A DNA stretch of 64,000 nucleotides from Prevotella sp. (GTDB lineage: Bacteria; Bacteroidota; Bacteroidia; Bacteroidales; Bacteroidaceae), in the NCBI GenBank assembly GCA_017428055.1, contig JAFRRN010000035.1:36222-100221 (forward strand). Reading direction: 5' to 3'. The first letter of the stretch is position 1. Each line of letters starts with the position of its first letter. Positions 1-64,000 of the stretch are shown piece after piece. A program made the position numbers and the translations under genes. Under the pieces are notes generated by a model that was given only the letters and a program-made list of their open reading frames with translations, did not search any database and was not told the origin of the DNA.

Positions 1-2866
1 CGATAAGGGCAACAGCAAGAACATTCGCTTATATCTCACCACGGGCGGAAAGACCATCCGCCTCGACTCCACATCCTATTGTAAGGCAGAATATGAGGGC
101 GGCGAGCGTAGGTATATTGTGCGTCACGACCCTTGGGGCAAGGATGCGGTGTTGCGTATCACCGCCTTGGCATCTCAAAGGGAAGAGACCGCCTTGTGGG
201 ATTTTGAGTGTTCGGGGTTCACGGATGATGTGCAGTTACATGCCCGTGTGTGCCAAGTGGCGAAAACAAAGATGAGCCGCGAGGGCGACTTGGGCTTGGA
301 ACCGAGGAGCAGCTATGAGCCTTCCGTCGACGAGAAGGGATTGCAGACCATCAGTTGGGACGGCAATGGGTATAGTTGCCTTGCCTTGGTTGACAACAAG
401 GAGTTGTATGTGCCTTATCCCGACGATGGCAATAAGCGGATGGTGAGGGAGCGAAAGCTGTTGCGCGACATGACTTCCGCCGTAGAGTTTACCACCCCCA
501 ACCCTTTCATCAACACCCTCGGAGCCAACCTTGTGGCGGCAGCCGACGGCCTTTGGGATGGTGAGACATGGCTCCATGGCTGCATCGGATGGCGGATGCC
601 GTTGGCGGGCTGGCGGGCAGCATACTTGGCGGATGCCCTTGGATGGAACGACCGTGCCGTCTCTCACTTCAATGCGTATGCGAAGAGCCAGGTGACAAAT
701 GTCCCTCCCATCTATCCCCATCCGTCACAAGACGAGGCGAACAACCTTGCCCGTGCCGAGGAGAAGTGGGGTACGCAGATGTATTCCAACGGATATATCT
801 GCCGTTATCCCAACCGTAACGACAAGATGCACCATTACAACATGAACCTCAATTACGTGGATGAGTTGCTGTGGCATTTCTGTTATGATGCCGATACGGC
901 TTACATGCGTAAGATGTTCCCTTTGTTGAAGTTGCACTTGGAATGGGAGAAACGCAACTTCGACCCCGATGGCGACCACCTCTATGATGCCTATTGTTGT
1001 ATCTGGGCAAGCGATGCCTTGTATTATAATAGTGGTGCTGTGACCCATTCCTCTGCCTATAATTACCGTGGCAACCTGCTCACGGCGAGGATTGTCGAGA
1101 TTATCGGCGAGGATCCTACGCCCTATCGCGAGGAGGCGAATGCCATCCTTGCGGCAATGAACAAGCGGTTGTGGATCGAAGACGAAGGGCATTGGGCTGA
1201 GTTTCAGGACTTTATGGGCGAGAAGCGGTTGCATAAAAGTGCCGCCATCTGGAGCATCTATACCCCGATAGATTGTGGGGCTTGTAATGACGAGCAAGCT
1301 TACCGTGCCGCAAAGTGGGTGGATGAGTATATCCCGCATATCCCAGTTAGGATAGAAGGAGTTCAGGAGTATAGGAGTTCAAGGAGTTCAGGCAATAGTT
1401 CTCGAGAAAAGAAGAATAGTAATGTCTGTACTCCTGAACTCCTTAAACTCCTGAACTCCTTAAAAACGATTAGCACGACAGACTGGATGCCATACGACTG
1501 GAGTACCAACAACGTGGCACATGAAGAGGTGATGAACATGGTATTGGCATTCTTCAAGGCGGGTTTGCGTGAAGAGGGCTTCAACTTGTTGATGGCGGAC
1601 TTGCTTGATGGGCAGTATTTAGGACAATGCCCCGGCAACTTCGGGCAAATCAGTTATTACGACAAGGCACGGAGCGAGGCATACCGCGACTTCGGCGACA
1701 ATGTGGGCATTTCCGCCCGTGCCATCATCAATGGCTTGTTTGGCGTACAGCCCGATGCGCTCAATGGCAAGTGTGTCATCCAACCGGCGTTCCCCCAAGA
1801 CTGGGATAGCGTGACATTCAAGACCCCCTATTTGACATACCAGTTCGTCCGACAAGGCAATAAGGACATCTACCACATCACCCAAAACTTCACACGTCCT
1901 CTGCAAATCGTCGTCAAGACATTCTTAGGCGATGGAAAAGTGTACGTGAAAGAAGGTACTAAGGATAAGATGCAGACCATTGAAGTCATTCGTAATCGTA
2001 GGGATGAATCATCATATTCACCCACAACCTACGATGGAAATAAAGCGGGCAGATACGCTGACCTGCCCCTACAAATTCCGTCGTCATTAGGTTTAGATAG
2101 TATAGGATTGGCAAAAAAAAGGATTTGCATCGACATGTCTCCATATTTCAACGCCAACGTGGACGACATCTTCAGGAACGAATACCTATCTCCTCGCTCC
2201 CCCTATACCACTCTTGAGATTCCCAAGCAAGGCATCGGGCAGTGGTGTCTGCCTAAACGCACGGCGACCATTGAGGACGATGGGTTGCGAGCAAGGGTGA
2301 AAGATGGACTATTTGACACGGGATTGAATGGGCTGGTGTTTGCAACCCCCGCAGAGGGAAATAACATTGTCTACACCTCATTATGGGACAACTACCCCAA
2401 TAGCATCACCATCCCGCTCAAGGGAAAGGCAAGATTCGCCAATCTTCTGTTGGCAGGAAGCACCAACAACATGCAGAGCCGCATCGACAATGGCATTGTC
2501 GTGGCCACCTACCAAGATGCTACGGCTGACACGTTGCATTTGGAGAACCCCACCAACTGGTGTCCCATCGAACAGGAATACTACATCGACGAATATGCCT
2601 TCCGCACCCTGCCACAACGACCCTATCGCGTACATCTCGGCAGCGGGGCGGTGTCAAGGACTTTGGGTGACATTCTTTCCGTAGGGGAGCTCTCCTCGTC
2701 CGTGAAAGGAAACCCCGATAGTGCCGAGCCACGGTACATCGAGGACGGGGCGGCGCAAATTCTACGGATGCCATTAAACGGCAAGAAACGGCTCAAAGCC
2801 CTCGAAGTCCGCACCTTGTCGAATGACGTTGTCATTGGATTGATGGCAATCACTTTGGAACGATAA
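1..2866 (+). CDS. DUF4450-type glycosidase-like protein, 5' end outside window
   Basis: The reading frame is open from the first bases of the window, so the start lies upstream; the first internal Met is not the real start. About 955 residues are visible. The central half (roughly residues 170-620) is rich in Trp/Tyr and has alpha-helical segments such as WLHGCIGWRMPLAGWRAAY and DWMPYDWSTNN, typical of six-hairpin (alpha/alpha)6 glycosidase folds; from memory it resembles Bacteroidales DUF4450 proteins found in pectin-degradation loci. The C-terminal part looks beta-rich. It ends 22 bp before a pectate-lyase-like gene and is probably co-transcribed with it, which supports a role in plant cell-wall glycan breakdown. 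An in-frame inverted-repeat insertion (1356-1461) adds a low-complexity peptide just before the conserved DWMPY segment. Substrate is not known. Confidence 0.75.
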   Translation, partial: DKGNSKNIRLYLTTGGKTIRLDSTSYCKAEYEGGERRYIVRHDPWGKDAVLRITALASQREETALWDFECSGFTDDVQLHARVCQVAKTKMSREGDLGLEPRSSYEPSVDEKGLQTISWDGNGYSCLALVDNKELYVPYPDDGNKRMVRERKLLRDMTSAVEFTTPNPFINTLGANLVAAADGLWDGETWLHGCIGWRMPLAGWRAAYLADALGWNDRAVSHFNAYAKSQVTNVPPIYPHPSQDEANNLARAEEKWGTQMYSNGYICRYPNRNDKMHHYNMNLNYVDELLWHFCYDADTAYMRKMFPLLKLHLEWEKRNFDPDGDHLYDAYCCIWASDALYYNSGAVTHSSAYNYRGNLLTARIVEIIGEDPTPYREEANAILAAMNKRLWIEDEGHWAEFQDFMGEKRLHKSAAIWSIYTPIDCGACNDEQAYRAAKWVDEYIPHIPVRIEGVQEYRSSRSSGNSSREKKNSNVCTPELLKLLNSLKTISTTDWMPYDWSTNNVAHEEVMNMVLAFFKAGLREEGFNLLMADLLDGQYLGQCPGNFGQISYYDKARSEAYRDFGDNVGISARAIINGLFGVQPDALNGKCVIQPAFPQDWDSVTFKTPYLTYQFVRQGNKDIYHITQNFTRPLQIVVKTFLGDGKVYVKEGTKDKMQTIEVIRNRRDESSYSPTTYDGNKAGRYADLPLQIPSSLGLDSIGLAKKRICIDMSPYFNANVDDIFRNEYLSPRSPYTTLEIPKQGIGQWCLPKRTATIEDDGLRARVKDGLFDTGLNGLVFATPAEGNNIVYTSLWDNYPNSITIPLKGKARFANLLLAGSTNNMQSRIDNGIVVATYQDATADTLHLENPTNWCPIEQEYYIDEYAFRTLPQRPYRVHLGSGAVSRTLGDILSVGELSSSVKGNPDSAEPRYIEDGAAQILRMPLNGKKRLKALEVRTLSNDVVIGLMAITLER
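1356..1461. repeat. In-frame inverted-repeat insertion inside the DUF4450-like gene
   Basis: The left arm carries AAGGAGTTCAGGAGT (1356-1370) and further AGGAGTTCA copies up to 1392; the right arm carries two copies of the exact complement ACTCCTGAACTCCTT (1430-1444 and 1447-1461). The reading frame stays open through it and encodes a Ser/Arg/Lys-rich peptide unlike the surrounding enzyme. It is a purine-rich arm followed by a pyrimidine-rich arm, the same design as the elements at 23216-23310 and 48915-48964. Confidence 0.75.
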
Positions 2867-2888
2867 ACCAATATAATATAATAAAGAC

Positions 2889-5800
2889 ATGAGACTACTT
2901 AAACAACATTTATTCGGGTTGTTGTTGATGACGACAACGGTTATCCCCGCAGGGGCACAACAACTCGCTTTCCCTGGCGCACAGGGTTGGGGACGGTATG
3001 CACAAGGAGGACGCACCGGCACGGTTTACCATGTGACCAACCTCAACGACTCCGGCACAGGGTCGCTCCGCGACGCGGTGAGCCAACCCAACCGAATCGT
3101 CGTGTTCGATGTGGCGGGAGTGATACGCATCAATTCCCGTATCGTTTTCGCCAAGAACCTGTATGTGGCAGGGCAGACGGCACCGGGCGAAGGTGTCACC
3201 GTCTATGGCGACGGCGTGTCGTTCTCGGGCGCGGATAACATCATCGTGCGCTATATGCGATTCCGCATGGGAGCGGTAGGCACGAAGGACAAGGACTGCG
3301 CGGGCATCGCCAATGGGCAGAACATGATCTTCGACCATTGCTCGTTTGCGTGGGGACAAGACGAGAACTTCTCCATCAATTGGGACAACAAGGGTACTGC
3401 CCCACAGAACATTACGCTCATGAACAGCATCGTGGGACAAGGCCTGATGACTCACTCGGCTGGAGGACTGATGCAAGCCGATAACATCACGCTCTATCGC
3501 ATCTTGCTTGTTGACAACTCCACACGTAACTTCAAGGTGAAAGGCATCAACCAATACGTGAACAATTTGGTCTACAACTGGAAGAATGCCGCCTATAACA
3601 TGGGTGGAGACTCCGAGGGTACATCGTATTGCAATATCGAGAACAACCTTTTCGTCAACGGTCCCGCCGTGGGAGGCAATGGGTTGACGGGTGGAAACGC
3701 CAACTTCCATTTCTATGGCAACGACAACTGGCAGGACAGCAATCGTGATGGCGCATTCAATCCCACCTTGTTCACGGGCGATGGTGGCGGCGATAGGCAG
3801 ACCTCTCCATACGCATATCCTGAATTGGAGAAGTGGGCTGGCAACTCCTTGATAGAGAATCTGTTGCCCGATGTGGGTGCATCCCTGCCTTACAGGGACT
3901 TGGCTGACTGCTATATGGTGGATGAAGTGCTGTCGTTTGGCACGAAAGGAAAGCTCATCACCAATGAGAATGAGTTGCCCATCGGCGTTCCTACGACATG
4001 GAATATGTACAAAGGTGAGAAGCCGACGGACACCGACGGCGACGGTATGCCCGATGAATGGGAGACCGCCAACGGCACCAATCCCAATGCCAACGATGCC
4101 ATGACGATTGCCGAGAATGGCTACGCCAACATCGAAAACTACATCAACGGTATCACCATTGATAGTCGCCAGTATTACCTTCGTGCCCCCTTGCTCCCCG
4201 CATTGGAGTCTGCGACGACGAATAGCCTGACCATCTCATGGTACGACTTCTCTGATAATGAGGAGGGATTCATCATCGAACTCAAGAAAGACGGTGTTTT
4301 TGTGGAGGTGGGACGCACCTCGGCGAATGCCAAGCAATACACCATCGAGGATGAGTCATTCAAGCCCGCCACGGCTTATCAAGTGAGACTCTGTGCCTTC
4401 GCGGGCGAGAACAAGTCGGACTATACGGCGGAAATCTCCGTCAAGACGCGCCCCGAACAGACGGACATCATCGACGCGGAGACCTTTGACGGCACGGGCG
4501 ATGGCGAATGGCTCATAGCCCCCACCGAGGATGAGGTGATCACGCTCACCGAGGCAACGCCCAAGACGGCGGTAGTGGTACGTTCCGATGCCCATGTCAC
4601 CATCAATGGCTCGGGCTATATCAGTGGTTCTGCATCCTTGAATAAGACCGGGGAGGGCACACTTACCATATCGAGCGACCAGCAATATGAAGGCGCGACC
4701 GTCCTCCACAAGGGTGTCTATGAGTTTGCGACGCTCAAAAACGGCGGTATTGCCAGCGGATTGGGCAAGAGTCAAGAGTTTGCGCAAAACTGGGTGATGG
4801 ATGGCGGTGTCTATCGGTATGTGGGAGCATCCACCTCTACCGACCGTTCCGCCACGCTCTATAACGATACCGAACTGAATATCGCCAAGAGTGGCTCCGT
4901 CGTTACCATGAACGGCAGCATCGAAGGGGCTGGAAACCTCATCATTGGCGGCGAGGGACAAGTGACGGTCAACAAACCTAACTTCTTCAACTTCGACGGA
5001 AACCTGGTGATGAATGGTGGTGTGGTGAGACTCAACAGCAAGGACGTGTCTGACGCTGGCATCGGCAAGGCCAATAAACTGGTGATGGCGGGCGGCTCGT
5101 TTGTTACGGTTGGAAAGAATGAGAGTAGTGTAACATATAACTTCCCCATCGAAGTGGTGGAAGGGACTTCATCCACGGTGGACTTTGACCTATGGAACAC
5201 CAACAAGTGCAATGTCACGGGAAAAGGAACATTGACTTGGAACGTGCATTACCTACGTGAATACATCGAGGGCAACTGGGATGGTTTCACGGGGCAGCTC
5301 ATCGTCAACGGAACAGGAAATGCGGGCAGTAGCCAGTTTGCCGTGCGCAATGGCACGGGCGTGAAGAATGCCACGCTCTACCTGAAGGGCACCGCCTCTG
5401 TCAATGGCGGCAAGAACGAGTCAACCTATTATTTAGGGGGATTGTCGGGCGATGCCTCCACTTACTTGCATGGATTCAATGTCAAGCAAAACGGTAAGGG
5501 CACGTGGATTGTGGGAACAGCCAACACCGATGAGACGTTCCGTGGTGTCATCGACGACTATGCGCAAGACAACAAACACTCCGGCCCTACAACCATCGAG
5601 AAACAAGGGTCGGGCGACTGGCGACTGACGGGCAAGAACGTCTATTCGGGAACAACCACCGTGACGAAAGGTCGCCTCATCGTCAACGGCCAGCATACGG
5701 GTACGGGTGCCATTACCGTGAAGTCGGGGGCGACGCTCGCAGGGTCGGGAACCCTCGCCGGTGCCACCACCATCAACCAGAATGCCACCTTGCAAGTAGG

Positions 5801-6842
5801 CGACACGCTCATCAACGGCAGGGGATTGACCTTCAACGGCACGTTGAAAGTCAACAATGGCGGCATCGTCAATGTCTTGGCAGACAGGGAGAAGTGTAAC
5901 ACCATCACCTTGAAGGGGGCATTGACACTCGTCAGCGGTGCCGTCCTGCAAATCAACGAGGGCGACTTTGCCGAGTCTCCCTACGATAAAACCGAATACC
6001 AGGTATTCAAGATCTCCGGCGGAAGCATCACGGGAACATTCGCCGAGATACAACCAGCCACGCCGGGCGAGGGGCAGGAATGGGATTTGTCGGAACTCTA
6101 CACCAATGGTGTCATCAAGGTGGTGGGGGGAAAGACAAACCCTAACGGCGAAGAGCCAACGCCCGAGCCTGTAGGTGACACCAAGACAGCCCTGCTCGCT
6201 TGGGGAAACATGATTGCCCAGTCGTATGACAACAGCAGCTACAATAACATGATGGTGGGGGCGGAGAACGATGAGGCATACGGGTTCTCTATCGTCATCA
6301 CGGGCAATCTTGCCAAGTCTTATTCGAGTGCGGGCACTCCCAAACTTGATATTGAATATAATGGTGAGACGATTCAGCGTACTGCCATCAAGCTTTCCAA
6401 CGGTGCGCAAAACACTATCTTCATGCCCGAGGGGGCGAAAGCCACCAAGTTGAGCATCTATAGCATCACGGGAACGAATGCCTCCAACCGCACAAGCTAC
6501 TGGAAAGAGGTGGCTGGCGTGAGTTACAATGAGACAACGACGACCGTCCTCGACCTCGACGCTCCCCGTTCCAACCCCAACAAGGTGGACTTCACGTTGG
6601 ATAACGTGCCAGACAAGGTGACATTCACCAACACGGGAGAGCAACAATGCGTCATCCTTTATCTCGAATACCATTACGGCGGAGACGATGGCGTGAAGGC
6701 TGTTTACATGGGAGAACCTATCCGAACGGAATATTTCACTCTCTCTGGAGAACGGGTCACCACGCCCACCAAGGGCATCTACCTCATGCGCGTTTATACC
6801 AACCAAGGGAAAGTGGAGGCTCATAAGGTCGTCTTCCAATAA
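2889..6842 (+). CDS. Secreted pectate-lyase-like multidomain protein (PL1-like)
   Basis: 1317 residues. Signal peptide at residues 1-24 (ends PAGAQ). Residues 25-380 form a right-handed beta-helix of pectate-lyase type, with the start LAFPGAQGWGRYAQGG, the segment NDSGTGSLRDAV and a run of Asn/Asp ladder strands. A Ca-binding thrombospondin-3-like segment (DTDGDGMPDEW) follows near residue 380, then a fibronectin type III domain (about 435-530). Residues 560-1080 contain autotransporter-passenger-like repeats such as GEGTLTISSDQQYEGATV and VYSGTTTVTKGRLIVNG. The C-terminus (YFTLSGERVTTPTKGIYLM) is a Por-like secretion/sorting tail. Likely function is extracellular or cell-surface cleavage of pectic polymer. 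It probably shares a transcript with the DUF4450-like gene. Domain calls are by motif; precise PL family is not certain. Confidence 0.85.
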   Translation: MRLLKQHLFGLLLMTTTVIPAGAQQLAFPGAQGWGRYAQGGRTGTVYHVTNLNDSGTGSLRDAVSQPNRIVVFDVAGVIRINSRIVFAKNLYVAGQTAPGEGVTVYGDGVSFSGADNIIVRYMRFRMGAVGTKDKDCAGIANGQNMIFDHCSFAWGQDENFSINWDNKGTAPQNITLMNSIVGQGLMTHSAGGLMQADNITLYRILLVDNSTRNFKVKGINQYVNNLVYNWKNAAYNMGGDSEGTSYCNIENNLFVNGPAVGGNGLTGGNANFHFYGNDNWQDSNRDGAFNPTLFTGDGGGDRQTSPYAYPELEKWAGNSLIENLLPDVGASLPYRDLADCYMVDEVLSFGTKGKLITNENELPIGVPTTWNMYKGEKPTDTDGDGMPDEWETANGTNPNANDAMTIAENGYANIENYINGITIDSRQYYLRAPLLPALESATTNSLTISWYDFSDNEEGFIIELKKDGVFVEVGRTSANAKQYTIEDESFKPATAYQVRLCAFAGENKSDYTAEISVKTRPEQTDIIDAETFDGTGDGEWLIAPTEDEVITLTEATPKTAVVVRSDAHVTINGSGYISGSASLNKTGEGTLTISSDQQYEGATVLHKGVYEFATLKNGGIASGLGKSQEFAQNWVMDGGVYRYVGASTSTDRSATLYNDTELNIAKSGSVVTMNGSIEGAGNLIIGGEGQVTVNKPNFFNFDGNLVMNGGVVRLNSKDVSDAGIGKANKLVMAGGSFVTVGKNESSVTYNFPIEVVEGTSSTVDFDLWNTNKCNVTGKGTLTWNVHYLREYIEGNWDGFTGQLIVNGTGNAGSSQFAVRNGTGVKNATLYLKGTASVNGGKNESTYYLGGLSGDASTYLHGFNVKQNGKGTWIVGTANTDETFRGVIDDYAQDNKHSGPTTIEKQGSGDWRLTGKNVYSGTTTVTKGRLIVNGQHTGTGAITVKSGATLAGSGTLAGATTINQNATLQVGDTLINGRGLTFNGTLKVNNGGIVNVLADREKCNTITLKGALTLVSGAVLQINEGDFAESPYDKTEYQVFKISGGSITGTFAEIQPATPGEGQEWDLSELYTNGVIKVVGGKTNPNGEEPTPEPVGDTKTALLAWGNMIAQSYDNSSYNNMMVGAENDEAYGFSIVITGNLAKSYSSAGTPKLDIEYNGETIQRTAIKLSNGAQNTIFMPEGAKATKLSIYSITGTNASNRTSYWKEVAGVSYNETTTTVLDLDAPRSNPNKVDFTLDNVPDKVTFTNTGEQQCVILYLEYHYGGDDGVKAVYMGEPIRTEYFTLSGERVTTPTKGIYLMRVYTNQGKVEAHKVVFQ

Positions 6843-6946
6843 CTATGTAACTTACGAACGATAGCTATCAACCATACAAATTGATGTTTTCTTTTCGTCT
6901 TTGGCATACGTACACATAATACAAAAAGTTGAATCTTTTCATCGTA

Positions 6947-6981
6947 AAATAGCGTGTAACTCATTGAGCTACACGCTATTT
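6947..6981 (+). terminator. Hairpin terminator after the pectate-lyase-like gene
   Basis: Perfect 12-bp inverted repeat (AAATAGCGTGTA / TACACGCTATTT) with an 11-nt loop that itself can pair CTC/GAG. It lies about 105 bp after the stop codon and its right arm ends in T-rich sequence (ATTTGTT), consistent with a rho-independent terminator. Confidence 0.7.
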
Positions 6982-7069
6982 GTTGCATATTTCCTAATTC
7001 GTGAAAAGTTTTTCTTCAAATCTCTTTCCTCTCTCTATGGTTAAGTAACTGTTCAAAATTAATCGACTA

Positions 7070-7280
7070 TATGTATTCAGAGAAAGCCTGAAAGGCTGGC
7101 AAGACTATAGGCGGGGGTGCAACCCCCGTGAAAGGGCGCGAAGGCATTTAAAATATAGCCCTGAAAGGGCGACAGGGTATTCTTTCACCCTTTCAGGGTT
7201 TTATTTCCCATACTCCGCTTATCGGGGGTTACACCCCCGCCTGTGGTCTTTTCGCCCCGACGGGGCTTTATATGTTAAAT
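7070..7280. repeat. Compound palindromic intergenic repeat
   Basis: This part of the gene-free interval 6843-7341 contains nested hairpins: CGGGGG-TGCAA-CCCCCG (7112-7128), CCCTGAAAGGG (7159-7169) pairing with CCCTTTCAGGG (7188-7198), CGGGGG-TTACA-CCCCCG (7223-7239) and GCCCCGACGGGGC (7254-7266). The two G-rich hairpins are themselves inverted copies, so the block is one large imperfect palindrome. Elements with the CGGGGGTTxCACCCCCG core are, to my recollection, dispersed in Bacteroidales genomes. The rest of the interval holds only the terminator and AT-rich spacer. Confidence 0.7.
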
Positions 7281-7341
7281 GATATAAACTATTTTTGCAC
7301 ATTTACTTACATGTTTATATTTTATAACCGCAAATGCTGCC

Positions 7342-7824
7342 TTATTTCACAAGTTTCAATCCCTTCTCAGATAGATAGTAACGCTGGTTCGGGTGTCTTG
7401 GCTTGTCGGGATAAGCACGAAGTACGTATCCATCTTCAATCGCGGGATTGAGGTAGTTTTCTAAAAAATTTCTTCTTCCCTTTAGATGTAATAATCTAAG
7501 GAGATCGGAAACCGTGTATGCATCTTCCCTGATTACATTTATGAGACATTGAACTTGTTCCTTAGCTTGTTCCCCTGCTTGTACCCTTACTTGTTCCCCA
7601 AACCAATATGTTATAGTAGAGCAGACCAAATCACTGGCAAACTCCACTCTTCCCTTGGTCAGCTTTTCCCATACCAACATCTTGTCTATATCATAACCGG
7701 CATTCTCACCCAGTTTGGCATATCGGAAGAACTTGATAAGGTTGGGGTTTCTTTGCCCCCACGCCATCAGGACGAGCCTCGTATGGAGCATCAACGAAAT
7801 TACGCATGCGTTGGAGGAAGCCAA
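7342..7824 (-). pseudogene. C-terminal remnant of an AlbA_2/Schlafen-type ATP-binding regulator
   Basis: Up to 160 residues. The segment QRNPNLIKFFRYAKLGENAG followed by YDIDKM matches the end of the ATPase domain in AlbA_2-type putative transcriptional regulators (usually about 450-550 residues), and the tail (SDLLRLLHLKGRRNFLENYL and QRYYLSEKGLKLVK) looks like the C-terminal winged helix of the same proteins. The DNA-binding N-terminus and most of the ATPase domain are missing; the first 25 residues do not resemble the family. I see no upstream remainder in the 100 bp before it. Most likely a decayed fragment left beside the restriction-modification locus; the exact 5' limit cannot be set. 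Confidence 0.6.
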
Positions 7825-7926
7825 GCGTACTATAAACGATTAGCGTTAATTCTCCAAAATCCGTTGTATTTGCAAATGATAAACCAATACGATGAACAAA
7901 TAACGAATAATAATGACAAAAAAGTA

Positions 7927-8934
7927 TTAGTCCCCGATGTGTCCTTTAAACACCGTACATCTATGATACTCCAGATACTTTGCTCTTGCGTCGTTCATCG
8001 GAAGAAACTGGAACATCTGATTCTCCTTAATTCCAATACGTTCCTTCACCTGTCGTGAAAGCCAATTGGAAATAGACACTCGTTTGTCATCGCTGAACGT
8101 GATATAGCCTCTGTCAAATAATTTGTCGTAAAGTGGTGAGAATATAAAACCATTATTAGGGTCTATGCGCTCTTTCGAGTCAGATACCGCCCAAGGTTTA
8201 ATATGACTGGCAATTAACAAAGATTCTTCGTTTATCATTGTGATGGGACAGAACGGACACTCATCCAATAGTTTCCTGCGATATTCATCCTGCCCTTCAC
8301 GGCCGTATCTTATTTGCGTCTTCGGTTCAACAGGTCCTTCTCGTACACCAAAGACATTTTCTTCATTCTGCTTGATTGCCCCATAGTTTTCGATAAATGC
8401 CTTGCGTTTCTCTATTTCCTCGAAGTCGGCAAACAATTTCAGATAGAACATCGGTTGCCCGTTGTAATCAAGACGCATGGCTGAGATATAAGAGACAAGC
8501 GGCAGGGAAATCTCACGTATCAACCTATAGACTTTGTCTGTTGAGTTGACATAGCCCCGTGGACCTGCTATCTGGGATTGTTCTTTGACTGTAAAGACAA
8601 CTATGCCTGATGGCAGTTCATTTATTTTCTCCATCCGTTCCGACCACAACATCCGCATTTCATCCTTTCCACGGTATTCTTGTGAGGGTGATAAGTATTC
8701 TGATTTGATGGCCAGCATATAGGCCTGCAAGTCCTGACGAAGTACAAAGCATGTCGCGGTAAAGCCTATCTCGCCAAAGAAACTTTCCATCTTTTCACGA
8801 GACCCTACATATAGTTTTGCTTCGCCATTGCCGCCACCCAACTTGTTCTTAGGCATCACCCAACTGTCGGCAACAGTAATGGGTGTCTCGAAAGTGTCCT
8901 CAAATTTAAAACTCTCCCCCGCAATAATCATCAT
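7927..8934 (-). CDS. HNH restriction endonuclease (type II R-M)
   Basis: 335 residues. The C-terminal third carries an HNH nuclease: CPFC with a second-half motif (positions about 231-290: SHIKPW, NNGFIFSPLYDKLFDRGYI), in which the His and Asn/His metal-site residues are visible. The N-terminal 200 residues have no motif I recognise and probably hold the DNA-recognition part. Its start codon overlaps the stop of the upstream cytosine methylase by 4 bp (ATGA), showing translational coupling of the nuclease to its protective methylase. Together they form a type II restriction-modification pair that would cut unmodified invading DNA. Recognition sequence cannot be read from the sequence. Confidence 0.85.
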   Translation of the reverse strand: MMIIAGESFKFEDTFETPITVADSWVMPKNKLGGGNGEAKLYVGSREKMESFFGEIGFTATCFVLRQDLQAYMLAIKSEYLSPSQEYRGKDEMRMLWSERMEKINELPSGIVVFTVKEQSQIAGPRGYVNSTDKVYRLIREISLPLVSYISAMRLDYNGQPMFYLKLFADFEEIEKRKAFIENYGAIKQNEENVFGVREGPVEPKTQIRYGREGQDEYRRKLLDECPFCPITMINEESLLIASHIKPWAVSDSKERIDPNNGFIFSPLYDKLFDRGYITFSDDKRVSISNWLSRQVKERIGIKENQMFQFLPMNDARAKYLEYHRCTVFKGHIGD

Positions 8935-10235
8935 GAAACTCCGTATTTGGTAATGTCCATTTGCTTCAGTATAGCTATCAGCACATCGACAACAATGCTG
9001 TTGCCAGCCTGCTGATACATCGAGGTATCTGACACAACTATTTTGAACGAATCTTTAAAGCCCATCAGACACAAGCATTCTCTTGGTGTCAGCTTACGTA
9101 TGCGTCCTTTGTGGGTTACGTAATTGTCAACGCCAGCCCTGTGCATCTTGTGCATGGATTGTAGCAACGGACGAGCCACATCAAGGTCTGTTTCCGTTGA
9201 AGTCTTAAAGTTTTTGGTACCGCCAGCTAATACGTAACGAGCAACCTTTTCCGACAAATAGTATTTCTCCTCCACATCACGTACATCGAAGACGAATTCA
9301 TCAAAAGCCTCGTCAGAAGGTGTCAGCTCAGAATCGGGATGATACACAAAATCGCCATGCCAATTGAATTGTTGATTTCGTTTCTGGCAGAGTTGAATAT
9401 CTCCATTGATTTGAGTGTAGAACTTATCGTGGTTCTTATGGCTGGTTACAAACTTAATGCCCTTTTCTTTCAAGAAATATTTCGTGTCTATGTAGTCTTC
9501 CAAGAAGTCATACATTTTGTATTCCAACTCAATTGGTGCAGGGAACTCAAATTTTGTCTTTTTCTTGAAACCTATACAATAGACACGCTCACGATGCTGG
9601 GGTATTCCGTAATCACAACTGTTTAGCACACGGAATTTTACATCGTACCCCAGTTCGTTGAATATGTCGTACATCACATGCCAAGTACGTCCTTTATCAT
9701 GATTAAGCAGACCACGAACATTCTCGAACAGGAAAACCTTCGGTTGTGTCTCTTTGACAACACGGGCAAATTCATAGAATAGCGTTCCACGAGCATCCTC
9801 AAATCCTAAACGATGACCCACCATCGAAAATGCCTGACATGGTGCTCCGCCAATAACAAAATCTACTTTTCCTTTATACCGTCGGGCATCGAAGTCCCGA
9901 ATATCCGTAAACCAATCTTCCTCCCTTATTTCATAGTTTGCGAAATAACTAATCTTGCATTTGGGCTCAATATCGCCAGCAAACATAATCTGATGCTTCA
10001 ACCCAAGTCGTTGAAAAGCATGCTCAATTGCACCTATACCGCTAAATACCGTTCCTATCCTGACAGTGTTTTGGGGGTGCGAGAATTGTAAGTCATTCCA
10101 CAATGTACCATCTGATAATGGCGTTTGTGGCATTTGCTTCTTATATTCAAGTGCCAACGCACGGTCTTTCACGATGCGTTTTACTTCGTTTATCTTCTCT
10201 GAACTTTCGTTGATGTCCTTCTCTACTGTAGCCAT
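8931..10235 (-). CDS. DNA (cytosine-5) methyltransferase (type II R-M)
   Basis: 434 residues with the ordered C5-methylase motifs: SAM site FSGIGAIEHAFQ (about 64), catalytic PCQ loop in GGAPCQAFSMVGHRLGF (about 130), ENVRGL (about 175), QHRERVYCIG (about 213), TPRECLCLMGF and the final QQAGNSIVVDVL. All catalytic residues (PCQ Cys, ENV Glu, QxRxR) are present. A 50-residue charged N-terminal extension precedes motif I. The segment between motifs VIII and IX (about 225-370) is the target-recognition region. It transfers methyl groups to C5 of cytosine in the host copy of the target site, protecting it from the overlapping HNH nuclease gene. A small unknown gene precedes it by 58 bp, probably in the same operon. 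Confidence 0.95.
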   Translation of the reverse strand: MATVEKDINESSEKINEVKRIVKDRALALEYKKQMPQTPLSDGTLWNDLQFSHPQNTVRIGTVFSGIGAIEHAFQRLGLKHQIMFAGDIEPKCKISYFANYEIREEDWFTDIRDFDARRYKGKVDFVIGGAPCQAFSMVGHRLGFEDARGTLFYEFARVVKETQPKVFLFENVRGLLNHDKGRTWHVMYDIFNELGYDVKFRVLNSCDYGIPQHRERVYCIGFKKKTKFEFPAPIELEYKMYDFLEDYIDTKYFLKEKGIKFVTSHKNHDKFYTQINGDIQLCQKRNQQFNWHGDFVYHPDSELTPSDEAFDEFVFDVRDVEEKYYLSEKVARYVLAGGTKNFKTSTETDLDVARPLLQSMHKMHRAGVDNYVTHKGRIRKLTPRECLCLMGFKDSFKIVVSDTSMYQQAGNSIVVDVLIAILKQMDITKYGVS

Positions 10236-10293
10236 AAAAAAGCCCTCTCTTATGCCAATGACGCTATGTTTCCTTTACTTCACTTCGTTTTCT

Positions 10294-10569
10294 TTACTCT
10301 GTTTGTAACCTTTTGAACAAAAGCTCACTGCCAATCTCATATACCTCATCACCACAAACATCGAAAGCCTCGTCCATCAGCCGATTGTAGAGTTCGGCTT
10401 GTTCATCGTCCATTGTCCTTTCGTGAGCCTTGTAACTGGTGTATTTTTTGAAGTCATCGTCAGGATGAAAGTTGATGTTGAGTTCATTTACGATGTGGTC
10501 GAAGAAGCTTTTCACCTCTTCTACGGTAGTGATGTGAGAGTCTTGAGTGTACTTAGCCATTACATTCAA
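10294..10569 (-). CDS. Small acidic protein of unknown function upstream of the R-M genes
   Basis: 91 residues if the first ATG is used, 88 from the second (MAKYTQDSHI), which may be the real start. The protein is acidic with a short DDEQAELYNRLMDEAF helix; I do not recognise a domain and see no helix-turn-helix clear enough to call it a controller protein. It lies 58 bp upstream of the methylase on the same strand, so it is likely the first gene of the R-M operon, preceded by a long leader that starts at the promoter near 10960. A control (C) protein or accessory role is possible but unproven. Confidence 0.6.
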   Translation of the reverse strand: MNVMAKYTQDSHITTVEEVKSFFDHIVNELNINFHPDDDFKKYTSYKAHERTMDDEQAELYNRLMDEAFDVCGDEVYEIGSELLFKRLQTE

Positions 10570-10624
10570 GAGTTGTCCGCAAACACCCTGTGCGAACCGG
10601 TTAGTAATATTGGCTAACTACAAA

Positions 10625-10950
10625 TAAAAAGCGCGAGTGCTTACATCTGCCTGTTCGATTTCGAGGTCTACCACAACCTTGCCAATAAACAGACAGAGAA
10701 ACACCCACGTTGGAGGATATAGACACCCGTTAAGTGTGCGTTGAGGCTACGCGAGCCTCGCAGCACACTACGGAGAGTATATACTACACCCCGTGGAGTT
10801 ACCCCTGCATTTGTTTTTGATGGCAATTCGAGTGTGGTAGTTTCGAAATCCAAAAACAAAGCGTCAGTAACGCCTTCTAATATGTAGTGTTCTACCCATC
10901 GGCTCAGTCATCCTCAGATGACATCGCAGCCAACAAGGGCAGATGCGGTT
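10625..10950 (-). ncRNA. Candidate structured RNA or long leader of the R-M operon
   Basis: Downstream of a strong minus-strand promoter (10958-10988) about 380 nt run before the first credible gene (10569). The stretch holds a strong hairpin whose 15-nt arms (10734-10748 and 10754-10768) match at 13 positions around a 5-nt loop, plus paired pieces such as GGAGAGTATATACTACACCCC-type segments, and no convincing coding frame (longest is 63 codons). It could be an independent RNA, a 5' leader, or a dispersed repeat; I have a weak recollection of similar text recurring in Prevotella genomes. Confidence 0.4.
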
Positions 10951-10957
10951 TTGATTG

Positions 10958-10988
10958 CAAATATACAAAGAAAAAATCAACCTTCAAA
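10958..10988 (-). promoter_or_regulatory. Bacteroidetes-type promoter for the leader/R-M operon
   Basis: On the minus strand TTTG (10988-10985) is followed after exactly 19 nt by TATATTTG (10965-10958), matching the Bacteroidetes primary-sigma consensus TTTG-N19-21-TAnnTTTG at every defined position. Transcription would start near 10950 and run left into the structured leader and the R-M genes. Confidence 0.75.
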
Positions 10989-11125
10989 GATTTGGGGCCA
11001 AAAATCATTTTTTCAATTCAAGCGTATGGTTTTTGATGGAAAAATGTGTTGGGGGTCATCGGGGGAGGAAGGCTATCGAGGCTTCGGAGGGTATAGGCTT
11101 CTAAAGATAACCGTAAATTTTTATT

Positions 11126-11511
11126 TTTTGTTGCAACATTGCCACCCTTCGCCTAACACGCTGGGAAACAAATAGTTAGTGTGTTGCAAATGTGTGGCAT
11201 TGGTGGCAATGACTTCAGTTGGTGCGTTACCAGAATCGTTACCACTATGTGGTAACATCATTACCAGTATGTGGTAACGCCATTACCACTATGCGGTAAC
11301 GTTATTACCAGTAAGCGGTAACATCATTACCACGTTGGGGTAGCAATGGAGAAGGGATATCTTATGGCATCCAAATGGCACATTTTTCACTCAAAATCGA
11401 TATAGAAATAGTCGTTTAATTGAGATTGTTGCCACCATGCCACCTTAATGCCACACTTTAAAATGTTGTCTTTCAGCAAGTTATGTGAGATGTGGCATTG
11501 TTGCAACAAAA
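11126..11511. repeat. 386-bp intergenic segment bounded by 20-bp inverted repeats
   Basis: The left end (11126-11145, TTTTGTTGCAACATTGCCAC) and right end (11492-11511) are inverted copies with 19 of 20 positions identical. Inside are a tandem array of palindromes (11226-11345) and several further GCCAC/GTGGC pieces (about 11190-11212 and 11430-11460). No gene is present. The boundaries look like those of a miniature mobile element or of a folded regulatory region; no target-site duplication is obvious. Confidence 0.6.
11226..11345. repeat. Tandem array of 22-bp palindromic repeats
   Basis: Four full units start at 11238, 11260, 11282 and 11304, with partial units at 11226 and 11326. The consensus is RTTACCASTATGYGGTAACRYC, and each unit contains its own palindrome (TTACCA...TGGTAA or near). 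The variation sits at fixed positions. The 22-bp period (about two helical turns) would place bound dimers on one face of the DNA, as in iterons or operator arrays. It is not a CRISPR: there are no spacers. Confidence 0.8.
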
Positions 11512-11709
11512 CAAAAAGATTGCGGGTAGTAATAAAATTAATATGCCATTTGGAATTAGAGTATAAGATGCTGTTGTAGGCGATATGATACCTATGTTTC
11601 CTTTTCTCATATTGGGCTTGGCACTTCTTTTTATGCCTATTTTCATAATAAAATCAAAGAAAAAGAGTTATATAAGTATAGTAAATCTTAAATAATGGAA
11701 ATTTTTCCG

Positions 11710-11717
11710 TATTTTTG
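11710..11717 (+). promoter_or_regulatory. -7 promoter element of the polysaccharide operon
   Basis: TATTTTTG fits TAnnTTTG and lies 12 bp before the chosen ATG, giving a very short 5' leader. No clean upstream TTTG is seen at the expected spacing. Confidence 0.55.
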
Positions 11718-11729
11718 CATCCGTTTATC

Positions 11730-14261
11730 ATGAAAACGAAGAATATGATGAAGAAATTTTTGTTATATGCCGTCATCCTTTTTATATGTCCGTTGGGCAT
11801 GATGGCCCAATCATCCATGACCGATGACCAGGTGATTAAGTTCGTTCTCAAGGAGCATGAGGCGGGTACGTCGCAGACCCAAATCGTGACCAAGCTCATG
11901 CAACAGGGCGTTGATGTCCAGCAAATCCGTCGTGTCAAGGCTAAATATGACCGGCAAATCAAGCAAGGCGGCTTGGGAACGGTTGCCGATGAGGCGATGA
12001 CGAAAGCGGAGAGCCGTATGCGCAAGAACAATGGCGACACGAAGGAAGGCAAGTCTTCGGAGAAGAGCAATATGCGTTTGGAGAACGGTTCTGCCGTGGT
12101 TCACACCTATGATGACGACGATGACGACTTCCTGCTCATGCAAGAAGAGTTGCAGGGGCTGGTACCTACCGACTCCATCGAATGGCTCAAGCAGATCTTG
12201 GAAGAGCGGGAAAAGGAGAAGAAGAAAGTCTTTGGCCGTGACATCTTCAACCAGAAGAACCTCACGTTTGAGCCGAACATGAACATCGCCACGCCGCAAA
12301 ACTACCGTGTAGGCCCTGGTGATGAGGTGATTATCGACATCTATGGGGCTTCACAAAAGAGCATCGAGACGACCGTCTCGCCCGATGGCGAGGTGGTGAT
12401 AGAGGGCTTTGGTCCCGTGCAGGTGAGCGGTTTGACGGTCGCGCAAGCCAATGCCCGTTTGCGTTCGCAATTAGGTTCCCGATACAAGAGCAGTAAGATC
12501 AAGTTGTCGGTGGGGCAGACGCGCACCATCATGGTCAATGTGATGGGTGAGGTGAAGATGCCCGGCACTTATACGTTGTCGGCTTTTGCCAGCGTGTTCC
12601 ATGCCTTGTACATGGCGGGCGGCACCAACGACTTGGGTACGCTTCGTAACATCAAGGTCTATAGGAACAGCAAGCTGATTTCCGTGGTTGACATTTATGA
12701 TTATATCTTGAATGGCAAGTTGACGGGCAATGTGCGTCTTGCCGACAACGATGTCATTGTCGTGGGTGCATACGATTGCATGGTCAGCATCACGGGAAAG
12801 GTGAAACGCCCGATGTATTATGAGATGAAGAAGAACGAGAGCGTCGGTACGTTGCTGAAGTATGCTGGCGGATTCACGGGCGATGCCTACACCAAGAGTG
12901 TGCGAGTGCAGAGGAAGACGGGCAAGGAATACAGTGTGTTCAACATCGAGGAGTTTGACATGAGTTCCTTCCATGTGACAGATGGCGACTCGGTGAGTGT
13001 GGACAGCGTGTTGGAGCGGTTTGAGAATACCGTCGAAGTGAAAGGTGCGGTGTTCCGTCAGGGGCTTTACCAGTTGGGCGGAGGCATCAATAGTGTGCGC
13101 TCGTTGATAGAACATGCCGAGGGGTTGACGGAGGAGGCATTCGTCAACCGTGCCGTGATGCACCGCATGAAGGAAGACCGTACGCTGGAAGTGGTGAGTG
13201 TCGACGTGAAAGGCATCATGGAAGGGACGACCCCCGATATTCCCTTGCAGGAGAATGACGTGCTGTTTATCCCCACGAAGCAGGAGGCGATGGTGGAGCG
13301 TACCATCACCATCCATGGCGAGGTGCAATATCCCGGCGTGTATAAATATGCCGACAACGAGACGTTGGAGGACTTCGTGTTGCAAGCTGGCGGACTGAAA
13401 GAGACGGCATCGACCGTGAAGGTGGACGTGGCGCGGCGCGTGAGCAACCCCAAGGCGTTGACAACGGACAGCGTGATTGCACGTACATACAGTTTTGCCT
13501 TGAAAGATGGGTTTGTCATTGACGGCGAGCAAGGGTTTGTCTTGCAGCCTTTCGATGAGGTGTATGTCCGCAAGAGTCCAGGTTATAGCATCCAGCAGAA
13601 TGTCTATGTGCAAGGACAGGTGATGTTTAGCGGCACCTATACTTTGTCTACCAAGAACGAGAGATTGAGCGACTTGGTGAAAAAGGCGGGTGGTGTGACG
13701 GATTTGGCCTATATCCCCGGCGCTCGTTTGGAAAGAATCATCACCAATGAAGAGCGGCTCCGTATGCAGACGGTGTTGCGCATGGCGAACACGCAGAGCG
13801 GCAATGACTCGGTGGACGTGAAGAAACTGGACTTGGGCGACACGTATTATGTGGGTATCGAGCTGGACAAGGCTCTGGCGAACCCCGGCGGAGACGAGGA
13901 CTTGGTGTTGAGGCAGGGCGACCGCCTCATCGTACCCGAATACAACGGAACGGTGAAAATTTCGGGCGACGTGATGTTCCCCAATACCGTGGCTTACCAA
14001 AAGGGCAAACGTGCCTCTTACTATATCGACCAGGCTGGCGGCTGGGGCAACAGAGCCAAGAAGAGAAGTACACATATTATATATATGAACGGTACGGTTG
14101 CCAAGGTGGGACATAATGCCAAGATCAAGCCGGGATGCGAGATCGTGGTGCCGAGCAAGCCCAAGAACAATGGCATGTCATTGGCAGAATGGATGACTAT
14201 CGGCACATCTGTAGCTTCCATAGCCACGATGATTGCCACCATTGCTAACCTCATCAAATAA
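11730..14261 (+). CDS. Polysaccharide export outer-membrane protein, multi-SLBB (Wza-like)
   Basis: The ATG at 11730 (MKTKNMMKKFLL) or 11748 fits a signal peptide ending GMMAQ; an upstream TTG frame extension lies over the promoter and is not used. About 843 residues. A helical acidic N-terminal region (to about 165) precedes the poly-export domain (YRVGPGDEVIIDIYGASQ, about 195-285) and then at least five SLBB-type beta-grasp repeats (for example VMGEVKMPGTYTL, VKGAVFRQGLYQL, IHGEVQYPGVYKY, VQGQVMFSGTYTL, ISGDVMFPNTVAY). A C-terminal hydrophobic helix (about 820-840) may anchor it. It is the outer-membrane channel for surface glycan export. It heads the polysaccharide operon and is 9 bp before the Wzz-like gene. 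Confidence 0.92.
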   Translation: MKTKNMMKKFLLYAVILFICPLGMMAQSSMTDDQVIKFVLKEHEAGTSQTQIVTKLMQQGVDVQQIRRVKAKYDRQIKQGGLGTVADEAMTKAESRMRKNNGDTKEGKSSEKSNMRLENGSAVVHTYDDDDDDFLLMQEELQGLVPTDSIEWLKQILEEREKEKKKVFGRDIFNQKNLTFEPNMNIATPQNYRVGPGDEVIIDIYGASQKSIETTVSPDGEVVIEGFGPVQVSGLTVAQANARLRSQLGSRYKSSKIKLSVGQTRTIMVNVMGEVKMPGTYTLSAFASVFHALYMAGGTNDLGTLRNIKVYRNSKLISVVDIYDYILNGKLTGNVRLADNDVIVVGAYDCMVSITGKVKRPMYYEMKKNESVGTLLKYAGGFTGDAYTKSVRVQRKTGKEYSVFNIEEFDMSSFHVTDGDSVSVDSVLERFENTVEVKGAVFRQGLYQLGGGINSVRSLIEHAEGLTEEAFVNRAVMHRMKEDRTLEVVSVDVKGIMEGTTPDIPLQENDVLFIPTKQEAMVERTITIHGEVQYPGVYKYADNETLEDFVLQAGGLKETASTVKVDVARRVSNPKALTTDSVIARTYSFALKDGFVIDGEQGFVLQPFDEVYVRKSPGYSIQQNVYVQGQVMFSGTYTLSTKNERLSDLVKKAGGVTDLAYIPGARLERIITNEERLRMQTVLRMANTQSGNDSVDVKKLDLGDTYYVGIELDKALANPGGDEDLVLRQGDRLIVPEYNGTVKISGDVMFPNTVAYQKGKRASYYIDQAGGWGNRAKKRSTHIIYMNGTVAKVGHNAKIKPGCEIVVPSKPKNNGMSLAEWMTIGTSVASIATMIATIANLIK

Positions 14262-14270
14262 AAGAAGACC

Positions 14271-15329
14271 ATGGCAACAGAAATCCAAGCGACAAGCATC
14301 GACTACCGGGCGGTGCTCCGGGAGGTCAGGAAGCGTCGGAAGCTCCTCTATAAAGTGTTGGCGGTCACGTTTGTATTGTCCACATTGTACATCTTCTGCA
14401 TCCCCCGATACTATACGACAGACACCAAGATGGCCCCCGAGACGGAGAGCTCGATAGGAGGAGGGACATTGGGGTCGATCGCCTCGTCCTTTGGCTTCGA
14501 CCTTTCCGATATGGAGACGTCGGATGCCATCACGCCCTTGCTCTATCCCGACTTGATGGAGGACAACGGCTTTGTGACGGGCCTGTTTCCCATCCAAGTG
14601 AAAACGCAGGACGGAAGTGTGAACGCCACATATTATGACTATTTGAAGAAACACCAGAAATTCCCGTGGTGGACAAGGATGATGGGGGCAGTCATGAACC
14701 TCTTTCCGAAGAAAGCGGAAGGGGGCAAGCAGGGAAAAGCTGACCCTTATATCTTGTCGAAGGACGATGACGACATCGCCGGTGCCATACGCAATCAGGT
14801 CAAGCTTAGCACTGACAAGAAAACGGGTGTCATCACCATCACCGTGAAAGCCCAGGACCGTTTGGTTTGCAAGATTGTCGCCGACTCCGTAAGGGGGCAT
14901 TTGCAACAGTTCATCAGTGAGTATCGTACAAACAAGGCGCGGACGGACTTGGAATATTATAAGAAGTTGGTGGCCGAGGCGAAGCATGAATACCAAAAGG
15001 CAAGGCAGCTATATGGCAGCTACTCAGACGAGAACTCAGACCTCGTCCTCGAAAGCTATCGTGCGAAGAGGGAGGACTTGGAGAATGAGATGCAGCTCAA
15101 GTTCAACACGTATAGTGCATTGAATACGCAGATGCAAGCAGCCAAGGCAAAGGTGCAGGAGCGCACTCCTGTCTTTACCCTCATCAAGGGAGCAGCGATG
15201 CCAATCAAGCCAGCAGGACCCAAGCGGATGTTTTTCGTCATAGAAATGCTCATGTTGGCGTTTATCGGAACGAGTATTTATGTCATGAGAGATATTTTAC
15301 GTACTGAAGATAATGCCCTTGATGAGTGA
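14271..15329 (+). CDS. Wzz-like polysaccharide chain-length/co-polymerase protein
   Basis: 352 residues with two membrane helices, at about 25-45 (VLAVTFVLSTLYIFCI) and 315-335 (MFFVIEMLMLAFIGTSIYVM), enclosing a periplasmic helical region with coiled-coil character (about 210-290), the Wzz/GNVR layout. The PxxPxxPKR-like motif before the second helix (MPIKPAGPKRMFF) is characteristic. No Tyr-kinase domain is fused. It would set chain length and couple the polymerase to the SLBB exporter encoded just upstream. Its 3' end overlaps the flippase gene by a few bases. Confidence 0.9.
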   Translation: MATEIQATSIDYRAVLREVRKRRKLLYKVLAVTFVLSTLYIFCIPRYYTTDTKMAPETESSIGGGTLGSIASSFGFDLSDMETSDAITPLLYPDLMEDNGFVTGLFPIQVKTQDGSVNATYYDYLKKHQKFPWWTRMMGAVMNLFPKKAEGGKQGKADPYILSKDDDDIAGAIRNQVKLSTDKKTGVITITVKAQDRLVCKIVADSVRGHLQQFISEYRTNKARTDLEYYKKLVAEAKHEYQKARQLYGSYSDENSDLVLESYRAKREDLENEMQLKFNTYSALNTQMQAAKAKVQERTPVFTLIKGAAMPIKPAGPKRMFFVIEMLMLAFIGTSIYVMRDILRTEDNALDE

Positions 15330-16875
15330 TTTTACTCAAACATACAACCATACAGAAGGAAAGAACAAACGGATTGCGTCAAATACAATACTGTTGTTCT
15401 TGCGGATGTTTATACTCACACTCATCAATCTTTATGCCGTTAGGATTGTATTGAGAAGGCTCGGCGAAGAGGACTATGGCGTGTTCAACACCGTTGCCGG
15501 CGTGGTCATGGCAACGAGCTTCCTCAGCGGCGTGTTGGCCTTCTCCGTTCAACGTTTCCTTTCCTTTTATTTGGGGAAGCACGATGCCCAAAGTCTGCGA
15601 AAGATATTCTCGCTAAGCTTGAACATTGTCGTTATTCTCTCTATCGTTGTCTTCATCATCCTTGAGACCGTTGGTCTGTGGTTTGTCAACACCCAATTGA
15701 CTATCCCCACCGAAAGGATGCAAGCGATGCGATGGGCTTATCAGTTTGGAATCTTCGGCTTGTTGTGTTCATTCATCCAGATTCCTTTTACCGCTGCCAT
15801 GTTTGCGCATGAGGACATGGGCAATTACACTATTGTCTCCACCCTTGAGTGCTTGTTGCGGTTGTTGGCAGCATACTTGATTGGCATTGCCGCTATTGAT
15901 AATCTCGTCTTTTATTCATCTGGCATCTTCGTGTCGGCGACCATCATCATGCTTTTATATATTGGCATTGGACATTTGAAATACAATGAATGCCACTACA
16001 AATATGTAAAAGACAAGAAGCTATGTAAAGAGATTTTGTTCTTTTCGGGGTGGGCTTTGTATGGGTCTGCTTCCAATATGGGGATGATACAGGGAAGTAC
16101 CATCTTGATTAATGTGTTTTTCGGGTCTATCGTGACAGCGGCATTTGCCATCGCATTACAGATTTATAATGCGTTCAATTCTTTGTGCAATAGCATGGTG
16201 CTTGCATTCAGACCACCTATGATAAAGGCATATGCGGAAGGAAATGCCGCCTATTTGCGCCAGTTGTTCTCTGTCAGCAACAAGTTCTTGTTGTATATAC
16301 TTGCTGCCATAGCCATTCCCTTGATATGTGAAATGCCCACCATCTTGGAGATTTGGCTTCATGAAGTCTCTCCCAATATCGTGTTGTTTGCTCGGTTGAT
16401 GATAGTATATATTGTATGTATCTCCATGAACAATCCCATCAGCATCATTATGCATGCTTCCGGACATATCAAACAATATAATCTGCCAGTAGAGACCATC
16501 ACGTTGATGTGCTTGCCCATTACGTGGTTGTTGTTCCGTCTGGGTTTTCCAGCATATTATGTCTTTATTTCAATGATAGGGGTATGTTTGGTTGCACATG
16601 TCGTCAGACTGTGGTGTCTTAAACGTTATCATCGTAGTTTCTCCATTCGCTCTTATATGACTTCGCTCGTGATACCCTCTGCCGTTGTCCTCTCTGTAGG
16701 AGCATGTTGCGCATGGGGTTTACATGCTTATGTGCCGAATATGGTATGGCGGCTTGTTACCGTCGTCATCTTCACGCCGTTGGTCGTTTTGTCGCTTGCG
16801 TATTGTTTTGGCACGACAAGACAGGAGAAAGGTGTCTTTGTCAGTCTCATCCATTCCATTAGAAATCACACATAG
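15313..16875 (+). CDS. Wzx-type polysaccharide flippase (MOP superfamily)
   Basis: 520 residues with about 12-14 hydrophobic helices. The first segment (KRIASNTILLFLRMFILTLINLYAVRIVLRRLG shape) is typical of Wzx/RfbX-like flippases that move lipid-linked repeat units across the inner membrane. Two ATGs are possible, 15313 and 15322; the second (MSDFTQTYNH) overlaps the Wzz stop codon more tightly and is equally likely. The polymerase gene begins 4 bp after its stop. Confidence 0.88.
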   Translation: MPLMSDFTQTYNHTEGKNKRIASNTILLFLRMFILTLINLYAVRIVLRRLGEEDYGVFNTVAGVVMATSFLSGVLAFSVQRFLSFYLGKHDAQSLRKIFSLSLNIVVILSIVVFIILETVGLWFVNTQLTIPTERMQAMRWAYQFGIFGLLCSFIQIPFTAAMFAHEDMGNYTIVSTLECLLRLLAAYLIGIAAIDNLVFYSSGIFVSATIIMLLYIGIGHLKYNECHYKYVKDKKLCKEILFFSGWALYGSASNMGMIQGSTILINVFFGSIVTAAFAIALQIYNAFNSLCNSMVLAFRPPMIKAYAEGNAAYLRQLFSVSNKFLLYILAAIAIPLICEMPTILEIWLHEVSPNIVLFARLMIVYIVCISMNNPISIIMHASGHIKQYNLPVETITLMCLPITWLLFRLGFPAYYVFISMIGVCLVAHVVRLWCLKRYHRSFSIRSYMTSLVIPSAVVLSVGACCAWGLHAYVPNMVWRLVTVVIFTPLVVLSLAYCFGTTRQEKGVFVSLIHSIRNHT

Positions 16876-16879
16876 ACTT

Positions 16880-18178
16880 ATGCGGCAAGAAGTATCAGAT
16901 ACACTCCTTTCAACTTTTTACCTCCTATTGTGGATAGCCACATTTGTCTGGTATCAATGGAAACGTCACACGTTCGATGCGGGGAGTGCAATCATAGGTA
17001 CATACATTCTTTATGCCTTTTTCTCCATCCTCTCCATTAACAACCAGGTTCTTTTCGTTGAATATGATCACCTCACACTCTTTCCTTTTATCTATTTGTA
17101 TCTCATGTTGATGATTGCCCTTTCACCAGCGATAAGTAATCATCTGAACCCACCGACAAATCTTGTCAGTTCAAACACAAAAATCTTGGAGATTCTGGCG
17201 TTTATCATTATCATTGCTTCCATTTCATTGATTCCTCATATTATTAGTAATTTCAGCGAGGGCTTTGTGAAGTTGTTTACTGATACCGATGCCGGGAAAG
17301 ATGCATATATGGAGAGTGTTGGGGATAGTGACGAACGAGGAAAAGCTGTTTCAAATATTGCCACCATCATTTTTAATGCCTCATCAACGCTTTCGTATTT
17401 CATATACTTCTTCTTCATCTCTGCTCCCAAAAAGAATTGGCTGTTGATCACGGGATTGACCGTAGCCATCATCATTGGATTCTTAATGCCAATCATGCAA
17501 GGGATGCGAGGAGGGGTTATCATTACGATACTCACACTCATTCTTGCTTATATGTTGTATAAGCCATTTTTGTCAGAAAAGCTCAAGCGCGTCGTGCGAA
17601 TTCTGGGGATTTTAGGGATAGTGGCAGTCATGATACCAATCGTTGCCATCACGATGAGTCGTTTTGGGAAGGAGAAGGCTGGAGTGGAAAGCATTATGTA
17701 TTGGTATATCGGTCAGGAGAATTTATATTTCAACAACTACGGACTTGACAATGGCGGTATTAGGTATGGTGACAGGACTTTCAACCTATTTAAGAGGATT
17801 ATCGATCCTAATACGTCCAAGAATTATATAGAACGACGGGAAAAGTTCCATCATCTCAAATCCAACGATGAGATCTTCACGACTTTCGTGGGTGATTTCA
17901 CATTGGACTTCGGCCCTGTTGGCGCATTAGTCATTTTCGTCATATTTAATATTGTCGTGGTTTATCAGACACGCCCCCGTGATGGAACCATCAAGATTCA
18001 TCAATTGATGCTGTTATATTTTGCATTGAGCATCAGTATGCAGGGGGGCATGTCTTTATATAGTTTCGCTGATGGCCACAACATACAGATCATCCTCATG
18101 GCTTTGATTTATTTTTATCTCCGTTATTATGAGGCCTTGCAGGAGAAGTTTCCTTTGCAAACAAACCATAGCCAATGA
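16880..18178 (+). CDS. Wzy-type polysaccharide polymerase (O-antigen polymerase-like)
   Basis: 432 residues from the ATG at 16880 (MRQEVSDTLLSTFY), which lies 4 bp after the flippase stop; the open frame extends upstream into the flippase gene but that part is not hydrophobic and is unlikely to be used. About ten membrane helices with a large extracytoplasmic loop (about 290-370) fit bacterial polysaccharide polymerases, which are poorly conserved in sequence. Position between the flippase and glycosyltransferases supports the call. Its end overlaps the next start by ATGA. Confidence 0.8.
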   Translation: MRQEVSDTLLSTFYLLLWIATFVWYQWKRHTFDAGSAIIGTYILYAFFSILSINNQVLFVEYDHLTLFPFIYLYLMLMIALSPAISNHLNPPTNLVSSNTKILEILAFIIIIASISLIPHIISNFSEGFVKLFTDTDAGKDAYMESVGDSDERGKAVSNIATIIFNASSTLSYFIYFFFISAPKKNWLLITGLTVAIIIGFLMPIMQGMRGGVIITILTLILAYMLYKPFLSEKLKRVVRILGILGIVAVMIPIVAITMSRFGKEKAGVESIMYWYIGQENLYFNNYGLDNGGIRYGDRTFNLFKRIIDPNTSKNYIERREKFHHLKSNDEIFTTFVGDFTLDFGPVGALVIFVIFNIVVVYQTRPRDGTIKIHQLMLLYFALSISMQGGMSLYSFADGHNIQIILMALIYFYLRYYEALQEKFPLQTNHSQ

Positions 18179-19017
18179 GAATCTTAGCCGTTGTCATCTT
18201 ATATAATCCCGATTTGCAACTCCTTCAGGAAAACATCGGGGCATTCACATCTCATGTGGAAACGACCATGGTATGGGATAATTCGCCCAAAGAAATAAGC
18301 ATGAAGAATGAGCAGTTTGCAATGGATTGCTTTCCACAAGTGATTTACAAGGGGGACGGATATAATCGTGGAATATCATTTGGCTTGAATAAGGCATGGG
18401 AATATGCAAGAAAAAACCAGTATGATGTTTTACTCACGATGGATCAAGATTCCATCTTCAGTGATTTCAAGGAATACAAACAACGGGTGATTACCAAATG
18501 GCAATCTGAAGGATTGTGTGCCTGTGGCCCTACTCCCAATATAAGTAAAGATAGTGGTTTGTTGGAAGATTTCAGTCAGTCACCCCGTCTTATTACATCT
18601 GGAATGTTAATACCTGTTCCGTTGTTAAATGCCTGTGGAGGGTATTGTGCTGATTATCATATCGATGGAATAGATGTTGAGTTATGTTATCATTTGAATA
18701 ATCTTGGATTTCAAACATTCATCGACAACAAAAGCAACCTTTCCCAGCGATTTGGTCAACAAGTAACGAGAAAAATACCTTTCTTTGGCGACAAGACTTT
18801 CTCCAATTATAATCCTTCAAGATTATACGAGATATTTCGTAACCATATCATCACATGGCGTAGATACCATTATCCAAGAAATCTGTCAAAACTTATTTTC
18901 TATGAGTATTTCATTTCCTATGTCATCAAGGATGTTATCATCCTCGGTAAAGGAAAAGGAAAAAAGTTGAGGGCAGTGTTTAAGGGGGTCGTTGATGGTT
19001 TTTGGTTTCCCGTGTGA
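18175..19017 (+). CDS. Family 2 glycosyltransferase (rhamnosyltransferase-like)
   Basis: 280 residues, GT-A fold. The N-terminus (MRILAVVILYNPDLQLLQENI), WDNSP, GYNRGISFGLNKAWEYA and the DxD-type metal site LLTMDQDSIF (about 95) match the RfbN/WbbL-like branch of GT2 that often transfers rhamnose. The acceptor and donor cannot be told from sequence. Translationally coupled to the polymerase by a 4-bp overlap. The gene is more AT-rich than the exporter genes upstream, as is usual for glycan-specific genes acquired by transfer. Confidence 0.85.
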   Translation: MRILAVVILYNPDLQLLQENIGAFTSHVETTMVWDNSPKEISMKNEQFAMDCFPQVIYKGDGYNRGISFGLNKAWEYARKNQYDVLLTMDQDSIFSDFKEYKQRVITKWQSEGLCACGPTPNISKDSGLLEDFSQSPRLITSGMLIPVPLLNACGGYCADYHIDGIDVELCYHLNNLGFQTFIDNKSNLSQRFGQQVTRKIPFFGDKTFSNYNPSRLYEIFRNHIITWRRYHYPRNLSKLIFYEYFISYVIKDVIILGKGKGKKLRAVFKGVVDGFWFPV

Positions 19018-19048
19018 ATTTTTCCTAAATCAATATACGAATGTAAAA

Positions 19049-20200
19049 ATGAAAGCAAGAGTAATAGCATATTACCTACCGCAATTCCATCCCATTCCCG
19101 AAAACGATAAGTATTGGGGAAAGGGTTTTACAGAATGGACCAATGTTGCCAAGGCTCGTCCTTTGTTCCGTGGGCATTACCAGCCACGCATCCCCGCTGA
19201 CTTGGGTTTTTATGACTTGCGAATGCCAGAGGTGCGAGAGGCACAGGCACAATTGGCAAGTGAGGCGGGTATTGAGGGCTTTTGCTATTGGCATTATTGG
19301 TTTGGCAATGGGAAACGATTGTTGGAACGACCTTTCAATGAGGTTGTCGCATCGGGCAAGCCCGATTTCCCTTTCTGCTTGGCATGGGCAAACCACGATT
19401 GGAGTACATCGACTTGGAAGAAGGGGATGAAAAAGGATATGATTGCCGAGCAACAATACTTGGGAAGAGAAGACAACATCCTTCATTTCAAGACGATGTT
19501 GGGTGCATTCAAAGACCGCCGCTATATAACCGTGGATGGAAGGTTGTTGTTCCTCATCTACGACCCTTATCGCTTTATCCATGTCGAGTCGTTTATGGAA
19601 GACTGGCGGCAATTGGCAAAGGAGTATGGTCTGCCGGGGTTTTACTTCGTTGCCATGTGCAATTCCACGAACACCCTTGTCAGGTTGCCTGAGGGTGGGA
19701 TAGGGAATGGACGTGTAATTCCCAACTTGAAAAGTAGTGCGGAGGTATACAATGCTATGCTGTCATTAGGTTTTGATGGGGTCAATTCGTTAGGAAAATC
19801 CCGTGCGGAGATGATTGTTTCTGGGAAATACTCCCGTGCCATCAAATACAGATTGCATGAGAAATTCTCGTTTCTCCCAACCATCAAATATGATTTCCCC
19901 AAGGTTGTCCGCCACTTCTTTGCCCCGGAGGATAGCTGGGAGAATGTCTTCCCGAGCATTATGTCGGGCTGGGACAGGACACCGAGGACGGGCGACCAAG
20001 AAGGAGTATATGTCAACGTGACACCTAAACATTTCCAGGAACATGTGGAACAAGCGATAGAAGTCGTCAAGGACAAGCAACCCGAGCACCGCATCTTGTT
20101 CTTACGTTCATGGAATGAGTGGGCTGAAGGCAACTATGTGGAGCCAGACCTGAAATATGGTCATGGATTTCTTGATGCGTTAAAAGAAACAAATAGTTAA
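19049..20200 (+). CDS. WbsX-like glycan biosynthesis protein (GH99-like domain)
   Basis: 383 residues from the ATG at 19049 (MKARVIAYYLPQFHP); the frame is open upstream but the family begins at this motif. Diagnostic segments are YYLPQFHPIPEND, WGKGFTEWTNV, GFCYWHYWFGNGKRLLE and the end RSWNEWAEGNYVEPD. WbsX/GH99-like proteins are common in O-antigen and capsule loci and are thought to be glycosyltransferases or endo-acting glycan enzymes; the activity is not settled. It sits between two glycosyltransferases, 10 bp before the next gene. Confidence 0.88.
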   Translation: MKARVIAYYLPQFHPIPENDKYWGKGFTEWTNVAKARPLFRGHYQPRIPADLGFYDLRMPEVREAQAQLASEAGIEGFCYWHYWFGNGKRLLERPFNEVVASGKPDFPFCLAWANHDWSTSTWKKGMKKDMIAEQQYLGREDNILHFKTMLGAFKDRRYITVDGRLLFLIYDPYRFIHVESFMEDWRQLAKEYGLPGFYFVAMCNSTNTLVRLPEGGIGNGRVIPNLKSSAEVYNAMLSLGFDGVNSLGKSRAEMIVSGKYSRAIKYRLHEKFSFLPTIKYDFPKVVRHFFAPEDSWENVFPSIMSGWDRTPRTGDQEGVYVNVTPKHFQEHVEQAIEVVKDKQPEHRILFLRSWNEWAEGNYVEPDLKYGHGFLDALKETNS

Positions 20201-20209
20201 TTTAGAGAT

Positions 20210-21235
20210 ATGAATTTATATATATTCCCAGAAGCGCCCGTGCTTGACAACGGTTTTGGAGTGGGCATTGCTTACGCATATAACAAATTACAGCCAAAGG
20301 AAGACGATGTGGTCGTATGGTATACGTCCAAAACCGATTTCCCACAACTGAGGAAGTCACACCATATCATCAAGAAACCCTCTGCGGCATCTTTCAGGAG
20401 GATCATGAATGTGTTGCGTGGAAAGCCATCTCATGAGTTGAGTATGAACCAACTCAGCTTCTTGAAGGGATTAGAATTTGATGCCGTACATTGTGATGAC
20501 ACGACTTTCTTCCCGACTCTTCGCCGCATGATGCCCGACAAGCATATCGTCGTGCGTTTCCACAATTGTTATGCCCGCATAGAAGACAGGCAACGACTGT
20601 TGAATGTGCCATTATCCAGAAAGTTCCGTATGGTTCTCAAGGCATATTATCAAGTGGAGCGTGACATCATGAACGACCGCAACTCCACCAAGATTTTCGT
20701 GACGCAGGAAGACATGGACTATTATCGTTCCAATTTCGGCATCGCCTCCGACTCATGTGTCTGGGTGGGTGAGTATGATGCCCTTCGTTCACCAAGGACA
20801 TATCACCCTGTTGCGAATGTAGACAAGTTGGTTTGGTTTGGTGGCGTGGAATCCCATAAATACAACTCTGTTCGGTGGTTTATTGATAAGGTTTTTCCCC
20901 AAGTGAAGCAAAAGTATCCATTTCTCACCTTTCATTTGTACGGAGCAGGCACACAACAGTTTGATAATCCTGCTGAAGGGATTTTCGGACATGGCTTCTA
21001 TGAGGGAAATGATGTGCCTGGCAAGGGCACAAGCTTATATGTGAATCCTGACATTATCGGAAGTGGTATCAAGTTGAAATTGCTTACCTATTTAAAGGAA
21101 GGTGTGCCTTTCATCACCACGCCCTTCGGTTTCGAGGGCTATTCCATGCAGCTTGTCGATGACTATTGCATCGTGTCGGAACAGGATCATTGGGTTGAGG
21201 ATATTTGTAGGTTCATCCAATCCCACAGTTCATAG
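20210..21235 (+). CDS. Glycosyltransferase, GT-B fold (GT4-like)
   Basis: 341 residues. The N-terminal half binds acceptor (about 1-170); the C-terminal half has a VWFGGVESHKYNSVRWFI stretch, followed by FHLYGAG and the nucleotide-sugar region near SGIKLKLLTYLKEGVPFITT, a GT4-like E(x)7E-type variant. It likely adds one sugar to the repeat unit. It is the last plus-strand gene before the inverted CotH-like gene, ending only 4 bp from that gene's stop codon. Confidence 0.8.
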   Translation: MNLYIFPEAPVLDNGFGVGIAYAYNKLQPKEDDVVVWYTSKTDFPQLRKSHHIIKKPSAASFRRIMNVLRGKPSHELSMNQLSFLKGLEFDAVHCDDTTFFPTLRRMMPDKHIVVRFHNCYARIEDRQRLLNVPLSRKFRMVLKAYYQVERDIMNDRNSTKIFVTQEDMDYYRSNFGIASDSCVWVGEYDALRSPRTYHPVANVDKLVWFGGVESHKYNSVRWFIDKVFPQVKQKYPFLTFHLYGAGTQQFDNPAEGIFGHGFYEGNDVPGKGTSLYVNPDIIGSGIKLKLLTYLKEGVPFITTPFGFEGYSMQLVDDYCIVSEQDHWVEDICRFIQSHSS

Positions 21236-21239
21236 GTTT

Positions 21240-22631
21240 CTATTTTTGTAGGTACTTGCGTCCTTTTGTCACGACAATGCCCTTTGTGCCGCCAAAAATG
21301 GGCAAGCCAGTGAGTGAGTTTGGTTTTTGCATGAAGGGCATAGGGGCTACATAGACCTTTTTGATGTCGGAGGCAAAGTCTTTGTTGATGGCATTCTTCA
21401 TCCATTCCTTACGCGTCTTAAACCATTGGATGCTTGACTCGATGTTTTCTTCCACGGTAGGGCCTGTGGTTATCCAACGATTAAAGTCGAGTTCCCTCGA
21501 CTTCTCCAAGGCTGCGGCTTCATCTGAAACGGCGAAGTCATATAGGAATTGTTCCATTTCATCGAACAATGTCGGGCTCAATTCTTCCCATCTTTTGCGG
21601 TAAGCTTCGGTAAAAGTGGAGTCTGGGCTGTTGAATAGGGGGTTGAAAAGAGGGCCACTCGTTGTTGTATGGGCCATGGAATAGTTGTCCGACACCATCT
21701 CTATCGTGTCGAAGTCCCACATGTTGGCCATCATCAACTTGGAGTCGAGCGTGTCGTTCTTGGTCATATACATGTTGGAGCCATACCAGTCATACGTGCC
21801 GAGGATGTCATGTCCCAATACCCATGATGCAAAGGATTCCATGTCTATGTATTCCTCGTAATTCCCGTTGTATGGGGAATAGTCCACTTTCGTCATGAAA
21901 TCAACCAAGTAGTCCAATTGTTCGGGTGTCACGTCCTCCGAGTCGGGGTACTTGAACGTATACCTCCTGTTAGACATATTGCTCTTAAACCAGAGTTCCT
22001 CGTTCCACCAATAGGGGTCAAACTCGAAGATAAAACCTGTCTTGCTGACGTTCAGGCGGCAGTCGGTGTTACGTTTCACGCTCTCGCAGAGCATGTAAAC
22101 GCCACGGTAGTCGCCGTTCATCATGAGGTTGACGAAGCGGAATCTTGGTGTCCATTGAAGCCCTACCAGTTCGTTGACTTTCAATCCCACCATCAGGTTC
22201 AGCGAAGGGGTCTCGTCTTTCAGCAACACCCAGTCCTTGTCTTTGTACATCTCGTCCTCTCCCAACATGTCCGCTTTCTTCTGGAGTTTGATTTTGTATG
22301 GCTTTTTGGGGGTAAACGCGCTATTGTTTCCCCTCAACTTGATGGTCATTCCACTCATGCCTTCATGATAAAGCCCACTGTCATAGATGGTCTTTTCGCC
22401 AACTATCACCTGCACACTCCCCGGCACTTTCGTGGCGTTGCGGATGGAATAGCCTGGGAAGCCTTCATCTGGCGTGAGATATTCACACGACGGTTCCTCA
22501 CCATCAATGGTCTCCACGACCACCACGGGCAAGCCGATCTTTCGCAAGGAGTCCAATGTCACTTCTTGTGAATGGACAAGGAGAGACCAGGCAAGAGCCA
22601 CCATTGTAAGGACAAATCTCATCTTTATCAC
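21240..22631 (-). CDS. CotH-like secreted kinase-fold protein
   Basis: 463 residues; the second Met (22622, MRFVLTMVALAW) could also start it. Signal peptide ends near VHSQ. The CotH-family core is visible: GMTIKLRGNNSAF and KKPYKIKLQKKADML (about 95-125, Lys-rich ATP-binding region), VNLMMNGDYRGVYMLCESV (about 165-185), and the late MANMWDFDTIE with the WDFD acidic motif (about 305). CotH proteins are atypical kinases best known from spore coats, and secreted CotH domains are common in Bacteroidales. Its inversion inside the glycan locus and its own promoter suggest separate expression. Substrate unknown. Confidence 0.82.
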   Translation of the reverse strand: MIKMRFVLTMVALAWSLLVHSQEVTLDSLRKIGLPVVVVETIDGEEPSCEYLTPDEGFPGYSIRNATKVPGSVQVIVGEKTIYDSGLYHEGMSGMTIKLRGNNSAFTPKKPYKIKLQKKADMLGEDEMYKDKDWVLLKDETPSLNLMVGLKVNELVGLQWTPRFRFVNLMMNGDYRGVYMLCESVKRNTDCRLNVSKTGFIFEFDPYWWNEELWFKSNMSNRRYTFKYPDSEDVTPEQLDYLVDFMTKVDYSPYNGNYEEYIDMESFASWVLGHDILGTYDWYGSNMYMTKNDTLDSKLMMANMWDFDTIEMVSDNYSMAHTTTSGPLFNPLFNSPDSTFTEAYRKRWEELSPTLFDEMEQFLYDFAVSDEAAALEKSRELDFNRWITTGPTVEENIESSIQWFKTRKEWMKNAINKDFASDIKKVYVAPMPFMQKPNSLTGLPIFGGTKGIVVTKGRKYLQK

Positions 22632-22644
22632 GTCTTTTCGGCTG

Positions 22645-22652
22645 CAAAAGTA
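22645..22652 (-). promoter_or_regulatory. -7 promoter element of the CotH-like gene
   Basis: TACTTTTG on the minus strand, 14 bp before the first ATG, fits TAnnTTTG. The 60-bp gap to the divergent aminotransferase gene is AT-rich. Confidence 0.55.
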
Positions 22653-22691
22653 CGAAAAAAATAATAAAAGCCCTGTCTTTTCGTTATTTAT

Positions 22692-23900
22692 ATGATGAAG
22701 AATGATGTGATACCGTTCCTTGACCTAAAGGCCGTCAACGGCCAATATGGCGATGAGATAAGCCAAGCCATCCAAGAGGTACTGGCCTCCGGGTGGTACA
22801 TCCGCGGTGAGGCATGTTCGCGGTTTGAGAACGACTACCGGCACTTTATCGGCGCGGACTATTGCGTTGGCGTGGGAAATGGCCTTGATGCGCTCGCCCT
22901 CATCTATCGTGCCTACATCGAGATGGGCATGATAGTCCTTGGTGATGAGGTGATTGTGCCAGCCAATACGTTCATCGCCTCCATCCTCGCCTTGACGGAG
23001 AATGGCTTGAAACCCATCCTCGTAGAGCCACGAATGGATACCCTCGAAATCGACGACTGCCTCATCGAGCAAGCCATCACGCCCAAGACGAAGAGCCTCC
23101 TCCTCGTCCATCTCTATGGTCGCTGCGCCTATACGGAAAAGATAGGGAGCCTTTGTAAGAAGTACAACCTCATTTTGGTGGAAGACAACGCACAAGCCCA
23201 TGGCTGCCAATTCAAAAATGAAGAATTAAGAATGAAGAATGAAGAATCGGCTTGCGCCATTGGCTCGCCGCAAAATCATTCTTCATTCCTCATTCCTCAT
23301 TCTTCATTCAGGACTGGCTCCTTGGGCGATGCCGCCGGCCATTCGTTCTATCCTGGCAAGAACCTCGGCGCGTTAGGCGATGCGGGAGCGGTCACCACCA
23401 ATGACAAAGAACTGGCACAGACCGTCCGCATGTTGGCAAACTATGGGTCGGAGACCAAATACCACTGCCAATACAAGGGCAGGAACAGTCGGTTAGACGA
23501 AATACAAGCTGCCATATTGGATGTGAAACTCAAACACTTAGACGAGGATAACCGCCGTCGGCAAGCCATTGCCCGCCTTTATTACGAGGGCATCAGCCAT
23601 CCCCTTGTTGCCCTTCCCCAACGATTACCCGATGCCAACAATGTCTACCACCTGTTCCCCGTCTTCTGCAAGGAGCGCGACCGATTGCAAGAACATCTTG
23701 CAAGCAAGGGCATACAGACCCTCATCCATTATCCCATCCCGCCCCATCGCCAGCCGTGCTTTGCCGAGTGGCACACCCTGTCATTGCCTGTTACCGAGCA
23801 AATCCATGCCACCGAGTTGAGCCTACCCATCAGTCCCGTGATGACAGATGGCGATGCGCAACGTGTCATTGCGGCGGTCAACGGTTTTTGTGTGGTATGA
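22692..23900 (+). CDS. DegT/DnrJ/EryC1 family sugar aminotransferase with in-frame insertion
   Basis: 402 residues, about 30 more than usual. It starts [14 protein letters not shown], has [24 protein letters not shown] (Asp stacking the PLP ring), and the PLP Lys in [14 protein letters not shown] (about residue 220), followed by [12 protein letters not shown]. Such enzymes put an amino group on dTDP/UDP-keto sugars, giving amino sugars for the surface glycan made by this locus. Between VEDNAQAHG and [16 protein letters not shown], where relatives have about six residues, there is an extra Asn/Glu/Ser-rich stretch encoded by the inverted repeat 23216-23310; it lies in a surface-loop position, so activity may survive. 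Confidence 0.9.
23216..23310. repeat. In-frame inverted-repeat insertion inside the aminotransferase gene
   Basis: The left arm (23216-23247) is built of AATGAAGAAT-like repeats, the right arm (23277-23310) of the complementary CATTCTTCATTC-like repeats, separated by about 29 nt. The reading frame stays open. The arms share the AATGAAG word with the intergenic palindrome at 48915-48964. Confidence 0.75.
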
Positions 23901-24044
23901 AAAAAACGGACAAATATTGAAAAATCAGGACAAAATGATGGCCTGAAATAATTGTGAAATAGTGTTTTCCCCGTTGGCAGGATAACCCAAAACGTACCGA
24001 TTTGCCCGTCATTCCCGGTGGAATTATCCATTTAACATTTTTTG

Positions 24045-24088
24045 TGTGGCAGTTATCGCCCGTAGATGTGGCAGTTATCGGTGATAGA
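24045..24088 (+). promoter_or_regulatory. Tandem 22-bp direct repeat upstream of the LytTR gene
   Basis: Two adjacent 22-bp units begin TGTGGCAGTTATCG and end TAGA (24045-24066 and 24067-24088), differing only in the 4 nt between. LytTR proteins bind paired direct repeats about two helical turns apart, so this pair, 300 bp before a LytTR gene, is a candidate binding site. The remainder of the gene-free interval 23901-24384 shows GC-rich imperfect stems but nothing I can name. Confidence 0.45.
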
Positions 24089-24351
24089 TGCCGCCCAAAA
24101 AGTGTTAAATAGCCGCATTTGTCGGGCAAAATGGGCATCTTTCCATCCGCCTTTTATCGTGTTCGTGGCGTAAGATGTTGGTAGTCAGCCACTTCCGAAA
24201 AACGTCATTTTGAGGCTTCTTTTGCCCCAAAATATGCTTCGTGGCGATGGTTGCCCTTCTCGTGCGCCCATGTCATGATGTTTTCTTGACAAAATGAGAA
24301 GTCGTGGAAAATATTTCGGACGTTGTTATCCATTATTCGCAAAAAAAACAT

Positions 24352-24359
24352 TAAATTTG
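24352..24359 (+). promoter_or_regulatory. -7 promoter element of the LytTR gene
   Basis: TAAATTTG fits TAnnTTTG and lies 25 bp before the ATG. No well-spaced upstream TTTG. Confidence 0.5.
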
Positions 24360-24384
24360 CAAAATAAATACAACCAAGATAAAA

Positions 24385-24753
24385 ATGAATAACCACGATG
24401 TCATTTTGTTCAACTCCCGCGACGAGTTGTTTCGGATAGAGGTGTCAAAAGTCGTGTATTTTGAGGCAGACGGGAACTATACACATATCATCCTTGCCAA
24501 CAAACTGGACTTTTCTGTCTTGATGAACTTGGCGAAAATGGAGAAGGTGCTTGCCGATAACCTCCACGAGCGGGCGGGTCGGTTTATGCGCATAGGCAAG
24601 CGATTCATCGTCAACACGAACTATATCGTCCATGTACACACGCTCAAGCAACGCTTGGTGTTGTCAGACGGCATCTCCTTCGCCTATACCCTCAACATCT
24701 CGAAGGAGGCTTTGAAGAATGTGAAAAAGGTAATCGTAGGTGTAAGGATATAG
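24385..24753 (+). CDS. Stand-alone LytTR DNA-binding regulator
   Basis: 122 residues, essentially one LytTR domain: VVYFEADGNYTHIIL, the MNLAKMEKVL helix and GRFMRIGKRFIVNTNYI match the family core. There is no receiver or membrane part, so it is not itself a standard response regulator. It is the first gene of the signalling block and probably controls it. The next gene (FHA) starts 2 bp after its stop, so the two are translated from one transcript. Confidence 0.9.
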   Translation: MNNHDVILFNSRDELFRIEVSKVVYFEADGNYTHIILANKLDFSVLMNLAKMEKVLADNLHERAGRFMRIGKRFIVNTNYIVHVHTLKQRLVLSDGISFAYTLNISKEALKNVKKVIVGVRI

Positions 24754-24755
24754 CA

Positions 24756-25442
24756 ATGATGGAGATAATATTCGGTAGGGAGGAGAAGACCTCGCAGCTA
24801 CAAGCCAAGGTAAACAACCTGTCGTTCACCTTCGGCGACAACGGCAGCGTGCCCAAGACCGTGAGCAGGCAGCATTGCAAGGTAACTGTTCTTGGCGAAG
24901 GGGCGTTTATGTTGCAGAACCTCAAGATGGAAAACGACACTTTTGTCAATGGCATGGGCATCCAGACCAAGCAGGTGACGCAACAGGATGTCATCGAACT
25001 GGGCAGTTCCCATTACAAGTTGCGCTGGGATTATGTACAGGCGGTGCTGTCGAAGACGGTGAATGTGTCGCACTTGGAGCAAATCTGGAACGACTACCAG
25101 GACAAGAAATTACAGCAGCAGATAGCCGAGCGAAAGTTCAACACGCTGAAAGGGGCGACGGGACTGATTACGATGATAGCCATTGCGATGAACTTGATTT
25201 TGGGAAACAACACCATGTACATCGTCCTTTATGCCGTTGCCATCCTCCTGTCGTTGGGGTTCACCATCAAAGCATATATCGCCGCGTCGAAGTTGCCCAA
25301 CGAGATGAAGGTGTTGACCGAGAAGTTCCAGAAGGACTATTCATGTCCCAAGTGCAACCATTACCTCGGTGCGCAGTCATACGAGTTGCTCAAGCAAAAC
25401 AAGGCTTGCCCCTATTGCAAGGTGAATTTCGACTTCGGCTGA
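24756..25442 (+). CDS. FHA-domain membrane protein with C-terminal zinc ribbon
   Basis: 228 residues. FHA domain at 1-95, with VSRQHCKV (conserved Ser and His of the phosphothreonine-binding loop) and ENDTFVNGMGI; then two hydrophobic helices (about 128-165: LITMIAIAMNLILGN and IVLYAVAILLSLGF) and a four-cysteine ribbon (CPKC...CPYC, about 203-223). It should recognise a phosphothreonine partner at the inner membrane, plausibly made by the kinase encoded 4 kb downstream. Confidence 0.85.
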   Translation: MMEIIFGREEKTSQLQAKVNNLSFTFGDNGSVPKTVSRQHCKVTVLGEGAFMLQNLKMENDTFVNGMGIQTKQVTQQDVIELGSSHYKLRWDYVQAVLSKTVNVSHLEQIWNDYQDKKLQQQIAERKFNTLKGATGLITMIAIAMNLILGNNTMYIVLYAVAILLSLGFTIKAYIAASKLPNEMKVLTEKFQKDYSCPKCNHYLGAQSYELLKQNKACPYCKVNFDFG

Positions 25443-25465
25443 TGAATTTCATACATTAATCCCTA

Positions 25466-25482
25466 TATTTCGTGTATTATGT
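25466..25482 (+). promoter_or_regulatory. Conserved motif upstream of acidic membrane protein A
   Basis: TATTTCGTGTATTATGT; the same 17-mer with one change occurs at 36995-37011 upstream of the paralogous gene. Distances to the start codons are 81 and 70 bp. Confidence 0.5.
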
Positions 25483-25516
25483 CTTGCCAGAAGGTCATTA
25501 TTGGATAGAAAAAGGC

Positions 25517-25524
25517 TATTTTTG
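25517..25524 (+). promoter_or_regulatory. -7 promoter element before acidic protein A
   Basis: TATTTTTG fits TAnnTTTG, 39 bp before the ATG, suggesting a second transcript starts here. Confidence 0.5.
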
Positions 25525-25563
25525 CGGCAGGATTTAGAATGTATCAATAATCTATTCATTGTC

Positions 25564-26340
25564 ATGGAAAAGAAAAAAGAAAGTACAATATGGAAGCCCA
25601 TGTCTATCGGTGGCACCTCTGCCATCGTGTTTGTGATGGGGTCTTCCTTGATGGGTGTCGGGGGAAACACGGCGTCGAGCGGGGTGACAGTACAGCCAAC
25701 GCCAGAAGATGAGGAGTCTTTCAGGCAGGCTTTTACGGAGGCTCGTTTGCAAAAAGGCCCCCGTGCCTCGTTTGAATGGCACGGCAACCAATACAGCACC
25801 GCCACCCATGAGGAGTGGGAGAGCCTTTCCGAAGCCCAGCGAGAGGAAATCGTGACGCACGTGGATGTGTCTGCCCCCACAGACGTGGCAGTGGCAACTG
25901 ATGCCGTGGAGGTCGTCGAGTCCCCCCAGGTGGTTGATGTCACAGGGGATTTGGACGTGTCGGTGATGGACGAGGATGTTGCCGGGGCAGAGGTGTCTGT
26001 GCTTGACGAATCTTCGGATGACGACTCGCAATTGCTTGTCGAAGCCGTGGAGGAGGATGACTTCGGCGATGACGACGTGCGGATGATAGGCTTTGACGTT
26101 CCTTTGGACGATGATTCGTATGTCGCCTTGGGCGATGGCAACCAAGATGTTTATGTTGTCAACCTCGATGACGAGGCGGGTTTGGGGGAGGATGAAGAGC
26201 CTTCAGCCGATGCCATCGAGGCAGATGTGGACATTTCCATCGACCAGCAGATAGACCTTTCCAAGGAGATTGACTTTGAGGAGCCACAACCGGAGGAGGA
26301 TGGCTTGATGGGAGAGGGCGTTGACTCTTATTTTGCATGA
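25564..26340 (+). CDS. Acidic membrane protein of unknown function (paralogue A)
   Basis: 258 residues from the ATG at 25564 (MEKKKESTIWKP); an upstream TTG extension overlaps the promoter and is discarded. A short cytoplasmic head is followed by WKPMSIGGTSAIVFVMGSSL, a glycine-rich membrane-like segment (about 11-35). Next comes SFRQAFTEARLQKGP with FEWHGNQYSTATHEEWESL (about 55-95), and then a very acidic tail of about 160 residues dominated by Asp, Glu and Val. The gene at 37082 encodes the same arrangement. I recognise the F-x-W-x-G-x-x-Y-x-T...EEW pattern as recurring in Bacteroidales proteins of unknown function. Context suggests a structural or partner protein for the FHA/kinase block. 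Confidence 0.7.
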   Translation: MEKKKESTIWKPMSIGGTSAIVFVMGSSLMGVGGNTASSGVTVQPTPEDEESFRQAFTEARLQKGPRASFEWHGNQYSTATHEEWESLSEAQREEIVTHVDVSAPTDVAVATDAVEVVESPQVVDVTGDLDVSVMDEDVAGAEVSVLDESSDDDSQLLVEAVEEDDFGDDDVRMIGFDVPLDDDSYVALGDGNQDVYVVNLDDEAGLGEDEEPSADAIEADVDISIDQQIDLSKEIDFEEPQPEEDGLMGEGVDSYFA

Positions 26341-26355
26341 TAAAAAAAGAAGCGT

Positions 26356-27108
26356 ATGTTTATGACGAAGAATATATTGGTAGGCATTGCCTTTGTCCTT
26401 CTTCCCTTGGGAGCATCGGCACAGAAAATCCTTACCGGGCCTAAGATGAAAATCAACAAAGAGAACCCTGTGCAGAAACCTACAACACCTACTCGCGGCA
26501 CAACCACAAAGAAGACGGGTGGAGGAAGCAAAGGCACCACTCGTAGGGCCTCGACAGTAGACTATACACGGTTTAACGACGGGCTGGTAAGGGCGGCAGA
26601 GAACGGTGATGTCAAGGCTTGCCATTGTTTAGGGCATCTCTACGACGAGGAATATGGCTATAATGGCGTGTTGCACGACAATGACGCGGCGACGAAATGG
26701 TATGCCGTGGCGGCAGACGGGGGCGACTATTGTGCGCAGATAGACCTCGTTTTCCATTGCTTAGACTGGCCTCAGACCACCAAGGCTCTCGACTATGTGA
26801 GCAAGTATGCGTCGATGGGCAACGTGTGTATGCAGAACACGCTGGGACGGTATTACTTGAAGAAGAACGACTTGAAACAAGCCTTCCATTGGTTCCAGAC
26901 GGCTGCCAATAACAAGAATGCGTATGACGATGCCTACAATGACAACGGCATCGGCCCGTTGGTGGAGTCGTGGTACCAACTTGGCAAGTGCTATAGTGAG
27001 GGAAAAGGCGTGGAACGTGATGATGCCGAGGGAAGGCGATGGTTGCAGAAGGCCGCCGACTCCGGCTCCATGTCCGCCAAGAAATACTTGAACCAATTGA
27101 GCAAATGA
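26356..27108 (+). CDS. Secreted Sel1-repeat protein
   Basis: 250 residues. Signal peptide to about residue 23 (ending GASAQ), a Thr/Lys/Pro-rich linker (45-70), then Sel1-type repeats such as NGDVKACHCLGHLYDEEYG and WYQLGKCYSEGKGVERDD with WLQKAADSGSMSAKKYL at the end. Sel1 repeats mediate protein-protein contacts. Located 15 bp after the acidic protein and 1 bp before a zinc-ribbon-FHA gene. Confidence 0.82.
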   Translation: MFMTKNILVGIAFVLLPLGASAQKILTGPKMKINKENPVQKPTTPTRGTTTKKTGGGSKGTTRRASTVDYTRFNDGLVRAAENGDVKACHCLGHLYDEEYGYNGVLHDNDAATKWYAVAADGGDYCAQIDLVFHCLDWPQTTKALDYVSKYASMGNVCMQNTLGRYYLKKNDLKQAFHWFQTAANNKNAYDDAYNDNGIGPLVESWYQLGKCYSEGKGVERDDAEGRRWLQKAADSGSMSAKKYLNQLSK

Positions 27109-27109
27109 C

Positions 27110-27640
27110 ATGAATAGCGCAGTCAGGATCAAATGTCCCAAGTGCTCCGCGACGCTGGAAGTGAGAAACGCGCAGGGCGAGGGGGTGAAAAACATCCGCT
27201 GCCCTAAGTGTGGCAGTACCCTTCAGGTGAGGTTTGGTGCGAGGAAGACGGAGCAACAGTCCATTCCCCTTGATGTGAATGATGAGTTAGGGGTAGAGAC
27301 GCAATTTGGCGGAGAGGTGTTTACCCGTGCTTTCCTGGTGTGCCAGGGCATCAGGTATGAGCTTCGCGAAGGCCAGAACGTGGTGGGGAGAAGTAGCAGC
27401 AAGTCGGTTGCCGACATCCAACTGCCCACGGGCGATGTGTATATGAGCCGCTCCCATGCCAATATTCTCGTCGTCAAGACGGGGAGTGGCAGGTTGAAGT
27501 GCATTCTCTCGAATGGAAATAACAAGAACCCCATCTATATTAATGACGTGAAACTGGAGCAGTCTGACGAGGTGGTGCTGTCAGAGGGTGACGAGCTGAA
27601 GATGGGAAACACCCTCGTGACATTCACCAACCAAGAGTAG
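27110..27640 (+). CDS. Zinc-ribbon plus FHA-domain protein
   Basis: 176 residues. Residues 5-45 form a CxxC...CxxC ribbon (KCPKCSATLEV and IRCPKCGSTLQVRF) of the MJ0042 type; residues 78-175 form an FHA domain (NVVGRSSSKSVADIQLP, MSRSHANILV, with the Arg and Ser-x-x-His residues that bind phosphothreonine, then NPIYINDVKL). It is cytoplasmic by absence of signal or membrane segments. Likely a phosphopeptide reader in the kinase/phosphatase module. Confidence 0.88.
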   Translation: MNSAVRIKCPKCSATLEVRNAQGEGVKNIRCPKCGSTLQVRFGARKTEQQSIPLDVNDELGVETQFGGEVFTRAFLVCQGIRYELREGQNVVGRSSSKSVADIQLPTGDVYMSRSHANILVVKTGSGRLKCILSNGNNKNPIYINDVKLEQSDEVVLSEGDELKMGNTLVTFTNQE

Positions 27641-27692
27641 GTTGATTGCTTATCAGGTTATTAGATTTTGAGATAAAACCCACGAACCCACG

Positions 27693-28586
27693 ATGCGATA
27701 TTCCTTTTATCAGCCATACTCCATCTACGAACAGGGAAAGCGACCCAACCAAGAGGACTCCATCTTCCCACGACATCATGAGGCAACACCAGGAAGCCGA
27801 TTGTTTGTCCTTTGCGATGGCATGGGAGGGTATGAGTGTGGAGAGTTGGCAAGCTCCACGGTTTGTGAGAGCCTGTCTTCTTTCCTGCTGTCAAAGCCCG
27901 TCTTTTCCGAGCGGCTTTTCTTGGAAGCCTTGCAATACAGTTTCCAGAAGTTGGTGGAGAAGTCGAAGGGGAAGGGCAACCGCTTGGGTACGACGTTGGC
28001 ATTTCTCGCATTCCATGAAGGTGGTTGCCTCGCCGCACATATCGGTGACAGCAGGATTTACCACATTCGTCCCAAGGATGGCAAGGTGATGTATGTCTCC
28101 CACGACCATTCTTTGGTGAACGACTTGTATGATGCGGGGGAGATTACCAAGGAGGAAATGAAAACTTCCCCGCAACGACATATCATCACACGTGCCATCA
28201 GGGGAGGCGAGAAAGGGCACCTGTCGCAGCCGGAGATGAAACATATTACCGATATTCGCCCCGGCGACTATTTCCTGCTGATGTCTGACGGTATGTTGGA
28301 ACACATGGATGACGATGACTTGCTGCGGTTGTTGGCACGTCAGGACATCGATGACGAGGGTAAGATGGAGTGGCTCAAGGATGCTACCGCCGGCAATTCG
28401 GACAACCATTCTGCCATCATGGTCCATGTGGCAGGTGTGGAAGACGGGGTGATGGATGTGTCTGTCCCTGCCCCCTTGATGCAAGATGAGGTACGGAAGG
28501 AACGAAAGAAGGTGGACTGGTGGAAAGTGTATTTCATCGCTTTGTGTGTATTGGTGGCTTTGTTATGGCTGATCATGAAAATGTAG
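27693..28586 (+). CDS. PP2C-family Ser/Thr phosphatase with C-terminal membrane anchor
   Basis: 297 residues. All PP2C metal-ligand motifs are present: RPNQEDS (about 18), VLCDGMGGYECGE (about 37), GTTLAFL, AHIGDSRIYHI (about 117), LLMSDGMLEHM (about 195) and DNHSAIMV (about 238). A hydrophobic helix closes the protein (VYFIALCVLVALLWLIM, about 279-296), placing the catalytic domain in the cytoplasm at the membrane. It should reverse the phosphorylation made by the kinase encoded 58 bp downstream. Confidence 0.93.
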   Translation: MRYSFYQPYSIYEQGKRPNQEDSIFPRHHEATPGSRLFVLCDGMGGYECGELASSTVCESLSSFLLSKPVFSERLFLEALQYSFQKLVEKSKGKGNRLGTTLAFLAFHEGGCLAAHIGDSRIYHIRPKDGKVMYVSHDHSLVNDLYDAGEITKEEMKTSPQRHIITRAIRGGEKGHLSQPEMKHITDIRPGDYFLLMSDGMLEHMDDDDLLRLLARQDIDDEGKMEWLKDATAGNSDNHSAIMVHVAGVEDGVMDVSVPAPLMQDEVRKERKKVDWWKVYFIALCVLVALLWLIMKM

Positions 28587-28643
28587 TGTTCAATACTTTG
28601 AATACCAATTAGTTATTAATGACCATAAAGACTTGATATAAAG

Positions 28644-30149
28644 ATGGAAATGGATTTAAGGGAAAATACCAAGTTGAAGAACGACACCTACCAAGTGGTA
28701 TCGGTATTGGGGCGTGGTGGCTTTGGCATCACCTATAAAGCGATTACCCATGGTGCCGTATCGGGGAAACTTGGGGGAGTGAAGGTTGACATTCCCGTCA
28801 CGATTAAGGAGTTTTTCATGAAAGACTCATGTGTGCGGGAAGAGGAAACACAGCGTGTGTCTATCCCAACAGCCAATGGCAAGGAGCAGATTGAAAGATA
28901 CAAGAGGAAGTTTATCAAGGAAGCGTATAATCTATCCAAGCTTGACCATCCCAACATTGTGAAGGTAATAGATGTCTTTGAGGAGAACAACACCGTCTAC
29001 TATGTCATGCAATTCTTGCGCAATGGTACATTGACACAATATATCCGCGAGAATGGGAAGATGAATGAGGAGATGGCGCAAAAGTATATCCTCCAGATAG
29101 CGGATGCCTTGGACTATATGCACACCAAGATGCACATGTGCCATTTCGACGTGAAGCCCAGCAACATCCTGTTGGATGACCATTTTAATGCCAAGCTCAT
29201 CGACTTCGGCATCTCTAAGAACTATGATGAAAAGGGGAGTGCCACCAGCAGCACGCCCGTGGGAATCAGCAAGGGCTATGCCCCCCTGGAGCAGTATCGG
29301 CAGACGCTTAATGAGTTCTCGCCAGCCTCGGATGTATATAGCTTAGGTGCGACGCTCTATACGTTGTTGACGGGCAATGTGCCACCCGAGGCGAGTGAGG
29401 TGTTGGACAACGGTCTCCCCGCATGTCCCGCCGATGTGTCGCCAAGGATTTGGAACGTCGTGGAGAAAGCCATGACCCCGCGAAGGAAAGACCGTCCCCA
29501 GCGCGTCAGTGATATCGTTGCCCTGTTGCGCGAAGAGAAGGCACCTGTTATCGTGGATGACGATGTCGAGACACAATTGTTTGACGAAGAGGAGCCACAT
29601 GTCAAGGAGGAGAAATCGGTTGGCGTTCTTGGGCCTTTGTTGGGCAATCCTTTATTGAAGAAGGTTTTGGCAGGTGTCTTGTCGGCCTTGATAGTCCTCG
29701 GTGTCGTCATCCTCGCTTGGAAGGCGATGGGAACGGGGCAGGAGAGTGCGCCCCAAGTGGTCGAAAGCCCCCATGTTGATGAAGCGGAGATAGATTATAT
29801 CCTCCAAGGAGAGAATGGCAGTGAGGACATTAAGTTCCATTATAAGGGACAGGTAGTGGATGGCGTACCCGAGGGTAAAGGGATTGGCGAGTATGCCGAG
29901 GGTGTCTATGAGGGCAATTACCATGCTGGCAAGCGAGAGGATAGCCATGCCGTGATGAAGATGGCGAATGGCGATGTGTATGATGGGTCATGGGAAGATG
30001 ACCATTATGCGCAGGGTCGGTATACGATTAGTGTGAATGGGATGTATTATGAGGGTGACTACCTTCAGGGCGAACCCTACAATGGCACTTATTATAACCA
30101 AGATGGCACAGTGTATAACCATGTCAGGAATGGCAAAGAAGTGAAATGA
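28644..30149 (+). CDS. Membrane Ser/Thr protein kinase with MORN repeats
   Basis: 501 residues. Kinase domain at about 15-290: Gly loop LGRGGFGITYKA, Lys in VTIKEFFM, catalytic loop HFDVKPSNILLDD (the Arg of HRD is Phe, so a non-RD kinase), LIDFGISK and the GYAPLEQY substrate loop. A single membrane helix follows (about 340-360, GVLSALIVLGVVILAW). The extracytoplasmic part contains MORN-type repeats (about 395-495; EGVYEGNYHAGKRED, DVYDGSWEDDHYAQGRY, MYYEGDYLQGEPY). MORN repeats often bind lipid or act as an assembly surface, so this part may sense the envelope. It is one bp from the next gene. Confidence 0.92.
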   Translation: MEMDLRENTKLKNDTYQVVSVLGRGGFGITYKAITHGAVSGKLGGVKVDIPVTIKEFFMKDSCVREEETQRVSIPTANGKEQIERYKRKFIKEAYNLSKLDHPNIVKVIDVFEENNTVYYVMQFLRNGTLTQYIRENGKMNEEMAQKYILQIADALDYMHTKMHMCHFDVKPSNILLDDHFNAKLIDFGISKNYDEKGSATSSTPVGISKGYAPLEQYRQTLNEFSPASDVYSLGATLYTLLTGNVPPEASEVLDNGLPACPADVSPRIWNVVEKAMTPRRKDRPQRVSDIVALLREEKAPVIVDDDVETQLFDEEEPHVKEEKSVGVLGPLLGNPLLKKVLAGVLSALIVLGVVILAWKAMGTGQESAPQVVESPHVDEAEIDYILQGENGSEDIKFHYKGQVVDGVPEGKGIGEYAEGVYEGNYHAGKREDSHAVMKMANGDVYDGSWEDDHYAQGRYTISVNGMYYEGDYLQGEPYNGTYYNQDGTVYNHVRNGKEVK

Positions 30150-30150
30150 A

Positions 30151-30849
30151 ATGAGAGTTGTAAAAAGGTCAACCGTGAAGAGGGCGTGGCATCTGCCCAT
30201 TCTGCTTTTCTGCCTTGTCACTATCTCACCCTTGTCTATATGGGCGCAGGATGATGCCTCCGCATGGATGAAGAAAGGCAATGACTGTTACAAGGAGGGG
30301 CAATATTCCGCCGCTGTGGGTTACTACAAGAAAGCCGCAGACATGGACCATGCCGAGGCGCAGTTCTGTTTGGGCTATGCCTACTATGTGGGCGAGGGCA
30401 TCATCCGCAACATGGAGTCTGCCGCAAGGTGGTTTCAGCTGTCCGCCGCCCAAGGCTTTCCCAAGGCTCAGTACAATCTTGCCTTCTGTTATATGGAGGG
30501 GAGAGGCGTGGAGAGAGATTATGATGAGGCTCTACGGTTATTGCGGGCGGCAGCCGAGAATGGACTGCCCCAGGCGCAAGTGACCTTGGCGGAATGCTAT
30601 GCCAATGGTATCTTGGTGGAGAAGGACACGGTGGAGAGCAATCGATGGATGGAATTGTCGAGGAAAAGGGCTTCTGCCGAAGAAACGCAAGCATCCGTGG
30701 GAGAGGCTCCTAAACCGCGTGTGGTGTACGGACCGACGAAGATCAAGAAGGATACTCCTATAGAGAACGAGCAAGGCAAGGCTCCTGCGAAGAAGAAAAA
30801 ACGCAAGGAGGTGAAGCCAGAATACCAAATAGAAATCAATTTAGATTGA
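30151..30849 (+). CDS. Secreted Sel1-repeat protein with basic tail
   Basis: 232 residues. Signal segment to about residue 30 (ends SIWAQ), then four Sel1 repeats: ASAWMKKGNDCYKEGQY, AEAQFCLGYAYYVGEGI, PKAQYNLAFCYMEGRGVERD and PQAQVTLAECYANGI. The last 60 residues are Lys-rich and without a known fold. Starts 1 bp after the kinase stop, so translation is tightly coupled to it. Confidence 0.88.
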   Translation: MRVVKRSTVKRAWHLPILLFCLVTISPLSIWAQDDASAWMKKGNDCYKEGQYSAAVGYYKKAADMDHAEAQFCLGYAYYVGEGIIRNMESAARWFQLSAAQGFPKAQYNLAFCYMEGRGVERDYDEALRLLRAAAENGLPQAQVTLAECYANGILVEKDTVESNRWMELSRKRASAEETQASVGEAPKPRVVYGPTKIKKDTPIENEQGKAPAKKKKRKEVKPEYQIEINLD

Positions 30850-30852
30850 AAT

Positions 30853-31518
30853 ATGAAGAAGAAAGTGTTATTGTTGACGTATGTGTTTGCCTGGTTCCTT
30901 GTTGGTATGGCAAACGGACAGAATGCGAAAATGGATAAGGCGGAAGCTGATGAACTGCTCTACAACGAGTTGAAGACGGCTTTACCTCCCACTTCTTTCA
31001 AGGAGGAAATCGTGGGAACGGAAGACATAGTAGAGAAAACCCATGAGCGAAACGTGTTGAAGGTTGTGGGTAAGTCTTATCAAATAGAGTCGTTGAGGTC
31101 TGATTTCTATGTGACGCAAAAGGGTGGGAGATATGTCGCGCTATATGATGCGAGCCATCCAATGGAGTCATTTGTCAACCTTTTACTAAATAAGGTGAAA
31201 GACAATCGTCACCCCATCTTGATTACGCATCATCAATATGGCAACGTTATCAAGAAGCTCAAGATGCCTATGGCTAACCTGTTTAACTTGTTGGGTAGGA
31301 CCATGGAAATCTATTGTTTCGTCACATCTATCGACAAAAAGACGGTCAATGGCGTGTTGGTGTTCCACAATCCCAAGGATGACATCATCCACCTGTTTGA
31401 GGTGTCTGCCGAAACGCTGGCTGTCACCAAGGGAGATGCCGTCATCAATGCCGACTTATATAGCAATATACCACAAGACAATATTCGGTCATTATTTAAG
31501 GAAAGGAACAAGAAATGA
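30853..31518 (+). CDS. Secreted protein of unknown function
   Basis: 221 residues with a signal peptide (ends MANGQN). I do not recognise a domain. The rest looks alpha/beta and is not low in complexity. It overlaps the next gene by 4 bp (ATGA) and follows the Sel1 gene by 3 bp, so it belongs to the kinase operon. Confidence 0.7.
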   Translation: MKKKVLLLTYVFAWFLVGMANGQNAKMDKAEADELLYNELKTALPPTSFKEEIVGTEDIVEKTHERNVLKVVGKSYQIESLRSDFYVTQKGGRYVALYDASHPMESFVNLLLNKVKDNRHPILITHHQYGNVIKKLKMPMANLFNLLGRTMEIYCFVTSIDKKTVNGVLVFHNPKDDIIHLFEVSAETLAVTKGDAVINADLYSNIPQDNIRSLFKERNKK

Positions 31519-32522
31519 AAAAAATTACCACTCTACTATTTATTAGCCTTGCCCCCATATTGGTTTTGGCTCTACTCCCCACAACGATTATGCGGGCTGG
31601 CGGGGTGTTCAAAATCATTGAAGGCATGAAAGACCCAACAGTGAAGATGACAATGGAAGCCAATGTCAATACCATGTTGGATGCGTTGGAGTCAGCGGCT
31701 CAGAGCCATTCCAAGTCATTGAAATTGTCGAGAGACCAATTTGAAAAGGGCGCCATCAATGACTTAAACGAGATATGGAGCACCAGTGAGATGACTTGTC
31801 CCTCTTCCATGTTGGCCTGCCGATGCCTGAAGACCACCACGGGATGGCAGGTGAGGGGAATTCCCATGGACTTTGTCGAGGCTGACCCTAACGAGAAGCG
31901 GCAGGAAATCTCCATCGACTTCCTTCCGGATGGCAAGATTGCCAACGTCTCGGTGGCGATGGAACTCCATCGATATGATGAGATCATGGCGCAGGCTGAT
32001 GATGATGACCTCGACTATGCTCATCGGCAAATCATTGTGGACTTTGTGGAGAATTTCCGAACGGCATATAACCGCAAGGATTTGAAGATGCTTAGGAGCG
32101 TCTTTGGCGAGAAGGCGTTGATTATCACGGGGCGTGTCGTATCGGAAAAACCCAATACCGACATCTCTAAGATAAAATTGAATAATGACCGGGTCGTTTA
32201 TACCAAGCAGACAAAAGCCGAATATCTGGCAAACCTGGAACGGGTATTCAAAATCACCAAATATATTAATGTGACGTTCAAGGATATTGATGTGGTGAGA
32301 CACCCCAAGTACGATGACATCTATGGAGTTACCCTCAAACAGTTTTGGCACACGAATCGTTACAGTGACGAGGGGTATCTGTTCTTGCTCATCGATTTCA
32401 GGGACAAGGACCACCCGCAAATCCAAGTGCGTACCTGGCAACCCTACAAAGATAAGCAAGGAAACATTGTCACCGATGAGGAACAGGTGTTCCACCTCGG
32501 CTCTTTCCGTATCACAAGATAA
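31515..32522 (+). CDS. Secreted protein with NTF2-like C-terminal domain
   Basis: 335 residues. A hydrophobic N-terminal segment (LLFISLAPILVLALLP) should direct export. Residues 170-330 (IVDFVENFRTAYNRKDLKML, then YLANLERVFKITKYINVTFK and EGYLFLLIDFRDKDHP) resemble NTF2/SnoaL-like domains known in Bacteroidales envelope proteins; such domains form dimers with a ligand pocket. The N-terminal 150 residues are unassigned. It precedes the heptose cassette by 26 bp. Confidence 0.65.
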   Translation: MKKITTLLFISLAPILVLALLPTTIMRAGGVFKIIEGMKDPTVKMTMEANVNTMLDALESAAQSHSKSLKLSRDQFEKGAINDLNEIWSTSEMTCPSSMLACRCLKTTTGWQVRGIPMDFVEADPNEKRQEISIDFLPDGKIANVSVAMELHRYDEIMAQADDDDLDYAHRQIIVDFVENFRTAYNRKDLKMLRSVFGEKALIITGRVVSEKPNTDISKIKLNNDRVVYTKQTKAEYLANLERVFKITKYINVTFKDIDVVRHPKYDDIYGVTLKQFWHTNRYSDEGYLFLLIDFRDKDHPQIQVRTWQPYKDKQGNIVTDEEQVFHLGSFRITR

Positions 32523-32548
32523 TAAAGTCGATAAATCAAGATGTCACT

Positions 32549-33604
32549 ATGATTATTAGAAGTAAAGCACCTCTTCGTCTTGGCTTAGCGGGCGGCGGTA
32601 GCGATGTTTCGCCGTACAGCGATATTTACGGGGGGTTAGTCCTCAATGCCACGATTAACCTCTATGCCTATTGCACCATCGAGGAAACCGATGACGGAAC
32701 CATCTATATCAACTCTATAGACACTGATACCACGGAGTCGTATGGGTTTACCCCAAAATTGCCTATAGATGGGAAGGCCATTCTCATCAAGGGAGTCTAC
32801 AACCGTATAGTGAAAGATTTTGGGGAAGTGCCATCCGCTTTCAGAATTACAACTTACAATGATGCCCCTGCCGGTTCTGGTCTTGGGACGTCTTCCACCA
32901 TGGTGGTCTGTATTTTGAAAGCTTTCGTGGAATGGATGAACTTGCCGCTCGGTGACTATGAGATAGCCCATTTGGCATACGAGATAGAGCGAAAGACCCT
33001 CGGGCTGGCAGGAGGAAAACAAGATCAGTATGCCGCAGCGTTTGGTGGTTTCAACTATATGGAATTTCTTCCCAATGACGTGGTGATTGTTAATCCCTTG
33101 AAAGTTAAACGATGGATTGTTGACGAGTTGGAAGCATCCATGTTGCTCTATTTCACTGGACGGTCGCGGAAAAGTGCTGCTATTATTTCCGAACAACAAA
33201 CTAATACTTCTGAAGGGAACAAAGAGGCGATTGAAGCCATGCACCAAATCAAGCAAAGTGCCATCGACATGAAGTTGGCAGTGTTGAAAGGCGACATAGA
33301 CAGCTTTGCCACAATCCTTCGCAGGGCCTGGGAAAATAAGAAGAAGATGGCAAGAAACATCACCAACCCACATATACAGGAAGCCATGGAGGTGGCGTTG
33401 ACAGCTGGTGCCAAGGCAGGGAAGGTGTCGGGAGCTGGTGGTGGCGGCTTTATCATCTTTGTTGTGGACCCAACGCGAAAGAGAGAAGTGGAGAAAGCAC
33501 TATCTAAACTCGATGGAATGGTGGTCTTTTTCCAGTTTACGGAAGGGGGCGCGCATGGTTGGAAAATATACCCTACGGACAAGGTAGAGACTCTCAAATA
33601 TTAA
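32549..33604 (+). CDS. hddA: D-glycero-alpha-D-manno-heptose-7-phosphate kinase (GHMP family)
   Basis: 351 residues, GHMP kinase. The N-terminus RSKAPLRLGLAGGGSDVSPY, the glycine-rich ATP loop APAGSGLGTSSTMVVC (about 108) and the end KVSGAGGGGFIIFVVD match HddA-type sugar kinases, which phosphorylate heptose 7-phosphate at C1. GmhA and a fused HddC-GmhB follow within 10 bp, so the full path from sedoheptulose 7-phosphate to an NDP-heptose (GDP-D-glycero-alpha-D-manno-heptose in characterised cases) is present. Confidence 0.88.
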   Translation: MIIRSKAPLRLGLAGGGSDVSPYSDIYGGLVLNATINLYAYCTIEETDDGTIYINSIDTDTTESYGFTPKLPIDGKAILIKGVYNRIVKDFGEVPSAFRITTYNDAPAGSGLGTSSTMVVCILKAFVEWMNLPLGDYEIAHLAYEIERKTLGLAGGKQDQYAAAFGGFNYMEFLPNDVVIVNPLKVKRWIVDELEASMLLYFTGRSRKSAAIISEQQTNTSEGNKEAIEAMHQIKQSAIDMKLAVLKGDIDSFATILRRAWENKKKMARNITNPHIQEAMEVALTAGAKAGKVSGAGGGGFIIFVVDPTRKREVEKALSKLDGMVVFFQFTEGGAHGWKIYPTDKVETLKY

Positions 33605-33611
33605 TTTAGAC

Positions 33612-34271
33612 ATGGAGAATATCCTAATACAGTTTGTCGCAAATCTGATAAATCGTTATCCCCTGCTGAAAGTATGTCAAGGGGATATATCAAGTGCCTA
33701 CGAGATCCTTGAAGAAACATTCACGAAAGGAGGAAAACTGCTGGTCTGTGGTAACGGCGGTTCGGCATCAGACTCAGAACATATCGTTGGAGAGCTTATG
33801 AAAGAATTCCGCTTGAAACGTAAGGTCTATCATGAGCAGGCGGAAAAACTGAGAGCCATCAGTAATGACCTCGGACCAGTATTGGCCAACCATCTACAAG
33901 GGGCATTGCCAGCCATCTCATTGACAGGACATTCTTCACTGACCACCGCTTTCATGAACGATTCAGAGCCAGAGCTTATTTTTGCCCAGCAAGTGAATGG
34001 CTATGGTAAACCAGATGATGTCTTCTTGGGCATATCCACTTCGGGAAACAGCAAGAATGTACTGTATGCAGCGGTGACGGCGAAATCGAAAGGCATGAAA
34101 GTGATAGGCCTTACGGGGCAGCGTGATAACCTTTTGTCTCACTATGCCGATGTGTGTATCAAGGTTCCCGAAACAGAGACATATAAGATACAGGAGTTGC
34201 ACTTGCCAGTGTATCATTGTCTGTGCATGATGCTTGAAGAACATTTTTTCGGTAATATAGTAACTGGTTAA
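33612..34271 (+). CDS. gmhA: Sedoheptulose-7-phosphate isomerase
   Basis: 219 residues, SIS fold. Motifs LLVCGNGGSASDSEHIVGEL, LGISTSGNSKNVLYAA and the final IQELHLPVYHCLCMMLE are GmhA signatures; the Glu and His of the active site are visible. It is longer than E. coli GmhA by about 25 residues, in a lysine-rich stretch near residues 70-95. It makes D-glycero-D-manno-heptose 7-phosphate for the kinase encoded just upstream. Its stop overlaps the next start by 1 bp. Confidence 0.92.
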   Translation: MENILIQFVANLINRYPLLKVCQGDISSAYEILEETFTKGGKLLVCGNGGSASDSEHIVGELMKEFRLKRKVYHEQAEKLRAISNDLGPVLANHLQGALPAISLTGHSSLTTAFMNDSEPELIFAQQVNGYGKPDDVFLGISTSGNSKNVLYAAVTAKSKGMKVIGLTGQRDNLLSHYADVCIKVPETETYKIQELHLPVYHCLCMMLEEHFFGNIVTG

Positions 34272-35587
34272 TGAGTATGAGAGTAGTGATAATGGCTGGT
34301 GGGAAAGGGAGTCGCATCGCATCGCTGAAGGCTGACGTGCCGAAACCCATGATTGAAATCTGCGGGAAGCCCATTTTAGAATATCAAATAGAAAACTTGA
34401 AGTCATGCGGGCTGACGGATATCACAATCGTCATAGGGCATCTGGGGCATGTCATACAGCAATATTTTGGCGATGGCTCTAAACATGGAGTGAGGATAAA
34501 CTATTTTGTCGAGGATGTTCCATTGGGAACAGCTGGTGCCCTTTACAAGATACCAGAGCTGACAGATGACTTCTTGTTGCTTTGTGGAGATGTGATACTA
34601 AATGTTGATTTCAATCGATTCATCCAGTTCCACAAGTCACACAATGCTTGGGCAAGTCTGATGACACATCCTAATGACCATCCCCAAGATAGTTCACTCA
34701 TAGTGACAGAAAAGCTTTTCCCAAATGGGGATGGTGGACTTCCGAGAGACACCCATCGTGTCGTTTGTTGGATGAATAAGGAGGATGAGCGGTTGTTTTA
34801 CCAAAACAGGGTCAATGCGGGCATAGAGATTATTTCTGCTAAACTATTGGAAGAGGCTAAACGGAATTACGAGCCGCGCCACCCACAAGCGCCAGAACGG
34901 ATGGACTTGGACCGTGACATCTTGAAACCCTGTGTCAAGACGGGACATATCTTCGCATACGACACCACGGAATACATCAAGGATATGGGAACGCCAGAAA
35001 GGTTCTATGAAGTGGAAAGGGATATGAAGGCTGGAATAATTAATGCTCGCAACCTGTTAAAGCACCAAAAGGCGATATTCCTTGATCGTGATGGTACGAT
35101 AAACTATCATATAGGTTTCCTGACCAATCATCAACAGTTTGAACTCATACCTGGTGTAGCCGAGGCTATTAGCCTTATCAATAAGTCTGGGTATCTTGCT
35201 ATCATAGTAACCAACCAACCCGTAATAGCTCGAGGTGAATGTACATGGGAAGAATTGCAAGTGATACATAACAAGATGGAAACGGAGCTTGGAAAGAAAG
35301 GAGCTTTCGTCGATGCCATCTATGTATGTCCTCACCATCCTGACAAGGGGTTTGCAGGAGAAAGACCAGAGTATAAATGTGATTGTGACTGTCGAAAGCC
35401 TGCGGCTGGCATGTTGAAAAAAGCCGCAGAAGACTTTAATATTGACCTGTCTGCTTCCTATATGATAGGAGATGGTCAAAGGGATATTGAGTCTGGTGAG
35501 AATGCTGGATGTCTTTTTTCTGCCAAAATACGGACAAATCAAGATTATTCATTAACAAAGATAATAGAAGAAATATTCACTAAATAA
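34271..35587 (+). CDS. Fused heptose-1-phosphate nucleotidyltransferase and bisphosphate phosphatase (HddC-GmhB)
   Basis: 438 residues in two enzyme domains. Residues 1-245 are a nucleotidyltransferase (VVIMAGGKGSRI, DVPKPMIEICGKPIL, GTAGALY, LLLCGDVI), as in HddC. Residues 265-438 are a HAD phosphatase: AIFLDRDGTIN (nucleophile DxD), IIVTNQPVIARGE, the Zn-binding CPHHPDKGF...CDCDCRKP and MIGDGQRDIESG, as in GmhB. In characterised pathways these act on steps 3 and 4: removal of the 7-phosphate, then nucleotidyl transfer. The joining of both in one chain is unusual enough to note. Nucleotide choice (GDP versus another) cannot be read from sequence. Confidence 0.9.
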   Translation: MSMRVVIMAGGKGSRIASLKADVPKPMIEICGKPILEYQIENLKSCGLTDITIVIGHLGHVIQQYFGDGSKHGVRINYFVEDVPLGTAGALYKIPELTDDFLLLCGDVILNVDFNRFIQFHKSHNAWASLMTHPNDHPQDSSLIVTEKLFPNGDGGLPRDTHRVVCWMNKEDERLFYQNRVNAGIEIISAKLLEEAKRNYEPRHPQAPERMDLDRDILKPCVKTGHIFAYDTTEYIKDMGTPERFYEVERDMKAGIINARNLLKHQKAIFLDRDGTINYHIGFLTNHQQFELIPGVAEAISLINKSGYLAIIVTNQPVIARGECTWEELQVIHNKMETELGKKGAFVDAIYVCPHHPDKGFAGERPEYKCDCDCRKPAAGMLKKAAEDFNIDLSASYMIGDGQRDIESGENAGCLFSAKIRTNQDYSLTKIIEEIFTK

Positions 35588-35600
35588 GAAAAAGGAAATT

Positions 35601-36971
35601 ATGAAAAAGCTGTTTATCCTTATGGCGTTTTTGGCACTTGCAGCGCAAGTGATGACCGCACAGAATGTGTTTGAGTTGACAGACATCTCCCAGCCCAACG
35701 ATATCTATTCTGGCGAAGAGAATGAGGGAGCTGTACTGATTCGATGCAACCACTCCATCCCTTTGAGTTTTTCATCGTCTATGGACAAGAGTGCCACGCC
35801 CTTCATGACTGACATCCAAGGTACAGACTCCTTGTATTATATCGTGTTCCCAACGGGCAAACGTTACCGTGGAAGGCAACTGACCATCTCGGCAAGAGGA
35901 TATAGGTCGGTGACGATAGACATTAACCTGGAGCCTAAACAACTTTTGTCGTACCAGATAATCGACCCTAACAGCATGGTGGATGCGGGTTGTTACAGGG
36001 GGCATCGCAATAAAGGTATTAGTGAGATGAAGAATTGCAACTACGCTGAGGCGAAGAACCAGTTTGAGCTTGCCAGTGAATGCTCTGACGTGAACAAGGA
36101 GGAGAATGAAAGGAACATTGCACTCGTGGACACCATCCTTCGCTATCGGGCACTCGCCAACAATGCATACGAGCTGTTGGACTATCGCAAGGCAAGTGCA
36201 TATTATGGGAAAGTGATAGAGTTAAACTCTTTCGACTGGTTCTCTTCTGATAGGAAGACGGAGTGTATCACGAAGTTCACGGACGACTGTAACGTCCTAT
36301 ATGAACAGGCCGAGCATTATTTAGGGGAAAAAGACTATGACAAGGCGAAGGAGCTGTACCAACGTGTCATCAACAAGGAGTGCAACAATTATACTTCTGC
36401 CGTGGCTCGTCTCACTGAAATAGAAAAATATCAGACGGCAAGAAAGAACCACAATACGGTCATCGCATACAATTTTGACCTCAGTGGCGACTGTCCCGTG
36501 GGCTTGCATATCGGTGGTTACCGTCAAAAGAAGACGGGTGGGTTCTTCCAGTTCAGTTTCAGTACGAAGAACATTGGCGACTGCATTCGTGGCGATGCCG
36601 AATACGGCGACTATCAGGAGGTGAATGTGGCATTTGGCTTCACGCATAAGATTGCGTCGCCCGTGTGGTTCTATATAACGCCTTTCGGTGGAACTGTAAA
36701 GACTTACTACGGTAATTTTGCAAAAGACACATACCCTGGCAAGGATTATCCGAATGATAAGGAAAAGGCAGCACTGGAAAATGACAAAGATGATGATACT
36801 CTCACTAAGATAAATTTCGCTTGTGCTTGGTCGCCCACGGTAGGCTTGATGGTGAAGTATAGTTATTTTGCCTTCCAACTCGGTTATCAATACCGTTTCC
36901 CCATCAAGAAAGGTTATGAAGATTTTATGGGAACGAGTCGGTTTACCATTGGTGTTGGTGTCGCATTCTAA
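35601..36971 (+). CDS. Secreted TPR protein with outer-membrane-like C-terminus, unknown function
   Basis: 456 residues. Signal peptide to about residue 20 (ends MTAQ). An N-terminal beta domain with a PEGA-like end (residues 80-115, RYRGRQLTISARGYRSVTI) is followed by TPR-like helices (about 150-280, including YAEAKNQFELASECSD and DYDKAKELYQRVI) and a C-terminal 170 residues with alternating aromatic strands ending GTSRFTIGVGVAF, typical of a terminal beta-strand of outer-membrane barrels. It follows the heptose cassette by 13 bp. A role as envelope assembly partner is inference. Confidence 0.7.
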   Translation: MKKLFILMAFLALAAQVMTAQNVFELTDISQPNDIYSGEENEGAVLIRCNHSIPLSFSSSMDKSATPFMTDIQGTDSLYYIVFPTGKRYRGRQLTISARGYRSVTIDINLEPKQLLSYQIIDPNSMVDAGCYRGHRNKGISEMKNCNYAEAKNQFELASECSDVNKEENERNIALVDTILRYRALANNAYELLDYRKASAYYGKVIELNSFDWFSSDRKTECITKFTDDCNVLYEQAEHYLGEKDYDKAKELYQRVINKECNNYTSAVARLTEIEKYQTARKNHNTVIAYNFDLSGDCPVGLHIGGYRQKKTGGFFQFSFSTKNIGDCIRGDAEYGDYQEVNVAFGFTHKIASPVWFYITPFGGTVKTYYGNFAKDTYPGKDYPNDKEKAALENDKDDDTLTKINFACAWSPTVGLMVKYSYFAFQLGYQYRFPIKKGYEDFMGTSRFTIGVGVAF

Positions 36972-36994
36972 AAAGTTTCGTGTATAAATCGGGG

Positions 36995-37011
36995 TATTTC
37001 GTGTATCATGT
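36995..37011 (+). promoter_or_regulatory. Conserved motif upstream of acidic membrane protein B
   Basis: TATTTCGTGTATCATGT, one change from the copy at 25466-25482. A shorter relative (GTTTCGTGTATAAAT) lies 20 bp upstream. No TAnnTTTG element is seen here. Confidence 0.5.
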
Positions 37012-37081
37012 GTCAAATTATTTGGTGAGTAATGAAATAATGCCGACATTTGCCATGTAATTCATTTAAATACATAAAGTT

Positions 37082-37852
37082 ATGAAAGCAAATAATGACG
37101 AGACCATGTTCCTTGATGGTTTACAGGAAGAGAGGAAAGAAGACAATGTGAAGAATGACTTAAGGTCCATGTGGAAACCTGTCACCATTGGTGGCACAAG
37201 CGCCATGATGCTGGGCATCGGGGCCTTGGCTGCCAATCAGTTGGCAGATGGTGTCCTGCAAATGGGTGATGAAAAGTCGTTTGAGGAAGCCCTGGACGAG
37301 GCACGTGCGGAGTTAGGGTCAGATGGAGTGTTCCAATACAAGGATGGCGTTTATACCACATGTTCGCCCGAGGAATGGGTGGAGATGTCCGACGAGCAGA
37401 TTGCAGACTTGATGACTAACGCGGTGTCAAACGACTTGATGGAAATCGATTTGAGTAGTGCGGTGCATCCAATGGACGACAGTTCTTCCCCCATTGTCGT
37501 TGAGGTAAATGACAATTATGGACCTATTGCCATGGAAACAGGTGGTCAGGCTGTCCAGGTTGTTCCTGAGGAAATCGACCCCTCTGACGTGGTGTTGGTT
37601 GATGATGAAGCGGTCGCAGCAGAAGAGGTGAGTGTTGTGGATAGGATTATCGACGAGATAGTTGACCTCATCTCGCCCGATTCTGTTCCCGTGGGTGATG
37701 TTGATGTCGCCACCCTTCAGGCATCTAAGGACGTAGAGGAAGTGGAAGATGTCGATGACTCCATTGAAGTCATTGACGATATGGCTAACCCCGAGGTCGC
37801 ACCCGACATGCCCGACTACATGGAAGATGCCGATATCTCGTCAATCATATAA
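37082..37852 (+). CDS. Acidic membrane protein of unknown function (paralogue B)
   Basis: 256 residues. It shares the full layout of the protein encoded at 25564: WKPVTIGGTSAMMLGIGALA (membrane-like, about 31-50), then SFEEALDEARAELGSDGVF with QYKDGVYTTCSPEEWVEMS (about 68-105), then a long Asp/Glu/Val tail. Identity is clear in the first 100 residues and vague in the tail. Its stop overlaps the caspase-like gene start by 1 bp, tying the two products together. Confidence 0.72.
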   Translation: MKANNDETMFLDGLQEERKEDNVKNDLRSMWKPVTIGGTSAMMLGIGALAANQLADGVLQMGDEKSFEEALDEARAELGSDGVFQYKDGVYTTCSPEEWVEMSDEQIADLMTNAVSNDLMEIDLSSAVHPMDDSSSPIVVEVNDNYGPIAMETGGQAVQVVPEEIDPSDVVLVDDEAVAAEEVSVVDRIIDEIVDLISPDSVPVGDVDVATLQASKDVEEVEDVDDSIEVIDDMANPEVAPDMPDYMEDADISSII

Positions 37853-38556
37853 TGATGAGAACGGTCTTCTTTGCCTGTCTGCTTCAAGTTGCGCTTTCTC
37901 TATCCGCCAAGACCTATCTTGTCGCCGTTGGAGTCTCCGACTATCCTGGCACGAACATGGATCTTAGGGTCAGTGCCAATGATGCCAAGACGTTGTCGAG
38001 GATATTTGTGAAGAATGGCCATTCCGTTGCCCGCTGCATTAGGGACAGCGCGGCAACGGAAGCCCATGTCTTCGATGTCATGAGGGAATATTTCGCCAAG
38101 GCGGATGAGGACGATGTCATCATCTTGTTTTTCAGCGGTCATGGATTTCCCGGCGGGCTGTTCCTATACGACACTCATTGCTTCTACGAGGATATTTTTG
38201 AGGTGATGAAGCAGAGCAAGGCTCGCAACAAGGTGATTTTTGCAGATGCCTGTTATTCCGGGAAAATGCGTGTGGAGGCGAAACGTGACTCCACTGTCTC
38301 AGACAATAATGTGATGTTTTTTCTCTCTTCGCGTTCGGCGGAGAAGTCATCTGAAACCATTTACAGCAATAGCCTTTTCACCCTATATTTGGAAAGGGGG
38401 CTTCGCGGTGGTGCGGATGCCAACCGTGACCGCACGATTACTGCCCGCGAACTCTATGATTTCGTACACCAGAAAGTGTCAGAGAACTCAATGGGATTGC
38501 AACACCCCGTGATGTGGGGGAAGTTTGATGGTGGGATGCCCATTATCAAGTGGTGA
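37852..38556 (+). CDS. Caspase-like (C14 family) protease with signal peptide
   Basis: 234 residues. Signal peptide about 1-19, then a p20-like caspase core: LVAVGVSDYPGTNMDLRVSANDA (about 23-45), catalytic His in ILFFSGHGFPGG (about 97) and catalytic Cys in VIFADACYSGKM (about 136). Both residues are present. The signal peptide suggests it works in the periplasm or outside the cytoplasm. It is the last gene of the block and overlaps the RlpA gene tail by 69 bp, on the opposite strand. Substrate and activation are unknown; an effector role is inference. Confidence 0.88.
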   Translation: MMRTVFFACLLQVALSLSAKTYLVAVGVSDYPGTNMDLRVSANDAKTLSRIFVKNGHSVARCIRDSAATEAHVFDVMREYFAKADEDDVIILFFSGHGFPGGLFLYDTHCFYEDIFEVMKQSKARNKVIFADACYSGKMRVEAKRDSTVSDNNVMFFLSSRSAEKSSETIYSNSLFTLYLERGLRGGADANRDRTITARELYDFVHQKVSENSMGLQHPVMWGKFDGGMPIIKW

Positions 38557-39069
38557 CTCCTCCTCGGTGTCAGTTGCCAAGGCCTTGCTTGGCGGGCATT
38601 GCTGTTCTCTCATCTCCTCTTGCCATTCCTCGTATAGGGTGACACGTGGAAGGGCTAAGTCAAATTCAGCTACAGGCTCTTCCTCCTCTTGACGGTAGGG
38701 GGTAAGGGTCTTTTTCCCTACTTTTTTCACTTCCACCATCGCCACACCTTGGGCAATAATGCCCAAAGCCTTGGCGGCTCCCCACGACAGGTCGATGATT
38801 CGCCCTTTGATGAAAGGTCCTCGGTCGTTGACTCGGACGACGACCTCTTTGCCATTCTTGGGGTTTCTCACGTGGAGGAGGGTGCCGAAGGGGTAGGTAC
38901 GATGGGCGCAAGTCATGCTGTCGTGATGTAATCGTTCGCCGTTGGCGGTACGTGCGCCCGTTGCCCCTTTGGCATAAAAAGTGGCTTTACCACTCTGCGT
39001 TTGCGCTTGCAGGGTAGTAAAGCCAACCATAATCATTAATAATGATAAGAAACTTCTTCTATATTCCAC
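38488..39069 (-). CDS. rlpA: RlpA-like septal/peptidoglycan protein
   Basis: 193 residues. Signal peptide ends near LQAQ. The double-psi beta-barrel core is present at about 28-118: GKATFYAKGATGARTANGE, CAHRTYPFGTLLHVRN and VVVRVNDRGPF, the last holding the catalytic-type Asp of RlpA lytic transglycosylases; GRIIDLSWGAAKALGI follows. The 75-residue acidic tail is not part of the domain, and its final 23 codons overlap the caspase-like gene. No SPOR domain is present. It probably acts on denuded peptidoglycan in cell division. Confidence 0.88.
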   Translation of the reverse strand: MEYRRSFLSLLMIMVGFTTLQAQTQSGKATFYAKGATGARTANGERLHHDSMTCAHRTYPFGTLLHVRNPKNGKEVVVRVNDRGPFIKGRIIDLSWGAAKALGIIAQGVAMVEVKKVGKKTLTPYRQEEEEPVAEFDLALPRVTLYEEWQEEMREQQCPPSKALATDTEEESPLDNGHPTIKLPPHHGVLQSH

Positions 39070-39084
39070 TATTCATTGTTTAAA

Positions 39085-40422
39085 TTATACAATACCTTGT
39101 GCCATCATGGCATTGGCCACCTTCATGAAACCGGCGATGTTGGCACCTTTCACATAGTCAACATAGCCATCTGCCTCCTTGCCATATTTCACGCATTGCT
39201 CGTGGATGGAGTGCATGATGTAGTGCAGTTTCTCGTCAACCTCCTTGTCGCTCCAGTTGAGTCGCATCGAGTTTTGGGTCATTTCCAAGCCCGATGTGGC
39301 AACACCACCGGCGTTTACTGCCTTGCCCGGGGCGAAGAGAGCCTTGGCTGCCACAAACTTTTCGGCTGCCTCGGCGGTGCATCCCATGTTGCTCACCTCG
39401 GCGATGCAAAGCGGTTGGTGGGCAAGAATCATGTCTGCGTCGTTTCCGTTGAGTTCGTTTTGCGTGGCGCAAGGTAGGTAGATGTCTGCTTTCTGTTCCC
39501 AAGGTTTCTTTCCCTCATAGAAGGTGGAGCCATCAAACTCATCCTCGTATGGCTCGCAGACATCGTTTCCGCTGGCACGTAGCTCAAGCATGTATTCGAT
39601 TTTCTCGGCATCCAAGCCCGCTGGGTCGTAGATGTAACCATCGGGACCGCTGATGGTGATGACCTTCGCACCCAACTCTGTCGCCTTCTTGGCGGCACCC
39701 CAAGCCACGTTACCGAATCCGCTTAGGGCAATGGTCTTGCCCTTGATGTCGATGCCCCGTGTTGCCAGCATGTGGTTGACGAAGTAAATGGCGCCATATC
39801 CTGTGGCTTCAGGACGAATGCGAGAGCCGCCATATTCAAGCCCCTTGCCTGTCAGTACACCTTGGAACTGGTGTGTTAGCTTCTTGTACATACCAAAAAG
39901 ATAGCCAATTTCACGCCCTCCCACGCCAATGTCGCCAGCGGGAACGTCCTCGTCTGGTCCGATGTGTCGATAAAGTTCCGTCATGAAGGCCTGGCAGAAA
40001 CGCATCACCTCGGCATCGCTCCGCCCGCGGATGGAGAAGTCGGAGCCTCCCTTGCCGCCGCCCATAGGCAATGTGGTGAGGGCATTCTTGAAGGTCTGTT
40101 CAAATCCGAGGAACTTCAAGATGGAGAGGTTGACGGATGAATGGAAACGGAGCCCGCCTTTATAGGGACCGATGGCGCTGTTGAATTGCACCCTGTAGCC
40201 CAGGTTGACATGCACTTCCCCCTTGTCATCCACCCACGGCACGCGGAAAGTAACGATACGCTCGGGTTCCACGATGCGCTCGATGAGCTTGGCTTTCTCA
40301 AACTCTGGATGCTGGTTGTACACGTCCTTGATGGAGATAAGTACTTCCTTGACGGCTTGTAGGTACTCTTGCTCGCCAGGATGCTTGCGTTGCAAGTCTT
40401 GCATGATTTTCTCAACTTCCAT
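39085..40422 (-). CDS. gdhA: NADP-specific glutamate dehydrogenase
   Basis: 445 residues, the usual length. The substrate-binding motif LPMGGGKGGSDFSI with catalytic Lys (about 110-130), EDVPAGDIGVGGREIGYL, and the nucleotide-binding ALSGFGNVAWGAAKKATELG are unmistakable for hexameric GDH of NADP type. It makes glutamate from 2-oxoglutarate and ammonium in nitrogen assimilation. It is alone, convergent with nothing and divergent from the lipoprotein gene across a 299-bp gap holding a promoter for each gene. Confidence 0.96.
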   Translation of the reverse strand: MEVEKIMQDLQRKHPGEQEYLQAVKEVLISIKDVYNQHPEFEKAKLIERIVEPERIVTFRVPWVDDKGEVHVNLGYRVQFNSAIGPYKGGLRFHSSVNLSILKFLGFEQTFKNALTTLPMGGGKGGSDFSIRGRSDAEVMRFCQAFMTELYRHIGPDEDVPAGDIGVGGREIGYLFGMYKKLTHQFQGVLTGKGLEYGGSRIRPEATGYGAIYFVNHMLATRGIDIKGKTIALSGFGNVAWGAAKKATELGAKVITISGPDGYIYDPAGLDAEKIEYMLELRASGNDVCEPYEDEFDGSTFYEGKKPWEQKADIYLPCATQNELNGNDADMILAHQPLCIAEVSNMGCTAEAAEKFVAAKALFAPGKAVNAGGVATSGLEMTQNSMRLNWSDKEVDEKLHYIMHSIHEQCVKYGKEADGYVDYVKGANIAGFMKVANAMMAQGIV

Positions 40423-40479
40423 GGTAATAATCAGTTTAATGTTTAGGTATTGAGTTTACAAATAGTTAATAAGACACTA

Positions 40480-40487
40480 CAAAAATA
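40480..40487 (-). promoter_or_regulatory. -7 promoter element of gdhA
   Basis: TATTTTTG on the minus strand, 58 bp before the gdhA ATG, fits TAnnTTTG. Confidence 0.5.
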
Positions 40488-40667
40488 GGCTTTTATGGGA
40501 TAACCGCCAAATAAAAACCGAATATTTTTACAAAACTTTAAGACAATTTGAATGTTTAACGATAACAACAATGCTCTTTCGCAAAGTCTTTTTGTATGCA
40601 AAACAAGGAAAAAACCTTGATTTCTGATACTTATCTTGCCTCAAAACGTTCAAAAGTGGCAAAAACA

Positions 40668-40699
40668 TTGGGTAAATTATACATTTTTGCTTACTTTTG
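40668..40699 (+). promoter_or_regulatory. Promoter of the lipoprotein/DUF5723 operon
   Basis: TTG (40668-40670) then 21 nt then TACTTTTG (40692-40699), matching the Bacteroidetes promoter pattern; 22 bp before the ATG. The gene-free stretch between it and gdhA is AT-rich with no other feature I can name. Confidence 0.6.
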
Positions 40700-40721
40700 C
40701 ATGGTTTTATGAGGAAGACAA

Positions 40722-42539
40722 ATGAAGAAACTTTTTTACCTTTTTACTTTTTTACCTTTTTGCCTTTTTGTCAGTTGTACAGACAGCCATTATGACCTTG
40801 ACCAAGTGGATGCCACGGTGGGCGTGGGTGGCGATGACTTTTCTTTGTTGAAAAACAACACGACGGAAGAGATCCCCTTGGAGGATATCTTTAACATTGA
40901 GGAGAGTCGGTTCGTGCATATAGGGGAGAACGGCAATTACGTGTTGACAGGTACCAACACCGTACCGTTCAATATGTCCATGTCGATGAATCCTATCACC
41001 ATTTCGTCAGCGGCAACCCGTGAGAAAGTTGTGTCTATTGACCTCAAGGACTTCTCCAGTTCGGAGAACGTCAAGGCACGTCGGGCGGTGAAAAAGGAAC
41101 TCACCGTGGAGCGCACCCTCGCCTCCGTGGAGTATGAGTCCACTGACATTCCTGAGATGATAGAGGAACTCGACTACATGCAAACCGAGGCGACGATGCG
41201 CATGAAGGTGGAATTCAATGATAATGTTCTCAAGGTGTTCAAGAAAATGGCGTTGGTCAAAATCCAACTGCCTAAGTTTATCGATGTGGGAGACATCACG
41301 TTTGATGGGAATCCCTTGCAAGCAGATGCTGACAATTGTGTCACGTTGGTGGATGTCGTACCGCCGTCGGTAGGCTATTCCACTGTGACGATGACCGTGA
41401 AAGGTATCGACCTCACGAAGGGCGATGATAAGAACTTTGTTAAATTCGAGAAAGGGAAACGTCTCTATGCCAAGGGCGACATGACGGTGTTTGTCACGAT
41501 GAAGCTCGAAGACGTGAATGTATTTTACTTGGAAGACCCTTATATCTTCTCTGCCAAATGTACGGCAGAGATGAGCGATACCAAGATTACTGGCCTTGAA
41601 GGGGTGTTCGACATTACCTATGAGCGCGATATGATGGGTAAGCTGATTATCAACAGCTACCCAGAGTTCTTGTTAGACCCTGATGTTCGCCTTAGGCTCT
41701 ATGACCCACATATCGACCTTGTCTATGAAAACGACCTCCCCGTCGATGGCATCGTGAGTGGCCATCTTGTGGCGACAGACCGTTATGGCAACCATTTTGC
41801 CGACATTCCCGTGCCGCCTTTCAAGATGAAAGGGCAGGGGAAGGGCGTGGTGAGTCTGCGGAGGGTACCTGCCCCATCGACGGAAGACTCCACTATCGTT
41901 GCCATAGATAACATCATGGATATCGTCAACATCCTCCCGTGTAAGGTGGAACTATGGGATGTAAAGATTAAAAATGCCAATAGTGGACGTTCAAGTGTGA
42001 AGCTGGGCTACGAATACCAGTCTAATTCCCATTACATGCTCCACAACAGCCTGTCTCTTGCAGCAGGGGGGCAGGTCGTCAAGAACGATACCATCAAGGA
42101 ATTGCACGACTGGGTGAAAGACTTACGTTTCAAGGAGACAGTCGTTGACGGTAAGAAAGGGATTGATGGCTACATGCAGATGGATGCGGACGTGGAGAAC
42201 AAGATACCCGCCTATATCACCATCACCGCCTTTGGCATTGACCATAACGGCGATAGCATCAGCACCGACCGCTTGAATTTCACCATAGACAAGGTGGTTC
42301 CTGCATCACTTGATGGCGTGACACCCTCAAAGTGCCACATCACCATCATTGCCAAGGCGGCTGATAACGATGTGTTTAAGGTATTAGACCAAATCAAGTT
42401 CCACATGATTGGTGCGGCGAGTGATGAGAATGGGCAGAATCCCGTGGAGGGAATACCCATCAATGCCTATACCCAAACTATTAAACTCATCAATGTCACC
42501 TTGAAGAAACATGGGAAGATCGTGGGTGACTTTAACTAA
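40722..42539 (+). CDS. Outer-membrane-type lipoprotein of unknown function
   Basis: 605 residues. The N-terminus ends in a lipobox-like FCLFVSC followed by TDSHYDLDQVD, so it is probably a lipoprotein with Cys at about 19. The rest is beta-rich with no domain I recognise; its many internal strands suggest several Ig-like domains. It is followed 18 bp later by a DUF5723 gene, a pairing that suggests a surface pair, one lipoprotein and one barrel. Function unknown. Confidence 0.75.
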   Translation: MKKLFYLFTFLPFCLFVSCTDSHYDLDQVDATVGVGGDDFSLLKNNTTEEIPLEDIFNIEESRFVHIGENGNYVLTGTNTVPFNMSMSMNPITISSAATREKVVSIDLKDFSSSENVKARRAVKKELTVERTLASVEYESTDIPEMIEELDYMQTEATMRMKVEFNDNVLKVFKKMALVKIQLPKFIDVGDITFDGNPLQADADNCVTLVDVVPPSVGYSTVTMTVKGIDLTKGDDKNFVKFEKGKRLYAKGDMTVFVTMKLEDVNVFYLEDPYIFSAKCTAEMSDTKITGLEGVFDITYERDMMGKLIINSYPEFLLDPDVRLRLYDPHIDLVYENDLPVDGIVSGHLVATDRYGNHFADIPVPPFKMKGQGKGVVSLRRVPAPSTEDSTIVAIDNIMDIVNILPCKVELWDVKIKNANSGRSSVKLGYEYQSNSHYMLHNSLSLAAGGQVVKNDTIKELHDWVKDLRFKETVVDGKKGIDGYMQMDADVENKIPAYITITAFGIDHNGDSISTDRLNFTIDKVVPASLDGVTPSKCHITIIAKAADNDVFKVLDQIKFHMIGAASDENGQNPVEGIPINAYTQTIKLINVTLKKHGKIVGDFN

Positions 42540-42557
42540 CGAAAAGCAACGAGAGAA

Positions 42558-43970
42558 ATGAATAAGCGTTATATACATTATTATATATATATAGGAAGCG
42601 TCCTGCTTGCATGTCTGTGGGGGCAAGATTCGTCCGCACAAGTGCTGCATGGGGGTTATTTCAGTCGCCATTATCTGTATCGCCATGACCTCAACCCCGC
42701 CATTGGCAACGATACTACGTATGTGTCGATGCCTGGATTGGGCAACGTGAATGCCAAGACAATGGGTAACTTTGGGTACAAGGATGTGATTCATGACAAT
42801 CCCTTATACCCCAATGAAAGCGACAAGCGGTTGACAACATTCATGAATCCTTATTTAGATAACCCATTGGAGGGATTCAGCAAAGGCAACAACAAGGTGA
42901 GTGGGCAGTTTCACGTAGGGTTGCTCTCGGCAGGATTCAATGGATTGGGCGGATATAATACCGTTGAAATCAACGCCCGTGCGATGGCGTATGCCAAGAT
43001 TCCCTATCGGTTGATAGAGTTTGCCGCCAATACGGGCAACCAGTATTATGACATCGGCGACATCGGCATCATGGCGCAGGGCTTTGCGGAGCTTGCCGTG
43101 GGCCATTCCCGCCAGATAGATGAACGTTTGCGCGTGGGTGCCAAGATGAAGTTGTTGCTGGGCATCGGGAAAGCCTCCGTGGAGATGAATGGTGTCACGG
43201 CAGACCTTGCCAACGACCAGCAATGGACAATACACGGAGATGCCCAGTCGCATGTGTCGATGAAGGGCTTTAACTATAAGAGTGAAGCCAAGGAATATGA
43301 GGGGCGCGGCACCATATATCATCGCGTCAATGACGTTGATGTCAATGGCACGGGCATCGGCGGAATTGGTTTGGCGTTTGACCTGGGTGGTGTGTACAAG
43401 GTAAACGACGACTTGGAGGTGAGTGCCTCTTTGCTCGATTTGGGTTTCATCCATTGGAGCAACGACATGTATGCCATCAACAAGGAGAAAAGTTTTACCT
43501 TCGACGGCTTCCATGACCTTTCGATAACCAAGGAGAAAGTCACCCATGCCAAATACCAGATGCAAGACTATATGGACCAGGTGACCGACTTCTACAATCT
43601 GCGCGACTGCGGGGACCAAGGGGGAAGGGTGACGGGCATCGGCGCCACGCTCAACCTCGCTTGTGAATACACGCTGCCCTCATATAGGCAACTACGTTTT
43701 GGTGCATTGAGTTCTACCCGCTTGCAGGGTAAGCATACCTGGACGGAGGCAAGGGTGAGTGCCAATTATGAACCGCTCTCCTGGCTCGACGGCAATGTCA
43801 GCCTCGCTGCCAACAGCTTTACGACGAGTATCGGGTGGATGCTGAACTTCCATCCCAAGACCGTGAACTTCTTTATCGGCATGGATCACCTCATGGGCAA
43901 GTTCAGCAAGGAGATGATACCCCTAAGCTCCAATGCCAGCCTCTCTTTAGGACTTAACTTTACATGGTGA
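42558..43970 (+). CDS. DUF5723 outer-membrane protein
   Basis: 470 residues with a signal peptide (ends SSAQ). It begins LNPAIGNDTTYVSMPGLGN and has amphipathic strands throughout (for example INARAMAYAKIPYRLIEF and ISARGIGGIGLAFDLGGVY-type strands), ending in an aromatic strand (LSLGLNFTW), which fits an outer-membrane beta-barrel of DUF5723. Its function is not known to me. It lies between the lipoprotein gene and a rhodanese/metallo-beta-lactamase gene, 1 bp before the latter. Confidence 0.85.
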   Translation: MNKRYIHYYIYIGSVLLACLWGQDSSAQVLHGGYFSRHYLYRHDLNPAIGNDTTYVSMPGLGNVNAKTMGNFGYKDVIHDNPLYPNESDKRLTTFMNPYLDNPLEGFSKGNNKVSGQFHVGLLSAGFNGLGGYNTVEINARAMAYAKIPYRLIEFAANTGNQYYDIGDIGIMAQGFAELAVGHSRQIDERLRVGAKMKLLLGIGKASVEMNGVTADLANDQQWTIHGDAQSHVSMKGFNYKSEAKEYEGRGTIYHRVNDVDVNGTGIGGIGLAFDLGGVYKVNDDLEVSASLLDLGFIHWSNDMYAINKEKSFTFDGFHDLSITKEKVTHAKYQMQDYMDQVTDFYNLRDCGDQGGRVTGIGATLNLACEYTLPSYRQLRFGALSSTRLQGKHTWTEARVSANYEPLSWLDGNVSLAANSFTTSIGWMLNFHPKTVNFFIGMDHLMGKFSKEMIPLSSNASLSLGLNFTW

Positions 43971-43971
43971 T

Positions 43972-45036
43972 ATGAACAAGGCAATGGCTTTTATCCTGGC
44001 AATGCTGGGTATCGGGACTGGCACCGCTTGTAGCCAGCAGGATTATGAGAACGTGAATGTGGAGGCCTTCGCGCAGTTAATCAACCAAGATGGCATGCAA
44101 CTCGTCGATGTGCGCACGGCGGAGGAATATGCCGAAGGGCATATTGGCGAGGCACAGAACATCGACGTAAAGCAAGATGGCTTCGTGCAACGAGCGAAAG
44201 GGCTGTTGGATGCCAGCAAGCCCGTCGCGGTGTATTGTCGTAGCGGTAGGCGGTCGGCAGATGCCGCAAGCCTATTGGTTAAGGAGGGCTTCCAAGTGGC
44301 AAACCTGCTCGGAGGCATCCAAGCTTGGAAGGAGAAACAGAAACCCACGACCACCGACATGGTGGAAATAGATAAGTTCCAAGCACCCAACGGCAAGACC
44401 GTGAAATTTTATGCCCTCGTCCATGCCAGCATCCGTATCGTCTATGATGGCAAGGAAATTGAGATAGACCCTGTGGGCAAGCTTGGCAACCGTGTCATCA
44501 ATTATGCCGACATGCCGAAGGCTGACTATATCTTCGTTACCCATGAGCATTTCGACCATTTCGACAAGGCGGCGATAGCCACGCTATCTGCCGGGGAAAC
44601 CACGCGGCTTGTCACCAACAAGCGTTGCGCCGAGATGCTTGGCTATGGGCATGTGATGGCAAATGGCGATAAGCTATCCTTGTCGGATGACATTACCGTG
44701 GAGGCCGTTCCCGCCTACAACATCACGGAAGGGCATACACAATTCCACCCCAAGGGGCGCGATAATGGCTATATCTTGACGCTCGGTGGCCTTCGCGTCT
44801 ACATTGCGGGCGACACGGAGGATATTCCTGAGATGGCGAGCATCAAGGACATCGACATCGCCTTCCTCCCTTGCAACCAGCCATACACGATGACGACCGA
44901 CCAACTCCAGCGTGCGGCGCGCGTCATCAGACCTAAAGTGATCTTCCCCTACCATTATAGCCAGACGAATGTGAGCCAGTTGCCCGCCCAGTTGAAAGCT
45001 GACGGCATCGATGTGAGAATCCGCCATTACGAGTGA
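43972..45036 (+). CDS. Rhodanese and metallo-beta-lactamase fold fusion, probably a lipoprotein
   Basis: 354 residues. N-terminal segment with a lipobox-like end (GTGTACSQQ). Rhodanese domain at about 30-122 (LVDVRTAEEYAEGHI, catalytic Cys in VAVYCRSGRRSADAA). From about 140 a metallo-beta-lactamase fold: the zinc motif THEHFDHFD (about 183), GDTED (about 280), PYHY (about 325). Fusions of these two folds are known in persulfide metabolism (ETHE1-type), but here the MBL half looks more like UlaG-type hydrolases. The reaction cannot be assigned. Tightly placed behind the DUF5723 gene, so likely in its operon. Confidence 0.85.
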   Translation: MNKAMAFILAMLGIGTGTACSQQDYENVNVEAFAQLINQDGMQLVDVRTAEEYAEGHIGEAQNIDVKQDGFVQRAKGLLDASKPVAVYCRSGRRSADAASLLVKEGFQVANLLGGIQAWKEKQKPTTTDMVEIDKFQAPNGKTVKFYALVHASIRIVYDGKEIEIDPVGKLGNRVINYADMPKADYIFVTHEHFDHFDKAAIATLSAGETTRLVTNKRCAEMLGYGHVMANGDKLSLSDDITVEAVPAYNITEGHTQFHPKGRDNGYILTLGGLRVYIAGDTEDIPEMASIKDIDIAFLPCNQPYTMTTDQLQRAARVIRPKVIFPYHYSQTNVSQLPAQLKADGIDVRIRHYE

Positions 45037-45093
45037 TGGCATAGCTTGTCAGGCCTATATGATGCCCTAATTCAGCGTTACCCTATCGTTTTA

Positions 45094-45120
45094 GTTTTGT
45101 ACATGCGTCATGTACAAAAC
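45094..45120. repeat. Perfect 12-bp palindrome with 3-nt loop
   Basis: GTTTTGTACATG, loop CGT, CATGTACAAAAC. It lies 58 bp after the rhodanese-MBL stop and 146 bp before the next ATG. No T-run follows, so an operator or a processing hairpin is as likely as a terminator. Confidence 0.6.
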
Positions 45121-45229
45121 GTGAAGTGCATGTCGCTGACTGTTAGAGGATAGTAGCAATTATTTTATGTGATGTAAAGAGGGCGTTTGTTTTTGGTTGT
45201 GTCGTGGGTTTTAGTTGGTGGTTTTTGAG

Positions 45230-45237
45230 TATTTTTG
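45230..45237 (+). promoter_or_regulatory. -7 promoter element of the GH5-GH43 gene
   Basis: TATTTTTG, 28 bp before the ATG at 45266. Confidence 0.5.
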
Positions 45238-45265
45238 CATCCATCATACGATAAAAAATACAATA

Positions 45266-48200
45266 ATGAAACCTATGACTATGTTACGAAGGACTGTTTT
45301 CTGCACCTTGGCGATGGTCGCTGCTGTCACCTTGTGGGCGCAGGGCGTGAAGCCATTGCCCACGTTGCACACCGAGGGGCGTTGGCTCGTCGATGCCCAT
45401 GGAAACCATGTGGTGCTGCATGGCGTGATGGATACGCCCAATGCCTGGTTTAATGGTGGGCGATGGGGCTGGAGTTACGATGAGTCGGGCCGTGTACAGT
45501 GTGTAAATTATTTCGAGAAGTTGTTTACGGGCTTGGAGAAGGCTAAGTGTGACGTGTTCCGTTTGCATCTCGACCCCGCATGGACTAATGACCCCAACAA
45601 GCAGAGCGACGGCAAGGAGAGTGGCGAGGCTGACATTTCACGGTTCAGCGAGACACGCTTGCGCACCTATCTCCGCACACTCTATTTCCCCATAGCGAAG
45701 AAGGCGATGAACCATGGGATGTATGTGGTGGTGCGTCCGCCGGGTGTCTGTCCTGGCAATCTGCAAGTGGGCGACTACTACCAGGATTACTTGATGACCG
45801 TCTGGGACATCTTCTCGAAGAACGATTCCGTTAGGAAGTATGCGGGACAAATCAGCATCGAGCTGGCCAATGAGCCGGTAAATCTCAAGAATGCCATAGG
45901 TCAGGACGATGTCGCTGCTTTGCATGACTACTTCCAGCCCATTGTTGACAAGATTCGGGAGAATGGGTTTACGGGCATCATATGGGCGCCTGGCACGGGA
46001 TGGCAGTCGAATTACACGAGCTATGCCACGCGCCCCATTGAGGGTTACAACATCGGTTATGCCGTTCATGATTATACGGGATGGTATGGATGCAGTGACA
46101 ATAGTGCCAATGCCAACAACTATATCCGCCAGTTCCGCCAACAGGTACCCGTGGTGGACACGGCCCCCATCATCATCACCGAGGTAGACTGGAGCCCTGA
46201 GAATCCCAATGCAGAGGGCCATTACAATGAACACAATGAATGGGTGCAGCCCAATTATGGAACATGGTCTACGGGTAGCACGTCGAAATGGGGCAAGGCA
46301 TACAAGGCCCTGCTCGACTATTATGGCAACATCTCCATGACCTTGTCGGGCACATCGTGCCTCATCGACGTTGACCAGTTGCTCAAAGACGGGAGCGTCG
46401 TTCCTGCCTTCGGCGGTTTGGAGGAGGCTTGCGGCAAGGCTTGCATGGATTGGTATGCCGATTATTACAACGAGGATTGGGCCCATGCCGACTTCCAGAA
46501 TGTCAATATGAGCGACCAAGGCAACGGCAAATACAAGAACCCCGTCATTTTCGCCGACTTTCCCGACCCTGATGTGGTACGTGTGGGCGACACTTATTAT
46601 ATGGTTTCTACGACCATGCATCATTTCCCTGGAGCCACTATCGTGAAGTCGAAAGACCTTGTCAACTGGGAGTATTGCGCCCAACCGCTCACGCAACTCG
46701 CCTCTACTGACCGTTACAACCTTGAGGATGGGCAGAATGCCTACGCGGCAGGCATGTGGGCATGCTCCATGGCATACCATGATGGCAAGTTCTACCTCCT
46801 CATCAATGGCAATGACACGGGCGGATGGCTGCTGACCACCACCAATCCCGAGGGCAAGTGGGACATGAGACGGTTGCCGCGCATCTACTATGACCCAGGT
46901 ATGCTCTTTGACAATGGCAAGGTATATGTGGCTTGCGGCATAGGGAATATCCAGATGTGCGAACTGGATGAGGATTTTAATTACATCCGCGAGGAGAATG
47001 TCATCAAGGACAAGGATGGGTTGGAAGGGAGCCATCTCTACAAGATAGGCGATTATTATTATATCTATGCCACTTATGGCGGATGGCCATCGGGACAGGC
47101 GGTGTTCCGTTCGAAGAGCATCTTTGGCCCTTACGAGGAGAAAATGTTGGTAGAGAAAACCATTAACGGAAAGCCTAACACCGTCCACCAAGGGGCATTG
47201 GTCGAGACGCAGACGGGGGAGTGGTGGACTATCCTGCAAGAGGATTTAGGCGCATTGGGCAGGATGCCCAACCTACAGCCCGTGGCGTGGCAATACGAAT
47301 GGCCAGTGGTAGGAAATAAGGGTGTGCCTTATTCCATCTACCAGAAACCCAACGTGGGTACGAGTTATCCCCGCCAGCCCCTGCCCACCAATGATAACTT
47401 CCGCAGTTATCCCCTTGGGATGCAGTGGGAGTGGAACCACAATCCCGACGACGGGGCTTGGTCGCTGTTTGAACGCCCTGGATGGTTGCGGTTGAAGACA
47501 TCGGGGACAGCCTCCCGTCTCACGCAAGCCCGCAACATGTTGACGCAACGGATCTATGGAGACACCAGCCGCTCGTCGATGGGTACGGTCCGCCTTGATG
47601 TGAGTCACTTGCAAGAGGGTGATATGGCAGGCATTTGCGTCTTCCAAGACCCATGGGCGATGATTGCCGTGCAGGTGAAAGACGGCGTGCGGCAACTCGT
47701 CTGGCGGCAGGACACTCTACGGATATCCAGTTCTTTTACCCCCTCCGAGAAAGTCCAGTCCATCGACATCGACAGCGTGGTTTATCTCCGGGCCACATTT
47801 AATTATAGCACAAGCAAGACGCGCTTCTTCTATTCCTTAGACAATAAGAAGTTCTCTGTCCTGGGCGATGCGACGACGTTAGGCTATAACTTGAGCGTCT
47901 TCGTGGGTGCGAGGTTTGGACTGTTCTGCTATGCCACCGAGGAGGGGAGCGATGGCTATGCCGATTTCGACTGGTTCACGACGGAAAAGACTTTTGAAGA
48001 GGCAACATTCTATCCCGAGAAATTTGAGGGATATAGTGCCGATATGCTTACTGCCAGCCAATTGTCGATGGCAAGCGACGAGATGGAAGTGATGGTCGGG
48101 CGAGGCACGGCCTTACAACTGACCGCCACCTATCGTGATGGGCATTCGGAGGATGTGTCTGCCAAGGCAACCTTTGATGCCAATGCTGATGACATCATCA

Positions 48201-48898
48201 CCATCAAGAACGGACAAATATATGGAATTGCCGAGGGAAGGGCGCAGGTGACCGCCACCTATACCGACCCCATGGGCAATGAGTTGAGGTCTACCTTCCA
48301 AGTTCGCTCGACTTTCTTCCCCTTCGCCACGCAATATATCAACACGTCCCTGTTCGCGCAAGGCACTTATACGGAGCGAACCCGTACCTTTAAGCCTGGT
48401 CAATGGGGACAGATGGGGTGGGAATATTCCAATGGTGCTGACATGTCGGGGTATAAATACCTTGTGATAAAGTTGAAACAGGTGCAGAATTGCGACGCGC
48501 ACTTGAACATCTTTACTTCTCCCAGCATCTGGGGCGAGTGTTACTCCACTGCAAGCTTCGGCTCAAAGAAGCAAATCGTCGTGAACTTGGAGACGGCGAA
48601 ATACACCTCTGACGCCAAGAAGGGGCAGCCCCTCAATACAACAAACATCCGTATCGTCTGCTTCTGGTCGAATGGCAGTGGTACCATCGTGGTGGATGAC
48701 ATGTATCTCACCAACAACGAAGACTATTCACCGCAAGTGCCTTCGGCTATCCTTGACATGCAAATAGAGCAGGATGCCCCGGTCAGCGTGTATTCCCTTT
48801 CCGGACAATGCCTTGGCAGGTATGCCTCTATGCAGGATGCGCGGACACTTCCTGCGGGTATTTACATCGTGAACGGCAAGAAAATCGCTATTCGATAG
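45266..48898 (+). CDS. Bifunctional GH5-GH43 secreted glycoside hydrolase
   Basis: 1210 residues from the ATG at 45266 (MKPMTMLRRTV); the frame extends upstream through the promoter, so the earlier start is rejected. Signal peptide ends TLWAQ. Residues 30-410: GH5 (cellulase superfamily) barrel, with acid/base Glu in ISIELANEPVN (about 195) and nucleophile in IIITEVDW (about 308). Residues 425-740: five-bladed GH43 with catalytic Asp in ADFPDPDVVRVGDTYYMVST. Then a concanavalin-like beta-xylosidase C-terminal domain (about 740-920), a bacterial Ig-like BIG2 segment, a jelly-roll module and a Por-like tail (VYSLSGQCLGRY, ending GIYIVNGKKIAIR). Probable target is xylan or arabinoxylan: the GH5 cuts the backbone, the GH43 removes or cuts side or end sugars. 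Confidence 0.88.
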   Translation: MKPMTMLRRTVFCTLAMVAAVTLWAQGVKPLPTLHTEGRWLVDAHGNHVVLHGVMDTPNAWFNGGRWGWSYDESGRVQCVNYFEKLFTGLEKAKCDVFRLHLDPAWTNDPNKQSDGKESGEADISRFSETRLRTYLRTLYFPIAKKAMNHGMYVVVRPPGVCPGNLQVGDYYQDYLMTVWDIFSKNDSVRKYAGQISIELANEPVNLKNAIGQDDVAALHDYFQPIVDKIRENGFTGIIWAPGTGWQSNYTSYATRPIEGYNIGYAVHDYTGWYGCSDNSANANNYIRQFRQQVPVVDTAPIIITEVDWSPENPNAEGHYNEHNEWVQPNYGTWSTGSTSKWGKAYKALLDYYGNISMTLSGTSCLIDVDQLLKDGSVVPAFGGLEEACGKACMDWYADYYNEDWAHADFQNVNMSDQGNGKYKNPVIFADFPDPDVVRVGDTYYMVSTTMHHFPGATIVKSKDLVNWEYCAQPLTQLASTDRYNLEDGQNAYAAGMWACSMAYHDGKFYLLINGNDTGGWLLTTTNPEGKWDMRRLPRIYYDPGMLFDNGKVYVACGIGNIQMCELDEDFNYIREENVIKDKDGLEGSHLYKIGDYYYIYATYGGWPSGQAVFRSKSIFGPYEEKMLVEKTINGKPNTVHQGALVETQTGEWWTILQEDLGALGRMPNLQPVAWQYEWPVVGNKGVPYSIYQKPNVGTSYPRQPLPTNDNFRSYPLGMQWEWNHNPDDGAWSLFERPGWLRLKTSGTASRLTQARNMLTQRIYGDTSRSSMGTVRLDVSHLQEGDMAGICVFQDPWAMIAVQVKDGVRQLVWRQDTLRISSSFTPSEKVQSIDIDSVVYLRATFNYSTSKTRFFYSLDNKKFSVLGDATTLGYNLSVFVGARFGLFCYATEEGSDGYADFDWFTTEKTFEEATFYPEKFEGYSADMLTASQLSMASDEMEVMVGRGTALQLTATYRDGHSEDVSAKATFDANADDIITIKNGQIYGIAEGRAQVTATYTDPMGNELRSTFQVRSTFFPFATQYINTSLFAQGTYTERTRTFKPGQWGQMGWEYSNGADMSGYKYLVIKLKQVQNCDAHLNIFTSPSIWGECYSTASFGSKKQIVVNLETAKYTSDAKKGQPLNTTNIRIVCFWSNGSGTIVVDDMYLTNNEDYSPQVPSAILDMQIEQDAPVSVYSLSGQCLGRYASMQDARTLPAGIYIVNGKKIAIR

Positions 48899-48914
48899 GT
48901 GGTTTGTGGATATG

Positions 48915-48964
48915 AAATGAAGATGGAAGATTGGTTGCCAAGACACAATCTTCCATCTTCATTT
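48915..48964. terminator. Perfect 19-bp palindrome, bidirectional terminator
   Basis: AAATGAAGATGGAAGATTG (48915-48933), 12-nt loop, then its exact complement (48946-48964). It lies between two convergent genes (stops at 48898 and 48985), and A/T runs at the stem base allow termination in both directions. Its arms share AATGAAG with the element in the aminotransferase gene. Confidence 0.7.
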
Positions 48965-48984
48965 TGGCATTTCCGCCTTCCGCC

Positions 48985-50268
48985 TTACAGCTTCAAGAGG
49001 GCTTGCTTGATGTCGTCGATGATGTCATCCACATCCTCTATACCCACCGATAGGCGGATGAGGTCGGGTGCCACGCCAGCTTCCCTCAATTGCTCGTCGC
49101 TCAATTGCCGATGGGTGTGGCTGGCGGGATGCAAGACGCACGTCTTGGCATCGGCGACATGCGTCACGATGCTGATTAGTTCCAGTGAGTCCATGAACTT
49201 GATAGCGGTATCGCGGTCGCCCTTCAGCCCGAAAGCGATGACTCCGCAAGAGCCGTTGGGCAGGTATTTCTCTGCCAAGGCGTGGCATTCGTCATCACCT
49301 AACCCACTATAATGCACCCATGCCACATGGTCGTCGTCGTGCAAGAACTCGGCAACCTTTTGCGCATTCTTGCAATGCTGTGCCATGCGGAGGTGTAAAG
49401 TCTCCAATCCTAAATTCAACAGGAAAGAGTTTTGCGGAGCGGGAATCGACCCCAGGTCACGCATCAACTGGGCAACGAGCTTGGTCATATAGCCCATCTT
49501 CCCGAAAGACTTGGTATAGGTAAGGCCGTGGTAACTCTCATCGGGTGTGCATAGGCCAGGGTATTTCTCTGCTTGGGATTCCCAATCGAAGTTGCCACTG
49601 TCAACGACAACGCCTCCAACTTGGGTGGCATGGCCATCCATATACTTTGTCGTGGAGTGTGTCACGATGTCTGCGCCCCACTCGAAGGGGCGGCAGTTGA
49701 TGGGTGTTGCAAACGTATTGTCAACAATCAGTGGCACTCCGTGGCGATGGGCGATGTGGGCAAACTTCTCAATATCAAGCACCTTGCACCCCGGATTGGA
49801 TATGGTCTCGCCGAAAAGTGCCTTGGTGTTAGGTTGGAATGCCGCCTCGATCTCTTCCTCGCTTGCCTCGGGGGAGACGAAAGTGCATTCAATGCCTAAC
49901 TTTTTCATGGTCACGCCGAAGAGATTGAACGTCCCTCCGTAAATCTCACTCGATGACACGATATGGTCGCCCGCCTCACATATATTGAAGATGGCATAGA
50001 AGTTGGCTGCCTGTCCCGATGAGGTGAGCATGGCGCCTATGCCTCCCTCCAGTGCCGCGATCTTCTTTGCCACGGCATCGTTGGTGGGGTTTTGCAAACG
50101 AGTATAGAAATAGCCTTCCTTTTTCAGGTCGAAAAGCATCGCCATCTCGTCGGAGTTATCATACTTGAATGTAGTGCTTTGGATGATGGGGAGTTGCCTT
50201 GACTCCCCGTTCTTGGGTTCCCAACCCCCATGTACACATAGGGTGGAGCTTTTCAGGTTCTTTTTCAT
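48985..50268 (-). CDS. O-acetylhomoserine sulfhydrylase (MetY-type)
   Basis: 427 residues, Cys/Met-metabolism PLP family. The N-terminus (STLCVHGGWEPKNGESRQLPI) and PLP Lys in VTHSTTKYMDGHATQVGG (about 210) fit O-acetylhomoserine aminocarboxypropyltransferase, which makes homocysteine from O-acetylhomoserine and sulfide. LSVGIEDVDDIIDDI at the end is also standard. The size (about 425) points to MetY rather than MetB/MetC (about 390). No operon partner; a minus-strand promoter lies just upstream. Confidence 0.92.
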   Translation of the reverse strand: MKKNLKSSTLCVHGGWEPKNGESRQLPIIQSTTFKYDNSDEMAMLFDLKKEGYFYTRLQNPTNDAVAKKIAALEGGIGAMLTSSGQAANFYAIFNICEAGDHIVSSSEIYGGTFNLFGVTMKKLGIECTFVSPEASEEEIEAAFQPNTKALFGETISNPGCKVLDIEKFAHIAHRHGVPLIVDNTFATPINCRPFEWGADIVTHSTTKYMDGHATQVGGVVVDSGNFDWESQAEKYPGLCTPDESYHGLTYTKSFGKMGYMTKLVAQLMRDLGSIPAPQNSFLLNLGLETLHLRMAQHCKNAQKVAEFLHDDDHVAWVHYSGLGDDECHALAEKYLPNGSCGVIAFGLKGDRDTAIKFMDSLELISIVTHVADAKTCVLHPASHTHRQLSDEQLREAGVAPDLIRLSVGIEDVDDIIDDIKQALLKL

Positions 50269-50288
50269 GTCAATAGTTTAACTGACTG

Positions 50289-50296
50289 CAAAATTA
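50289..50296 (-). promoter_or_regulatory. -7 promoter element of the sulfhydrylase gene
   Basis: TAATTTTG on the minus strand, 21 bp before the ATG. Confidence 0.5.
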
Positions 50297-50380
50297 ACAA
50301 AAAATGGCGATGTAATGTCTGTATGTCACCAAAAAATACGGTTACGGAGGCATTATCGCTGTTTTTTAGGTAAAAAGTTG

Positions 50381-50388
50381 TATCTTTG
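50381..50388 (+). promoter_or_regulatory. -7 promoter element of the CE2-like esterase gene
   Basis: TATCTTTG, 32 bp before the ATG at 50421. No clear TTTG at the expected upstream spacing. Confidence 0.5.
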
Positions 50389-50420
50389 CATCATATCAAC
50401 CAATTACAACAAGTATTATC

Positions 50421-51512
50421 ATGAAGACAATTGCACTCATTCTCTTGAGCCTTTTCACCTTTCACTCACACGCGGAAACCCTGCCATTGAAAGGAAATGT
50501 CGTCAAACCGTCAGACCCCCATATTCGTTATATCGGACGGGTAAGCCTGAAAGATAGCCATGTGGCACGGTTCAATTTCCCCGGGACACAGATAGTCGCT
50601 GCATTCGAGGGTACGTCGTTGAAGATGATTGCCCGTCCGGAGAGCGGCTATTTCATGGTGCAGATAGACAAGGCGGCAGCTTTTAAGGTGGGGTTCAACG
50701 CCAAGAGAGACTCCGTGGTGACATTGGCGACCGCCCTTGCCGACGGCAGGCACGTCGTGCGGGTGATGTATGTCATCGAGGGGTTGTTCCGGCAACCCGA
50801 GTTCCATGGGTTCATCCTTGATGAGGGATGCTCTTTGCTCCCTCCCCCCGTCCTTCCCGAGCGTAAGATAGAGTTTATCGGCAACTCCATCACCTGTGGA
50901 TATGGTGTGGAGAGCGTGACGAAAGAAGACCCATTTGAGGACGAGACGGAGAACCACTACTACACTTACGCTACATTAACGGCACAGGCACTCAACGCCC
51001 AGCATACGGCTATCGCGCGTAGTGGTATCGGCGTGTATCGCAATTATGATGGGCCGAGGGCGGGAAACAAGGAGAACATGCCTTGGCAATATGGTTATAC
51101 GTTGTTCAACCAGCATGATGAGGCATGGGATTTCTCACGCTACCAACCGCAGTTGGTGTGCATCAATCTTGGCACCAACGACCTTTCGACCAACAATTAC
51201 GACATCAAGCTCTATGAGAAGGCATACCGTGGATTCCTCCAGACGGCGCGCGGGTACTACCCACACGCCAAGATCGTGCTGCTCACCGGTCCCATGCTCG
51301 GTGAGAAAGAGGCTTCCCAGCAACGCAAGGTGCTTGACTCCATCCGTAAGGACTTCAATGATGCGGGCGACAAAGAGGTGTATCGCTTCGATTTTTCTTT
51401 CCAGACGGGCGACCTCTATTATGGCGCATCGTGGCATCCGAGCTACTGGCAACACCAGAAGATGGCGGGCGAACTGGTTGCCTTCCTCCGTCCCTTGATG
51501 GATTGGTATTGA
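50421..51512 (+). CDS. CE2-like SGNH acetylesterase
   Basis: 363 residues. Signal peptide ends SHAE. An N-terminal jelly-roll (about 30-140) precedes an SGNH hydrolase domain: Ser in EFIGNSITCGYGVES (about 155), GTNDLSTNNYD (about 250), and Asp/His in ASWHPSYWQHQKMAG (about 340). The order jelly-roll then SGNH is that of carbohydrate esterase family 2, which removes acetyl groups from xylan and related glycans. This would act with the GH5-GH43 enzyme encoded 1.5 kb upstream. Confidence 0.88.
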   Translation: MKTIALILLSLFTFHSHAETLPLKGNVVKPSDPHIRYIGRVSLKDSHVARFNFPGTQIVAAFEGTSLKMIARPESGYFMVQIDKAAAFKVGFNAKRDSVVTLATALADGRHVVRVMYVIEGLFRQPEFHGFILDEGCSLLPPPVLPERKIEFIGNSITCGYGVESVTKEDPFEDETENHYYTYATLTAQALNAQHTAIARSGIGVYRNYDGPRAGNKENMPWQYGYTLFNQHDEAWDFSRYQPQLVCINLGTNDLSTNNYDIKLYEKAYRGFLQTARGYYPHAKIVLLTGPMLGEKEASQQRKVLDSIRKDFNDAGDKEVYRFDFSFQTGDLYYGASWHPSYWQHQKMAGELVAFLRPLMDWY

Positions 51513-51535
51513 TGTTGGTGGTATTGGATAAGGGC

Positions 51536-51597
51536 AAAAAAATAGGGCTCCGCCGAGCCCAACCTTCGTTAACCTTAAATCTAATACCATGAAAAAC
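51536..51597 (-). ncRNA. Candidate short sRNA with rho-independent terminator
   Basis: On the minus strand a TAnnTTTG promoter (51610-51603) is followed by about 50 nt of AT-rich sequence and a GC hairpin (51560-51545, GGGCTC-GGCG-GAGCCC) ending in a T-run (about 51544-51536). No coding frame is present in the RNA. This compact promoter-RNA-terminator layout is that of an intergenic sRNA of about 60 nt; to my recollection the central AGATTTAAGGTTAAC text recurs in Bacteroidales. Confidence 0.55.
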
Positions 51598-51602
51598 TGT
51601 TG

Positions 51603-51610
51603 CAAAGATA
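51603..51610 (-). promoter_or_regulatory. Promoter of the candidate sRNA
   Basis: TATCTTTG on the minus strand, with TTG 22 nt upstream inside the neighbouring hairpin. TSS estimated near 51597. Confidence 0.5.
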
Positions 51611-51634
51611 AGTAACTTTTCGCATATTGATGGC

Positions 51635-51670
51635 AACGAGGGCATCTTCTTCAAAGAAAATGCCCTCGTT
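51635..51670 (-). terminator. Hairpin after the receiver/PPDK-like gene
   Basis: Perfect 11-bp inverted repeat (AACGAGGGCAT / ATGCCCTCGTT) with a 14-nt loop, 12 bp after the stop of the minus-strand gene. The following sequence is not T-rich, so termination strength is uncertain. Confidence 0.5.
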
Positions 51671-51681
51671 CTTGATGTATG

Positions 51682-54600
51682 TCAATTGCTCTTCTCGTCA
51701 AACATCACCACGCCAATCTGTTTCCTGCCGTCCATCTTGATGGTTAGGGGATGTTCAAACCGCACATGACGAACAAAGTTGGTCTCCTCAACGGCTGGCA
51801 TGGCATCCAACAACTCCTTGCGGAAGAACCCCTGGTTGGTATTTTGGTCGATGGTGAAATAGCCGACGCCAAACGACGTAAGGTTTTGGAAGAAGTGGGT
51901 TCCTTGGCTCGGATCGACCCGATAGTTCTTCAATGCCACCTCCACGATGACCCGCGCCGCGCTGATATGCGGCCATTTCACGGGGATGCCAAGCCAGAAG
52001 TCGCTCGATCCCCACCTGCCTGGGCCGGCGAGGATGTAGTTCTTGTCGTCTGTTAGGAACTTGCGGTTGATGCGCTCAATGTCATCGGCTATGGCGGGGT
52101 TGTTCATTGCCGTGAAAGATTCGTCGGTTTTGACATATACCACATCGACAATATCCTCGCTGATGCCATGCCCCAATGACATGTTGGAGCGCATCAGGCA
52201 ACGGTCATCGGGAATGGTGGTGAGGTCTTCCTCCAACATCTGCTTCGAATCGACGATGGGACGGATCTGCAAGAGGTAGAAGTCGCCCGTCTTGTCTTCG
52301 TTCACATTGCAAGCGAACTCTATCTCTACGGGGCGGCGCATCGCCGCCATGCCATATTCCATAGACATCTGCAACACCTCGGGCAGGGGCAATACACCTT
52401 GTTGCAACACGCCGCTGAAGGTGATGACCTTGCGCCCGCCCTCGTAAATGCCGTCGCGAATCACTTGGTCGTAGGGGTCGTAGGTGGAGGCGATGTAATT
52501 GAGCGACTTGTCTTTGTCGGCTTCTTTCACCTTGAGTTTGAGGATGTTGAATCCGTCATCCACCTTGAAGTCGTTGCTCACATGCGTGAGGTCAAGGGCA
52601 TAAAATTTCGTTTGCGTCTCTTTCAAGGCTATGTCCATCTCACTCGTTTGCAACACCTGTGTGGGATGATACGGCGAGACGCGCAAGGTCTGCCCGCCAT
52701 CCACGATATATTTACCCAATCCCAAAGCCAACGAGGCGATGCCATCCTCCGCCTTCTCGTCGCCAATCGGATAGTAATTCAACGACCGCAGCACGCCGCT
52801 GAAGTTGGGATAGTAACGGTCACCATACGTCTTGCCCACCACCTCTTGCAAGATGACCGCCATCTTCTCCTGGTCAATGACATTCGATGTTGCCGCCATG
52901 TAGGTTTTCGAGTCCTTGTAATACACCGAGGCATACACGCCTTTGATGGCGCAGGCGAGCATTTGCAACATGGCATATTTGTCTTCCACGTAAGGAATCA
53001 TATAGGTGGAGTAGATGCCGGCGAAAGGTTGGTAATGGGCATCTTCCAACAATGACGACGAGCGGACGGCTATTGGCGAGCGGGTTGCCTCAAAGAACGT
53101 GAAGAAGTCGGCTATCAGCACGTCGGGCAACTGCGCCTTGAGGAAATGCCGGAGAATCTCTTCGTCAGGGGCATCGCTCAGCGCGATTTGGTACAGGTTG
53201 TTCTGTTCCATGAACTGGTCGAACAGGTCGGTGCAGAGAACCACCGTCTTGGGGATCTGCACGGTCATGTTCGGGAACTGGTTGAATTGCGGATGGCGTT
53301 TCACGACGTTATCCAAGAAAGCCAAGCCTCTGCCTTTACCGCCCAAGGACCCCTCGCCAATCCGGGCGAAATGGGAGAAGCGGTCGAACTTGCCGCGGTC
53401 GAAGACGGCGACGACGCCGATGTTCTTCATGTGCCGATACTGAACTATCGCGTCATATATGATTTTTCGGTGGGCATCGACATCCTGCAACTTGTGCCAC
53501 GTGATGTTCTTCAGGAATCGCGAGATAGGGAATAATGCGCGGGCGGTAAGCCAACGGCTCATGTGGTTGCGCGAGATATGATAGAGCATCGAGTCGTTGG
53601 GAATCTTGAAGATGTTGTCTTGCAACTCCTTCAAGCTATGGATGCGGGCTACCTCCTCGTGGGTATGTGGGTCGCGGAAGATGAAATCGCCAAACCCCAT
53701 GTGTCTCTCCATGATGTTCCGTAGGTCGATATTCATCTTCTTGGAGTTCTTATCGACGAAACGGAAGCCCTCCGCCTCCGCCTCCGCACGGTTGCTCGCC
53801 TCGGCACTCTCCATGATGAGCGGCACGTATTCGTCGTTGGCGCGGATGGCGCGTAGCAATTTCATGCCCGCATCGGGGTCTTTCTCGATGCCCGAAAGGC
53901 CTTGTCCGGAGCGAGAGGGGCTGTCGGTCATCTCCATCGGGAAACGCGCATCGGAGATAACACCCAATGTGTTGTTGGAATACTTGGTGTACAAGTCCCA
54001 TGCCTCCTCATAGCTTCGTGCCAGCACCACCTTGGGTCGCCCGCGCATACGGAGCGTTGCGGAGTGCCTGTTAAGTGCCTCCGTGGAGAACCGTTGGCTC
54101 TGTACGAGCAAGAAACTGTATAGGTTGGGAAGGATGGATGAATAAAAGCGGATGGAGTCTTCCACCAAGAGAATCATCTGAACCCCCGCCTCCTCGATGT
54201 CGTGTTCCAAGTTCATGCGGTCCTCGATGAGCTTGATGATGGAGAGGATGAGGTTGGTGTTGCCCAACCAACAGAACACATAATCGAAGATGGAGAGGTC
54301 TTCGTTCTCCATTCGCTTGGTGATACCGTGGGAGAAGGGTGTCAGCACCACGCAGTGGATGTCGGGAAACTTGTCCTTGATGGCATGGGCGACGGTGAAT
54401 GCGTCGTTGTCGGCATTGCCGGGCATACAGATTACCAGGTCGATGTTGGTGGTTTCCAACACGCTCTCCGCCTCCTCGGTGGTACTTACCTGCGTGAATG
54501 TAGGGGGATAGCGAAGCCCCAATTCCATGTATTCATTGTAAATTTTCTCCTCCACACGCCCATCGTCCTCCAACATGAAGGCATCATACGGATTGGCGAC

Positions 54601-54705
54601 AATCAGCACATTGTAGATGCGGCGCATCATGAGGTTGACGAATGTCACGTCTTTCAAGAGGAAGTTACTCCATTGCTGCGGGATAGTTGTTTCCATGCTC
54701 ATCAT
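51682..54705 (-). CDS. Protein with two receiver-like domains fused to a PPDK-type ATP-binding domain
   Basis: 1007 residues; starts at 54702 or 54696 are also possible. Residues 25-165 form a degenerate receiver-like domain (YNVLIVANPYDAF) lacking the acidic pocket. Residues 172-335 form a second one with the full pattern: MILLVEDSIRFY, phospho-acceptor Asp in GVISDARFPM, Ser in LIMESAEAS and Lys in FRFVDKNSKK. Residues 440-960 resemble the ATP-binding (ATP-grasp) domain of pyruvate phosphate dikinase/PEP synthase (GEGSLGGKGRGLAFLD, PIAVRSSSLLEDA, FYLLQIRPIVDS). The phosphohistidine swivelling domain and the PEP-binding TIM barrel are absent, so it cannot be a complete PEP synthase. A signal-controlled phosphotransfer or nucleotide-binding role is inference. 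Confidence 0.8.
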   Translation of the reverse strand: MMSMETTIPQQWSNFLLKDVTFVNLMMRRIYNVLIVANPYDAFMLEDDGRVEEKIYNEYMELGLRYPPTFTQVSTTEEAESVLETTNIDLVICMPGNADNDAFTVAHAIKDKFPDIHCVVLTPFSHGITKRMENEDLSIFDYVFCWLGNTNLILSIIKLIEDRMNLEHDIEEAGVQMILLVEDSIRFYSSILPNLYSFLLVQSQRFSTEALNRHSATLRMRGRPKVVLARSYEEAWDLYTKYSNNTLGVISDARFPMEMTDSPSRSGQGLSGIEKDPDAGMKLLRAIRANDEYVPLIMESAEASNRAEAEAEGFRFVDKNSKKMNIDLRNIMERHMGFGDFIFRDPHTHEEVARIHSLKELQDNIFKIPNDSMLYHISRNHMSRWLTARALFPISRFLKNITWHKLQDVDAHRKIIYDAIVQYRHMKNIGVVAVFDRGKFDRFSHFARIGEGSLGGKGRGLAFLDNVVKRHPQFNQFPNMTVQIPKTVVLCTDLFDQFMEQNNLYQIALSDAPDEEILRHFLKAQLPDVLIADFFTFFEATRSPIAVRSSSLLEDAHYQPFAGIYSTYMIPYVEDKYAMLQMLACAIKGVYASVYYKDSKTYMAATSNVIDQEKMAVILQEVVGKTYGDRYYPNFSGVLRSLNYYPIGDEKAEDGIASLALGLGKYIVDGGQTLRVSPYHPTQVLQTSEMDIALKETQTKFYALDLTHVSNDFKVDDGFNILKLKVKEADKDKSLNYIASTYDPYDQVIRDGIYEGGRKVITFSGVLQQGVLPLPEVLQMSMEYGMAAMRRPVEIEFACNVNEDKTGDFYLLQIRPIVDSKQMLEEDLTTIPDDRCLMRSNMSLGHGISEDIVDVVYVKTDESFTAMNNPAIADDIERINRKFLTDDKNYILAGPGRWGSSDFWLGIPVKWPHISAARVIVEVALKNYRVDPSQGTHFFQNLTSFGVGYFTIDQNTNQGFFRKELLDAMPAVEETNFVRHVRFEHPLTIKMDGRKQIGVVMFDEKSN

Positions 54706-54717
54706 TCATTGATGATG

Positions 54718-54725
54718 CAAAAGTA
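54718..54725 (-). promoter_or_regulatory. -7 promoter element of the receiver/PPDK-like gene
   Basis: TACTTTTG on the minus strand, 13 bp before the first ATG. Confidence 0.55.
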
Positions 54726-54789
54726 CGATTTTTTTGCCAATATCCTTTAAAACCGTACCATTATCTTATCTCTATGGACTGATTTTGGA

Positions 54790-57687
54790 TTAAAACAAGG
54801 TACCCATCGCCGATGAGAGCGAGACCTTACAACGGTCGCATATATCCGTGAGAGTTGCGCCATTGGCAGACAACATATAGAAATCATCCTCATTGATAAG
54901 CACACATTCCCATTCGCGATTCATCCGCTCATGAGGCATCAGGCCATTAATCCTATGAGTCCACTCCACCGCTGCCGTCTGCTTCTGTCGCACATTCTTA
55001 TCAAAGAGTTTATCTTTGCCTTTTGTCTCTATGAGATAAACCTTTTTGTCTGTTGCCACCATGAAGTCGGGATGATATGTCGCCATCAGTCCATCACTAC
55101 GCATATAGTAGATGATAGCGAAGGGGTGCATATTCTCGCCGATTTTCAAGAAACGCTCCACCTCTCCGTCTTTGTCAAGGAACTCGATAAACGCTTTTTC
55201 CAATCCCCCGCCATGTGTGGGATAACCCTGCCGCCCATAGATGCACTTGTGTACTTCCATTGAATACGACTCCCTCATCTTGATTACCGCAACAGACGAA
55301 AAACTGGTATGGACAACCTGGGCATCCGTCGTCAAGATGTTATTCTGCATGTTGAATATCGCCCGTGCCATTTCCTCCATGATATGTTTCGTGACGATGG
55401 CATCTTTAGACAACAGAATCTTCCAGTCACTTCCGTTGAAAGGATTGAAGGGCTGTCCGAACAATCGGGTGCGGATATATCGGTCCACCGCAGCAATCGT
55501 CCTTGCCTCATTGATTTGCAGATTGGGTACAGGCATCTCCCTATGTGATGAAATCTTGTCAAACCGCAACATGATGGTACGGAGTATCTTTTGTAAATAT
55601 TCATTGTAACTGGTTGCCGTAAATAGGTTTGCCGTCACTTTGTACCGTCCAAATTGCGTCTTGGAGATAATCTCTTGCGCTACGAACGTCTCACCGTCCT
55701 GTGCGAGGAACTGTCGAAGCATCTCCAAGGGGAAAGCCGTGAATGGCCGCAAGCCGCGTATGTCAATCTCCATATCCTCCAATTCCTCTTCCGCCTCCCT
55801 GATGATGATAGGCCAAACGAAGTCAAACTGTTCATAGTCCTCGCGCAGCCCTACCTTGATAAGGTCGCCCGTAGAGCCGCCTGTACCCGTTTCGCCCGTT
55901 TCCTCAATGGCCAATCCATTGGCAAGCAGTTCCTCGTAGAATTGGATGAAAGCGGGATGCTCAATGATGCTCAACATGTCGATATACGTTTTGGGTTGGC
56001 TATGCAATTGCAACACGCGCTTACGGTCATCCTCCTTGATGCTTTGGTATTCAGGTTCACGCCACATCAGGCGCAACCCCCTTCCTATTATCTGTTCCAA
56101 CAAGATGGGTGCCTCAGAGGAGCGAAGCGGCACGATTACGCAAATGTTGTTTACGTCAAACCCCTCGCGAAGCATCAACACCGAAATAATGACCTTGGGT
56201 TTCTGGTATTTGTCTATGTCAAAGAGCCTCTTCTTCGTCTCCTTCCATTCCTCTTCCGACACCTCGCCCTTGGCATTGCTGTCAATGGTGACTATCTCAT
56301 CTCGTGACAATCCGTCATCCATCATCATCCGTTCCACAAAAGGAGCCACGGTGGTATCCTCGCAAATGACAAGCATCTTGGGATTCTTCTTCTCGTCAAC
56401 CACCGTGAAATCTGTTTCCAGTTTCTTGAGTTTCGTCAAGCCAGCACGGAGCATCAACCGCTGTCCGTCGCTCAAGGCACAAACCTTATTGCGCTCATCA
56501 CGCAAAGCCTTATAATCCAAGTCTTTGAGTTCCGTCAACTCTTGGCGGCGATCCAACAACAAGGTCTTCACCAATCCCTTGCGCATAGCGGTTGCCAAGT
56601 CGAAGTCAACGATGATATGCGGGAAGTAACACTTCTGCATCTTTCTACCCGACCCACGCTGGTCGTAAGGCGTAGCCGAGAAGTCCACTTGGAAGAATCG
56701 ATCGCCTTTATTCTCGGCAATGACATTCAAGCCCTTTTGCCATTCCACCTCCTCAATCTCGCCATTGCGTTTCAACTCATGGATATGGTGAGCCTCGTCA
56801 TTGATGACCATGATGTCTTCCAACTCCGCCAAGTATTCCAACTCAGAGCCACGCAAATAGCGGCGGTCCAACATGCCAAGGTCATTGCCCGCCGACTTGC
56901 CCGGACAGATGGGCAACAACTCACCAATCATCTCTGGCACACTCATTCCCTGCCCTTCATCCGATGCCTCTTCGGGAAGTTGGTTCTCAAACAGATGCCA
57001 ATTGGTCAAGGCTATCAACCCGTCGCCCGTCGTCTTGCGCCCAATGCCCTCATCCTTTGTCACCACATTGTTTTGGATAAACGAGAACACCTCCTGCCGA
57101 TAGTGTACAGGAATGAACACCTCTTGATTCAGATAGAAGTCATTGGTCTGTATGTCGCGTGTTTCCTCCCCCCGTTTCATTCTGCCGCAAAAAGCATCCA
57201 ACAGACGGTCATATACTATCAAGCCAGGTGCCACGATGAGGAAGTTCTTCGTAAACCGCCCACTCTTCACATCCTCATGCCGTGCATTGAGCATCTGCCA
57301 AAGCAGCAAGGCGTGCATCACCCATGTCTTTCCCGTACCCGTTGCCATCTTCACGGCATACTTGGGCATTTGGTACTTCTGCCTATCCAATGTTTCTAAA
57401 TCCACGACGGGCATCAAGTCTGGAGTCAATTCTTGGTAATAATCCAAGACATTCCTCACACCCATCACCTCATGCAGATAGATGACATTGAGGATGGCTT
57501 GCCGTTGTCCGGCATGGAAGTTGCGGTTGCGTAAAGAGCAGTATTCCTCAGCGAACCAATATCTCAACAACTCTTGCGTCATGGGTGTCACCTGTTCCAT
57601 CATCTCACCACTCTCCCAAGCCTCATTCACCCTCTCGCTCAACCGCTTGGCCAATTCCAGCGAGGCTTTTGTATCGTTTGTTTTCAT
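54790..57687 (-). CDS. Type III restriction enzyme, Res subunit (helicase-nuclease)
   Basis: 965 residues from the ATG at 57687 (MKTNDTKASLELAKR). The frame is open further upstream, but that stretch is hydrophobic, unlike the family, and would overlap the start and promoter of the opposite-strand small ORF. SF2 helicase motifs: KMATGTGKTWVMH (Walker A), VINDEAHHIHEL (DEAH-like), VDFSATPYDQRG, and QIIGRGLRLMWR (motif VI). A PD-(D/E)xK nuclease at the end is visible in YHPDFMVATDKKVYLIETKG. All catalytic parts look intact. Res needs Mod for site recognition, yet the neighbouring mod is truncated, so the system is probably inactive as restriction. Confidence 0.92.
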   Translation of the reverse strand: MKTNDTKASLELAKRLSERVNEAWESGEMMEQVTPMTQELLRYWFAEEYCSLRNRNFHAGQRQAILNVIYLHEVMGVRNVLDYYQELTPDLMPVVDLETLDRQKYQMPKYAVKMATGTGKTWVMHALLLWQMLNARHEDVKSGRFTKNFLIVAPGLIVYDRLLDAFCGRMKRGEETRDIQTNDFYLNQEVFIPVHYRQEVFSFIQNNVVTKDEGIGRKTTGDGLIALTNWHLFENQLPEEASDEGQGMSVPEMIGELLPICPGKSAGNDLGMLDRRYLRGSELEYLAELEDIMVINDEAHHIHELKRNGEIEEVEWQKGLNVIAENKGDRFFQVDFSATPYDQRGSGRKMQKCYFPHIIVDFDLATAMRKGLVKTLLLDRRQELTELKDLDYKALRDERNKVCALSDGQRLMLRAGLTKLKKLETDFTVVDEKKNPKMLVICEDTTVAPFVERMMMDDGLSRDEIVTIDSNAKGEVSEEEWKETKKRLFDIDKYQKPKVIISVLMLREGFDVNNICVIVPLRSSEAPILLEQIIGRGLRLMWREPEYQSIKEDDRKRVLQLHSQPKTYIDMLSIIEHPAFIQFYEELLANGLAIEETGETGTGGSTGDLIKVGLREDYEQFDFVWPIIIREAEEELEDMEIDIRGLRPFTAFPLEMLRQFLAQDGETFVAQEIISKTQFGRYKVTANLFTATSYNEYLQKILRTIMLRFDKISSHREMPVPNLQINEARTIAAVDRYIRTRLFGQPFNPFNGSDWKILLSKDAIVTKHIMEEMARAIFNMQNNILTTDAQVVHTSFSSVAVIKMRESYSMEVHKCIYGRQGYPTHGGGLEKAFIEFLDKDGEVERFLKIGENMHPFAIIYYMRSDGLMATYHPDFMVATDKKVYLIETKGKDKLFDKNVRQKQTAAVEWTHRINGLMPHERMNREWECVLINEDDFYMLSANGATLTDICDRCKVSLSSAMGTLF

Positions 57688-57706
57688 TGTTTTGGTTACG
57701 TTTTGT

Positions 57707-57736
57707 TTGTATTTTCGAATAATTTGTGTAAATTTG
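57707..57736 (+). promoter_or_regulatory. Promoter of the inverted two-gene module
   Basis: TTG (57707-57709) then 19 nt then TAAATTTG (57729-57736), a good Bacteroidetes promoter 29 bp before the 45-residue ORF. Confidence 0.65.
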
Positions 57737-57765
57737 CACCGTACAAATAATAAAAGATAATCACT

Positions 57766-57903
57766 ATGGAAAAGAAAAAAGTCACTTACGAAGAGGCTTT
57801 GGCACGCTTTAAGCGCTCGTTGGAGATTAAGCATACTGCTGAAGAGCGCATGGAAAGAGAGTTTAGGGAAATGGGACTTACAGGTACAATAGTGTCGCTA
57901 TGA
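57766..57903 (+). CDS. Small 45-residue protein, first gene of inverted module
   Basis: Highly charged helical peptide (MEKKKVTYEEALARFKRS at the start, then EERMEREFREMG). It is preceded by its own promoter and its TGA overlaps the next start as ATGA (57900-57903), the coupling typical of toxin-antitoxin or accessory pairs. I know no name for it. A partner or antitoxin role is inference from layout only. Confidence 0.6.
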   Translation: MEKKKVTYEEALARFKRSLEIKHTAEERMEREFREMGLTGTIVSL

Positions 57904-58396
57904 TTCAGCTTTCCCTTGAAGAAATCAACGCTCTGTCGCCATACGAAGTTTTTATGCTCCGAATGGCGATTTTGTGTTTGCCACCAGTCTCAACATCCAT
58001 TATCTTATTTCTTTTGAAGCCGAAGAGCCTTTGGGTGAGTGTGATACTTTTCAGTTTGTGATTAGGAAACTGGAAAGCCATCGTTCCCCACATGATGCAA
58101 AAATTGAGAAAGCCATTCTTGCTATTCTTGAAGTGTTCTTCAAGGAGCATCTTAATGTTTTGCTCTATATGTGCGACGATAGTGACGGGCGAGAGGCCAA
58201 CCGTAACCGTTTGTTTCTCACATGGTTCAGAAAACATGCAGCGCCAGGACGGTTTACCATCAGAACGGCAAGTGCCGTAGTAGAGGGAAAGGGATTCTAT
58301 GCTGCCATTATCATTGAAAACAGGAATCCCAAGCTGCAGACTGTCATAGATGACTTTGTCCAGACTGCAGAAGCCTTGACGAATGGCAAACCCTAA
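57900..58396 (+). CDS. DUF6169-like protein, apparent -1 frameshift
   Basis: The first frame from 57900 gives MIQLSLEEINALSPYEVF, then loses similarity; the frame that carries the rest (NGDFVFATSLNIHYLISFE, then LYMCDDSDGREANRNRLFLTW and FTIRTASAVVEGKGFYAAII) reaches the stop at 58396. The join needs one extra T in the five-T run at 57949-57953, giving EVFYAPNGDF. With it the protein is 165 residues and, from memory, matches DUF6169 proteins of Bacteroidales (signature YMCDxSDGR...RxRLFxxWF). The cause may be a 1-bp deletion, a sequencing error or programmed slippage. If a start inside the second frame is used instead (57974) only the last 140 residues are made. Function unknown. Confidence 0.65.
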
Positions 58397-58407
58397 TAGC
58401 GATACTT

Positions 58408-59730
58408 TCATACGCTCTCCACCACTTGACTTTCAAACCCAAACACATCCACCGCCTTGATGCAAACCCTTCGGTGCTCCTTATGTGCCACCCGTAGGCG
58501 CGTCTTATAGACACAATGCAACGGGTCGTTGTCGTTCTCTATATTCTCCCTGTAGTCCTGCCACGTAGAGCGGAACGTCACGCCATCATAGTCGGGGTCG
58601 ATGCTCCAATATTCAATCAACGACAGCGGGTCGCGTTCCAACACCTGTTGCAGTTTTTCCTTGTCCTTATCATCCAAGGGGATGTTGTCGGGCGATAGCA
58701 AAACGTAGTTTTCCAGCTCCACATCGATCTCATCCCATTCCCCTGCGGGTGTCACCACCAACGGCTTTGCCACCAAGTATTGCAACGAGGAGAAACGGAC
58801 GGACTTGTCATCTATCAACTTGCGAAAACCTTTCTTCGCCAACTTATCCAACAAATCGGGCGGGATGACCAACACCTCCACATTCGAGCCTTGGTATTTC
58901 TGGATGGCTTGCGAAATGTCGAAGGCAAAGTTCCAACCCAGCACAACCACCTTTTCCCAGTCGCCACCCAATAACGATGCCTTGGCTTCCACCGCCCTGC
59001 GGATGGTGGCAGCCGTGGTCAGGCGGTTAGGGGAATCGACCATCACCAATGTCCGCGTACCTCTCACATACCCAAAGTTACGGTCATTCGTCTGTTCGGG
59101 AGTGAAAGGCAATGCGCCATACAGCCCTAACACCACTTGGCTCAAGTCGCCCACATGCTTATAACGCTTGTTGTTCCGAAAAGCCTCCTTCTGATAGTCG
59201 CCGATACTCTGATACAAAAAGGGCTTTACCTCTTGGTCAATAAACCGCTTACGCATCACCAATGAGGCGGGCTTGCCAATGTCGCAAGTAATCCAACGCC
59301 TACCTAAACGCTCGGCAACGGCAGCGGTCGTCCCACTTCCTCCAAGGAAATCACAAACGTGGTCGCCTTCGTTGGACGAGGCTTTGATAATGCGTTCAAG
59401 AAGTTCTGAAGGCTTTTGGGTTCCATATCCCACAGCCTCAACTGCTTGGGAATTGATATAGTTGATCAACCAAACATCGGGAGCAATCGTTTGGGTGGTA
59501 TCTACATAAACTACTCGCCCAAATACTGATAAGTCAATTCGTCCTTCTGCGATTGCCTGTTCCGTTTTCTCTCTATGAGCTTTCGATTTATCGTGAAATC
59601 TATTGAGTCTGCTACAAATAACAATTACGGCTATGGCAATTATATTAATCAGTATCGAATTGCCTAAAGGTGGTATGAGCGAACTCGCCAAGCAAACTAT
59701 CAGCAAGCCCATCATGATAATAGCCAGCAA
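58408..59730 (-). pseudogene. Type III DNA methyltransferase Mod, N-terminally truncated
   Basis: 440 codons, but homology starts at about residue 50 (near [15 protein letters not shown], about 59590); before it the frame encodes hydrophobic text that is probably not mod. The SAM-binding FxGxG region is present ([18 protein letters not shown], then [21 protein letters not shown]), followed by the usual C-terminal domain of about 290 residues. In beta-class Mod proteins the catalytic DPPY motif lies before this point and is missing here, along with much of the target-recognition region. It should not methylate. The partner res lies 0.7 kb away in the same direction with a plus-strand module between. 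Confidence 0.75.
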
Positions 59731-59809
59731 TCATATGCCCGAATGGCTCCAAAACCCTCAATTGAGTGGTGTACACGTCACCTTTGGCATATTCCTCCGC
59801 AAATATCAT
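59645..59809 (-). CDS. Short orphan ORF between the beta-helix gene and mod remnant
   Basis: 54 residues ([19 protein letters not shown] at the start, then [20 protein letters not shown]). The composition looks like a real folded protein rather than noise. It begins 27 bp after the stop of the beta-helix gene on the same strand and overlaps the hydrophobic lead-in of the mod frame. It may be a fragment of a gene destroyed when mod lost its 5' half. I cannot name its family. Confidence 0.35.
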
Positions 59810-59836
59810 GTTTCAATATCAGCTGTCAGCGGGTTC

Positions 59837-62035
59837 TTAGTTTCCCAACACCGAGAGGTAAGCAGCGGCAACTATGCCGGATTCATCGGTCATGATTCCC
59901 TCTCCGTTCAAATAACCAACTACTTGATTGAAAACAATCTCATGTACATCACTTGGTTGAATGTTGATTATTGGATTGGGTTCCAATTTAAAATTCTTGA
60001 TAAAGTTGCAATTACTTGATGCAATCATAGAATTCTCCTGGATGCGAATATGTCCGTCAAAGATGTTATATGCAATCAAGTTATTCGAATTCACATCATT
60101 ATAGCTCCCGTTTGGAGTCTGCCCAGTGAAAGTTGGGCTTACATCATGGCAATCAATATCGTAAAAGTTTTCCGTACCCGAGATGACATTCCCGTAGATT
60201 TCCATGTTGTAGGCTCCATTGTTCCCATAGATGCCGATGTTTTTTCCAGGTCCGCCACAATCAACAATCCTATTGAATCGGACAATAGCCTTTTCATTGT
60301 TGGTTACGATAGTAATGGCTCCAGAATTCTGCAACCCAAGATACTTTCTTTCTTCTTTCCATTCGGGCGTATAGTGGATATAGTTCCATTCCACCAGGTT
60401 CTCGCTATGGCGGCTCGATACTGACGTGCAATTATCCAATCCAAGCCTTATGGCACCGTAATTGGTGTCAATAAACTCATTATAGGCAATATACGCCTTT
60501 CCCGTACTCCATACGGCAAACGAGGTAGAGCCGTAATGCCCGATGTTTTGGAACAAACACTCCGTAACGTCCATGTAAGGAGTGTTTCCTTCGCTGTAGT
60601 TTCCATCTATATGGTCAAGACGCACCGCATGGGTTTTTATGCCAGAGAAACAGCTCTTCTTTACGGATAACTGTAAGAAGTTACAGATTCCGCCTCCGAT
60701 GCCATTCGTGAAATGGCATTGGTTGACTTTCAGCTTACCATCATTCCTGATGGCATAACTCATCCCGCCAATAAAGTGAACATTATGGAACACGATGTTT
60801 GAATTCGACTTGACCCTGAAAAGGTGAGAAGCCCAGCATTGGCTTATATCAGAACCATAACTTTGTGGTAAGTAAACCTTATAGTTCTTTATGAGAGCAC
60901 CGTCCCCTTCTCCCATATAGTTAATCAGGAAAAAATCAGTCTGTGGAGTATATGCATTGAGGTGACTTAAAGTGAAGGAATCAATATTATTATCAAAATA
61001 CACGACACCTGCTGCCGCATTTGCAATTTTTCTTACCAGACGCTGATAATTCAAACGAAAACAGACGAATACATTATCAATATCTGTCTGATATAGGTTT
61101 TGCAGTTCCGTGGGAAGATAAAGCCCATACCTTGATCCGTTTATGGTCCATCCGCTGGAATGATAAACACCACTTCTTGCCAAAGGAATGATGCTTCCGT
61201 CAGACTTCATAAAAGCTTCCTCTCCTGTAACGTCATCCATGAAAGGTGCTTCATAACTGTTATCGTTTGGATTGTAGGTGGTTGGAAGGATTTTCCCTTT
61301 CTCATAAACCTTGTGGCCATTGCCCTTGATGACAAGATTTTTCCCTCTGAAATTAATCAAGGTATTCAAGTGCTCAATAGTATTGGGATCTTCAATATCA
61401 GATGACAAGCCGGCATCTTTTTCTATCGCAATATCACTGGTTAGGTTAATGATGGCATTGTTGTTTTGTACGATTGCGGTTTTTAACTCATTGTAATTCG
61501 CTACAGAAACAATGCCTCCTGAATCATTGGGGTTTGCCCATGATTCTCTGGTAAATAGGTAGTTAGTAATGGCATCCCGTGAAAGTTCGTCCAAGGCATG
61601 GTCGTAGATAAAATTCTTGATAGTCAGGGAATTGTCAAGTACGATGGCGACATCCTTGTTTATCATAGCAGCAAAGTTCACCATCCCATTGACATCTGCT
61701 ATAGAGGGGTCGCTGATTGCACTCCAGTTTACAACGGCATAACAGTCCACTCCCTTGTAAATCCCGTTACTTTCCAACTTGATGGGGTTAGTGGGAACAT
61801 TGGCGCTAAATTCTTGTTCAAAAGAAAAAGCGTCAGAATTATTAGCTCCACCATTGATGGATATTGTGATGCTGAAGTTTTGGTTGGCATTACCATAACG
61901 AGCTGTAGAGAGTTTAACATTCACTGGAGAATTCCAGTTAAATCCGATGTATAGTTCTTGGATAAATGAGTTCGCCAGATTGTTGTCGTTTATAAATGAG
62001 ATATTGCTAATGATGCGTTTTGTTTTCTTGTTCAA
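59837..62035 (-). CDS. Right-handed parallel beta-helix protein of unknown function
   Basis: 732 residues with no signal peptide (MNKKTKRIISNISF start). Residues 1-130 are beta-rich; the middle and C-terminal region (about 180-680) has beta-helix rungs with short strands and Asn/Gly turns (LVIKGNGHKVYEKGK, NIVFHNVHFIGGMSYAI, YMDVTECLFQNIGH, YNMEIYGNVISGTENFYDI). Such folds occur in polysaccharide lyases, adhesins and phage tail spikes. With no secretion signal visible it differs from the secreted enzymes of this window; it may be a passenger exported by another system, or a remnant of a mobile element, since it lies beside the broken mod. Confidence 0.65.
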   Translation of the reverse strand: MNKKTKRIISNISFINDNNLANSFIQELYIGFNWNSPVNVKLSTARYGNANQNFSITISINGGANNSDAFSFEQEFSANVPTNPIKLESNGIYKGVDCYAVVNWSAISDPSIADVNGMVNFAAMINKDVAIVLDNSLTIKNFIYDHALDELSRDAITNYLFTRESWANPNDSGGIVSVANYNELKTAIVQNNNAIINLTSDIAIEKDAGLSSDIEDPNTIEHLNTLINFRGKNLVIKGNGHKVYEKGKILPTTYNPNDNSYEAPFMDDVTGEEAFMKSDGSIIPLARSGVYHSSGWTINGSRYGLYLPTELQNLYQTDIDNVFVCFRLNYQRLVRKIANAAAGVVYFDNNIDSFTLSHLNAYTPQTDFFLINYMGEGDGALIKNYKVYLPQSYGSDISQCWASHLFRVKSNSNIVFHNVHFIGGMSYAIRNDGKLKVNQCHFTNGIGGGICNFLQLSVKKSCFSGIKTHAVRLDHIDGNYSEGNTPYMDVTECLFQNIGHYGSTSFAVWSTGKAYIAYNEFIDTNYGAIRLGLDNCTSVSSRHSENLVEWNYIHYTPEWKEERKYLGLQNSGAITIVTNNEKAIVRFNRIVDCGGPGKNIGIYGNNGAYNMEIYGNVISGTENFYDIDCHDVSPTFTGQTPNGSYNDVNSNNLIAYNIFDGHIRIQENSMIASSNCNFIKNFKLEPNPIINIQPSDVHEIVFNQVVGYLNGEGIMTDESGIVAAAYLSVLGN

Positions 62036-62046
62036 ATATAATAAGG

Positions 62047-64000
62047 TTACTTACAAATTACTTTCTTTACCGTCCCGTCATCATACTTCACCACGTGGAT
62101 GCCCTTGCCGTTGGGAGATATGCGGGAGCCGGAGAGGGAATAGTGAATGCCGTCATCGGGCTCTCTCATCGTAGTTGGGCCAATTCCCAACTCCTCGCTT
62201 GTCAACGGGACGATTTCCTTGAACTTGCCCCAGTACTTGTGGTTGCGGTACAATCCCACGGATTCGGCAGGGACATGCAATGTCTTTTCGGATAGATTGC
62301 CGAATGGGGTACAATCGATGGGAGTTACAACATAGCAATAGATGTCCTTCAAGTCATCAATCAAGGATGAATAATAGTGGTAACGGTCTCCATGGGAAAA
62401 GGCGCCACTGCCTATCTCCTCCACTCCAGCTGGTATCACTACGGTTTTCAGGATGCGGTGAGGATCTGTGTAATTGGAAAATGCCATATATCCGATTGTC
62501 TTCAACGAATTGGGGAGGATGATAGAGGTTAACCGGCTATTATCGGCAAAGGCATATTTCCCGATATGCTTCAATGATGGTGGCAAAAACATGCAGGAGT
62601 CATCTCCCTCCTCTGCCATGGTTGAAGGAACTATCCTGCTGAAAGCACACCCATAAAATGTACTGTCCTCGATGGATTCCAGACCGTCAGGCAACTTGAC
62701 CGAAATTAATTTCGAACAGTTGGCGAAAGCGGATTTACTTATACGCTTCACGGAGTTGGAATTGTCTGGAAAGTTCACTTGGCGAAGGTTGCGGCAATCC
62801 TTGAATGCGCTGCCGAGGTGTGTCAACGACGGGGGGAGGGTGATTGACAGCAAGCTCTTGCAATACTGGAATGCGGAATCGCAGATTTCTGTCACGGAAT
62901 TGGGAATGTTGATGCCCGTAAGGCTCGTGCATTTCTTGAATGCAGAACGACCAATGCTCCGCAGGGAAGAACCAAGAATCTTCACCTCGGACAGTCCCTC
63001 GCATCCCCAAAAGGCATTTTCTTCAATATTGACAACCGTCTCGGAGATGGTGACGGAAGTCAGAAATGGGCATAAAATAAAAGTTTCTTCCTTGATGGAT
63101 TCAAGGTTACGAGGATAAACGACGGAGGATATGTTTGAAAATGCAAAAGCCCTTGTTCCCATATAGTCCATCGAATCGGGTAACGTTAAGGAGATTAAGG
63201 AGACTTTTTTGCCACCGCCATAAATGAAAGCACTGTCTCCAATATGTCTAAGGGCATTGGGCAACTTGATGGTGGTCATGGGAGTGGAGAAAAATGCACA
63301 ATTACCGATGTATGTGAGGGAGTCGGGAAATCTTAATTCCATAAGGCTTGTTGTGGAGTGGAACGCATGATCCTCTATGCGGGTAACGGAATTGGGCAAG
63401 ATAAGCGATTTCAACTCTTTAAGGCCAAAGAAGGCACCCTGGGCGATGGTGGTAATGGAGTCGGGGACAACAGTATTGATAGACCCTGCCAGCAGGGTGT
63501 TAGTGCCAGTCTCTATCAAGGCGTTGCAACCGTTGCGAGAGTCGTATTTACTGTTGTCTGGATCCACCACTATCGAAGACAGAATCCTGGGGTATCCATA
63601 AGAAAAAACGGGAATTCCAATTTTCGCAACGTTACGGGGTATGGTCAATGACTCTAAATTATAGCACCCACCGAATGCCTCCGCGCCGATGCTTTCAAGG
63701 GATTCGGGCAAGGAAATCGACAATAATTCAGAGCAACCATAAAATGCCCTCCTGCCGATGGACTTGAGGGAATTGGACAAGGTAATGGAAGTAAAACTGG
63801 GACAAAAACGAAATGCCTCATCCTCAATGGTTACCACGGAGTTGGGGATGGTTATACTGGTTGCATAGCCGAGAATATCGAATGCCTTGTAGCCTATGGT
63901 AGTCACGGGAAATTCCTTTCCCTCATACTCCACGGTCTCCAGGATGGGGTATTCGGCAAAATTATGGCTTGTTACGTTGACGACCTTTGCCTCGCCGCTC
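62047..64000 (-). CDS. BspA-like leucine-rich-repeat surface protein, 5' end outside window
   Basis: The frame is open to the window edge, so the start lies to the right; about 650 residues are visible. At least twelve LRR_5-type repeats are readable (for example ITIPNSVVTIEDEAFRFC, SLPESLESIGAEAFGGCY, LTIPRNVAKIGIPVF, IVIPAGVEEIGSGAFSHG). The end (YSLSGSRISPNGKGIHVVKY) is a Por-like tail. BspA-like LRR proteins are secreted or surface-bound and can bind host glycoproteins or other bacteria. Located 11 bp upstream of the beta-helix gene on the same strand, with which it may share a transcript. Confidence 0.85.
   Translation of the reverse strand, partial: SGEAKVVNVTSHNFAEYPILETVEYEGKEFPVTTIGYKAFDILGYATSITIPNSVVTIEDEAFRFCPSFTSITLSNSLKSIGRRAFYGCSELLSISLPESLESIGAEAFGGCYNLESLTIPRNVAKIGIPVFSYGYPRILSSIVVDPDNSKYDSRNGCNALIETGTNTLLAGSINTVVPDSITTIAQGAFFGLKELKSLILPNSVTRIEDHAFHSTTSLMELRFPDSLTYIGNCAFFSTPMTTIKLPNALRHIGDSAFIYGGGKKVSLISLTLPDSMDYMGTRAFAFSNISSVVYPRNLESIKEETFILCPFLTSVTISETVVNIEENAFWGCEGLSEVKILGSSLRSIGRSAFKKCTSLTGINIPNSVTEICDSAFQYCKSLLSITLPPSLTHLGSAFKDCRNLRQVNFPDNSNSVKRISKSAFANCSKLISVKLPDGLESIEDSTFYGCAFSRIVPSTMAEEGDDSCMFLPPSLKHIGKYAFADNSRLTSIILPNSLKTIGYMAFSNYTDPHRILKTVVIPAGVEEIGSGAFSHGDRYHYYSSLIDDLKDIYCYVVTPIDCTPFGNLSEKTLHVPAESVGLYRNHKYWGKFKEIVPLTSEELGIGPTTMREPDDGIHYSLSGSRISPNGKGIHVVKYDDGTVKKVICK

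Follow-up and report, generated by a model that had tools for sequence, protein, structure and literature searches.

We lean towards the view that a run of genes on one strand of a Prevotella sp. contig, with g11-g13 set aside, represents one copy of a kinase-FHA-adaptor-caspase signalling system conserved in Bacteroidota. The run occupies positions 24385-38556 of the window, that is, of the whole stretch of 64,000 nucleotides that was analysed. Bacterial caspases are widespread, and to our knowledge the control of most of them is an open question. Here, one caspase subfamily lies nearly always beside a phosphothreonine writer, eraser and reader and an adaptor with a putative mark on its N-tail, and this arrangement therefore supplies a specific circuit plan that experiments can probe.

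In some bacteria, a caspase may be connected to a kinase pathway. If so, this would be kinase-to-caspase signalling across a bacterial membrane and the first bacterial receptor-kinase-to-caspase circuit, arisen independently of NTPase-centred death systems, and the acidic transmembrane adaptors would represent a previously unnamed family. A literature search, with preprints and most subscription papers outside its scope, returned no description of this gene set. Copies are present in the named isolates Bacteroides caecigallinarum, Odoribacter lunatus and Bacteroides bouchesdurhonensis.

Gene content of the block

An earlier note on this DNA described fourteen genes on one strand, mostly 1-60 bp apart. 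The single strand stands, but we count 16 genes, and the gaps range from -4 to 118 bp, or 121 bp before g03 if measured from its first ATG at 25564. The genes and features are as follows.

24385..24753, + strand: g01, DNA-binding protein of LytTR type, lacking a receiver domain (PF04397, 44.9 bits)
24756..25442, + strand: g02 (FHAa), FHA domain, membrane segment and C-terminal zinc ribbon (PF00498, 37.7 bits)
25564..26340, + strand: g03, acidic membrane protein A, paralogue of g15
26356..27108, + strand: g04, Sel1-repeat protein (PF08238, 59.3 bits); optional
27110..27640, + strand: g05 (FHAb), zinc ribbon, linker and FHA domain (PF00498, 41.2 bits)
27296..27307, + strand: ETQF, candidate phosphothreonine motif in the g05 linker
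27693..28586, + strand: g06, PP2C phosphatase with C-terminal hydrophobic helix (PF13672, 46.7 bits)
28644..30149, + strand: g07, non-RD Ser/Thr kinase with membrane helix and MORN-like outer part (PF00069, 147.2 bits)
29568..29585, + strand: ETQLFD, candidate phosphothreonine motif in the g07 juxtamembrane segment
30151..30849, + strand: g08, Sel1-repeat protein (PF08238, 93.4 bits); optional
30853..31518, + strand: g09, protein of no assigned family (no Pfam match at E≤0.1); optional
31515..32522, + strand: g10, weak likeness to the Cds6 C-terminal NTF2-like domain (PF24125, 20.4 bits, below the cut-off of 27); optional
32549..35587, + strand: g11-g13, heptose-nucleotide cassette (hddA, gmhA, hddC-gmhB fusion); passenger outside the system
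35601..36971, + strand: g14, TPR protein, C-terminal part barrel-like by eye (PF07719, 36.7 bits); optional
37082..37852, + strand: g15, acidic membrane adaptor B, immediately upstream of caspase g16
37097..37111, + strand: DETMF, candidate phosphothreonine motif in the g15 N-tail
37277..37378, + strand: SFxxAxxxAR-to-EW mini-domain of g15 (columns of alignment A7)
37811..37849, + strand: C-terminal peptide of g15, PDYMEDADISSII (tail motif)
37852..38556, + strand: g16, caspase-like (C14) protease with N-terminal hydrophobic putative export signal (PF00656, 71.8 bits)
38140..38142, + strand: catalytic His97 of g16 (SGHG), invariant in 55 aligned caspases
38251..38253, + strand: catalytic Cys134 of g16 (DAC), invariant in 55 aligned caspases
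38416..38451, + strand: EF-hand-like loop D189-E200 of g16 (loose pattern)

The writer, eraser and readers named in the earlier note are borne out by Pfam matches and motifs. Kinase g07 carries HFDVKPSN and DFG, the former motif making it a non-RD kinase; the membrane PP2C g06 carries DGMGG and GDSR; and the key residues of the two FHA proteins with zinc ribbons are present (GR and SRQH in g02, GR and SRSH in g05). The key S..H pair is not universal: a regular expression recovers it from 43 of 78 FHAa proteins and from 61 of 82 FHAb proteins. Co-encoded and intact, these parts appear to make up a Hanks kinase/PP2C/FHA circuit. The MORN repeats ascribed to the kinase do not hold up equally well: Pfam gives none in g07 at E≤0.1, and the outer part is MORN-like by eye only. 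Pfam does find MORN in the kinase of a relative, L106 (E=3e-6), and outer domains elsewhere include WG repeats and FGE-sulfatase-like domains. Two to five kinases are encoded in 30 of the best 80 caspase-selected loci, with outer domains that differ among the kinases scanned.

The LytTR protein g01 is probably a local regulator. The Bacteroidetes-type promoter pattern has no match upstream of g01 and five elsewhere in the window.

Recurrence of the gene set

Relatives of the caspase were collected with one FSGHG-type pattern, and the 80 test loci are the best-scoring 80 of at least 446, chosen on caspase similarity alone; the sample therefore stands for this caspase subfamily, not for caspases overall. 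Several loci are closely related to one another or cut by contig ends. Five partner families were counted (the two FHA types, PP2C, kinase and acidic membrane protein), using profiles seeded with 21 loci and the window. At least two of the five occur in 76 of these best 80 loci and all five in 42; with L071, L086 and L110 removed, which were taken as contigs that gave profile seeds, the count is 73 of 77. At least two of the five were found beside none of 18 other caspases, a hand-picked, non-random control drawn from lower-scoring rows (including L168), and in none of 19 arbitrary stretches at fixed coordinates chosen by hand. L151 and L152, which possess the block, were counted separately from the 18. 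The earlier note had proposed co-occurrence of kinase, both FHA genes, acidic genes and caspase as its test, and relatives carrying the caspase or acidic genes apart from the kinase and FHA genes as its refutation; the one-system idea withstands this comparison. Among the best 80 loci, the acidic family is present in 73, PP2C in 67, kinase and FHAb in 63 each, FHAa in 61 and LytTR in 50.

The association is looser in the reverse direction. Of 20 regions fetched by an FHAa match, nine contain the caspase and 11 do not, several being cut by contig ends, and the caspase-less versions L053-L056 retain kinase, PP2C, both FHA genes and LytTR. Of 393 genomes belonging to the order, 11 contain caspases scoring above 250 bits, at 13 places in total, and every one of these places lies in such a block. 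The host genome has three of these loci (the window, L039 and L152), while its two further caspase regions, L038 and L040, contain none of the core genes. Outside the order, the core genes and the caspase were found in three of seven regions fetched (L190, L191 and L192), in L190 without a labelled adaptor. One copy of the core genes with the caspase is carried by a Runella plasmid, with a vWA gene nearby. In L192, PP2C (residues 1-255) and caspase (273-517) are fused in a single ORF, the only case among 123 caspase ORFs. Because the grouping recurs in other genomes, it exceeds chance as judged from these gene counts. At the orthologous site L111, module genes stand at 70-92% against 91-99% for the downstream rlpA, gdhA and 605-aa genes, so that most module genes are further apart than their downstream neighbors.

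The heptose cassette g11-g13, which the earlier note had counted as a part, is found in 0/80 loci and is missing both from the orthologous site L111 and from L136; it is ruled out as a functional part and, on this distribution, is a passenger. The two Sel1 proteins are indeed present (g04 and g08), but with a Sel1 gene in only 11 of 80 loci their membership is optional. The same applies to g09, g10 and g14, each in 4 of the best 80 loci; g09 and g10 are ruled out as core because, besides this low count, they turn up beside TIR or Tubulin_2 genes as well.

Caspase, acidic adaptors and the threonine motif

The terminal protease is caspase-like with its catalytic His and Cys intact, as first described. 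It matches PF00656 well above the cut-off of 21.4 bits, and Asp residues D44 and D132 are, like the dyad, invariant in the 55 aligned caspases. A model with pLDDT 90.4 gave MALT1, GSU0716 and legumain as top solved folds. Pfam match, invariant dyad and model together place g16 in family C14 (caspase fold, His-Cys dyad). Against the EACC1-associated caspase type NF047832 it scored 75.6 bits, below the NCBIfam cut-off of 140. A D[AS]CxSG expression matched 72 of 91 caspases. Aligned to metacaspase-4, g16 has Asp at the ND and D-x-C positions. Acidic Asp residues of the S1 pocket are expected to favour Arg/Lys cleavage, and g16 may be of this Arg/Lys type. An N-terminal hydrophobic segment is present in 89 of 95 caspases; hydropathy thus suggests that g16 is exported and sets its predicted topology. 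The EF-hand-like loop is seen in 89 of 91 distinct caspases by a loose pattern applied without a shuffled control.

The two acidic membrane proteins are paralogous, as had been noted (g03 and g15 share 31% over 115 aa, E 3e-15 to 5e-15), and an acidic gene is the direct upstream neighbor of 53 of 80 caspase ORFs. Alignment A7 comprises 40 rows, namely the window protein, L111, L136 and others from 80 score-ranked candidates below 420 aa, excluding some near-duplicates and sequences ineligible for structure prediction. Across it, T8 of g15 is at least 90% conserved and the SFxxAxxxAR-to-EW mini-domain shows invariant or nearly invariant columns. The SF motif was recovered by regular expression in 70 of 111 distinct acidic proteins, and the R of its AR in 73 of 75 pattern occurrences. 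Residues 61-110 of g15 were modelled at a block pLDDT of 89-94; the whole-length model is poor (55.3), and its comparison with solved structures yielded no match at E≤0.001. When 40 acidic proteins were scanned with Pfam, no family recurred consistently (DUF7167 in 6/40, best E 0.0017), and the hydrophobic segment is missing in 28 of 120 acidic ORFs. The C-peptide motif occurs in 63 of 109 adaptors against a shuffled mean of 3.3 (max 9), with a pattern set after viewing the tails; an earlier pattern matched 31 of 110.

Short acidic-threonine motifs are the kind that FHA domains read once phosphorylated. Of 14 segment classes compared with shuffled sequences, three show at least threefold enrichment of such a motif: the adaptor N-tail (75/98; shuffled mean 16.4, max 26), the kinase juxtamembrane segment (93/111; 31.0, max 47) and the zinc-ribbon/FHA linker of FHAb (49/70; 12.9, max 24). 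The FHA-domain part of FHAb also lies above its shuffles (43/70 vs 29.7, max 41), and an LRR-like cluster reaches the shuffled maximum (22/22 vs 17.5, max 22). The motif is absent from the short tail of g03 and from several other adaptor tails (23 of 98). These shuffles overstate significance because the sequences are kin, and the pattern was fixed after viewing the acidic tails; a first, stricter pattern (acidic residue after the hydrophobic one) matched 37 of 114 tails at a shuffled fraction of 0.042. The kinase and FHAb segments, where single examples were previously known, are the more independent tests. Judged by these counts, enrichment of a putatively FHA-readable acidic-threonine motif in this gene set is new.

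Proposed signalling, alternatives and related systems

Based on these observations, we propose that receptor kinases with varied outer domains would sense conditions outside the inner membrane. Their phosphorylation targets would be threonines within short acidic motifs, located in the kinases' own chains, in the cytosolic tails of the acidic adaptors, which would be single-pass proteins, and in the FHAb linker. The two FHA proteins would read this phosphothreonine and the membrane PP2C would erase it. The adaptors would relay the signal through the membrane to the caspase, which would be exported, Arg/Lys-specific and equipped with a calcium-type loop; before the signal arrives, they would either hold the protease in check or present its substrate. 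The LytTR protein would adjust expression, and the cell may thereby answer an attack on its envelope with stress or self-damage. That this route, from receptor kinases with interchangeable sensors through an FHA-read code and an acidic adaptor to an exported caspase, is categorically new among bacterial pathways is a tentative idea that we hold with some doubt.

The same module could instead serve housekeeping, with the caspase performing surface proteolysis in envelope homeostasis and LytTR-driven transcription as the main output, without death. The exported-looking neighbors, the WG-repeat and FGE-sulfatase-like outer domains and the caspase-less versions that keep LytTR would suit this role; the sparse and patchy occurrence (11 of 393 genomes) would not, and the module divergence at L111 fits conflict or allele exchange better, so we regard it as rather unlikely. 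Scattered distribution, three copies in one genome, a plasmid copy and the loci with multiple, differing kinases would also agree with anti-phage abortive infection, a scheme where the kinases sense adsorption or infection and set free the caspase, which then kills the host. We nevertheless consider this improbable: PADLOC matched single-part profiles only (kinase, PP2C, zinc-ribbon, caspase) and no system, and no phage record was found at E≤1e-10. A PHROGs search with eight proteins gave no family below E 0.015.

Little probability attaches to a secreted weapon, a caspase aimed at competitors under the kinase circuit, with the acidic proteins as immunity or pro-peptide partners. The acidic gene's place directly upstream of the caspase and the conserved AR, a possible pseudo-substrate, are compatible with it; however, no secretion-system gene is among the 16 block proteins, and the acidic proteins appear membrane-anchored and bear the tail motif. 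Least of all do we credit the reading that independent genes lie together by chance, or are only weakly grouped, with the caspase as bystander. The heptose cassette shows that passengers enter the block, but recurrence in other orders and the PP2C-caspase fusion argue against this reading, and for the core the linkage counts (76/80 against 0/18 and 0/19) already refute it.

The conserved kinase-FHA-adaptor-caspase system that we favor resembles several known ones. The threonine-phosphorylation pathway of the T6SS consists of the PpkA kinase, the PppA PP2C and Fha. It likewise has a transmembrane kinase, a PP2C and an FHA reader and controls an envelope event, and PpkA (structure 5hnv and others) ranks third among solved kinases matched (E=9e-30); the block instead has a pair of zinc-ribbon FHA proteins together with acidic adaptors and a caspase, and none of its 16 proteins is a T6SS structural component. 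FHA proteins of the GarA/OdhI type have an N-terminal phosphothreonine motif and metabolic enzymes as partners. FHAb similarly carries acidic threonine motifs just ahead of its FHA domain, but has a zinc ribbon in front, and is proposed to partner with membrane adaptors and kinases. The TerY-P triad combines vWA, PP2C and kinase; no vWA match is among the 16 block proteins.

In KKP, PP2C and Ser/Thr kinases act as a balanced anti-phage switch involving FHA, with kinases fused to cold-shock or FHA domains in a prophage-borne module (PMC11341870). PP2C, Ser/Thr kinase and FHA are common to both, but where KKP has PP2C followed by two kinases, one fused to a cold-shock domain (CSD) and the other to FHA, the window's block has one kinase, without an FHA or CSD match, and the available KKP text does not contain the word caspase, nor do its passages describe adaptors (PMC11341870). 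Accounts of conflict systems, as far as available, list caspase, kinase, FHA and FGE-sulfatase-like domains as modules and mention an actinobacterial kinase-PP2C-vWA link; those systems are NTPase-centred, unlike the membrane kinase-FHA-caspase set (PMC7159879, PMC8195603). As regards the MADS (mad6)/PD-T4-6 defence kinases, PADLOC matches of g07 fall mainly on the kinase domain, and g07 reached 113 bits with NCBIfam MAD6 against a family cut-off of 460. Metacaspases and orthocaspases (C14) and MALT1 share with g16 the fold, the His-Cys dyad and Asp residues expected to favour Arg/Lys, whereas g16 is short, exported-looking, single-domain and tied to a putative kinase circuit.

Gene content of the block and association of its core genes

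The host genome comprises 4.2 Mb in 106 contigs, one of which contains the window. The block on its + strand is organized as follows:

24385-38556, + strand, block of 16 genes
g01-g08: LytTR, FHAa (FHA, membrane segment, zinc ribbon), acidic protein A, Sel1, FHAb (zinc ribbon, linker, FHA), PP2C, kinase, Sel1
g09-g16: g09, g10, three heptose genes, TPR protein, acidic protein B, caspase

The single strand agrees with the earlier note, which had counted 14 genes instead of the 16 found. Its domain assignments are backed by Pfam for the domains named, with the exception of MORN in the window kinase, which Pfam calls in a relative's kinase only. Key residues are all in place in the window kinase, PP2C, FHA and caspase proteins, confirming the catalytic residues of the caspase as intact. 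A FopS-family small RNA (RF04319, 60.4 bits) lies elsewhere in the window, at 51533-51599 (-).

The proposal that the kinase, PP2C, FHA, acidic and caspase genes belong together was examined in loci selected on caspase similarity alone, by a scan of named genomes (best 80 of at least 446 relatives), and labelled with profiles built on the window plus 21 previously collected loci. The labels were caspase in 78 loci, acidic protein in 73, PP2C in 67, kinase and FHAb in 63 each, FHAa in 61, LytTR in 50, Sel1 in 11, and g09, g10 and g14 in four each; in L125 and L147, the caspase escaped the profile and was found by six-frame search. Counted by core families (FHAa, FHAb, PP2C, kinase, acidic protein), 42 loci had all five, 17 had four, 11 had three, six had two and four had one; where the locus spanned 17 kb or more, the full set was present in 34 of 47. 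Two or more core families thus accompany 76 of the 80 selected caspases, compared with none of 18 other caspases, none of 19 arbitrary stretches and neither of two further caspase regions of the host, making it very likely that the core genes form one system.

Across 393 genomes of the order, the caspase profile scored above 250 bits at 13 places, spread over 11 genomes, and all 13 sit inside such blocks; the next score was 213 bits, and the lower matches listed lie mostly in longer open frames. The FHAa profile matched 44 of these genomes at E≤0.001, many through the FHA domain only, and of 20 regions fetched with it (L051-L070) nine had a labelled caspase and 11 had none. Acidic protein B has matches in six of 60 relatives' genomes, host included and all of the same genus, and g10 in 14 of 60. 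The surroundings of the acidic hits hold the same neighbors in G006, G009, G018 and G027 and a shorter form in G019. The closest syntenic loci bear the name Prevotella sp., and the host itself carries two more loci: L039, which is diverged and has a caspase of its own, and L152.

Several variants were observed alongside. L053-L056 are module versions without caspase, with kinase, PP2C, FHAb, FHAa and LytTR; further genes follow the kinase, and in L053-L055 a small acidic ORF lies between the FHA genes. An extra gene follows the module in L033 (18155-19072) and L034 (14350-15261, DUF2971), neither stretch, as covered, containing a caspase; this gene is possibly an alternative output. The g09/g10 pair has relatives away from the kinase circuit in L044 (9018-11859), L046 (4721-7552, near a Tubulin_2 protein) and L043 (9841-11975, beside TIR proteins), and the pair is possibly an envelope part common to several conflict systems.

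The heptose cassette and the orthologous site

The heptose genes, which the earlier note had included in the system, were labelled in none of the 80 caspase-selected loci. Judged on its downstream genes (rlpA 91%, gdhA 99% and a 605-aa gene 95% identical to the window), L111 of Prevotella sp. RGIG7572 is the orthologous site; its upstream side lies beyond the locus end. Here, as in L136, the heptose genes are absent and the g10 and g14 genes adjoin. The three cassette genes have third-position GC values of 0.52, 0.47 and 0.43, compared with 0.56-0.76 in the other block genes. Together, this argues that the cassette is probably a later insertion in the window lineage; its loss in both the L111 and L136 lineages would likewise account for the absence and is less likely. 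The only other hddA match in the host genome (29% identity) lies within a 954-codon open frame. At window 34271-35587, an HddC-like nucleotidyltransferase is fused to a GmhB-like phosphatase.

The module genes of L111 are 70-92% identical to those of the window (24756-42539 compared) versus 91-99% downstream, which would mean either that the module diverges faster or that its alleles are replaced at a fixed site.

A candidate phosphothreonine circuit proposed to control a caspase with a predicted export signal

FHA domains read phosphothreonine, and GarA/OdhI provide a parallel for an FHA protein with a phosphothreonine motif. We counted a candidate motif in the different protein segments.

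Occurrence of [DE].?T.[FYLIVM] in distinct segments against shuffled sequences; the pattern was set after sight of the acidic tails, and the sequences are mutually related
Acidic N-tails: 75/98; shuffled mean 16.4, maximum of 300 shuffles 26
Kinase juxtamembrane segments: 93/111; mean 31.0, maximum 47
FHAb linkers: 49/70; mean 12.9, maximum of 500 shuffles 24
Acidic outer part: 59/106; mean 82.0
Kinase outer part: 65/109; mean 60.0, maximum 72
PP2C linker: 19/63; mean 17.3
PP2C after helix: 20/49; mean 13.7, maximum 22
FHA-domain part of FHAb: 43/70; mean 29.7, maximum 41
FHAa: 39/79; mean 42.8
LytTR: 18/59; mean 20.9
Caspase: 57/91; mean 51.1, maximum 64
Three neighbor clusters: 15/33 (mean 19.9), 22/22 (17.5, maximum 22), 7/17 (5.4)

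Three segments, predicted to be cytosolic, are therefore at least threefold enriched, and one of the eleven other classes is mildly above its shuffles. The window carries DETMF in acidic protein B, ETQLFD in the kinase and ETQF in FHAb; no motif was found in acidic protein A. Of the 40 rows chosen for the adaptor (acidic protein) alignment, at least 90% keep Thr8. From these sequence patterns, wiring of the circuit by phosphothreonine appears likely.

Of 120 acidic ORFs, 91 contain a single hydrophobic segment, 28 lack one and one has two. Many tails are basic immediately ahead of this segment, which by the positive-inside rule suggests an N-in/C-out orientation. Beyond it, 70 of the 111 distinct proteins carry SFxxAFxxA[RQKH], with R at the bracketed position in 73 of its 75 occurrences, and 63 of 109 end in a PDYxNDA-type peptide (shuffled mean 3.3, maximum 9). 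The acidic protein has no solved relative at E≤0.001, and its AlphaFold2 model is good in the SF region alone (residues 61-110).

A hydrophobic segment starts 89 of 95 caspase ORFs. Among 91 distinct caspases, SGHG is kept in 87, D[AS]CxSG matches in 72, and an EF-hand-like loop is found in 89 by a loose pattern without shuffled control. The window protein is modelled with a caspase fold (pLDDT 90.4), nearest to MALT1, GSU0716 and legumain. Cleavage after Arg/Lys is predicted, since all 55 aligned caspases have the two Asp residues that correspond to the basic-substrate pocket of metacaspases.

Labelled kinases number one in 33 of the best 80 loci, two to five in 30 and none in 17, some of them cut by contig ends. 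The outer parts of ten kinases scanned included WG repeats (one), FGE-sulfatase-like (two), MORN (one) and DUF805 (one) domains. Unlabelled neighbors from up to 103 loci were grouped with BLAST, and the recurrent groups, their names assigned by eye, were FGE-sulfatase-like (28 loci), BspA-type LRR (23) and small exported-looking (19) proteins. It looks as if several receptors feed one circuit. A receptor-kinase circuit would control the presumably exported caspase by way of acidic adaptors, and gating of the caspase by the adaptor is plausible. Based on the scattered occurrence and the divergence at a conserved site, we prefer a role in response to envelope attack or stress over pure housekeeping.

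The literature searched, including passages of PMC7159879, PMC8195603, PMC3501461 and PMC11341870, yielded no description of this gene set. PMC3501461, a survey of metacaspase operons, describes single N-terminal helices, maybe signal peptides, and FHA does not occur in that text.

Distribution beyond the order

Outside the order, nine caspase places at E≤1e-40 were found in 296 genomes. Seven were fetched: three hold core genes with the caspase (L190, in which no adaptor was labelled, L191 and L192) and four the caspase alone. L192 contains an apparently fused gene:

L192 9372-10937, - strand, PP2C-caspase ORF of 521 aa (PP2C domain 1-255, caspase domain 273-517)

A moderately hydrophobic stretch separates the two domains. 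This is the sole such fusion among 123 caspase-matching ORFs in the collected loci and may have arisen by loss of a stop codon or through misassembly. At face value, it would physically tie PP2C to the caspase on opposite membrane sides. The fusion supports the linkage, and as a single case it did not raise our confidence.

Phage records gave no match at E≤1e-10. Among 72,556 plasmid records, the only match at E≤1e-20 was Runella rosea NZ_CP030851.1 (Cytophagales), where the copy is annotated as FHA, hypothetical, FHA, PP2C and caspase. The acidic profile hits the hypothetical protein (8.6e-26), whose sequence also contains the SF motif and, in its tail, the motif EKTQI. A PKD gene and a vWA gene stand in front of this copy (L197, NZ_CP030851.1 1-6775).
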